IMG/VR virus record: IMGVR_UViG_3300007735_000566
Span: 1-27,806 of that record
Length of the DNA: 27,806 bases
Reading direction: 5' to 3' (one strand)
From: a virus
A program made the translations under genes and the position numbers. Of the stretch, positions 1 through 27,806 are shown piece after piece. Position 1 is the stretch's first letter, and each line of letters begins with the position of its first letter. The notes below the pieces were generated by a model, which was given only the letters and a program-made list of their open reading frames with translations, was not told the DNA's origin and did no database searches.

Positions 1-83
1 CTGGGAGAAGGGCTGGGCAGCTTGGGTTCAGTGTCGCCGGGTTTGTACCAACGATTGGCCACAAGATTTGTTGTTGCAATCAT
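1..83 (-). CDS. Partial small ORF at the left edge, unknown function
   Basis: An open frame starts with ATG at 83 and runs off the left edge after 27 codons; it begins MIATTNLVANRWYKPG and is rich in proline towards the cut. The start is supported by an AAAGG ribosome-binding sequence a few bases upstream and by tight spacing to the preceding gene, whose TAA lies at 93-95. This junction style matches the rest of the minus-strand gene chain. The visible part shows no recognisable domain, so no function is offered. Only the N-terminus is present and the call rests on context and the ribosome-binding site. Confidence 0.5.
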   Translation of the reverse strand, partial: MIATTNLVANRWYKPGDTEPKLPSPSP

Positions 84-92
84 GGGCCACCT

Positions 93-371
93 TTATTTCA
101 AATTAACAACAATATACCCCAGCAGGCCAAGTAGGCCCACAATAATGGTGCCTGTGGTGGTCACCATGGTACGAAAACGATCTGCATGTTCACGATTGAT
201 CATGTTTTTGATTTCTACAAAACTCTCAAGCACTTCTGCTTTGAATTCTTTGAGGTCCTGATTAAATCCTGTGAGCTTGCCTTCAACTATGCTCAGGCGG
301 TACTCTAGTTGCTTGTAACGCTCGGTGCAAAGATCCACATGCATCTCCAAGTTGTCTCTTTCTGTACTCAT
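93..371 (-). CDS. Small coiled-coil protein with one C-terminal membrane segment (holin- or XhlA-like candidate)
   Basis: A 92-residue protein starting MSTERDNLEMHV. A TTG six bases upstream could add two residues, but ATG at 371 is the likelier start. The first ~65 residues are charged and heptad-like, as in a coiled coil; a single hydrophobic stretch follows (about residues 72-89, TGTIIVGLLGLLGYIVV), then a short NLK tail. A cytoplasmic coiled coil followed by one membrane segment is the layout of XhlA-type haemolysin/holin-associated proteins and of some spanins and holins. It lies downstream of the tail fibre, where lysis genes often sit. The lysis role is inference; no partner endolysin gene is visible in the window. 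It overlaps the upstream small ORF by about 89 bases in another frame. Confidence 0.65.
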   Translation of the reverse strand: MSTERDNLEMHVDLCTERYKQLEYRLSIVEGKLTGFNQDLKEFKAEVLESFVEIKNMINREHADRFRTMVTTTGTIIVGLLGLLGYIVVNLK

Positions 372-489
372 GTTCAATAAATTCCACAGGCTCTGTTGAT
401 GTGGTGTTGGCTGCTATGGCAGTGGGCATGTCCACTGCTTGGGCCGCAGCAGACCCTGTGCGTATGATCAAACGACCACGAATTTCCAC
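283..489 (-). CDS. Possible small overlapping gene between tail fibre and membrane protein
   Basis: A 68-codon frame begins at GTG 489 (MEIRGRLIIRTG) with a strong AGGAG sequence six bases upstream, the best ribosome-binding site in this gap. The first ~40 residues fall in the otherwise empty stretch between the tail fibre stop and the membrane-protein start. The rest overlaps the membrane protein in another frame and looks like shadow sequence (ending RVPPEHS). A competing frame, ATG at 520 to stop at 374 (48 codons), is Cys/His-rich and less protein-like. I favour the GTG frame because of its ribosome-binding site. No family is recognised, and the C-terminal half may be a passive read-through of the overlap. 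Confidence 0.4.
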   Translation of the reverse strand: MEIRGRLIIRTGSAAAQAVDMPTAIAANTTSTEPVEFIEHEYRKRQLGDACGSLHRALQATRVPPEHS

Positions 490-505
490 AGCAGGCTCCT
501 TGTTT

Positions 506-529
506 GTATGTAGTTATCATGTTACATAC
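506..529 (-). other. Inverted repeat at the tail-fibre stop codon
   Basis: A perfect 7-base inverted repeat, GTATGTA and TACATAC separated by 10 bases, overlaps the last codons and stop of the tail fibre gene. No T-tract follows on the minus strand (the next bases are AAACAAGGAG), so it does not look like an intrinsic terminator. It could be an mRNA 3' hairpin or a chance repeat. Confidence 0.3.
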
Positions 530-3500
530 CTGCTGGGATCACATTGACAAGTAGTGCTGGAGCCACTGGACTGACATATGGTGTAGTTGTGGCTGCAATA
601 GTTGGGAAGTCAATGTCAGCGTAGTTGGCTGTAGTGCCCACATAAACAATCTCCCAATAGTCTGTGCCGTTGCTGTTGACCAACCAATCCATAGAAATCA
701 CACTCTTTTGGTCTTTCAGCAAGTCAACCTGTGTTTTGCTGTTGGCGACATCCGCACCATTTTTACGCAACCAGAAATCAAACTGTCCAGGCTGATTGCT
801 GACAGTCAATGTAGCCTGTAAACTGATAATGATCTTATACCAACCAGCAACAGCAATGTTGATTCTGCTGGTGTTGCTGATACTTGTGCCGCTGGCATTC
901 AGCGTAGTATCTAGAGGCATAGCATAAATGGTATTTTGTGCAGGAATAGCAAAGCCAGCGGCATTGGTATAGGCAAACTCACCATAAGTTCTTGTGTAAT
1001 TTACACCTGCTGAAGTCAATGCCGAACCTGCTGAGTTTTGCAGTGTTAAAGCATTGCTTCTAATAGTGGTTGTAGCAGGTGTAAAGATAGCCACATCAGT
1101 GAGTGTGTTGGCACCAGGTGTAGCTGAAGGTGTTGCGGTGGCCTTAATTGTGGTTCCACTGAGTTTAGTTGTAAATGGTACGACCTGAGTCATTGTGGCA
1201 GTGGTCTGATCACCGTTGGCCACACCAATCTGCACACCTGAATCACCCGTGGCTCCATAAAAACCTGCAAGTTCTGCTAGGTTATAAACAGTGGCGTTGC
1301 TGCCAGCAGTTTGGAAACGGAAACTGGCTCCATCATTGGTTGAGGGCGCGGCAGTCACAGTTTGTGTGTTGCGTTGAAATGACACAGGTCTAATACCTGC
1401 TGTGGCGCCACTAGTTCTAATAAAGGTAGTAGGACTGTCCACATTACCAATAGTAGCACCACCGCTTGCAAATTGTGCATAAGTTGTGGTGCCACCGCTG
1501 TTGGTAATGTTCCAAGTATTGCTGCGTAGGTTAGCAGTTGAAGTTGTGGTAGTGCCTTGCTGGAAAGTAAATGTGTCACTGCGATAAGTGGCACTGTTGG
1601 GGCTGTGATCAATGTAGTTGACACGGTTGGCCACGCTCATGCTTACACCAGTTGGGAAACCACGCACACGGAAGCCTACACCTGCGTTGGTTACAGTGGT
1701 GCCATTGTCTGCAAAGTTTTCTCTAGCATACAGCTGGATCTGCCCAGGAGTAATTGATGTAGTACCACCACCTGAGTTTATGGTGGCAATGTTTTGTGCA
1801 AAGCCTGTGGTAGCATAACCATCAGCGTTGAATGTTACTAGGGTTTGGTTGTTGGCAGCAGCAGTGGGTGAACTATTGGTACCACTGGCGCCGCGACCCA
1901 CATACTGAGCACTGGTGTTGGTACCAGCTGTGGTATCACCAGAATAGTAAACTGCTTGGAAACCAGCACCATAACTGGTGCTGCTGGCAACTGAAACACC
2001 ATTGGTGCTGCTGATAGTGCTTAGACCGCTGATGGGTGCAATCCATGCGGTATTGCGTGTGGCACTGATATTGCCTAAGATGTAGTTGCCATCTGTAATA
2101 TTGGTATCTGTGGCTGTGGTCACAACAAGATTACCTGTGCCATTGGGTGCCACTGTAATATTGCCGTTGGTGCCAGCAGTCAATGTCACTGTGCCAGCAT
2201 TTACACCAGCAGCAGTTTGTAAAATCAAATTGCCAGTTGTAGTTGTGCTGATGGTTTGATCTGTGTCAACACCAATGCTGACATTACCAAATGTGCTTCC
2301 ACCACCACCAGGCAAGGCCCAAGTCACATTGCCTGCACCATCAGTTGTTAGGACTTGATTGGCAGTGCCATCTGCATAAGGGAATTTGTAGTTGGGGAAA
2401 CTGGTTGTGCCATCTGGATTGAAACTCCATGTGCCTGTGACACCTGGAACTAAAGAGCCATCCGTGTGTGTATAACTTAAAACACTGGTGTTGAGTGTCA
2501 GCAGGCCATCACCGCTGCCAGGTGAACTGTCTGTGGCAGCAATGGTAACAGATCCACCACCTGCTTGTGTGCTGGCAAGTGCTAGAGTATTACCGCTGAT
2601 GGTGTTGGCAGTTAAACCAACATTGACACCGTTGGCTGCGACTGAAGCAAATGTCACTGCATCTGTTGTGGCCACTGGTTGTCCAATTGCAACACTTACT
2701 TCAGTGCCGCTTACATAACTGGCTGTAACACCTGTGCCATTTGAAATTTTAACTGTGTCAGTAGTGGAATCGCTGCCAACCAGGTTCAAGTTTACACCAC
2801 CAGTGGTTGAGCTTGCATTAAAGTCATAAGTGGTGTTGGTATCTGTTGAACTTACTGTAATTGTATTGGCATCAGTTCTTGTAACTGTGGTACTGCCTGA
2901 GCCTTTGAAGGCCACTGAATCTGTGGTAAGGTCACTGCCATTTAAGTTTAGATTAGCACCACCAGTTGTGCTAGTAGCATCAATGGTGTAGGTAGTGCCT
3001 GTAAGCGCATCTACATAAGTTTTAGTTGTGAGGTCTGTGCCCACAGTAGGACCAGCAGGATTGATACTAGCATACTTGGTTGAGCCATCGTAAATGTCAA
3101 TGCTGTTACCACTTGCACCAAATACGCCAGCCACATATTGGCCAGTTCTAATACTGAGAGGGCCTGCTGAACCATCAGCTCTAATGTTGATGAACTTGCC
3201 GTTGTTGGGATCGTTAGTGCTGAATGGTGCCACAATAGCAACAGCACTGGCCGAGCTATTAGGTGCCGAAACACGGAAACCACTGGTATTACCTGTGGTA
3301 GATTGAACATTAGGACGATTTGTTCTGTTGTTGTTTTCACTGTATTCAAAAGTAGTGCCTTGTGCTAGATTAACTGTATTACCACCCACAGTTAGGTCAT
3401 TGTCAATGGCCAAGCTACCTGTGCTGTCCAATTCCATCTTGCTGGCAAATGCGGCACCATTTTGCATCAGGCCAAACTTCATAGTGAAATCTTCACTGCC

Positions 3501-4487
3501 GGGTGTGATGTCTGTTAAGTCTACAGCAATAAAGCCTGCTCGTTCAGTGTTGCCTGGCTGTGCTTCAACTTGCCATTCCAAAGTGTTACCAAAGCCCACA
3601 GCAGGTGTGCCAGAACTTTCAACATCTAGGGTCAATGATCTAACAGAAGTTGCAGTAGAGTTGGTATTTCTTGTTATAGAAGTAGGTGCAGTGGTTTCAC
3701 TTACAATGTTAACTGCACTGCCAGCTACAGCAGTGACCGTAAGGTTACCGCTTGTGGTTGTGATGGTATTGTCATCGGCTACCGCAACTGTGATGTTGCC
3801 AAGGTCTGCACCTGTGGCTGTGACTGTACCAGCTACAGTGACATTGGCGCCGCTGAGTGTGATAGCAGTAGTGCCAGAGCTGCTTTTGATATCGTTGCCA
3901 TTGATTCGCAAATCACCTCTTACTGTAAGGTCATTGCGAATGTCTGTGGTGCCTACACCGTTTTCGCCCAAAAACAAACTGGTGGCATTTAGAAATGCAT
4001 TTACAGTGGTAGGAAAGTTCAACAGGTTAAATGTTGAACTGTTGGTTGAAATGTTTGTGCTTGAACCTGTGTCAATTTCACCAGTGGCTGATTCTAAAAT
4101 TAAGGCACCAGTTGTGGTTGTAATGGTATTGTCTGTGGCTATTGCAATGGTGATGTTGCCAAACTCAGCATCTGGTGCAATGAATGTGCCATTGATGGTC
4201 AAATCGCCATCTACTGTTAGGTCATTGTTGATAGTGGTTGTGCCTGTGTTGGCACCAATGTTGATGGCCGTAGCTGCATTGCCAATGTTAATGGTTGTGG
4301 CATTGGTAGGAAAAATGTTGCCTGTGGTAGCAGTGGTCAGTATGTTACCACTTTGTACAATGAGGTCGCCGCGAACTACTAAGTTGCCTGTGCTGTCAGG
4401 AATAGGCGTACCAGCACCACCATACAAGCTGGTTGAATTGGTTGAACTTACATCCTGATTTGGTGGCGTGCTGTATAAACTTGGCAT
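522..4487 (-). CDS. Long tail fibre/spike protein with beta repeats and C1q-like C-terminal head
   Basis: A 1321-residue protein extremely rich in Thr, Ser, Gly, Asn and Ala, with recurring beta-strand motifs. NDLTV.GDL.ING appears near residues 88-100 and 185-197 and again later in degenerate form, and a block of the type GN(I/V)(T/S)...D.TI.TT recurs at least three times. Such repeats are typical of trimeric fibrous phage proteins. The last ~140 residues change character, with a compact pattern including GWYKIIISLQATL, FDFWLRKNGADV and WLVNSNGTDYWEIVY, which resembles the C1q/TNF-like jelly-roll heads that end many phage fibres. Role: adhesion to the host surface (inference). The start ATG has AAGGA nine bases upstream, 10 bases after the adaptor-like gene. 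Receptor and host cannot be read from the sequence. Confidence 0.85.
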   Translation of the reverse strand: MPSLYSTPPNQDVSSTNSTSLYGGAGTPIPDSTGNLVVRGDLIVQSGNILTTATTGNIFPTNATTINIGNAATAINIGANTGTTTINNDLTVDGDLTINGTFIAPDAEFGNITIAIATDNTITTTTGALILESATGEIDTGSSTNISTNSSTFNLLNFPTTVNAFLNATSLFLGENGVGTTDIRNDLTVRGDLRINGNDIKSSSGTTAITLSGANVTVAGTVTATGADLGNITVAVADDNTITTTSGNLTVTAVAGSAVNIVSETTAPTSITRNTNSTATSVRSLTLDVESSGTPAVGFGNTLEWQVEAQPGNTERAGFIAVDLTDITPGSEDFTMKFGLMQNGAAFASKMELDSTGSLAIDNDLTVGGNTVNLAQGTTFEYSENNNRTNRPNVQSTTGNTSGFRVSAPNSSASAVAIVAPFSTNDPNNGKFINIRADGSAGPLSIRTGQYVAGVFGASGNSIDIYDGSTKYASINPAGPTVGTDLTTKTYVDALTGTTYTIDATSTTGGANLNLNGSDLTTDSVAFKGSGSTTVTRTDANTITVSSTDTNTTYDFNASSTTGGVNLNLVGSDSTTDTVKISNGTGVTASYVSGTEVSVAIGQPVATTDAVTFASVAANGVNVGLTANTISGNTLALASTQAGGGSVTIAATDSSPGSGDGLLTLNTSVLSYTHTDGSLVPGVTGTWSFNPDGTTSFPNYKFPYADGTANQVLTTDGAGNVTWALPGGGGSTFGNVSIGVDTDQTISTTTTGNLILQTAAGVNAGTVTLTAGTNGNITVAPNGTGNLVVTTATDTNITDGNYILGNISATRNTAWIAPISGLSTISSTNGVSVASSTSYGAGFQAVYYSGDTTAGTNTSAQYVGRGASGTNSSPTAAANNQTLVTFNADGYATTGFAQNIATINSGGGTTSITPGQIQLYARENFADNGTTVTNAGVGFRVRGFPTGVSMSVANRVNYIDHSPNSATYRSDTFTFQQGTTTTSTANLRSNTWNITNSGGTTTYAQFASGGATIGNVDSPTTFIRTSGATAGIRPVSFQRNTQTVTAAPSTNDGASFRFQTAGSNATVYNLAELAGFYGATGDSGVQIGVANGDQTTATMTQVVPFTTKLSGTTIKATATPSATPGANTLTDVAIFTPATTTIRSNALTLQNSAGSALTSAGVNYTRTYGEFAYTNAAGFAIPAQNTIYAMPLDTTLNASGTSISNTSRINIAVAGWYKIIISLQATLTVSNQPGQFDFWLRKNGADVANSKTQVDLLKDQKSVISMDWLVNSNGTDYWEIVYVGTTANYADIDFPTIAATTTPYVSPVAPALLVNVIPAGM

Positions 4488-4497
4488 CGTGTTTTCC

Positions 4498-5703
4498 TTA
4501 TTTTATGTTGTACTGGCGATACTGTCTTGGTTGCCATACACTGGTCAATCTTGTGTGGCCGCCGGACCACTTGCCTAGGTTGTTCTGATCTTCAACTGTG
4601 TTCCAAGCCTGCTGATACTTGCCTTCATAGATAGCAGCATCCTGTTCGTTGTGGCGTTTGAGATAGTATTCACGCAAAGTTGCATAAACATAACCTTCTG
4701 GCCAAGTCTGCAATACTGCATTGTTTTCTACTACCAAGCCTGTTTGTGTAATACCTGTTACAGTACCACCTGTGGGGCTAGTGCCGCCAGTGGTTGTGGC
4801 AGTGATACTGGTTGGGCCGACAATGCTGGTTACCACTGTGGTACCACCTGTGCCAAAACTACCAGTGCCAGGTGTGGCATAAATTTCATCACCAACCTGT
4901 AGGTCACCTGTGGTAGTCATACCACTGACACCAAACAACCAAGGACCTGTGCCTGAAATTGGATTTACTGATCCGGTGGCACTGATGACTTCATCTACTA
5001 AGGGTGCAAACAACAAGGGCCATGCCTTGTAGTAGTACATGTTGATTAAGTCGCCTTCTGCAATGTAAGGCAAGAACTGATACTTGTTGTAGACTTCAGA
5101 GAACTTACCACGAATCACTGCTGGCACATTCACAGGCTGTAGATATAGCTGTGCAATCATGCTTTGTGTGATAATGTCACGATCACCAATGCGATCATAC
5201 ACAATCCAAGGACCTGTTTGACTGCTTTGATTACCTGTGGTGCTAAATGTCAATGTTCCTGACACTGTGCCGGTATTGGCAGCACTGAGAGTCACTGTGC
5301 CACCTGAAATACCTGAACCAGTGTTGGTAATCAAAGCACCTGTGGCAATGCCTGTGCCTGTGACCAACATACCATTGATCAAGTTCTGACTGGGTGTGCT
5401 GGTCAGTGTAATGGTCACCTGTCCTGTAGTGCCAGTGGCCGTGGCCTGTGTGGTTACCTGCTGACCTTGCTTGAAAAACAAGATTGGCTTGTTCATGTCT
5501 CCTGGAATAGGAATGCGACCGTATACATCAGCAACACCAATGTTTTCTGGCGCATAAGGATCACTGCGTAAGGCAGGCAATTCAATGTTACGCATGGACA
5601 TTTCTGCCATGAATATACATTGTTTGATTTCTGTGTCATTGCTGCTGCCAGTGAAGTCTTTGATGAATTCAACTAGGGCGTCAGCGTTGGGAATATTGAA
5701 CAT
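4498..5703 (-). CDS. Head-tail adaptor/neck-like structural protein with Thr/Gly-rich insertions
   Basis: A 401-residue protein. The N-terminal ~95 residues (MFNIPNADALVEFIKDF) and the C-terminal ~80 residues (TLREYYLKRHNEQDAAIYEGKYQQAW) are helical. The C-terminal part resembles adaptor proteins of the P22 gp4/HK97 gp6 type, where a helical bundle seats on the portal; this is a resemblance, not a firm assignment. Two Thr/Gly/Ser-rich segments interrupt the core (about residues 90-165 and 255-310) with Ig-like or beta-rich repeats of the form NGMLVTGTGIATGALITNTGSG. It sits between a 194-aa protein and the tail fibre, downstream of the capsid gene. Start: ATG at 5703 with AAGGA nine bases upstream. 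The upstream gene's stop overlaps the same ribosome-binding region. Confidence 0.5.
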   Translation of the reverse strand: MFNIPNADALVEFIKDFTGSSNDTEIKQCIFMAEMSMRNIELPALRSDPYAPENIGVADVYGRIPIPGDMNKPILFFKQGQQVTTQATATGTTGQVTITLTSTPSQNLINGMLVTGTGIATGALITNTGSGISGGTVTLSAANTGTVSGTLTFSTTGNQSSQTGPWIVYDRIGDRDIITQSMIAQLYLQPVNVPAVIRGKFSEVYNKYQFLPYIAEGDLINMYYYKAWPLLFAPLVDEVISATGSVNPISGTGPWLFGVSGMTTTGDLQVGDEIYATPGTGSFGTGGTTVVTSIVGPTSITATTTGGTSPTGGTVTGITQTGLVVENNAVLQTWPEGYVYATLREYYLKRHNEQDAAIYEGKYQQAWNTVEDQNNLGKWSGGHTRLTSVWQPRQYRQYNIK

Positions 5704-5706
5704 GGA

Positions 5707-6291
5707 TTAGCGTCCTTGAAAGTATCTTTGTTCACCCTTCTTGGTAGGGTAAGGCACTGCAACAGGAATAGGCAGCTTGCCACCTGGATAGCAAACATAC
5801 TCTGGATATTCTGTTTCTACAACCTTGTAGAACTGTGCCTTGAGTGTTCTGTCATGCTTGAGGGCATTCCAAGGAATACCATCAAAGTATTGATCACTGA
5901 TGCGGATGCTGATCACATAGGGTAATTCCATCCACTTATATGTTAATTTACCATCTTCACCAATGGGAGCCAGTGGATCAGGTACACCTTGTTCAGCAGC
6001 GTGTCTGTAGTTTTTAACACGCTGTTTGATTTCTTCTGTGTTTTGCTGTTCGCGTTTGATATAAAAATTACCATCCTCACGACCAGTTGTGGTAATGATA
6101 TTGCCACTTTTGTTGGTGGCAGTTCTAGTCCAATCACCCTTCATGCTGCGGTAAAGTTCATTGTTTTTTAACAAACGGTCCGCAATGCCATTGTGATTGG
6201 TCACTACACCGCCATGATCTTGGCGGTAATAATCCCAGTTTTTTTCTGGGTCTGTGTTATCTAGAAATTCGGGTTGGTCTTGTGTAGTCAT
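5707..6291 (-). CDS. Conserved-looking virion-module protein of unknown function (194 aa)
   Basis: Soluble, charged 194-residue protein starting MTTQDQPEFLDN. A longer reading with an upstream non-ATG start adds 18 residues that cross the terminator hairpin, so I reject it. Visible blocks are EKNWDYYRQDHGG, a Lys/Arg-rich helical middle, and a C-terminal half with KWMELPYVISIRISDQYF and a proline-rich end. No motif is recognised. It is the first gene after the capsid terminator and directly follows a CTAAATAA element only four bases before its ATG. There is no clear ribosome-binding site in that space, which would make the transcript leaderless if the element is a -10 box. Position between capsid and adaptor suggests a head or neck role (inference). 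Confidence 0.6.
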   Translation of the reverse strand: MTTQDQPEFLDNTDPEKNWDYYRQDHGGVVTNHNGIADRLLKNNELYRSMKGDWTRTATNKSGNIITTTGREDGNFYIKREQQNTEEIKQRVKNYRHAAEQGVPDPLAPIGEDGKLTYKWMELPYVISIRISDQYFDGIPWNALKHDRTLKAQFYKVVETEYPEYVCYPGGKLPIPVAVPYPTKKGEQRYFQGR

Positions 6292-6295
6292 GCAG

Positions 6296-6303
6296 TTATT
6301 TAG
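6296..6303 (-). promoter_or_regulatory. CTAAATAA late-promoter-like element before the 194-aa gene
   Basis: Exact CTAAATAA on the minus strand, immediately downstream of the capsid terminator and four bases before the next start codon. It belongs to a family of identical octamers seen before several other genes here and resembles the TATAAATA late -10 of T4-like phages and CTAAATA elements described for cyanophages. No shared -35 is visible. Promoter function is inferred from recurrence and placement. Confidence 0.55.
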
Positions 6304-6307
6304 TGTC

Positions 6308-6337
6308 AAAAGGAAAGGGCCCCTAAGAGCCCTTTCC
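6308..6337 (-). terminator. Rho-independent terminator after the major capsid gene
   Basis: On the minus strand a perfect 9-bp stem, GGAAAGGGC and GCCCTTTCC, encloses an 8-base loop and is followed directly by TTTT (6311-6308). It lies about 25 bases past the capsid stop codon and just before a CTAAATAA promoter-like element. That gives a textbook terminator-promoter pair that would uncouple abundant capsid transcription from the downstream tail genes. There is no T-tract on the other strand, so it works for minus-strand transcripts only. Confidence 0.85.
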
Positions 6338-6361
6338 CGACACACTCTAATCCTGTTAGAA

Positions 6362-7531
6362 TTAAGGTGTTACATCGCCTGCGCCAAAGTTTACGCGGCT
6401 TACCGCTACGCTTGGGCGTGGTGTGGTTACCAAGCTACCAGTGTTGGTGATGTTGTTCAACATCGCAACACCTGCTGGGTTACGCACAATCAGTGTACCT
6501 TCAAGCAAGAACTGGTCTAGCGAAGCGTCAGCGTTTGAGAACACTTCGTTGTTAGGACCCAGATCACGCAAGCTACCCCACTGAACGACATCTTCGTTTA
6601 AGAAGTAGATGCTGTTGCTTACACCAGCCTGATCCATGATCCAAGAATCAAAGATTTCGTAGGTGTAGTTGAAGTCACCTTCATAAGTCTGGATTGTGTC
6701 GCCACGCTCCACATTACGACGGTTGATAGAAGTGTTAGAACTACCAATGTTATCGCTGATGATTGTTCTTAGCGAAGTAGGAGCAACCATAGTGCGAATC
6801 TTGGCGTTGTAACGCTGTTCAGCAACAGTTACCAGCTGCTTGTACAGCACAGGGCTGAACACCTGGTTGGTAAATGTACCGTTGTAGTAGTAAGAACCGT
6901 TAGCATAAATGCGTAGGGCGTTACTGATCTGTGTAGCACTGTCAGTGTCTTCGTTGTTGAAGAATGTGTCCAAACCACTCAGAGAACCTGAAGTTGGGTT
7001 GAAGCTCATTGTGCCTGCGAACGAAGCCAATGAACCCATACGACGACCTGTCTGGCCTGCTGGTAGACCAGCGGCTTGGCCTGACTGACCAGCGTACTTG
7101 GTACCAATCTGGTCGTTACGAACTAACTGTAGTTCCACATCGAACATGAGTTCGATCAACTGCTTGACTTCTTGGTAAGCCTGTGGGTCACCACCAGCCT
7201 GCATAACAGCGCGAGCTGTACCGCTGGAAGCAATAACAGTTGAGAAGATCTGAGTATAGTTACCCAGGTTGTAACGCTGATTGCTTTCAGCGTTTGCAGT
7301 AGAAACTGCGGCACCTTCTAATTGTGCCTGAACGGCTGGAGCACGGTAAATGTCATCAGTCCACAGTGGTAGTGTGCTGTTGACTTTGCGCTTCTTGCTC
7401 ATAGCCATGTTTAGAACGGGGGTATCGTCCTTAACGCGGTTGGACACATCTAGGTCCAAGTCCTTGACAACGATGTCACTGCCATAAGCTGTTGTACCGT
7501 TGCCAATCTGACTCGTAGTAATTTCCGCCAT
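6362..7531 (-). CDS. Major capsid protein (SU10-like, DUF5309-type HK97 fold)
   Basis: 389-residue major capsid protein that builds the icosahedral shell. The N-terminal third carries the signature pattern of the SU10/DUF5309 capsid family: DDTPVLNMAMSKKRKVNS, then a W-x-D-D acidic turn (WTDDIYRAP), then NYTQIFSTVIASSGTARA. The C-terminal part has SLRTIISDNIGSS, EGDFNYTYEIFDSWIM and a late EGTLIVRNPAGVAML strand, consistent with an HK97-like A-domain. Length fits the family (about 300-400). Start: ATG at 7531 behind AAAGGA. It lies directly downstream of the scaffold gene and is followed by a strong terminator, as expected for the most abundant virion protein. The family call is from pattern memory; the major-capsid role is well supported by gene order. 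Confidence 0.9.
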   Translation of the reverse strand: MAEITTSQIGNGTTAYGSDIVVKDLDLDVSNRVKDDTPVLNMAMSKKRKVNSTLPLWTDDIYRAPAVQAQLEGAAVSTANAESNQRYNLGNYTQIFSTVIASSGTARAVMQAGGDPQAYQEVKQLIELMFDVELQLVRNDQIGTKYAGQSGQAAGLPAGQTGRRMGSLASFAGTMSFNPTSGSLSGLDTFFNNEDTDSATQISNALRIYANGSYYYNGTFTNQVFSPVLYKQLVTVAEQRYNAKIRTMVAPTSLRTIISDNIGSSNTSINRRNVERGDTIQTYEGDFNYTYEIFDSWIMDQAGVSNSIYFLNEDVVQWGSLRDLGPNNEVFSNADASLDQFLLEGTLIVRNPAGVAMLNNITNTGSLVTTPRPSVAVSRVNFGAGDVTP

Positions 7532-7555
7532 TTTAGTATTCCTTTAATAAATGGT

Positions 7556-8731
7556 TTATCTTGCACCTCTACTTGAGCGAATACTCTGTAGTCGCTGAAC
7601 AAGTAGATTGTCTGCGGCTTTTTTATCACCGCTCTTGGCTTGTTCACGAAGTTTGCTTAGGTCATCCCCGCCTGAGCCTCTAGTTGCTGTTGCTCCTTTG
7701 CGTTGAGTCAATGCAGCCATGCTTGAGCCGGCGCTTTGGGTACGAGGCTTGTCCCTATATCTTAGACCATCTCTAACTAGACTTAACAAAGCTTCATCAG
7801 AACTGATCAAATCAATATTGGGCACTCCTGGAACGATTTCACTTTTTGCACTGGGCCAGATTTTGCTCATCTTATCACGGATCTCGTTGTAGACATATTC
7901 ATTCCTCAACTCTTTATCCTGAAAGTTCTTGCGATTAGTCTCAAGAACCTGCGCCACCTGCTGGCTCCGCACTTGACGGAACTGGTCTACCGCAGGCTTC
8001 AACTTGTTGATAGCCTTTTGCTGGTGACGGATGTATTGCTCATTCTGTGCCATGCTGGCCTGGATTCGCGCAATCTGCGCTGGATCCTGGGTCTTTGCCA
8101 ACTGCTGTTGAAAGGTTGCTTGATAACCTTGAGTTTTCAAGATTTCATCATAGGCCTTTTGCAACTTGGGTTGTACAGTGAATTCCATTGCAAGAGCTAG
8201 CCCCTCCTGCCTTGCTCGAACATCCTTCAAATACTCATCAAATTCTGCTCGTTCAATTTTGAGTTGGCGTGCTTCTTCGTGTATTGCACTTCCTTGTCCT
8301 AGAATCGCTGCGGCTTTCTTAGCATCAATGACGACTTCCTTGCCATTACGCATGAACTTGAATTTGGCCTGAGGATTAGTCTCAGCAAATTCAATAAAGT
8401 CAATCAAATCTTCTGCTGTAGAATTTGTACTATCAGAGCTTACAGGTTCGTCAAAACTCTGGGCTTCTGCTTCCAAATTGTCGCTGGCTGATTCTGCTTC
8501 TGCGGAATCTGCAACTTCGGCTTCAACATTATTACTGTTGGGTGCCACAGGGCTTGAATCTGCTGCCGCATCTTCCGGACCTGTTGCAGTCTGTTCAGTA
8601 GTTCTAATCTGATTACGCAGCGTTTGTTCACGCATTGCGGTCATTTTAGCAGCTATGGTATCTAAACTGGGAACTGCGCTTTGATTAGCGTCCGCCGCTG
8701 TTGGGTTAGGACTAATCGTTGTCGTTTGCAT
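7556..8731 (-). CDS. Capsid scaffolding protein
   Basis: 391-residue hydrophilic protein between portal and capsid genes, the standard scaffold position. The N-terminal ~110 residues are low-complexity and acidic (Ser/Ala/Glu/Asp), followed by a helical, coiled-coil-prone middle (about 140-280, e.g. EARQLKIERAEFDEYLKDV and many Gln/Lys/Glu) and a basic C-terminus ending RLQSIRSSRGAR. An acidic disordered head, a long coiled coil and a basic tail that contacts capsid protein is the usual scaffold plan. It would act inside the procapsid and be expelled on packaging. Start: ATG at 8731 with AAAAAGGA upstream. A CTAAATAA element lies 42 bases before it, overlapping the stop of the previous gene. 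Confidence 0.8.
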   Translation of the reverse strand: MQTTTISPNPTAADANQSAVPSLDTIAAKMTAMREQTLRNQIRTTEQTATGPEDAAADSSPVAPNSNNVEAEVADSAEAESASDNLEAEAQSFDEPVSSDSTNSTAEDLIDFIEFAETNPQAKFKFMRNGKEVVIDAKKAAAILGQGSAIHEEARQLKIERAEFDEYLKDVRARQEGLALAMEFTVQPKLQKAYDEILKTQGYQATFQQQLAKTQDPAQIARIQASMAQNEQYIRHQQKAINKLKPAVDQFRQVRSQQVAQVLETNRKNFQDKELRNEYVYNEIRDKMSKIWPSAKSEIVPGVPNIDLISSDEALLSLVRDGLRYRDKPRTQSAGSSMAALTQRKGATATRGSGGDDLSKLREQAKSGDKKAADNLLVQRLQSIRSSRGAR

Positions 8732-8773
8732 ATTTTTTCCTTTTTGTGAGGGCCGTTCAGGTTACCTCTGGAT

Positions 8774-8781
8774 TTATTTAG
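8774..8781 (-). promoter_or_regulatory. CTAAATAA late-promoter-like element before the scaffold gene
   Basis: Exact CTAAATAA on the coding strand, 42 bases before the scaffold start and overlapping the TAA stop of the 118-aa gene. The space between contains an AAAAAGGA ribosome-binding site, so geometry fits a late promoter for scaffold and capsid. The wider match is GACTAAATAA, as at two other sites. Confidence 0.55.
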
Positions 8782-9134
8782 TCTGGACGAACCCCTGGGT
8801 CAGGTGTTTGTTCAGCTCTAATAACTTGATTTTTCTTGTAAACAGCACTTTTCAGTGTGTTAACAAAACCATCTATGCCTGCCAGCTGATTTGCTAGGGC
8901 AATGCGTTCTGCATTGGCTTCTGCTGTGTGAGTTCTAATATTGGCCATAGCATCATTTACTTCAAATTTAAAATGATGTATGAACATGGCCAAGTCACGA
9001 TGCTTGATCAATGACTCAGCTATGCTACCATATTGTTTGATAGCATCACGCTGTGCAGGTGTTAACTTTTTTACATTGCTGGTGTCAATGGTCAGCCTAC
9101 GATTGTAGGCATCCACTGCTTCTTCTGATATCAT
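8778..9134 (-). CDS. Small helical protein between portal and scaffold, unknown
   Basis: 118-residue protein (MISEEAVDAYNRRL) predicted by eye to be largely alpha-helical. A conserved-looking central block reads LTPAQRDAIKQYGSIAESLIKHRDLAMFI (split here only for description), with a polar helical remainder and a short proline-containing end. There is no catalytic motif, signal peptide or membrane segment. Start: ATG at 9134 with AAAGGA seven bases upstream. It lies between an inserted endonuclease-like ORF and the scaffold gene, so it is probably a virion-assembly accessory or minor head protein (inference from place only). Its stop codon is part of a CTAAATAA element. Confidence 0.65.
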   Translation of the reverse strand: MISEEAVDAYNRRLTIDTSNVKKLTPAQRDAIKQYGSIAESLIKHRDLAMFIHHFKFEVNDAMANIRTHTAEANAERIALANQLAGIDGFVNTLKSAVYKKNQVIRAEQTPDPGVRPD

Positions 9135-9144
9135 ATGCTTTCCT

Positions 9145-9474
9145 TTACCAATGTTTTACAGCACGGACTTCTTTTATTCCTTGTGCTATTTTTGCTTTGC
9201 TTTCTTCTGTATGCGATTGGAAGAAACCTCTACCATTTTTTCTTGCTTCTAATGTATTTTCTTCAGTTGTAAGTTTACGACAATTGTCAGGATGATATGC
9301 CCCGCAATCATTGTAGCGAGCCATAACCAAACATCCTTTTTTACTGCCTCGCTTTTCTAAATCATCGCCCCACCAAGCAATCCATTCATTTAAACTAAAT
9401 TGCCATTCAATACCTCGGCGTTTAGCACGAACTTTTTGATTATGATATTTTCTGCAAATCTCTGTTCTAGTCAT
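9145..9474 (-). CDS. Homing-endonuclease-like mobile ORF (copy 2), after the portal gene
   Basis: 109-residue basic protein clearly related to the ORF at 12057-12383. Shared blocks are AKRR.I...F...EWI.WWGDD...RG..KG.LVMAR, then D.G.YHPDN. The second block resembles the R..D..G.Y.P.N signature of phage HNH/AP2-type homing endonucleases. The C-terminus (HTEESKAKIAQGIKEVRA) resembles a NUMOD3-type DNA-binding helix found in intron- and inter-gene-encoded endonucleases. It is inserted between portal and the 118-aa gene with 20 and 10 bases of flank. Only a weak AGAAAGA ribosome-binding site precedes ATG 9474. DNA cleavage is inferred from family resemblance; a full His-Asn-His triad cannot be proven by eye. 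Confidence 0.6.
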   Translation of the reverse strand: MTRTEICRKYHNQKVRAKRRGIEWQFSLNEWIAWWGDDLEKRGSKKGCLVMARYNDCGAYHPDNCRKLTTEENTLEARKNGRGFFQSHTEESKAKIAQGIKEVRAVKHW

Positions 9475-9494
9475 TTCATTTCTTTCTAAATTGA

Positions 9495-11798
9495 TCAGTG
9501 GCCATAATCCTGTGGACGACCAGTTTCAGTGCTGGCAGCTAGACTCATAAAGTTTAGCTGACTGTCTGCATCTTCGCCAGCAACTTCAGCAGCAATCTGC
9601 TGAGCCTTGACATCATTGAGTTTGGCTGTACTGATGTTCTTCTGATCTTCTGGGCTTGGTCCTTTGTTCTTGCGTGTTTCTTCAGCTTGCTGAATCATCT
9701 TGATCACTTCTTGATCGCTAGGCAAGTAAGCTGTGGTATCTTTGATACCCAACACATACAATGTGTCTTCAAAAGGCTTTTTGACCTTTTTAAATATTTC
9801 AGGTGTCAGTGTTCCAGCAGCAACCATGCCCTGCACAGTTTCATAAAGTTGAGCCTGTGTCTTTTGAATCAGCTGCTGGCGACCCAAAGCATTTTCTTGA
9901 CTCATCATGCCCAAAGCCAATTCCAGTTGAATCTGCTTGCGATCGCAAAAGTTCATGTCATCAAAGGCCTGATAGTCTAAGAATACGGGCTGTCGATCTG
10001 GGTGACTGCTTTGTGCCAGTTTACGCACACCATAATCATCACCATACTGGATCAAAGTACGCCATACCAACCATAGTGCTTCACGGAGACCTTCAGCAGC
10101 ATTGCGTACTGTGTTGTCTTGAATGATCTGATTGGGGCTTAGAGCCATTTGTAGTTTAACACCTGAATTACCTGGTGCCATAATTTCTGGATTGAACACA
10201 TCCTGTGGTGTGGTCATACCAACCATGGCCATAGTATCCTGTTGAATACGATTCATAGCCACTTCTAAGAACTGTAGATTACCACTGGGAGGTGGCATTT
10301 GATAGATGTCTTTTTGTGGATCAAACTTTGAATCCAAGATAAAGATAGCAGCTTCGCCATCCTGCATCATTTCAAAGTCCACACGGTCTGGTTTGACACC
10401 AATACGCGGTGTAGCAGTCAACAAGCCCAGCTGAATTTCAGCTCTAGCAGCTGATGTCTGATATTCCTGCATGGGAATCACTGATTCGCCAATGCTCATG
10501 CCATAGAAGTTGCCAGGCAAGGGCTTGGGACACATGTTGGCCACTGGAATAAATTCAACTTCTTTGGCACTGATGATATAACTGCCTGAGTAAATCAATT
10601 CAATGAGTTCTAATTCACCATCGCCATCAATGTCATACTTGTTCCATACTGTGACAATACTTACTTGACGACTGTCTGGATCTGCTGATGCAGCACTTGA
10701 CACTGGAATACCCATAACAGGCACTGAGTCTCTGGCATGAATAGCTAGGTTGTTTAGCACTGAACCTGCTTGGTAAGCGCCGTTCATGTTGTATTCAGCA
10801 TGTTGTTCAAAGGCTTCTAGGTTATCACTGATACCTGGATACAGTTCCACAGCTTCCTGAATGGTCATTGGATCATAAAAACCGCAGAAGGGTTGATCAC
10901 GCATTTCTGGCACAGTGGGATCACAGATCCAGTAGTGCTGTGCAATGGGATGGAACTTGATGTTGACATTGTAGCCAGTCAACTTGTAGCGAGCCTTGTA
11001 GATTGTGTTTCTGCGAATAGCTGTGCGTAGGATTTCTTCCTGACTTTCTGTTTGACTGCGATATAAATCTTCGCTTTGTGTCAACGGATCTGTTTGATCT
11101 GTTTCTTCTGGCAAGCTTTCAAGGCCCTGCATCACAATGTCAACTTGACTTTGCATCAGTTCCTGATTGCTTTCGCCTAATAGTTGCTGGACTTCGGCCA
11201 TAACAGCCTGCATGTCCACAGTATCTCTGCGACGGCTTTGGCGCATGGCAGTGAGTCCTGCATCTGCTGCCTGCTGTTCAAAGGCCTTTAGCTGATCTGC
11301 GGTACCCTGTGTTTCTACATAGCGCACAATTGCTTCACGAATGGGTTTGATCATCATCATGCCATTTTTGTGCATGGCACTGTCCATAACCCAACGCTCT
11401 AAAATAAAGTGTGGATCATTCATTTGATTCACAACCTTACTGACCATGTTGGTTGCTTGGCGAGCAGCAGTTTCATCTGCTTCTGAGTCTGCTACAAATT
11501 CAAAGTTGATTTCACCATTGGGCAACAGGCCTTTGGTAATAACTGCTGTGGCATAATCCACCACTGGTTTTACACTAGGGTGAATGTAATCAATACCATT
11601 TACAGGTGCAGTTGAATCTGTAACTGCTAGACAGAGATAGTGATAGTCAGTGGCTCTGTTAACAGCGTTTTTGGTGCCCAGATAACGCAGATAAGATGCC
11701 ATTTTGACATCCATCTGATTCTTCATACGCACAAAAGTGGCGTTGATTTTGCGGTTCTGATTTATATCCTGTACGGGCGTATGTTTAATATCCAGCAT
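9495..11798 (-). CDS. Portal protein
   Basis: 767-residue protein forming the dodecameric portal ring through which DNA is packaged and ejected. Features typical of large podovirus (P22/SU10-like) portals: an N-terminal helical region, a long middle domain with beta blocks (DGDGELELIELIYSGSYIISAKEVEFIPV, in pieces), the clip/stem region around FYGMSIGESVIPMQEYQTSAARAEI, and a helical, Gln-rich C-terminal barrel region. Length fits the P22-like portals (about 700-770) rather than the shorter siphovirus ones. It lies downstream of the terminase with only two small ORFs between. Start: ATG at 11798 with AAAGGA upstream and a CTAAATAA element 25 bases before. The C-terminus ends GRPQDYGH, just before the inserted endonuclease-like ORF. 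Confidence 0.88.
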   Translation of the reverse strand: MLDIKHTPVQDINQNRKINATFVRMKNQMDVKMASYLRYLGTKNAVNRATDYHYLCLAVTDSTAPVNGIDYIHPSVKPVVDYATAVITKGLLPNGEINFEFVADSEADETAARQATNMVSKVVNQMNDPHFILERWVMDSAMHKNGMMMIKPIREAIVRYVETQGTADQLKAFEQQAADAGLTAMRQSRRRDTVDMQAVMAEVQQLLGESNQELMQSQVDIVMQGLESLPEETDQTDPLTQSEDLYRSQTESQEEILRTAIRRNTIYKARYKLTGYNVNIKFHPIAQHYWICDPTVPEMRDQPFCGFYDPMTIQEAVELYPGISDNLEAFEQHAEYNMNGAYQAGSVLNNLAIHARDSVPVMGIPVSSAASADPDSRQVSIVTVWNKYDIDGDGELELIELIYSGSYIISAKEVEFIPVANMCPKPLPGNFYGMSIGESVIPMQEYQTSAARAEIQLGLLTATPRIGVKPDRVDFEMMQDGEAAIFILDSKFDPQKDIYQMPPPSGNLQFLEVAMNRIQQDTMAMVGMTTPQDVFNPEIMAPGNSGVKLQMALSPNQIIQDNTVRNAAEGLREALWLVWRTLIQYGDDYGVRKLAQSSHPDRQPVFLDYQAFDDMNFCDRKQIQLELALGMMSQENALGRQQLIQKTQAQLYETVQGMVAAGTLTPEIFKKVKKPFEDTLYVLGIKDTTAYLPSDQEVIKMIQQAEETRKNKGPSPEDQKNISTAKLNDVKAQQIAAEVAGEDADSQLNFMSLAASTETGRPQDYGH

Positions 11799-11823
11799 CG
11801 GCGAGGTTTCCTTTGGTCATGGA

Positions 11824-11831
11824 TTATTTAG
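11824..11831 (-). promoter_or_regulatory. CTAAATAA late-promoter-like element before the portal gene
   Basis: Exact CTAAATAA within CCAGACTAAATAATCC on the coding strand, 25 bases upstream of the portal start and overlapping the stop codon of the 81-aa gene. The portal ribosome-binding site AAAGGA lies between. Same motif and similar spacing as at 16468 and 23077. Confidence 0.55.
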
Positions 11832-12073
11832 TCTGGTAAGATTATGTGAGGACGAGTAAGTTCCTCAGCCAAATCGCAAACCTGGCACTTGTGCTCAGCT
11901 GCATCTTCTGCTGTCATTGGAATTGTGGTAGCTGGCAAGTTGATTTCTTTGCACAACAGCTGATAAGTTTGGCTGTGCAGCTCGCACATGATTACTGGTG
12001 CTTTTTCAGCTACCAAAACCAAGTATAAACTGGGTGCTGGTGTGGTAGTTTCTGCGTTATCCTTGTGGGTCAT
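11828..12073 (-). CDS. Small putative zinc-binding protein
   Basis: 81-residue protein (MTHKDNAETTT) with Cys/His pairs placed as in small zinc ribbons: C-E-L-H near residue 30, a further Cys about 11 residues on, and H-K-C-Q-V-C near residues 61-66. The C-terminus is EELTRPHIILPD. A structural zinc site is inferred; the function is unknown. Its ATG lies inside the last codons of the endonuclease-like ORF upstream (T-ATG-AC within the YDPQG codons), so the two genes overlap by 17 bases in different frames. The same peptide ends the terminase, which suggests this start originally overlapped the terminase gene. It sits between terminase and portal, a usual place for small packaging or head accessory proteins. 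Confidence 0.65.
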   Translation of the reverse strand: MTHKDNAETTTPAPSLYLVLVAEKAPVIMCELHSQTYQLLCKEINLPATTIPMTAEDAAEHKCQVCDLAEELTRPHIILPD

Positions 12074-12383
12074 ATTGTTTTCTCTTTTTCCAATTAGCTT
12101 TTAGACTCTCGCTTCGTTTAAGTCTAGATTCAGCAGACAAAGGCCTACCTTCAACTCCTGCAATCACATTTAGTGAACAATTGCATTTAAAAACATTGTC
12201 AGGATGATAAGGGCCCGTGTCGCCTTTGCGGGCCATTACAAGTTGGCCTTTGCTTTTACCGCGATTAACAATGTCATCGCCCCACCAATGGATCCATTCT
12301 TCGTAAGTGAATTCGAATTTAATATTTCGCCTTTTTGCATTGCGGCGCTGGACTGCATAATTTGAGTAATAGGGTTTTTTCAT
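12057..12383 (-). CDS. Homing-endonuclease-like mobile ORF (copy 1), after the terminase gene
   Basis: 108-residue basic protein, paralogue of the ORF at 9145-9474 (shared EWI.WWGDD, KG.LVMAR, D.G.YHPDN). It has an HNH/AP2-like D-G-x-Y-x-P-x-N block and a NUMOD3-like C-terminal helix (LSAESRLKRSESLKANWKKRK). It inserts between terminase and the 81-aa gene. Unusually, its last residues are YDPQG, identical to the terminase C-terminus but encoded by different codons. There is no Shine-Dalgarno before ATG 12383; instead TATAAT lies at 12390-12395, six bases upstream, so the gene might be transcribed on its own and leaderless (speculative). Cleavage activity is inferred from resemblance only. Confidence 0.62.
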   Translation of the reverse strand: MKKPYYSNYAVQRRNAKRRNIKFEFTYEEWIHWWGDDIVNRGKSKGQLVMARKGDTGPYHPDNVFKCNCSLNVIAGVEGRPLSAESRLKRSESLKANWKKRKQYDPQG

Positions 12384-12424
12384 GATATTATTATAGCATT
12401 AACCTTGAGGATCGTATGTTCTCT
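12057..12424 (-). repeat. Synonymously recoded duplicate of the terminase 3' end flanking the inserted ORF
   Basis: The terminase ends TACGATCCTCAAGGTTAA (12416-12399) and the inserted ORF ends TATGACCCACAAGGATAA (12074-12057). Both encode YDPQG-stop; every difference is at a third codon position, and similar AAGAGA/ACA bases precede both. The downstream copy contains the ATG of the 81-aa gene; in the terminase copy that ATG is lost (ACG). The two copies are 342 bases apart, the size of the inserted unit. Confidence 0.7.
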
Positions 12425-14015
12425 TGATTGCCGCTTTGTTGGCGTCATCTCGAGGACGATAATATTTGTTACGAGCTGCTGCCATTCTTTGTTGAGGGGT
12501 TCTATTGTCCCAGGGCTCTGCAATACCATTTAGACACCCTAACAATGCGTAACGAGCAGAGTCAATGGTGTCATCTGGGTCACTAAATCTGCCTTGTTGA
12601 TCCACATAGTAATTTTGTGCATCACTTAAAAATTGTGTGCAATTTTCATTTACCATTAATGAACCAGTTTCTAGCATTTGACGCATCTGGTTAATGCCAT
12701 ATGCTTTGTGATTTGTAACGCGGCCTTCTGAATCAGGTGGGTTCATAATGGGCTTGTGATATACATTGAGTTCATAACTTTCAAACAATTCTCTAACACT
12801 ATTTGCACTCATAGTATATCTACCAGGGGTACTGGCATCAGGTGGTAACACAATAGGGGTGCCAAATACCTCAGGACGAAGTAGATGGTTAACATACTGC
12901 ATAGGTACGGCTTCTTCAATACCTTGCACCACAATCTGTTTGTGTAGATAAGCAGTTCGTTCATAAGGATCCCAGTACATCAAAGTAATAACAGTTTGGT
13001 CATTGACTAGACCCAAATCAAGAGCAATGATTCTATGTATGTTAGGCATTTGATCAAAACGCATCTGACTGCTTGAGTAAGTTGGCCAGTCACGAATTTG
13101 AAACACAGCGCCTTTGCCCATCACAGGCTTACCAGCAATACGAGCCTCTCGTTCATGTGGCAAGTAGTCTCGTTCTAGTTGTCGGCGTGTTTCTGCTAAT
13201 AGAAATGGTTGACCCCAAGGATCATACTCAGGCACATCCGCCCACGATACACGAATGTATTCATATCCTGATTCCTTGTTCCAAAACTTGCTTACCAGTC
13301 CGTTAAGACCTTTGAGTGGTGTAAACGAACACAACACTTTGCCTTGTGTGGTAGCAGTTCTAGTAACAATTTCTGAAAAGAAGTCGTCGGGTGGTTGTTC
13401 GTCAAACACAGCAAGGTTCAATTTGAAACCTTGCAATTGGCGCACTTCCTGTGTGTAGTTGGCAAATAGGAGATAACTTTTAGCACCTGACACATGCCGT
13501 ATTTCTACACCAATACAGTTGGCGCCATCATTACGCATGGTTTCAATCACAATGCAATCCCGAGGTATTGCACCAGTGCCAATATGTTCTACAAGTTTGA
13601 CATCTTGTGTGCCCAACAATTCATTTTGTAGAACCAGTGCTACCTGGCTCCAACCTTCACCAGCTACCATGCAGGTTATAGGCCCTGAAAATCTATAACC
13701 ATCCCACCACTCAGGATATTGGCCAGTGAGGTGCATGGCTGTTTCATAACAGGTACTTGTGGTTTTACCTACTCGGTTGGCAGCTAGGATACCACGGCGA
13801 TCACTGGCACCTGTTCTAAAGAAATCACGCTGATGTTCAAAAGGCCTAAAATATTTTAAGTTATTGAACTGCATGTCATCAGCAGTGGCAATCACAAGAT
13901 CCTGCAAGTGATTGCGAAGATTGCTAGGCCACCGCTGATAAGTTTCTGGTGCTACTCCATTTGAATCAAGAGCATGACGCAGGGCACGAGCCATTAAGAC
14001 ATCTGTACCTAGCAT
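12399..14015 (-). CDS. terL: Terminase large subunit (ATPase-nuclease DNA packaging motor)
   Basis: 538-residue packaging motor. The ATPase half has a Walker A-like GILAANRVGKTT at residues 75-86, Walker B plus catalytic acid LAVFDEQ at 201-207, and a coupling motif SFTPLKG at 230-236. The nuclease half has an RNase H-like acidic set: D333 in IIALDLG, D393 in PPDAS and D482/D485 in DDTIDSAR. Length and motif spacing are normal for tailed-phage TerL. Start: ATG at 14015 with GAGG upstream, one base after the stop of the preceding gene; a second in-frame ATG at residue 8 is possible. The last codons (YDPQG) are duplicated synonymously at the end of the endonuclease-like ORF immediately downstream. 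Confidence 0.93.
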   Translation of the reverse strand: MLGTDVLMARALRHALDSNGVAPETYQRWPSNLRNHLQDLVIATADDMQFNNLKYFRPFEHQRDFFRTGASDRRGILAANRVGKTTSTCYETAMHLTGQYPEWWDGYRFSGPITCMVAGEGWSQVALVLQNELLGTQDVKLVEHIGTGAIPRDCIVIETMRNDGANCIGVEIRHVSGAKSYLLFANYTQEVRQLQGFKLNLAVFDEQPPDDFFSEIVTRTATTQGKVLCSFTPLKGLNGLVSKFWNKESGYEYIRVSWADVPEYDPWGQPFLLAETRRQLERDYLPHEREARIAGKPVMGKGAVFQIRDWPTYSSSQMRFDQMPNIHRIIALDLGLVNDQTVITLMYWDPYERTAYLHKQIVVQGIEEAVPMQYVNHLLRPEVFGTPIVLPPDASTPGRYTMSANSVRELFESYELNVYHKPIMNPPDSEGRVTNHKAYGINQMRQMLETGSLMVNENCTQFLSDAQNYYVDQQGRFSDPDDTIDSARYALLGCLNGIAEPWDNRTPQQRMAAARNKYYRPRDDANKAAIKRTYDPQG

Positions 14016-14016
14016 G

Positions 14017-14202
14017 TTACCTCTGCTGTTCTATAAGAGTGCTGATTAGATGTTCTAAATCTGTGTCATCCAAAGCAATTTGAAAACTAGTGGTGCCAAG
14101 ATCTTGGTCTTCTCGTATCAAGGTAACAAATAGGAGATCCCGGTGCCAAGCAGCTTCAAGATCCACTCGTGTTTTTGGTGCTCGTGTTAAATTTACTTTC
14201 AT
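14017..14202 (-). CDS. Small protein upstream of the terminase, unknown
   Basis: 61-residue soluble protein (MKVNLTRAPKTRVDLEAAW) with a mixed beta pattern followed by an acidic helical end (DDTDLEHLISTLIEQQR). Start chosen at ATG 14202 rather than the upstream TTG at 14208, because of the normal ATG and a GAGA sequence about eight bases before it. It overlaps the previous gene by 47 bases in another frame and ends TAA-C-ATG into the terminase start, a translational-coupling arrangement. No family is recognised. Place directly before terL makes a packaging accessory conceivable, but this is position-based only. Confidence 0.6.
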   Translation of the reverse strand: MKVNLTRAPKTRVDLEAAWHRDLLFVTLIREDQDLGTTSFQIALDDTDLEHLISTLIEQQR

Positions 14203-14491
14203 GATCAAGGTCTCGATGTATGTGATATACCAAGCTTAGTGCTTGACTTAGTGCAGCTATTTCTTCTGCTGAAGCTGTCCATGTTTCAGGATCATTCAGC
14301 ACTGCGGGTTTGTTGATCAACACAGCCTGCAAACGCTCGGCAATGAGCCGCAGGATGTGTTCACATTGACCAGGAAACTTCTGCACAAAGGCTTCGCGAT
14401 GTGCTTGATTTACTTTTTGCATAATCTTGACATCGCGAGCCATGCGCTCTTGCTGCGCTTGGTTAACTATGGATGAAATATGTTCATCCAT
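14156..14491 (-). CDS. Small helical protein upstream of the terminase, unknown
   Basis: 111-residue, mainly helical protein starting MDEHISSIVNQAQQERMARD. An upstream in-frame ATG at 14512 would add seven residues and overlap the preceding gene by 19 bases. I prefer 14491, which follows the preceding stop by two bases (TAATCATG, termination-reinitiation), though neither start has a good ribosome-binding site. Visible pieces are a basic coiled-coil-like N-terminus, a central CEHILRLIAERLQAVL helix, and a Ser/Thr-rich tail (NTSTKNTSGS). No family recognised. It lies two genes upstream of terL, where small terminase subunits or packaging helpers are often found, so a second TerS candidate cannot be excluded. 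Confidence 0.6.
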   Translation of the reverse strand: MDEHISSIVNQAQQERMARDVKIMQKVNQAHREAFVQKFPGQCEHILRLIAERLQAVLINKPAVLNDPETWTASAEEIAALSQALSLVYHIHRDLDHESKFNTSTKNTSGS

Positions 14492-14493
14492 GA

Positions 14494-15324
14494 TTAACTT
14501 TGTAGATCCCATGGGTTGTTGGCCACAGTGTCATTGAGGCTTACAAACTCACGGTCAATCCATACATCCCACTGATTTGATTTGTTGACTTTGAAAGTCT
14601 GCATCATGGCTCGCAGTCGCTTGCCCTGCTGAGTCAGTGTACCATCTTCTCTCACAGCTACCTGCTCACCACTGCGAGGATCAATCATCTTGATCACTTC
14701 GGGTCTATTGCGACCATACTTGTCAATCTTTTCACCAAAGGGCATGGGTTCAATAGGACCTAAAACTTCATAGCTGATCATACCATTCTTATACTTGCGA
14801 AACATGCAGCTGACCTTTTTGTCTTGGCTACGCATTTCAAAGTTGGGATGTGGTACCACATTACAAATAAACAGGTTTTGTGTGTCGCTATGAGCAGGCA
14901 ATGTGCGATCTCTAGCAGGTGGATCTAACACAGGATCCACAGGAACTAGATCGCCTTTGTCAATATAAGGGTTTTCACTGCCAATAAATTTGCCATCCAC
15001 TTGCTGACCATTCAGCACATCCATAGCCACTTGATATTTGAGTTTGTTGGCACGACCTTTGAGGTTCAGCACAATGCCAGTTTCATCAAACACAAAGCGT
15101 TCTAGTTCTCGTGCTGTAGGAAAGTCACTCATTAGACCTTCTAGGTCATATTCAGCTGAATTCATGCTGGCAGGAGCCTGCGGTGCAGCTGGCACTTCAG
15201 GTGTTACTACCCATTCAGTCTTGTTTTTCTTTGGAGTTTTTGCGGCTGCAGGTTCAACTGCTTCAGCAGCAGGCGCAGGACCTTGATCCCAGGGATCAGG
15301 TGTAGGTGTTGTATTTTTTTGCAT
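14494..15324 (-). CDS. Unknown protein with disordered Pro/Ala head and a globular C-terminal domain
   Basis: 276-residue protein. Residues 1-55 are Pro/Ala/Lys-rich and disordered (MQKNTTPTPDPWDQGPAPA). From about residue 58 it is globular, with helix-rich DFPTARELERFVFDETGIVL, then a loop-rich middle (GDLVPVDPVLDPPARDRTLPAH) and a beta-rich end with FICNVVPHPNFEMRSQDKKVSCMF, PRSGEQVAVREDGTL and WDVWIDREFVSL. No motif is recognised. Start: ATG at 15324 with AAGGAAATGAA upstream. It follows a 66-base gap holding an inverted repeat and an A/T-rich promoter-like GATAAATTAA. It heads the small-gene-terminase segment; a virion or DNA-binding role is possible but not demonstrated. Confidence 0.65.
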   Translation of the reverse strand: MQKNTTPTPDPWDQGPAPAAEAVEPAAAKTPKKNKTEWVVTPEVPAAPQAPASMNSAEYDLEGLMSDFPTARELERFVFDETGIVLNLKGRANKLKYQVAMDVLNGQQVDGKFIGSENPYIDKGDLVPVDPVLDPPARDRTLPAHSDTQNLFICNVVPHPNFEMRSQDKKVSCMFRKYKNGMISYEVLGPIEPMPFGEKIDKYGRNRPEVIKMIDPRSGEQVAVREDGTLTQQGKRLRAMMQTFKVNKSNQWDVWIDREFVSLNDTVANNPWDLQS

Positions 15325-15344
15325 TTCATTTCCTTGTCTATGCT

Positions 15345-15361
15345 GTGTGAATCAATCACAC
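15345..15361. other. Short inverted repeat in the gap upstream of the 276-aa gene
   Basis: A perfect 6-bp dyad GTGTGA/TCACAC with a 5-base spacer lies 21 bases upstream of the 276-aa gene start, next to an A/T-rich GATAAATTAA on the coding strand. There is no T-tract, so a terminator is unlikely. It could be an operator or an mRNA hairpin. This is the only sizeable gap in the segment (15325-15390). Confidence 0.35.
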
Positions 15362-15390
15362 TTTAATTTATCTCTGCTGTCCGGCAGTGA

Positions 15391-15531
15391 TTAGTATGCG
15401 CTGGTGGCACCCAATGCACCACGCTGTCTTGAGGTCTGACGAACAGGCTTGGGACGGCGCGGCTTGGCAGCAGCCTGAGGCTTCTTAGGCCTACTGGCTG
15501 CTGTTTTTGCTCGAGGCTTCTGGTGTTTCAC
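15391..15531 (-). CDS. Very basic 46-aa protein with GTGA start-stop overlap
   Basis: A short frame starting at GTG 15531, whose TG overlaps the TGA stop of the preceding gene (GTGA junction). The protein begins MKHQKPRAKTAASRPKKP and has 14 Lys/Arg in 46 residues with many Pro and Ala, then a less charged end, RGALGATSAY. The composition resembles small nucleic-acid-binding or DNA-condensing phage proteins, but no family is recognised. The reading frame fills the interval between two genes almost exactly and shares their tight packing, which is the main evidence that it is real. It has no ribosome-binding site of its own at normal distance, so translation is probably coupled to the upstream gene. 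Confidence 0.6.
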   Translation of the reverse strand: MKHQKPRAKTAASRPKKPQAAAKPRRPKPVRQTSRQRGALGATSAY

Positions 15532-15797
15532 TTGCGTTTGCCAGCGTTGCCCTTGGTAGGACCACGACCAACATTGGTGTTATCGTGCAGGCTTTCAACG
15601 CCAGGAGCACGATGACTGCGGTTGTCAACACCGCGTGTTTCAAGTGCGTCAGTGACCATCTTGGCTAGGTTGGCACGCTCGCTGCTGACACGGCTTTTTT
15701 CAGCCATAAAGTCTTCGCGCTTGCTGCCAAAGCCAGCATTGCCTGTTCTAGGGCCTTGCTTTTGATTGATGCTTTTACCTGTGGATGTTTTTTCCAT
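15528..15797 (-). CDS. Small hydrophilic protein with C-terminal GRGPTKGN motif
   Basis: 89-residue basic, probably disordered protein (MEKTSTGKSINQKQGPRTGN), with a helical middle (SERANLAKMVTDALETRG) and the ending NVGRGPTKGNAGKRK. The GRGPTKGN octapeptide is also present in the next upstream gene, encoded by DNA that matches at 22 of 24 bases. The N-terminal QGPRTGNAGFG is a weaker echo. Start: ATG at 15797 with AGGA upstream. No function is known to me; related Gly/Lys/Pro-rich small proteins are common in uncultured aquatic phages. Neighbours are similarly small and basic, suggesting a set of co-expressed accessory or virion-packaged proteins (inference). Confidence 0.68.
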   Translation of the reverse strand: MEKTSTGKSINQKQGPRTGNAGFGSKREDFMAEKSRVSSERANLAKMVTDALETRGVDNRSHRAPGVESLHDNTNVGRGPTKGNAGKRK

Positions 15798-16139
15798 GAT
15801 CTTTTCCTATTAGTATTGCTTCTTTGGACCGTAGTTCATGCCATCAGGGTCTGTGGGACTCTTTACAGGGCGTGAACCTTTAGACATCTTGCCATCACCC
15901 ATGCTGTAACCACTTACATTGATCTTGTCTGGGTTGCCGCGATAGTTTTCTGTGGCCTTGGGTTCCCAGCTGCGTGTACCACTGGGCTGACGCTCAGGTG
16001 CTGTGTACTTGAACATGTCTCGACCAGGAGTCACTGAAGGAGTGTGGCACTCAGGCACTGGACGATAACCATCCTTGGTCACTGGTTTGCCTACTGGCAT
16101 AGGCTTGTGGTCAGTGTTGCCCTTGGTGGGTCCACGACC
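15546..16139 (-). repeat. Dispersed 24-bp repeat encoding GRGPTKGN in two adjacent genes
   Basis: Positions 15546-15569 and 16116-16139 match at 22 of 24 bases in the same reading phase, and both encode GRGPTKGN. In one protein it is at the C-terminus, in the other at about residue 50. The high DNA identity, including third positions, suggests duplication or recent exchange rather than only protein-level convergence. Confidence 0.7.
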
Positions 16140-16277
16140 TTTGTTGACTAAACGACCATCATTGCTGTGGCCGCTCCACTGATTACCTGCAAAACGATTG
16201 GCACTGCGATTTACGCCATCACCTGCCATACCGTTGAAATCCAGGTTTTTGTCAGCTTGTGTTTTTGCTGGTTTCAT
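15810..16277 (-). CDS. Gly/Pro/Lys-rich protein with internal GRGPTKGN motif, unknown
   Basis: 155-residue polar, low-hydrophobic protein starting MKPAKTQADKNLDFNG. A longer reading with an upstream non-ATG start would overlap the 53-aa gene and is rejected, because ATG 16277 follows that gene's TAA by one base and has AAAAGGA upstream. It contains FAGNQWSGHSNDGRL, GRGPTKGNTDH, KDGYRPVPECHTPS and NPDKINVSGYSMGDG. Composition suggests an extended or disordered protein, perhaps a decoration-like or internal virion component. No family is recognised. It shares a near-identical repeat with the next gene downstream and belongs to the compact run of small genes between the TerS-like gene and terminase. 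Confidence 0.7.
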   Translation of the reverse strand: MKPAKTQADKNLDFNGMAGDGVNRSANRFAGNQWSGHSNDGRLVNKGRGPTKGNTDHKPMPVGKPVTKDGYRPVPECHTPSVTPGRDMFKYTAPERQPSGTRSWEPKATENYRGNPDKINVSGYSMGDGKMSKGSRPVKSPTDPDGMNYGPKKQY

Positions 16278-16278
16278 T

Positions 16279-16440
16279 TTATTTTCCTTTTGCGCGAGTC
16301 TTAGATGCTTTCTTAGCAGCCGCTGCTCGCTTGGTTGCATAGGCAATAGCCACGGCTTGTTTTGCAGGTCGTCCTGCTTTTACTTCTGCTGCAACATTCT
16401 TAGAGAATGCTTTCTTGCTGGTTGATTTGATCAAAGGCAT
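16279..16440 (-). CDS. 53-aa basic protein of the MPLIKS-type phage/bacterial family (DUF6496-like)
   Basis: A short gene starting at ATG 16440: MPLIKSTSKKAFSKNVAAEV, then KAGRPAKQAVAIAYATKRA, ending in a Lys/Ala/Arg tail. The N-terminal pattern P-L-(I/V)-K-S-x-S-K-K-A-x-S-x-N followed by E.(K)AG.P.KQAVAIA is a recognisable small family (DUF6496-like) common in phages and some bacteria; its function is unknown. AAAGGA lies about 12 bases before the start, and the stop TAA is one base before the next ATG. A CTAAATAA element 27 bases upstream overlaps the stop of the TerS-like gene. The complete family pattern in such a short frame makes this a real gene. Confidence 0.82.
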   Translation of the reverse strand: MPLIKSTSKKAFSKNVAAEVKAGRPAKQAVAIAYATKRAAAAKKASKTRAKGK

Positions 16441-16467
16441 GATTATGATAATTCCTTTTTCATGTGA

Positions 16468-16475
16468 TTATTTAG
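16468..16475 (-). promoter_or_regulatory. CTAAATAA late-promoter-like element before the small-gene cluster
   Basis: Exact CTAAATAA on the coding strand in GAGACTAAATAATCAC, 27 bases before the 53-aa gene and overlapping the TAA stop of the TerS-like gene. A ribosome-binding site lies between motif and start, so the geometry suits a promoter for the small-gene cluster. Confidence 0.55.
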
Positions 16476-16836
16476 TCTCAGGCTCAACACCCACCAGTTT
16501 GGCTAGGGCTGCTGCAAATGCAGCTTGTTTGGCTTCAATGGCATCTTTGCTGTCTGTGACTTCAATTTTGGCCAGGCTGCTCATGACCTTGTTTAGGATT
16601 AGGTTGTGATACTTGAGTGTGAGTTGAGTATCATTGTTGTTTCTGGCCTGTATAAAATCTTCTACTAGAATTGCTTCATAATCTCTACCACCAGTTTGAG
16701 TTTCTAAGGCTTCTAATAGTCCTTTGACAGTGACAGCATCACGGCTGTTCTTTGGGCGTCCAGCACCAGGTCTAGCACCACCGCGTGAGGGTGCTTTGTT
16801 TTTGTATCTTGGTGATTTTTTATCTTGGTTGTCCAT
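16468..16836 (-). CDS. Terminase small subunit-like DNA-binding protein
   Basis: 122-residue basic protein. The N-terminus is disordered (MDNQDKKSPRYKNKAPS), followed by the characteristic RGGARPGAGRPKNSRDAVTV stretch found at the start of many phage small-terminase and helix-turn-helix proteins. The rest is helical (VKGLLEALETQTGGRDYEAIL, FIQARNNNDTQLTLKYHNLIL, Ala-rich last helix). The small subunit recognises the packaging site and stimulates TerL. The gene sits about 2.5 kb upstream of terL rather than adjacent, so the role is probable rather than certain. ATG 16836 has no ribosome-binding site and lies five bases after a CTAAATAA element. It is divergent from the plus-strand acetyltransferase-like gene. 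Confidence 0.55.
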   Translation of the reverse strand: MDNQDKKSPRYKNKAPSRGGARPGAGRPKNSRDAVTVKGLLEALETQTGGRDYEAILVEDFIQARNNNDTQLTLKYHNLILNKVMSSLAKIEVTDSKDAIEAKQAAFAAALAKLVGVEPETK

Positions 16837-16841
16837 ATGGT

Positions 16842-16849
16842 TTATTTAG
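16842..16849 (-). promoter_or_regulatory. CTAAATAA late-promoter-like element before the TerS-like gene
   Basis: Exact CTAAATAA on the minus strand, five bases before the TerS-like ATG, in the only divergent intergenic region of the window. As at 6296, the short distance would give a leaderless message if the element is a -10 box. Confidence 0.55.
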
Positions 16850-16868
16850 CAGCCCTGGTTGCGGGGCA

Positions 16869-16876
16869 TTAAATAG
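16869..16876 (+). promoter_or_regulatory. TTAAATAG promoter-like element for the plus-strand gene
   Basis: TTAAATAG on the plus strand, 23 bases before the chosen start of the plus-strand gene; it differs from CTAAATAA at its first and last bases. It faces away from the exact motif at 16842-16849, so the intergenic gap may hold a divergent pair. Weaker match, hence low confidence. Confidence 0.35.
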
Positions 16877-16899
16877 CGCACACAATGAAAGGAACTGCA

Positions 16900-17400
16900 A
16901 TGACAGAATACACATGGAGTTTGGCCAACGGTGATGATGTGGGCGAGATTGTTGCTATGGCGGAGCAGCATTTTCAACAAGAAATTGATCGTATCTTTAC
17001 ACCAGAACCGCCTGTGATGACACGCAATCTTATATTTGCTGTCACAAACCAATTTTTCTTACCTGGCACAGAATTGGTAGCTGTGGCTAGAGCCAATGCA
17101 GATCGACAACTTCTAGCATATACTTGGGCCAAAAGTGGAGACCGTGCTGTGTGGAGTGATGATCCCATGGTCAGTGTGCGTATGGCACATGTGGATCTCA
17201 ATCAAAGCCCAAGACAGCGAGTACGCTTGGTCACAGACATGCTGGATCATTGGGAACGCTTTGCTAGATTCTGCAATCATAGAATCATTTGCAGCACTAC
17301 CATGCGACATGACCAAACAGCATTCTTGCGACTGCATGAACGCCATGGTTACAGTGTGCGTGGATCATATGCCTATAAACTGTTGGATCCTGCGGAGTGA
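16900..17400 (+). CDS. GNAT-like acetyltransferase, the only plus-strand gene
   Basis: 166-residue protein starting MTEYTWSLANGDD. ATG 16900 is preferred over 16885 because AAAGGA lies exactly six bases before it. The end FLRLHERHGYSVRGSYAYKLL matches the last helix-strand unit of GNAT N-acetyltransferases (a..l.er.GF...g). A basic helix SPRQRVRLVTDMLDHWERFA may be the acyl-CoA-binding P-loop region, but the canonical Q/R-x-x-G-x-G/A is not clean, so this is GNAT-like rather than proven. Substrate unknown. It is transcribed against all other genes, divergent from the TerS-like gene and convergent with the Dps gene, which suggests independent acquisition or separate regulation (inference). Confidence 0.5.
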   Translation: MTEYTWSLANGDDVGEIVAMAEQHFQQEIDRIFTPEPPVMTRNLIFAVTNQFFLPGTELVAVARANADRQLLAYTWAKSGDRAVWSDDPMVSVRMAHVDLNQSPRQRVRLVTDMLDHWERFARFCNHRIICSTTMRHDQTAFLRLHERHGYSVRGSYAYKLLDPAE

Positions 17401-17487
17401 ACACGACACAAGCTCGCCTGCCAATTCGTTGATGCCCAGGTTAGAAAACGGCAAAATCTCCTGGTTCTTGATAGTGTTCTGGGCCGT

Positions 17488-17919
17488 TTAACTAAGGGTG
17501 CTTTTGATCATCCAAATTTGTTTTTTCAGTGCAAGGATTTGATCCTGTGCATAGTTGGCAATTTCAGGATAGTCTTCGTCTTCTGCCACACGAATTAGTT
17601 CACGCAGTGTTTCCGTCAAGTGTTCAAGGTCTTGACCAACCATGTCAATCAAGAAATCTGCATCGCCTTCAAGTTTGGTAGCATCAACCTGACTGTTCAG
17701 CAACACTTCGCTAAGATCGCAAGGCATGTATTCATCCATGGTACGCAGAAGTTCGCCAATGGTGTCAATTTGTTCCTGGCGGTCTTCATAGATGCCTTTC
17801 AGCAACTTGTGGTCACTGACAAAGTTTCTGCCTACAATGTTTACATGTGCTTGATGGCTGCGATAGTAAGCAACAAAGTTGTCGTTAAACAGTTGGGTTA
17901 GTTGTTCTTGTGTGGTCAT
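17488..17919 (-). CDS. dps: Dps-like ferritin with intact ferroxidase residues
   Basis: 143-residue member of the Dps/ferritin-like family, which forms 12-subunit shells that oxidise and store iron and protect DNA from peroxide. The first two helices carry the Dps signature F-x-A-Y-Y-x-x-H-x-x-H-x-N-x-x-G-x-N-F. The four bacterial ferroxidase ligands are in exact register: H25, H37 (12 on), D52 (15 on) and E56 (4 on), as for His51/His63/Asp78/Glu82 of E. coli Dps. The usual Trp after the first His is Val here. No long basic DNA-binding N-terminal tail is present. Length is slightly below typical Dps (about 150-170). Start: ATG 17919 behind AAGG, in line with the virion genes, so it is probably expressed late. 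Confidence 0.82.
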   Translation of the reverse strand: MTTQEQLTQLFNDNFVAYYRSHQAHVNIVGRNFVSDHKLLKGIYEDRQEQIDTIGELLRTMDEYMPCDLSEVLLNSQVDATKLEGDADFLIDMVGQDLEHLTETLRELIRVAEDEDYPEIANYAQDQILALKKQIWMIKSTLS

Positions 17920-17927
17920 AGCTATAC

Positions 17928-18803
17928 TTACCTTGCTTGAGCAGCGCCGAGAAGTCTAGCAACCTGTGGATCATTTCTGTAAATGTTGATCAGTCTCTGA
18001 TCGCCACTGGCAATAAGGTTCTGTGCTTCTTGTGCAGTTAATGGTGCAGGTGTAGGTGCATTTAACACTGCTCTTTGTGCTTCACGCATTCTCTGTTGAG
18101 CCTGACCACTGGCTAATTCTTGTCCACCTTGTTGAATATAAGGACTTGCTTCATAGATGCTGTAGGCTAAGCCTGCAGGACCAGCCACTCTTGCTGCTGC
18201 GCCAAGTGCTGGTGCAACCTTTGACAAAGCTAATTGTTTTACAATATCGCTGGCACGGTTGATTACACTGGGCTGTGCTGGTGGTCTAAACATGGGTTCA
18301 CCAGCAGTGAGTGTGGGAGGCAATGGACCAGCTGCTGCGGTAGGTGCTACTGGAGCAACAGGTTGTGGTGCTGGTCTTACCATAGGACGACCTTGTGCAT
18401 CTAAAATAGGACTTGTGGTGGGTGCCACTGGTTGTGGTACAACAGGTGCTGGAGCAGCTACTGGTGCTGCAGGTGTCACTGGTGCCACTGGTTGAGGCAT
18501 ACGAGCAGCTATTCTTTCAGCAGCAGCATCTACCACACGATCTACACCATAACGACCCAATTTATAAGTGCCATAAGCTGCTGCGGCACCACCAGCTGCT
18601 GGAAGACCATATTCTACCAAAGCACCACCAGCAGTGGCCATGTTGCTGGCTGTGCTGCTGACTTCTGGAATTACTGTGCTGGGTGGAGGTGGAGCGTCAC
18701 CTGCATCGGCCGCAGCAGGCGCAGCAGTTTGAGCTCGAAGATAAGCTTCAATTTCTTCTTCACTGTATCCTGCTCGTTTTGCGGCTTCTCTATCAAAACT
18801 CAT
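17928..18803 (-). CDS. Ala/Pro-rich internal virion-like protein
   Basis: 291-residue protein. The N-terminal MSFDREAAKRAGYSEEEIEAYL is a short amphipathic motif often seen at the start of phage internal virion or ejection proteins. A Gly/Ala-rich hydrophobic segment follows (about 57-85, GGALVEYGLPAAGGAAAAYG), then Pro/Ala/Val linkers, a second Gly/Ala-rich semi-hydrophobic stretch (about 195-225) and a helical C-terminus ending NDPQVARLLGAAQAR. This fits membrane-interacting ejection proteins of podoviruses, but family assignment is by character only. It lies directly downstream of the transglycosylase-containing protein (4-base gap, AGGA ribosome-binding site) and upstream of Dps, consistent with one late operon. 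Confidence 0.6.
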   Translation of the reverse strand: MSFDREAAKRAGYSEEEIEAYLRAQTAAPAAADAGDAPPPPSTVIPEVSSTASNMATAGGALVEYGLPAAGGAAAAYGTYKLGRYGVDRVVDAAAERIAARMPQPVAPVTPAAPVAAPAPVVPQPVAPTTSPILDAQGRPMVRPAPQPVAPVAPTAAAGPLPPTLTAGEPMFRPPAQPSVINRASDIVKQLALSKVAPALGAAARVAGPAGLAYSIYEASPYIQQGGQELASGQAQQRMREAQRAVLNAPTPAPLTAQEAQNLIASGDQRLINIYRNDPQVARLLGAAQAR

Positions 18804-18807
18804 AGTG

Positions 18808-21800
18808 TTAATTCCTATTGAAAGTACTTAGTGGAGGGCGATTGGCAGCTCTTTCGCTGTAAGGTGTGCCATATTCCCAAGTTCTGCGTTCGCTGCTCCA
18901 CTGTGGCACTGGATAGTGTCTGTAGGCATCAACCACAGCGCCTGGATTACGACCATCTGGATTGTATCTTGCAATATAAGCGGCTCTTGCGTTGTAGATA
19001 TTGTCATACTGTGTTTGTAGGCGTGCCTTTTCCTGACTCCAAGCTGCGTCAAATGTAGCGCGAGTTGTTAGATCAGGTCTTGCTGCTCTAAATGCACCTC
19101 TAGCTGCATTGAGGTCACCTTCAAACTGGTTGCGTGTCATTAAGGTCAATGCACTGTACAAGGGCTGACGAGTAATGTCCACATTGGCCTGACGGTTGGC
19201 TCTTTGTTCAGCATCACTGACAGCGCCAGCGCCGGCATTCTGTTTCAGAGTCAACGGATCAATTTGTCTAGCAAGAGCAATTTGATAGTTTAGAACATCT
19301 TTCTGACGCTGTGTTAGATCTAGGGCTCTTACTCTAGTGCTGAGATCATCCACACTGGTAAAGTTACCTGCCACTAGGTCACGAATAATGTTGCCAACTT
19401 CTCTGGCTGTGCTGCCCTGACCACTCATTAGGCCAGCAATTTCAGGATTTCTTAGAATACCGTCTGGACCATTGACCTGATCTCTACGGATTCTAGCAAT
19501 GGCTGAACCACTGCTGGCCTGAGGTCCAATGGTTTCACTGTCGTATTTCACAAATTCAGTGGCTTCTGCTCTTTGTGCGGCTGCGCCTGCTTCCAATTGA
19601 GGACCTGTAGGTCTTCTTGCTGGTTGTGCAGCAGGTGCTGCTCCTGGCGCCACTGGCTGTGGTGCAGCGGCTGCGGGCGCTGCTGGTGCTGCTGGTGCTG
19701 GTGCACCAGGTGCTACAGGTGCAGGAGGTTGTGCTGCTGGTGCTACGGCTGCTGGTGCAGCAGGTTGTGCTGCTGGTGCGGCAGGTGCGGCAGGTGCAGC
19801 GGGTTGTGCTGCTGGTGCTGGAGCAGGTGCTTCACCACCAACCTGAGGCACTTGAATGCCAACTTCGCTAGGCTGAATAACAGGCAAGCCATTTGCTGCC
19901 AACTGCTGGTTGTAAGGACGCAGAATCTGCATCTGTTCTTCAACACCTTTGCCTTGCAGTCTAATGTTGAGATCTTGCAGAGCACGAGTTCGCATATCGC
20001 CCAAGGTACCTGTTGAAGCCTGTGGACGAAAACCTGTCATGCCTCTACGGCCTTGATCAGTTTGAATATAGCTTTGACCAGTGCGCTTGTCAGTGACCAC
20101 ACGACCCACTTCACCAGTGCGGTCATTTACATAAGTGCCACCCACAATGTCTAGTTCTCTGCGACCACCACCAAAGCCAACCAATTCAGTTTCGCTCATG
20201 GCAGTGCCATCAGCTTTGATACCACTGATAGGCAAGCCTCTGGCATTGGTTTCTACTAGAACTGGACGGCCTTGTTCATCTTGTGTGCTTTGCCAAGTGT
20301 TGCCATAACCACCCCAACGGTTGATTTCTTCTCGGGCAGCATCACCTAGGCCAAGATACTGTAGAATACCTGCTCTAAATGCGCTGGCTTCTCTGGTGCG
20401 GCCGGGTCTGTTGAGTGCTTCAGTAATGGGTTTGAGATCACCAGTGGCCACAGCGTTTTGGAATCGCAGCTGACCATTGGTAAGTGCCACTTCATTCAGC
20501 ACTTGTTCTCCAGCTCTGCGTCTAATGTCTGGGCTAAAAGCTGGATTGTTGTAAATTTGAAACAGTGCAGTAGGATTGCCCTGTGCTTGTGTAAATGCAT
20601 CAAACTGCTGTGTGCTGGCCATGGTGCCTTCACCAGCAGCAGGAGCAGCAGCAGGAGCAGCAGCAGGAGCAGCAGCAGGAGCAGCAGCAGGAGCAGCAGC
20701 TGGTTGTGCTGGTGGAAGAAATTCTGGACCACCACCCACGGAGGCTACTCGTACACTGGGATATGCAACTGTTTGTGCTTCTTCACCTTGTCCTGGACCA
20801 GTGTACTGACTGGCAGCACTGGCAGCAGTAAAGCCGCGTGTGGTTGGACCACCCAAGCGACCTTCAATGATTTGTCTAGTGCGATCAAAGCCACCATTGG
20901 CTCTAGCAGCAGCAGGGCTGATTGTGCCATCACGAAGATAATCTCTTAGACCTCTAGCACCTAAAAAGTGTGCAGCAGCAAGATTACCAGGTGTGGCTTC
21001 AATACCATATTGGCGTAATGCACGGCTGTTGATTTGTGTTAGAACCTGATTGGCTCTAGTTTGTTCTTCTAATGTTAGACTTTCAATAGGGCGTCCTGCA
21101 AAGCTGGGATCTCTGCGTTGAATTTCTGTGTAGGCAGGTGCAGTGATGCCATAAGCACCATAGGCTGTGCTGGCTCTGCGACCCTGTGCATCAGGTTGAT
21201 AGTGATAACCAATGTTGGGATTTCTACCGCTTTCACCCAAACGCACCTGTGCATCATATTCTGTTTCGCCTGCCAATCTCTGTGCTGGTCTTGCTGCTGG
21301 TCTTGCAGCAGGTGCAACAGGTGCAGCTCCTGGCGCCACTGGTCTTGGTTGTGGTCTTGCACCGCCAGCTTGTGCTACCTGCACTGGGCGACCTTGTTCA
21401 TCTAAGCCCAAGGCAGTGCGTTCACGCTGAACAAAATCAGCTACCATGCTGGGCTGTGCTGGAGCAGGTGCGCCAGCTTGTGCAGCAGCTTGTTCTCTAC
21501 GCAGTCTGTCCAAGGTAGCATCTACTGAGCTCATGTCAGTGGGTGCCACAGGTTGTGGTTGTGCTGCCTGAGGTGGAGTTGTGCGTTCTGTGGTTACTAC
21601 CTGTGTGCCATCAGCACGAGTTTCTACTGTTTCGCTGCTGACAACATCTCTGGGTCTTGGCGGCTTTGGTATTGCATCTAATACGGAACTAGGTAGTCCT
21701 GTTGATACACCTACCTGGCCAGGACCTGATACTGGCTGATACAGTTCACCAGTTTCTGGATTAACAGCCGTTCCAGGCGCTACTGGTCTTGGCGGCAGTG

Positions 21801-22059
21801 GTATTGCATCTAATACAGAACTGGGTAGTCCTGTTGAAACAGGATATGTTATGGCACCGCTGGGCTGCACACCAGCTGGAATGTTGAACATACCAGTGCC
21901 AGCAGCATCAGAAACAGGCAGTTGTGGTTGAACAATGCCTTGTGCTAGAGCAAGAATACGCTCTTGTTCTTCTCTGCGTCTGCGTTCTTCTTCTTCCTGA
22001 CGCAGGCGTTCTTCTTCCATTGGGTCTTGGTATGTGCTACCGTAGGGTGTGAATGCCAT
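18808..22059 (-). CDS. Giant internal virion protein with lytic transglycosylase domain
   Basis: 1083-residue protein. It opens with a charged Glu/Arg coiled-coil (about 14-35), then Pro-rich disordered linkers in which the 14-mer VSTGLPSSVLDAIP occurs twice (74-87, 118-131). A lysozyme/lytic-transglycosylase-like domain lies at about 265-405: candidate catalytic Glu in LGESGRN (E276), the core AYGAYGIT and AAHFLGARG, as in SLT/goose-lysozyme folds. After Ala/Pro tandem linkers come a central domain (about 490-730), another Ala/Pro linker, and a long helical C-terminal domain. Role inferred: like T7 gp16, ejected with DNA and locally cutting peptidoglycan. Start: ATG 22059 with AAGGA. Its linker DNA carries perfect tandem repeats. 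Confidence 0.8.
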   Translation of the reverse strand: MAFTPYGSTYQDPMEEERLRQEEEERRRREEQERILALAQGIVQPQLPVSDAAGTGMFNIPAGVQPSGAITYPVSTGLPSSVLDAIPLPPRPVAPGTAVNPETGELYQPVSGPGQVGVSTGLPSSVLDAIPKPPRPRDVVSSETVETRADGTQVVTTERTTPPQAAQPQPVAPTDMSSVDATLDRLRREQAAAQAGAPAPAQPSMVADFVQRERTALGLDEQGRPVQVAQAGGARPQPRPVAPGAAPVAPAARPAARPAQRLAGETEYDAQVRLGESGRNPNIGYHYQPDAQGRRASTAYGAYGITAPAYTEIQRRDPSFAGRPIESLTLEEQTRANQVLTQINSRALRQYGIEATPGNLAAAHFLGARGLRDYLRDGTISPAAARANGGFDRTRQIIEGRLGGPTTRGFTAASAASQYTGPGQGEEAQTVAYPSVRVASVGGGPEFLPPAQPAAAPAAAPAAAPAAAPAAAPAAGEGTMASTQQFDAFTQAQGNPTALFQIYNNPAFSPDIRRRAGEQVLNEVALTNGQLRFQNAVATGDLKPITEALNRPGRTREASAFRAGILQYLGLGDAAREEINRWGGYGNTWQSTQDEQGRPVLVETNARGLPISGIKADGTAMSETELVGFGGGRRELDIVGGTYVNDRTGEVGRVVTDKRTGQSYIQTDQGRRGMTGFRPQASTGTLGDMRTRALQDLNIRLQGKGVEEQMQILRPYNQQLAANGLPVIQPSEVGIQVPQVGGEAPAPAPAAQPAAPAAPAAPAAQPAAPAAVAPAAQPPAPVAPGAPAPAAPAAPAAAAPQPVAPGAAPAAQPARRPTGPQLEAGAAAQRAEATEFVKYDSETIGPQASSGSAIARIRRDQVNGPDGILRNPEIAGLMSGQGSTAREVGNIIRDLVAGNFTSVDDLSTRVRALDLTQRQKDVLNYQIALARQIDPLTLKQNAGAGAVSDAEQRANRQANVDITRQPLYSALTLMTRNQFEGDLNAARGAFRAARPDLTTRATFDAAWSQEKARLQTQYDNIYNARAAYIARYNPDGRNPGAVVDAYRHYPVPQWSSERRTWEYGTPYSERAANRPPLSTFNRN
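20641..20700 (-). repeat. Five perfect 12-bp tandem repeats in an Ala/Pro linker
   Basis: The 12-base unit aggagcagcagc (plus-strand reading) is repeated five times without any mismatch and extends partially on both sides. It encodes a PAAA-type linker in the giant internal virion protein. Perfect identity, including third positions, means recent slippage expansion; the copy number is likely to vary between close relatives. Confidence 0.9.
21653..21840 (-). repeat. Duplicated 56-bp segment in the giant virion protein gene
   Basis: Positions 21653-21708 and 21785-21840 match at 51 of 56 bases, 132 bases apart, both encoding VSTGLPSSVLDAIP followed by Pro-rich residues. It is an in-frame internal duplication in the disordered N-terminal region of the transglycosylase protein. 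Confidence 0.85.
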
Positions 22060-22062
22060 TGT

Positions 22063-23052
22063 TTATTCCTTATCAAGATCGGGAAGCTTGCTGTAATCAA
22101 CCTGCAGAATTCCCTGCGAGTTTCGGCTAACAGCATGAGCATAGCGTGGATCACGCAGAATATCCTGCGCCATGGTTCCGCGTCTTGGTGTTTTATCCCA
22201 AACATAGTTGAAGCTGTAAACAGGCACGCCATCTCGAGTGCCAATACGCTCAATGTTTTCTTTGACTCTGCGGTCACTGAGCAACATGCTGCCCAATACT
22301 GCGCCACCAAGTCCGCTACCAAAGTTGAGACCCATGTTGTAGCTGCTTTGACTGCCTGTGGTTGTTCCACCTTGTGTGCCACGGAAGTCTGGGCTGTAGC
22401 TGGATGATGGAACACCATAGATCACGCCAGCATATTTGTTGAAATAATCTTGTGGTATAATCGAAGCTGAAACAGCATTGCCAGCAGCACCAAGAGCTTG
22501 TCCAATACCAGCCTGACCCAAATTGGCCAACTGCTGTGCTGCGGCAGCTCGCTGTGCTTGAACACCTTGTTGTACCTGTGCAGCAGTTTGCATCTGTGCT
22601 GCTTGTGTTTGTCCTGCTAGGGCTCGTTCTGCAAGAGCCTGTCTTGCTGAACCAATGTTGCCAAGGCCACCAAACTGTGCCTGTTGTTGTGCCACATTCT
22701 GTGCATACTGGCTTTGTGCTGGTGCCAGTGCTGCCATAACCTGGTTGGCTTCATAGTTGGGATCAAACAGGCTTTGTAGGCCTGTGATGCCTGTGCGTAA
22801 GGCACTTTCGCCTGTGCCACCCAGGGCTTCTTGTGCTTGTAAGGCTGTTCTAGCCTGATTCTGTGCAGCATTTAATACTCCAGGCGCATTGACATTGTAT
22901 AAACCTGTAGCACCTGTAACAGCTTCTCTATAGGTTGGCGCCACAGTTCCTGTAAAGAACTCTGTCTGCGCCTTGATCATGTCTTTTTGTTCTTGCGTTA
23001 GGCTTGGAGTGTTGATTGTGGTTGAACTACCACCGCCTTTTCCCATGCTCAT
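22063..23052 (-). CDS. Ala/Gln-rich internal virion-like protein ending in an S74-type self-cleaving chaperone
   Basis: 329-residue protein. Residues 1-255 are Ala/Gln/Gly-rich helices (EQKDMIKAQTEFFTG, AQNVAQQQAQFGGLG), resembling gp14-like internal virion proteins. A Gly-rich hinge follows, then from S259 a short peptidase-S74-like intramolecular chaperone: L-S-D-R-R-V-K-E-N-I with S259, D260 and K264 at the known Ser-Asp/Lys catalytic spacing, then FNYVWD, RGTMAQDILRDPRYAH and a closing LQVDYSKL. In endosialidases and fibres this domain helps trimerisation and cuts itself off before the Ser; release of a ~71-residue fragment is predicted here. Start: ATG 23052 with AAGGA nine bases before; an ATAAATAA element precedes it. 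Confidence 0.78.
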   Translation of the reverse strand: MSMGKGGGSSTTINTPSLTQEQKDMIKAQTEFFTGTVAPTYREAVTGATGLYNVNAPGVLNAAQNQARTALQAQEALGGTGESALRTGITGLQSLFDPNYEANQVMAALAPAQSQYAQNVAQQQAQFGGLGNIGSARQALAERALAGQTQAAQMQTAAQVQQGVQAQRAAAAQQLANLGQAGIGQALGAAGNAVSASIIPQDYFNKYAGVIYGVPSSSYSPDFRGTQGGTTTGSQSSYNMGLNFGSGLGGAVLGSMLLSDRRVKENIERIGTRDGVPVYSFNYVWDKTPRRGTMAQDILRDPRYAHAVSRNSQGILQVDYSKLPDLDKE

Positions 23053-23076
23053 AATTGGTTATCCTTGTAATATGGT

Positions 23077-23084
23077 TTATTTAT
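23077..23084 (-). promoter_or_regulatory. ATAAATAA late-promoter-like element before the internal virion operon
   Basis: ATAAATAA on the coding strand (context CCATAAATAAACC), 24 bases before the S74-ended protein, with an AAGGA ribosome-binding site between. It differs from the other five motifs only at the first base and is the closest match to the T4 late consensus TATAAATA (CATAAATA, 7 of 8). It lies in a 42-base gap with no other feature. Confidence 0.55.
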
Positions 23085-23094
23085 GGAAAGCATT

Positions 23095-24441
23095 TTACAT
23101 CAGGCTCTTTCCACCAGGTGTGCCAGGAATTCGCATTCTAGGCGCGGTGTCAAAACCAGCAACTGGCTGCACGGCACTCTTTCCACCAGGTGTGCCAGGT
23201 ATGCTCATAGCAGCTGGTGCAGTGGCAGGAGCAAATGACTGTGCTGGGCTCATGTTATTGCCTGCTACAAATGGATTGCCTCCAGCCAAAAGCATTTGAA
23301 TTTGTGCTGCTGTCAAAGGTGCTGCCATTTGTTGCAGTCCCCAAGGCTGTGCTGGTGCAAATGGGCTAGATCTAGCCACATCAGCATTGAATGTTTGTCC
23401 GTCTGGACCTCCAGTTTGGAATGGTGCTGTGCCCCAGTAGTAACGGCTTTGTACTGGACTTGTAGTATTGTACTGTGGTACAGCCTGCATCAATCCAGGA
23501 TTGAGACCTTGTGGAATTCGTGCTGTAGGTGTTGGAGTTACAGGAGTTATAGGAGTAACTGGAGTAACTGGAGGTGTTACAGGAGGTGTAACTGGTGGAA
23601 CTACTGGACCATCACCGCCGCCATCTCCTCCTCCATCACCGCCGCCATCAGCGCCATCATCTCCGCCATCATCACCTGTGTCAGCGTCGCCATCTCCATC
23701 ATCGCCAGTATCACCATCATCGCCAGTATCACCATCATCGCCAGTATCGCCAGTATCGCCAGTGTCACCTGTATCTGAGTCATCTGCGGCATCATCAGCA
23801 TCATCAGCATCATCAGCATCATCAGCATCATCAGCATCGTCAGCTGCGTCATCTGCTGCGTCATCTGCTGCGTCATCTGCTGCGTCATCTGCTGCGTCAT
23901 CTGCTGCGTCATCTGCTGCGTCATCTGCTGCGTCATCTGCTGCGTCATCTGCTGCGTCTGCATCACCAGCATCATCACCCGCATCGCCCGCATCACCTGC
24001 GTCACCTGCGTCACCTGCGTCACCTGCGTCACCTGCGTCACCTGCATCGCCCGCATCACCTGCATCGCCCGCGTCTCCGGCATCACCCGCGTCTCCGGCA
24101 TCACCACCAGCATCACCTGCACCATCTCCAGCTCCGCCGTCACCACCATCGCCACCGCCATCGCCACCGCCATCGCCACCGCCATCTCCACCGCCACCGT
24201 CACCACCACCATCTCCACCTTCAAACATGGGTAGTCCAGTGTGGGGGTTGATACGGCCACTTCCGCCGTGTTCTTTTAGCAGTTCTGCTTCTTCTGGTGT
24301 AATATGGGCCAGCACGGTATCATTACCAATACCCATAGATCTTAGCTGCTGAGCTAGTTTTTTAAGCTCGCTGTCGCTAGCCTGAGCTAGGATCTGGCTA
24401 AAATCCTGGCTCTTTGATTTTTTTGGTCGTTTTACTGACAT
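23095..24441 (-). CDS. Virion-module protein with a ~200-residue Gly/Asp/Ala acidic repeat domain
   Basis: 448-residue protein in three parts. Residues 1-74 are a basic then helical head with LAHITPEEAELLKEHGGSG and INPHTGLPMF, a module found at the N-terminus of many phage internal virion proteins. Residues ~75-278 are almost only Gly, Asp, Ala and Thr with no Lys/Arg: GGGD units, then (GDA) triplets, (DDAA) units, (DDA) units and (GDTGDD) units. A Pro/Thr/Val linker and a globular C-terminal part follow, ending in two copies of IPGTPGGKS. The middle would be highly negative and disordered, perhaps a Ca2+ or cation binder, a DNA mimic or an entropic spacer; none is proven. Its start overlaps the oxygenase gene by 10 bases. 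Confidence 0.7.
   Translation of the reverse strand: MSVKRPKKSKSQDFSQILAQASDSELKKLAQQLRSMGIGNDTVLAHITPEEAELLKEHGGSGRINPHTGLPMFEGGDGGGDGGGGDGGGDGGGDGGGDGGDGGAGDGAGDAGGDAGDAGDAGDAGDAGDAGDAGDAGDAGDAGDAGDAGDAGDAGDDAGDADAADDAADDAADDAADDAADDAADDAADDAADDAADDAADDADDADDADDADDADDAADDSDTGDTGDTGDTGDDGDTGDDGDTGDDGDGDADTGDDGGDDGADGGGDGGGDGGGDGPVVPPVTPPVTPPVTPVTPITPVTPTPTARIPQGLNPGLMQAVPQYNTTSPVQSRYYWGTAPFQTGGPDGQTFNADVARSSPFAPAQPWGLQQMAAPLTAAQIQMLLAGGNPFVAGNNMSPAQSFAPATAPAAMSIPGTPGGKSAVQPVAGFDTAPRMRIPGTPGGKSLM
23105..23199 (-). repeat. Perfect 23-bp direct repeat encoding PGTPGGKS near the C-terminus
   Basis: Positions 23105-23127 and 23177-23199 are identical and encode the same PGTPGGKS peptide, the second copy only a couple of residues before the stop codon. 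Perfect DNA identity over 23 bases points to recent duplication or gene conversion. Confidence 0.85.
23790..23843 (-). repeat. 9-bp tandem repeats encoding (DDA)n
   Basis: The unit catcatcag (plus-strand reading) occurs five times perfectly from 23790 to 23834 and once with a single change (catcgtcag, 23835-23843). It encodes DDA triplets in the acidic domain and abuts the 12-bp array. Confidence 0.9.
23845..23952 (-). repeat. Nine perfect 12-bp tandem repeats encoding (DDAA)n
   Basis: The unit tgcgtcatctgc (plus-strand reading) occurs nine times with no mismatch. It encodes alternating Asp-Asp-Ala-Ala. Complete identity over 108 bases indicates recent expansion by slippage or unequal recombination. 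Assembly length here may be unreliable in short-read data. Confidence 0.93.
24001..24045 (-). repeat. 9-bp tandem repeats encoding (GDA)n
   Basis: Five perfect copies of gtcacctgc (plus-strand reading), continued on both sides by diverged copies; they encode the Gly-Asp-Ala run. A further 12-bp unit, gccaccgccatc, repeats three times perfectly at 24151-24186 and encodes GGGD-type residues. Confidence 0.9.
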
Positions 24442-25472
24442 TTCTTAGTCCTTGTTCTCTGGAACGCTGTGAGGTGTGGCCAACGGCCTAAACTGTTTTG
24501 GTCACGCAAGTTTGCCACTTCAATGGCGCATAAACTATTTAGTTGGTCTGGTGTTAAGGTCCTGGTAGATCCATCACGCAGAGTCACACGGGTAGAGTTT
24601 GTGGCTAATGCTGTTTCTAAGGTTTGGGGTCTTTCAATGTCTCTAAACAGTTCTACCAATTCTGTAGCAGCTTCACCAATTGTTGCTGCCACTGCTGCTC
24701 GTTGTTGTGCTGGCACTGCGGCAGTTTTAAACACATTGGTGCCAAATATGCTGTGCATGGCGCCAGCGGCTGCTGTTGTGGGATCTGCACCCAGCGTATA
24801 TTTTAAATGATCATAGGTGTTTAGCAAATGACGGCGTAGATTGCGCCCACTGTGTTTGATACGGTCAGCACCCACAGTTTCTAAAAATGTTTGCACACGA
24901 TCTCTAACTGGATCCACACCAGGTGCTGCAAATTTAAACATCAGTGTTCTGCGTAATCCTGGGCAGATTCTGGTCAAGCTTCTAGCACAATGCCAATCTT
25001 GGCCACGAAACACCAGGGCACGGTTGTAATGGGGCAATTCAGCATGTACAATTGTGTTGCCTTTATAAACCATGGTTTCGCCACCCCATTCGCGTAACCA
25101 TTCCCGGTTCATGTAAATCACTATGGTATAATCACAATCACGCACACTGTCTGTGTGTGGATTGCCTTCAATACCATAGGTGTGTGCATTGGTATAACAG
25201 CGCAACAGGGTTTGTGGACCTAGGTATTGCTGCTGCAAATATTCCCAGGCTTGACGCATGGTCTCAGGCAAAGCAGAGCTGCAATCTAGGCCGTTGTCTG
25301 CGCCACGGTGAGCAAAGTCATGATTCCAATGTGTGTAGCCCACTTTTCTGTTGCTGGCCCAACCATATTTTAAGGGTGCTGATTCCACTGTGTCAGCAAC
25401 TGCTGTCAGCAGTTCAGGTGGGAATACCTGGCTGATCTGCCAGGCTGGTGCTTGTGTCATTGCCGGTGTCAT
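24432..25472 (-). CDS. 2-oxoglutarate/Fe(II) oxygenase fused to an HD-like (DUF6817-like) domain
   Basis: 346-residue protein. Residues ~10-182 form a prolyl-4-hydroxylase-type double-stranded beta-helix oxygenase: Fe ligands H106-x-D108 in HTDSVRD and H161 in DWHCAR, with R174/R175 in RRTLMFKF as the 2-oxoglutarate anchor; GGETMVY and RALVFRG are the usual strands. Residues ~200-330 resemble the DUF6817 HD-related domain: H207, RRHLLNTYDHL, LGADPTTAAAGAMHSIFGT, a late IGEAATELVELF helix and LCAIEVANL. The expected HD pair is H240-S241, as in that family as I recall it. Substrate unknown: protein, nucleic acid or small molecule are all possible. Start: ATG 25472 with GGAG nine bases upstream. 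Its stop overlaps the next gene. Confidence 0.75.
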   Translation of the reverse strand: MTPAMTQAPAWQISQVFPPELLTAVADTVESAPLKYGWASNRKVGYTHWNHDFAHRGADNGLDCSSALPETMRQAWEYLQQQYLGPQTLLRCYTNAHTYGIEGNPHTDSVRDCDYTIVIYMNREWLREWGGETMVYKGNTIVHAELPHYNRALVFRGQDWHCARSLTRICPGLRRTLMFKFAAPGVDPVRDRVQTFLETVGADRIKHSGRNLRRHLLNTYDHLKYTLGADPTTAAAGAMHSIFGTNVFKTAAVPAQQRAAVAATIGEAATELVELFRDIERPQTLETALATNSTRVTLRDGSTRTLTPDQLNSLCAIEVANLRDQNSLGRWPHLTAFQRTRTKKCQ

Positions 25473-25504
25473 TGCTGAATTCTCCAGGAACTCAGCAGCT
25501 CATC

Positions 25505-26629
25505 TTAGAGCTTGACAACCTGTGTTGTAAGGCTTCTGAGTCCCAATATACCACTAGTTATCTGTGCAGCGCCGCCAGTGTTGACGACTCTAAATTGTAG
25601 GCCAATAAGATAGCGATACTGTCCAGGCTGTGTGGGTTGGTTGATGATTGTGCCAAAGTTGTTTTCTAGGCTGATGGTGCCAGAACCAATGGCCACTGCG
25701 GTTGTTGACACACGCTCGGCCACAATTTCCTGACTGCTGTAGAGTATTTCTGGCAAGGCAGGATCATTGTTGCCTTGAGCAATTTGTCTCACTATTATTG
25801 TGCGTATTTGAATGTCACTGGCTGCTGTGGCTGTGTAGGTGTATTCAGCCGCAAGTAAACCACTGACCAACACACGGTCATTGGCACTGTTTACAGTGAC
25901 CACACTTTGACAGTCTGTGAAAATATAACGACGCAGAGTGGGTGTGGCTGCGGGCTGCGTGGTGTTCTGAAAACTCACTGTGCCGCCTGCACCTGCTGCC
26001 AAGGCTGCTTGTGCTGTGAGGCTGCGTACTGTTGCACCAGTTGTGGTGCAGGCTACAACACCTGGACCACGATACTGTTCATTGTAGCCTGCCACTGAAC
26101 TGCCTGCCACTGTGACAGGATTGCCCAATTGAAATGGTGGTGTGGGTTGTGGCACTGCAAAGGTCAGCTGGCGTGTGTAGTCATCCACCCACACAGCACC
26201 ATTCACTGCTGCCAGCGCAATGGGTGCCACAGCAATGTTGTCTGTGGGTCTTGAATAAAAGTTCACAGTGCCTGTTACAGGTCCTGTGTTGGCCAGTGTG
26301 AGTGGTACTACACTGGCTGTGGCTGGTGAATAAGCACCCCCAACTTGTGCGCCTGCTGCCACATTGGTGCCATACACATAAAGTCCAGCCTGTATGCCTG
26401 TGGGTTCATACACAGGATTCAAACTCAATGCCGCTGTGTTGCCTAAGGCTTCACTTGTGGCCTGTGGTGCTAACACCAAAGGCGTTCTAAAGTTGGCAGT
26501 TAACCAACCAGGCTGGCTGGTGGCAAAACCAGAGAAGTTTTGGCCTAGACCACTGGGTCCACTCAGTGCATAGTTGATGCCATCTATGATGCCATCGATA
26601 TCGCCGGGTTCAACTGGAAACTTGGCCAT
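25505..26629 (-). CDS. Virion structural protein, beta-rich, unknown
   Basis: 374-residue protein starting MAKFPVEPGDIDGIIDG. This start (ATG 26629) is one base after the stop of the upstream gene and has GGAAG upstream; longer readings into that gene are rejected. The N-terminal helix-turn pattern (DIDGIIDGINYALSGPSGLG) is followed by a beta-rich, Thr/Ala/Gly/Val body with segments such as ATASVVPLTLANTGPVTGTV and ending SGILGLRSLTTQVVKL. The style is that of phage tail or baseplate-like proteins seen in cyanophage-like genomes, without a clear catalytic motif. Position between the nozzle-like protein and the oxygenase suggests a tail-tip role (inference). Confidence 0.6.
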   Translation of the reverse strand: MAKFPVEPGDIDGIIDGINYALSGPSGLGQNFSGFATSQPGWLTANFRTPLVLAPQATSEALGNTAALSLNPVYEPTGIQAGLYVYGTNVAAGAQVGGAYSPATASVVPLTLANTGPVTGTVNFYSRPTDNIAVAPIALAAVNGAVWVDDYTRQLTFAVPQPTPPFQLGNPVTVAGSSVAGYNEQYRGPGVVACTTTGATVRSLTAQAALAAGAGGTVSFQNTTQPAATPTLRRYIFTDCQSVVTVNSANDRVLVSGLLAAEYTYTATAASDIQIRTIIVRQIAQGNNDPALPEILYSSQEIVAERVSTTAVAIGSGTISLENNFGTIINQPTQPGQYRYLIGLQFRVVNTGGAAQITSGILGLRSLTTQVVKL

Positions 26630-26630
26630 T

Positions 26631-27806
26631 TTATCTATCATCTTCCGTGGGCGTCCACTGCCAAGTAACAGCAGCGCAGTGCCAGATGTTTTCATCACTG
26701 GTGTTGCCAATTTCCAAGGTGTTGACACGGTTGGCGTTTTGATTGATCTGAACCCAAGGATTTTGTGTGTCTATGGGCATGACAATACTCAAGGCATCAT
26801 TTTTGGGTGCGCCTGTTGAACCTGATCCTTCTACCTGTATGCTGATATCACCCAACTGTGGACTGGGAATCACATTGGGTATAATAGGCAGGCCCTTGTA
26901 ATCCAAGTTCATGGCTTCTGCTAGAATACGATGCACCAGAGTTTTGACGCTGTAGTCTGGGCTTAGTCTAATGTTGTCGCGTCTAAAGCTGCTTCTAATA
27001 GGTGTTGAATTGACAAAGCTGTAGCTTTGATTCATCTGCACCAACTGACTATCAGGCACTGCTCGCACATACATCACTGTGCGACTGGCACGGTCTTGGC
27101 GCCAAGCCAGCACAGGATCATAAGGCAAGCGCACAGGACTTTCTGTGGCCGAGCTGGCTTGGTTGACCTGACGCGGTGCATTCCATACTTCAAGATCATA
27201 TCTGTAGCTCAGCATGTAGTTGGGTGTACCGCGATCCACAATGCCAAAGGTCAGACCAGTGAGTGTGCCAGCTGTTGAAGCCACATTGGTGCCAGAAGGT
27301 GTGGTGCTCATGGTAAACTCAGTGACATTACCTGTGTTGTTGGGGTCAATGCTGGTGATCCAATAAGTTGTGGGATTCGCATAGCCAGTGATTGAACCTG
27401 TGCCCGTGTTGGTGCCTGACACTAGGATTTCTTCTCCAACCTGCAGGCTGATTGACTCAGCACGGAATATGCCAGAGTTCTCAGTGGCCACCACAGTGCC
27501 TACAGGATCTGGCTCATGGTAATAGTAGATTTCAATTTGGTTCTTTTGTGTGTTGGCCACCATGAATGTGCGCTGCACATTGTTGGGGTCTATTTGATCA
27601 AACAGCCAGTTCTTAACACGCTGGTTGCCAATGCCCACAAAGTTGTTGCCATCAAAGGCCCACACATCTCTGGCGTCAATGCCAAATACCATTCTGTCAG
27701 CCACTGCCGAACAGTTTGAAGTCAACATGCCGCGACCCTGGTTGAACAATCTCACACCCAGGATAGGCGTATTGGTTGTGGTATAGTTGATGGGACTGAA
27801 CACCAC
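26631..27806 (-). CDS. Tail nozzle/tube-like protein, N-terminus missing at the right edge
   Basis: At least 391 residues; the frame is open through the right edge and the first codon in view is not a credible start, so the N-terminus lies outside. Regular strand-turn blocks (MLTSNCSAVADRMVFGIDARDVWAFDG, then NQIEIYYYHEP, MLSYRYDLEVWNAP) read like a beta-propeller, as in T7 gp12- or P22 gp10-type nozzle proteins. A Thr/Gly insertion (GTNTGTGSITGYANPTTYW) interrupts it, similar in style to those in the adaptor-like protein. The C-terminus (HCAAVTWQWTPTEDDR) ends one base before the next gene. The nozzle assignment is tentative; a virion tail protein is well supported by style and place. Confidence 0.55.
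   Translation of the reverse strand: MVFSPINYTTTNTPILGVRLFNQGRGMLTSNCSAVADRMVFGIDARDVWAFDGNNFVGIGNQRVKNWLFDQIDPNNVQRTFMVANTQKNQIEIYYYHEPDPVGTVVATENSGIFRAESISLQVGEEILVSGTNTGTGSITGYANPTTYWITSIDPNNTGNVTEFTMSTTPSGTNVASTAGTLTGLTFGIVDRGTPNYMLSYRYDLEVWNAPRQVNQASSATESPVRLPYDPVLAWRQDRASRTVMYVRAVPDSQLVQMNQSYSFVNSTPIRSSFRRDNIRLSPDYSVKTLVHRILAEAMNLDYKGLPIIPNVIPSPQLGDISIQVEGSGSTGAPKNDALSIVMPIDTQNPWVQINQNANRVNTLEIGNTSDENIWHCAAVTWQWTPTEDDR

Follow-up and report, generated by a model that had tools for sequence, protein, structure and literature searches.

The window analysed here is the whole 27,806-base stretch of an IMG/VR virus record, and its coding strand is the minus strand. Profile matches identify a podovirus-type set of head and tail genes (capsid, portal, terminase, ejection-like and ferritin/Dps-like), all on the minus strand. 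The major capsid protein (6362–7531; phrog_1328) lies between a scaffold-like gene (7556–8731), so named from its position and composition, and the virion-module gene c11 (5707–6291; 194 aa), which starts at the ATG at 6291 and not at the GTG at 6345. The portal (9495–11798; phrog_1216) and the terminase large subunit (12399–14015; phrog_2 and Pfam Terminase_6N) are accompanied by two related HNH-like genes in the head module, one at 9145–9474, separating the portal from c10, and one at 12057–12383, after the terminase; both match phrog_16521. The TerS-like gene c7 (16468–16836; 122 aa) has no family match and was assigned by position. The Dps/ferritin-like protein (17488–17919; phrog_3636 and Pfam Ferritin) is present in 20/20 genomes of the family, where this universal gene is placed among the virion genes; cyanophage S-EIV1 and Cronobacter phage GAP52 encode distant relatives of it. 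The internal virion or DNA-ejection-like protein (22063–23052) matches phrog_6121 and phrog_4287, and the protein encoded at 23095–24441, between the 2OG-oxygenase and ejection-like genes, contains long DAGDAG/DDAADDA repeats. The sole conserved reverse-strand gene of the family is c15 (16885–17400, plus strand), for which GNAT-like is our own reading, no Pfam match having been obtained, and whose true start is probably the ATG near 16900.

No close relative of the window was found in the named phage collection, the nearest being MW202484.1 with a capsid identity of 63%, and near relatives were matched at 534 places in IMG/VR. Capsid relatives in genome contigs yielded no host. Outside motif-bearing contigs, the 2OG-oxygenase matches in the named collection are to cyanophages only. 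The family set comprised the window and 19 long relatives (20 genomes), oriented on the capsid gene, with genes called by a simple in-house caller. The ends of six contigs overlap; in G001, G008, G011, G013 and G014 (33.8–39.3 kb) an intact gene spans the join, and these five were therefore treated as closed genomes. Closure of the sixth, G012, is less certain, with a 55-base overlap that falls in a tail-fibre gene. The relatives thus consist of five closed genomes and 14 further long contigs.

A sequence-only reading of the window had described a recurring late-promoter-like element of the T4/cyanophage type in a podovirus-like genome. The element is there, and it is conserved across the family. 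Five copies of CTAAATAA and one of ATAAATAA occur at the positions first given for them. All six are on the minus strand, the coding one, and each either lies in an intergenic gap or overlaps the stop codon upstream. The copy at 6296–6303 precedes c11, its first base being 12 nt from the ATG, and directly upstream of it an intrinsic terminator (6308–6337, minus strand; a GGAAAGGGC hairpin followed by TTTT) ends the capsid-gene transcript. Three copies overlap stop codons, as had been noted: 8774–8781, over the stop of 8778–9134 and upstream of the scaffold-like gene; 11824–11831, over the stop of 11828–12073 and upstream of the portal gene; and 16468–16475, over the stop of the TerS-like gene and ahead of c17, a small basic gene. 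The copy at 16842–16849 serves the TerS-like gene itself, with the ATG 13 nt from its first base, and ATAAATAA at 23077–23084 is upstream of the internal-virion/ejection-like gene. The transcripts of both c11 and the TerS-like gene are predicted to be leaderless. Dinucleotide shuffles of the window average 0.58 copies of CTAAATAA and never contain five. The list of six sites was correct but incomplete: a plus-strand TTAAATA at 16869–16875, before the divergent GNAT-like gene, was missed and is a likely seventh. A further CTAAATA at 24536–24542 (minus strand) was rejected as a promoter; it lies within the 2OG-oxygenase gene and is conserved because it encodes the conserved peptide LNSLCAI. The gap at 15325–15527 before c1 lacks the promoter found there in 13/20 genomes, the nearest sequence being ATAAATT, with one mismatch.

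When all words in the 20 genomes were ranked, with no motif preselected, the hexamer most enriched in intergenic sequence was TAAATA, with 264 intergenic, 80 coding and 28 antisense intergenic occurrences. The top heptamers were CTAAATA (122 intergenic or stop-overlapping, 17 coding and three antisense) and ATAAATA (104, five and six, respectively), with Shine–Dalgarno words ranking lower. Intergenic sequence makes up only ∼10.6% of these genomes, so that an equal density of the motif inside genes, which had been named as the result that would overturn the proposal, is clearly not what is found. The k-mer p-values themselves are inflated because sites in related genomes share descent and the counts are not independent. 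GTAAATA and TTAAATA are concentrated in gaps to a far lower degree than the C and A forms, and the more distant MW202484 shows no enrichment, with four forward and five reverse sites. Family-wide there are 72 CTAAATAA sites, of which 27 lie over a stop codon, 38 are free in gaps and seven are inside genes; stop-codon context was on these counts rejected as the cause of the motif.

The logo of the aligned family sites has R at −13, C or A at −12 and then TAAATA. The search pattern behind this logo has C/A at −12 built in, and the G and T forms were counted separately. CTAAATAA is only one form of the element: family-wide it reads R[CA]TAAATA, and at some sites the first base may also be T or G. 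The −35 region is unconserved, in agreement with the original observation that no −35 is shared. In T4-type phages, late promoters are read by gp55 together with gp33 and the clamp gp45. The podovirus element shares two features with this class of promoter: it is an 8-bp TATAAATA-like box without a −35, and it immediately precedes virion (late) genes, oriented with them. It is closest in form to the late promoter of Aeh1, a/gCTAAATA, with a/gC at −13/−12 (PMC2988020); it is also close to that of cyanophage S-PM2, NATAAATA (PMC2984593). A second class of promoter is present in the same genomes. Strict TTGACA-16/18-TATAAT promoters in gaps number 20 forward and one reverse and stand mostly before small non-virion genes, which suggests that separate σ70 promoters serve the small early genes. 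[CA]TAAATA occurs within 60 nt of five of the 20 strict σ70 promoters and in two cases overlaps the −10 element as TATAATAAATA; paired early and late promoters have been reported for S-PM2 and RB49 genes (PMC2984593).

Across the family the sites are found repeatedly at the same boundaries between genes, including all six named in the sequence-only reading. The motif is upstream of the portal in 19/20 genomes, of the TerS-like gene in 17/20, of c11 and of the internal-virion gene in 17/19 each and of c17 in 10/13; the two exceptions at c11, G007 and G010, appear to reflect starts that were miscalled, so that the motif falls just within the called gene. Some modules lack it in some genomes, c1 having a site in 13/20 and the scaffold gene in 9/20. 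In a wider sample of 76 capsid-bearing contigs, 68 have the motif no more than 260 nt beyond the end of the capsid gene, compared with 7% of random windows. For the reverse-strand GNAT-like gene, 15/17 genomes carry NTAAATA within 60 nt and on the strand of that gene, compared with 0.6% of random reverse-strand windows.

The spacing to the start codon falls into distinct groups. At the TerS-like gene, c11 and c17 the ATG is 11–14 nt, mostly 12 nt, from the first base of the motif, and at the remaining boundaries the start codon is ∼25–35 or 50–80 nt away. Among the 76 contigs, the first ATG after the post-capsid motif is at offset 12 in 54 and at offset 13 in 11. Since T4 late promoters cover −13 to −6 (PMC2988020), offset 12 corresponds to +1; the ATG of these three genes is thus at the predicted +1 and their mRNAs would be leaderless. 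This placement fits initiation about 6 nt after the box. The usual order at c11 in most genomes is capsid stop codon, GC hairpin with T-run, motif and ATG. For all sites together, a terminator precedes the motif in 30/247 cases compared with 7/144 control starts, a modest excess, and the association is clear at c11 only.

Motif, strand, place, spacing, conservation and the existence of two promoter classes can be read directly from the genomes, and a genuine promoter class of the T4-late type is well supported by them. We consider it highly probable that the element is a late promoter of T4/Aeh1 type in an uncultured family of 34–39 kb podoviruses, read by core polymerase with a gp55-class factor. 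Three further points are inferences: transcription starts from the motif, it does so late in infection, and the factor involved resembles gp55. In the mechanism that we propose, the core of the host RNA polymerase, carrying a gp55-class specificity factor, would recognise R[CA]TAAATA (−13 to −6) as a −10-only promoter. Separate late transcripts would start at the internal-virion, TerS-like, small-gene, portal, scaffold, post-capsid and tail-fibre modules. For the post-capsid gene, the element would act from just past the terminator; for the TerS-like gene, c11 and c17, a start codon at the predicted +1 would give leaderless mRNA. The early genes would be transcribed from ordinary σ70 promoters.

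The use of such elements had been taken to imply a phage-encoded sigma elsewhere in the genome, and this part of the proposal was not borne out: the five closed relatives and the 14 long contigs lack homologues of gp55, of sigma regions 2 and 4 and of gp33. The gp55 profile phrog_234 had no match in the window, the 19 relatives or MW202484 (T4 gp55 control, E = 2.5e-70), and neither did a second gp55 profile, phrog_12791, which did match T4, C48C1 and four of the large contigs as positive controls; a first-look candidate for phrog_12791 in G006 was not accepted. No sigma region 2 or 4 domain exceeded the cut-off in the five closed relatives and 14 further long contigs; a sigma-4 match in G016 (E = 0.007, 11.6 bits) fell under it and was not accepted. 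Searches with the gp33 profile (phrog_254) found none in the family and were positive for the T4 and C48C1 controls, but gp33 is a weak criterion since the gp55-encoding contigs G062, G026 and G066 are also without a match. A search for single-subunit RNA polymerase (PF00940) had no positive control and is given no weight. The scan of 140 accessory proteins revealed no sigma among the families listed, 25 to a listing, which were nucleases, primase (PrimPol), DUF5906, glycosyltransferases and similar; a sliding clamp (gp45) was likewise absent from the listed matches. Two of the universal small proteins were considered as hidden sigma factors, with no support from their models: the AlphaFold2 model of c13 has three helices and no PDB match at E ≤ 0.001, and the c1 model, of low confidence and mixed fold, bears no apparent resemblance to a sigma. 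Among the accessory clusters tested, iterative profiles included, no non-virion gene is common to all genomes. The closed genomes G011 and G014 have no recognisable replication gene; in the closed 39.3-kb G001, the replication-like genes are limited to PrimPol and a DUF5906/primase-like gene. A recognisable gp55 or other sigma is absent from the closed relative genomes. With no gp55, gp33 or sigma-2/sigma-4 homologue in the family, the factor by which a T4-type promoter is defined and read is missing. Because searches failed to find it, we do not assign the family to the T4 late system, although a T4-like late promoter function is still the best reading of the element.

The same element is found in much larger phages. 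CTAAATAATACTATG, a 15-mer form, occurs in at least 120 IMG/VR stretches; 13 of the 80 examined carry core genes of the podovirus family, and seven of 48 other records bearing the 15-mer encode gp55, among them four of the five that exceed 100 kb. The contigs that share the motif and the ATG-at-12 geometry and encode gp55 are 122–178 kb in length. ATG at offset 12 was counted at 45 sites in G062, 26 in G039, 30 in G026 and 15 in G066, compared with means of 2–5 at other offsets, the excess in G066 being less strong; one site per contig is biased because the selecting 15-mer includes the ATG at 12, and the remaining sites are unbiased. No such excess was seen in T4 (75–124 kb) or in part of the Kyanoviridae phage C48C1. 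The late-promoter-like sites of G062, G039 and G026, often with the ATG at +1 and predicted leaderless, differ in this from T4 and are possibly unreported. With the gp55-encoding G066 the podovirus family has two genes in common, one Dps-like and the other the early gene c20; the 2OG-oxygenase and the small gene c18 are found in other motif-bearing contigs as well.

As to the source of the factor, the family's own protein comes nearest to an even chance while staying short of it, a co-infecting gp55-encoding phage and a host factor are each assigned a low probability, and the remainder falls to other sources. Our leading candidate, with a little less than half of the weight, is a phage protein too divergent for profiles or of a new fold, which would be made from σ70 promoters and would redirect the host polymerase to R[CA]TAAATA. 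Phage-encoded transcription factors are common among phages, most early proteins of the family lack annotation and the two promoter classes are present; however, the promoter is invariant family-wide and no tested early gene is, and the universal proteins appear virion-like, the models of c13 and c1 giving no indication of a sigma.

A less likely but not negligible reading is that the podoviruses encode particles and no late sigma, so that the gp55 and partners of a co-infecting T4-type phage would switch on their late genes. The absence of a sigma homologue from the five closed genomes, the lack of a recognisable replication gene in G011 and G014 and the lack of a universal non-virion gene among those tested, even by iterative profiles, are all in line with such dependence, as are the motif and ATG-at-12 geometry of the 122–178 kb gp55-encoding contigs and the genes held in common with G066 (Dps-like and c20) and with other motif-bearing contigs (2OG-oxygenase and c18). 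On the other hand, a full-looking virion gene set, the family's own σ70 early genes and its abundance (534 IMG/VR places) fit an autonomous phage; the gene sharing shows only a common gene pool, and one site in each of the large contigs is biased by the 15-mer used to choose them, since this has the ATG at 12. An extension of this idea, in which the whole abundant family would be transcriptionally dependent on T4-type phages as a bacterial counterpart of the virophages, is improbable. Direct reading of the motif by a host sigma is likewise unlikely: it would account for the failure to find a phage factor, but phages that encode gp55 use a sigma of their own to read this motif, which has no −35 and is a misfit to TATAAT, and the podoviruses themselves use canonical TTGACA-17-TATAAT for their early genes. 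Very improbable indeed is a role as a translation or RNA-processing signal or as an artefact of stop-codon context; several sites do contain the upstream stop codon and TAA words are AU-rich, but the distance from motif to start varies (about 12, 25–35 and 50–80 nt), the c11 sites come after terminators, most family sites have no stop overlap, the divergent GNAT-like gene has its own copy and Shine–Dalgarno words are also present, ranked lower.

T4 late transcription is held to be a hallmark of large T4-type myoviruses that have their own gp55, gp33 and clamp. On the preferred reading, that of a T4/Aeh1-type late promoter, a small podovirus family would use the T4-type late box genome-wide, with predicted leaderless starts and without a recognisable gp55. 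This would imply a new class of phage specificity factor, a host factor that reads T4-type late promoters or dependence on the late sigma of another phage, and a promoter reporter together with a host would allow any of the three to be tested. Since the complete genomes of the family lack a recognisable T4-type factor, how the late genes are switched on becomes a testable question; if the factor does come from a co-infecting phage, one phage family would live off the late sigma of another.

Three known systems invite comparison. The virophages of giant viruses would be a parallel only if a helper phage supplies the factor. Virophages such as Sputnik and mavirus have their own capsid genes and use the late promoters of a bigger virus, whereas the members of the podovirus family are bacterial tailed phages. 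The phiEco32/7-11 group resembles the family in having its own promoter class beside σ70 promoters; that promoter is not known to be T4-like. Phages phiEco32 and 7-11 are both described as encoding a sigma-like protein (PMC8948821), an identifiable factor of a kind that was not found in the podovirus family. The T4-type phages differ in that the present family consists of 34–39 kb podoviruses without gp55 or gp33 homologues, and in T4 itself the stretch at 75–124 kb does not show the ATG that is often found at the predicted +1 in the podoviruses. The likeness to the late promoters of T4 (TATAAATA), Aeh1 and S-PM2 (NATAAATA) resides in the 8-bp box at −13 to −6, the lack of a −35 and the position upstream of virion genes, and with Aeh1 it extends to the same R followed by C/A at −13/−12 (PMC2988020, PMC2984593).

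Follow-up and report, generated by a model that had tools for sequence, protein, structure and literature searches.

A homing endonuclease-like phage gene that probably ends in the displaced tail of the neighbouring terminase gene

Mobile genes known between other genes

Endonuclease ORFs that alter the ends of neighbouring genes are known as mobile ORFs (mORFs) from fungal mitochondria, where gene hybrids occur in Glomus atp6, atp9, cox2 and nad3 and in Allomyces atp6 (PMC3630166). The inserted ORF gives atp6 and the other genes a foreign C-terminus, and the native one lies beyond the ORF (PMC3630166). The phage locus described here works like a mORF hybrid but is not a member of that class, since it consists of a phage genome with an HNH-like ORF rather than fungal mitochondrial DNA. 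As in mORFs, a mobile ORF supplies a foreign, differently spelled, in-frame C-terminus upstream (seen in relatives, and presumed for the locus itself), and the native C-terminal part appears to be displaced beyond the ORF. Unlike the mORFs, which are of LAGLIDADG type and involve long C-terminal pieces, the phage loci have HNH-like ORFs and involve a few to tens of codons; in addition, the displaced native end would be translated as the endonuclease's own C-terminus and carry the start of the next gene.

In phages, the free-standing seg and mob genes of T4-like genomes are intron-less, lie between conserved genes and are transferred with co-conversion of their flanks, and the start codons of mobE, segC, segF, mobA and mobC overlap the upstream gene, according to the accessible parts of PMC2988022. 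The present locus resembles them in having free-standing endonuclease genes between conserved genes and flank co-conversion, but their overlaps are at the start of the ORF, and those parts of the source describe no displaced upstream tail as the ORF end. Homing endonuclease genes (HEGs) also lie near terminase and other essential genes at phage recombination boundaries (PMC10448857, accessible parts). This holds for the present HEG too, although the families described there are T5orf172 and IPA-HNH and tail displacement is not part of the accessible account.

Straboviridae carry small HNH genes in their tRNA arrays that belong to the same protein family (phrog_16521) as the ORF studied here. 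Unlike it, relatives in four of six T4-like records lie among tRNA genes and not between overlapping protein genes. Straboviridae loci L179-L182 have family members within tRNA arrays, and the ORF as annotated in Klebsiella phage KP185 overlaps at its end with a tRNA-Lys gene. Searches of open-access papers gave no description of a displaced upstream-gene end that serves as endonuclease C-terminus and stop while keeping the next start. The present case differs from known ones in its phage setting, its small scale and a displaced end that forms the endonuclease C-terminus and stop together with the start of the next gene.

A candidate homing gene behind terL

The window, meaning the whole stretch of DNA analysed, comprises positions 1 to 27,806 (27,806 nt) of IMG/VR record IMGVR_UViG_3300007735_000566; all genes discussed are on its minus strand (Table 1). 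Read directly on that strand, terL ends AAG AGA ACA TAC GAT CCT CAA GGT TAA and the 108-aa ORF behind it ends AAA CAA TAT GAC CCA CAA GGA TAA, with 342 nt from stop to stop. Both proteins end in YDPQG-stop, and four of the five codons differ, at the third base only. The 81-aa gene starts at T-ATG-ACC in the ORF copy; the corresponding letters of the TerL copy are T-ACG-ATC, with no ATG. The observation made earlier from the letters alone (the sequence-only reading) is thus confirmed, and its interpretation is borne out in part.

Table 1. Features of the locus and of its paralogue in the window
Feature	Position	Strand	Basis
terL, large terminase subunit, 538 aa	12399..14015	-	Pfam Terminase_6N E 4e-16; PHROG terminase
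terL 3' stretch, apparently imported, AIKRTYDPQG-type allele; left edge uncertain, extent approximate	12399..12475	-	Alignment; conflict between tail and core
Upstream, differently spelled terL tail TACGATCCTCAAGGTTAA (YDPQG-stop), without ATG	12399..12416	-	Direct reading
TATAATA element just before the ORF start, without clear Shine-Dalgarno	12389..12395	-	Recurrence at insertions; function presumed
HEG1, 108-aa HNH-like free-standing homing endonuclease candidate	12057..12383	-	PHROG matches, structure model, presence/absence in relatives
Putative displaced native terL end TATGACCCACAAGGATAA, forming ORF C-terminus and stop and holding the next gene's ATG	12057..12074	-	17/18 identity to terL ends of relatives
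81-aa small protein (G81), conserved CxxH...CxxC, start inside the displaced tail	11828..12073	-	Homologues directly 3' of terL in relatives
HEG2, HEG1 paralogue between the portal gene and a 118-aa gene, without tail copy	9145..9474	-	tblastn, PHROG; ORF-less junctions in relatives

The 108-aa ORF (HEG1) is most likely a free-standing HNH-type homing gene, a candidate whose HNH assignment is weak by sequence and whose cleavage activity is presumed. HEG1 matched phrog_16521, a family of unknown function (E 7e-20), and weakly the HNH family phrog_3118 (E 0.008), while HEG2 gave a weak HNH PHROG match (E 1.8e-4). Neither had a match in the Pfam search. An AlphaFold2 model of HEG1 (pLDDT 93) had as best PDB match the HNH restriction enzyme PacI, with a probability of 0.98 but E 0.085, followed with low probability by other HNH/I-PpoI/ColE7 (His-Me) entries. 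Searches that used HEG1, HEG2 or the 81-aa protein as a single sequence returned no matches; the ORF family was then recovered by alignment-based search, and a scan of genome contigs with the HEG alignment found no relatives. Mobility is indicated by presence or absence between conserved genes, both within the family (L202/L204) and for another HNH family at the same site (L001/L002), with many further relatives lacking the ORF. Short co-conversion of flanks on transfer was seen in L202 and L002 and probably holds for the window.

HEG2 is related to HEG1 by tblastn (E about 2e-18) and matches phrog_16521 (E 2e-18). It was considered as a second tail-copy case and rejected, its stop merging with the AAAGGAA intergenic leader of the next gene. 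Elsewhere in the window, a 448-aa ORF (23095-24441, minus strand) has a long Gly/Asp/Ala-rich repeat (GDGGGDGG, DAGDAGDA, DDAADDAA).

Probable native and foreign ends of terL

Eighty viral contigs with terL relatives were fetched for comparison. In ORF-less L001 (=L185), L011, L012, L024 and L027, terL ends TATAACCCACAAGGATAA and the 81-aa homologue follows directly, so that alignment with ORF-less relatives gives the Y[D/N]PQG ending and gene order (as in L001) that the sequence-only reading led one to look for. The last 18 nt of the ORF are identical to these ends at 17 of 18 positions, and the end of the window's terL at only 13 of 18 (L001). The tails closest to that upstream copy (TACGATCCTCAAGGTTAA) are those of L032, L017, L050, L255 and L102. 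The comparison therefore supports the ORF as the holder of the displaced native TerL end and terL as the holder of a different version, in keeping with the earlier suggestion that the original copy was kept at the far end of the insert for the start of the next gene. Against this, the exact 18-mer TATGACCCACAAGGATAA occurred in no other viral contig.

It had also been suggested that terL and the 81-aa gene once overlapped at this peptide. In 17 of the 92 distinct relatives with both genes, the 81-aa homologue begins within the end of terL, the overlap lying exactly at TATGACC or CATGACC (Y/H-D-P codons), which is the arrangement predicted. In the nearest ORF-less relative (L001), however, G81 starts 2 nt after the TerL stop without overlap, and an overlap in the window's own direct ancestor is therefore plausible but uncertain. 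The collections searched contained no near-identical ORF-less relative of the window (best terL relatives 87% at the amino acid level), and the edges of its imported tract are estimates for that reason.

The origin of the upstream tail is clearest from two near-isogenic pairs. L001 has no insert and L002 carries a different HNH gene at the same place; they are 99% identical to the right of the insert and nearly identical to the left, except for two terL stretches, one of which adjoins the insert. The last 114 nt of terL have 33 differences, as against 2 in the preceding 100 nt, and the 38 codons of the tail have 11 synonymous and 8 non-synonymous codon changes. The foreign terL 3' end of L002, left of the insert, is about 118 nt long, and the old terL stop (AAGGATAA; AAGGATAAACATGG) now serves as the stop of the different HNH gene. 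The second divergent stretch (terL nt about 375-825) has no insert and lies in an otherwise near-identical terL; recombination there is therefore not confined to the insert. In the other pair, L202 (with an insert of the window's ORF family) and L204 (without) show 96-100% identity between -350 and about -70 nt relative to the terL stop. Identity falls to 56% in the remaining tail and becomes complete once more some 20 nt inside the 81-aa homologue. The replacement tract in L202 thus measures about 70 nt on the left and 20 nt on the right, and its terL tail is 98% identical to that of L102, another insert-bearing phage. Both pairs have short replacement tracts around the insert, as would be expected from cut repair copied from a donor.

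The window has comparable signs. Its alignment to L001 stops 75 nt before the terL stop, and the last 39 nt of terL are 51% identical to L001 and 79% to L017. The core of terL is closest to phages with PAWKK/PQWKK-type ends (WK-tail), unlike the tail AIKRTYDPQG, whose closest DNA is in L255 (HNH insert), L017, L032 (methyltransferase insert), L102 and L202. AIK-type tails were found beside 4 of 12 inserted homing genes and in 3 of 93 other cases (Fisher p 0.003, uncorrected for kinship); after correction, two to three of four to six independent pairs agree, which is too few to test. AIK tails without an insert, in L017, L066 and L264, count against the association. As homing genes arrived with foreign TerL ends in both near-isogenic pairs, the recoded tail of the window is best explained by co-conversion that brought in a foreign allele, presumably by the same route, and not by tailored recoding. 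This replaces two points of the sequence-only reading: the upstream copy does not look purpose-made for restoring the terminase C-terminus, and what was imported exceeds the 342-base unit, by about 70-118 nt in the two measurable pairs.

The arrangement very probably arose when a free-standing homing endonuclease gene of the HNH type inserted between terL and the 81-aa gene, bringing a donor terL 3' arm and displacing the native tail into the ORF end. A short piece of the terL 3' end of a donor phage would have come with the ORF as its left arm and, because of this, the recipient terminase would have acquired a C-terminus and stop that were complete but foreign and spelled differently. The right junction would have fallen inside the recipient's own terL tail, so that the original YDPQG-stop was pushed downstream in the same frame, where it would now end the endonuclease and still carry the start codon of the next gene. 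Double-strand-break repair is the likely route, with cleavage of DNA by the ORF product. The comparisons above support this displacement model.

Homing enzymes cut sites that their carriers lack, and selection for synonymous changes that destroy the cleavage site, and so confer immunity, might account for the recoded upstream copy. In the window, L002, L090 and L122 the upstream copy indeed departs from the native end. The changed stretch of L002, however, is about 118 nt long and has 8 amino acid changes among its 19 changed codons, as expected of an imported allele. Such tailoring is unlikely as the source of the recoded tail, though it could act on top of import.

Insertions at other gene boundaries

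A survey of ORF homologues for copies of the tail of the upstream gene, which the sequence-only reading had proposed, yielded two more. In L090, from a second phage group with the same ORF family behind another terL, the ORF ends CATCAACTTGCATAA, the very sequence with which terL ends in ORF-less L147, L153, L154 and L173, and the phage's own terL ends CATCAATTAGCATAA followed by GAAAGAAAAAG. In L122, at a third boundary, the upstream gene ends GTGGACGAATGA, within which the ORF may start, and GTGGACGAGTGA, the end of the ORF, includes a GTG start for the next, terS-like gene. The native C-terminus is thus displaced downstream of the ORF in the window, L090 and L122; L002, L219 and L144 retain the stop only or the last one to two codons (two residues and the stop in L219, CAAGGTTAA; the last codon and stop in L144). 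The left flank of the L090 insert, TTAGCATAAGAAAG[A/T]AAA, is common to three different inserted genes in that second phage group (in L090; L140/L141/L143; L144/L175).

The inserted ORF of L122 (L122:1010-1392) lies between overlapping genes and has a 12-nt near-perfect repeat, GTGGACGA(A/G)TGA, at both ends. Duplication of the terL tail on insertion, of the target-site type, with later drift of the copies by synonymous changes, would fit this repeat (GTGGACGAATGA/GTGGACGAGTGA) and the identity of the five residues in the two copies of the window. Drift cannot, however, place a foreign left tail amid nearly identical flanks, as in the two near-isogenic pairs, and divergence in the window is not confined to the repeat but extends to its upstream side and points towards a different allele type. 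Duplication is accordingly improbable, and displacement by an insert with a donor arm is the preferred reading.

HNH enzymes are often encoded in introns, but a group I intron, intein or bypass element is practically excluded here, as terL is complete with its own stop, positions 9000-14100 have no Rfam match (E up to 1) and ORF-less relatives have a single uninterrupted terL.

Identical C-terminal runs occur in 3 of 44 distinct pairs of ORF and upstream gene (YDPQG, five residues, in the window; HQLA, four, in L090; VDE, three, in L122). Among 1,874 mismatched pairs no run of at least three residues was found, and the shared tail is therefore not due to chance. YDPQG was absent from the other ORF ends among the matches listed from 54 ORF-family loci, the 44-pair control covering the rest, and is therefore not a family motif; a conserved ending at unrelated sites, which would have spoken against the sequence-only reading, was looked for in these two sets and did not appear. 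Although the match has only five residues and variable tails are common in the family, the idea that these ORFs just happen to end so is refuted by this control and by DNA homology that runs on into the next gene.

Most members of the ORF family have no tail copy, and in many the last codons contain or adjoin the ribosome-binding site and start of the next gene. The ORFs of L083, L089, L091 and L110 precede a 401-aa gene and include its ribosome-binding site in their last codons, to which all but that of L110 add its ATG. The tails of L255 and L102 (KHI-stop) were considered as displaced terL tails of the WK type and were not counted, because they finish on the ATGA that belongs to the following gene and are similar to HNH C-termini.

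On the tree, HEG lineages group by site of insertion (9 changes, as against 17.5 when shuffled). Since the window ORF falls, with weak support, outside the group formed by L202, L219 and L104, which occupy the same site, the tree suggests separate colonisations of the terL/81-aa site. This gap has also taken up methyltransferase-like genes and other cargo (L005, L032, L068, L212, L217, L228, L230 and L259) and has the appearance of a general hotspot for insertion. TATAAT is present in five of seven insertions at the site and TAAAAT in the other two. The left junctions of L002, L102, L202 and L219, like that of the window, have TATAATA about 5 nt before the inserted ATG and no clear Shine-Dalgarno; TATAATA could be a promoter that gives a very short or leaderless mRNA.

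More tentatively, the terL tail and TATAATA leader may form a shared docking arm, the mobile unit being this arm plus an interchangeable nuclease, and overlapping-gene boundaries may be general entry points at which the newcomer takes the old stop and the next start. If so, unrelated HNH families (those of the window and L255, and possibly that of L002) would share one foreign terL tail as their left arm.

Genes in phage genomes are closely packed and often abut or overlap, which raises the question how a selfish gene can enter without harm. The loci described here give before-and-after pairs in which entry is visible base by base. The newcomer would bring a spare end for the preceding gene and take over the old end along with the following gene's start. 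Short recoded 3' ends of essential phage genes may thus be explained as footprints of homing, and the loci connect homing genes of phages with the mobile ORFs that form gene hybrids in fungal mitochondria.
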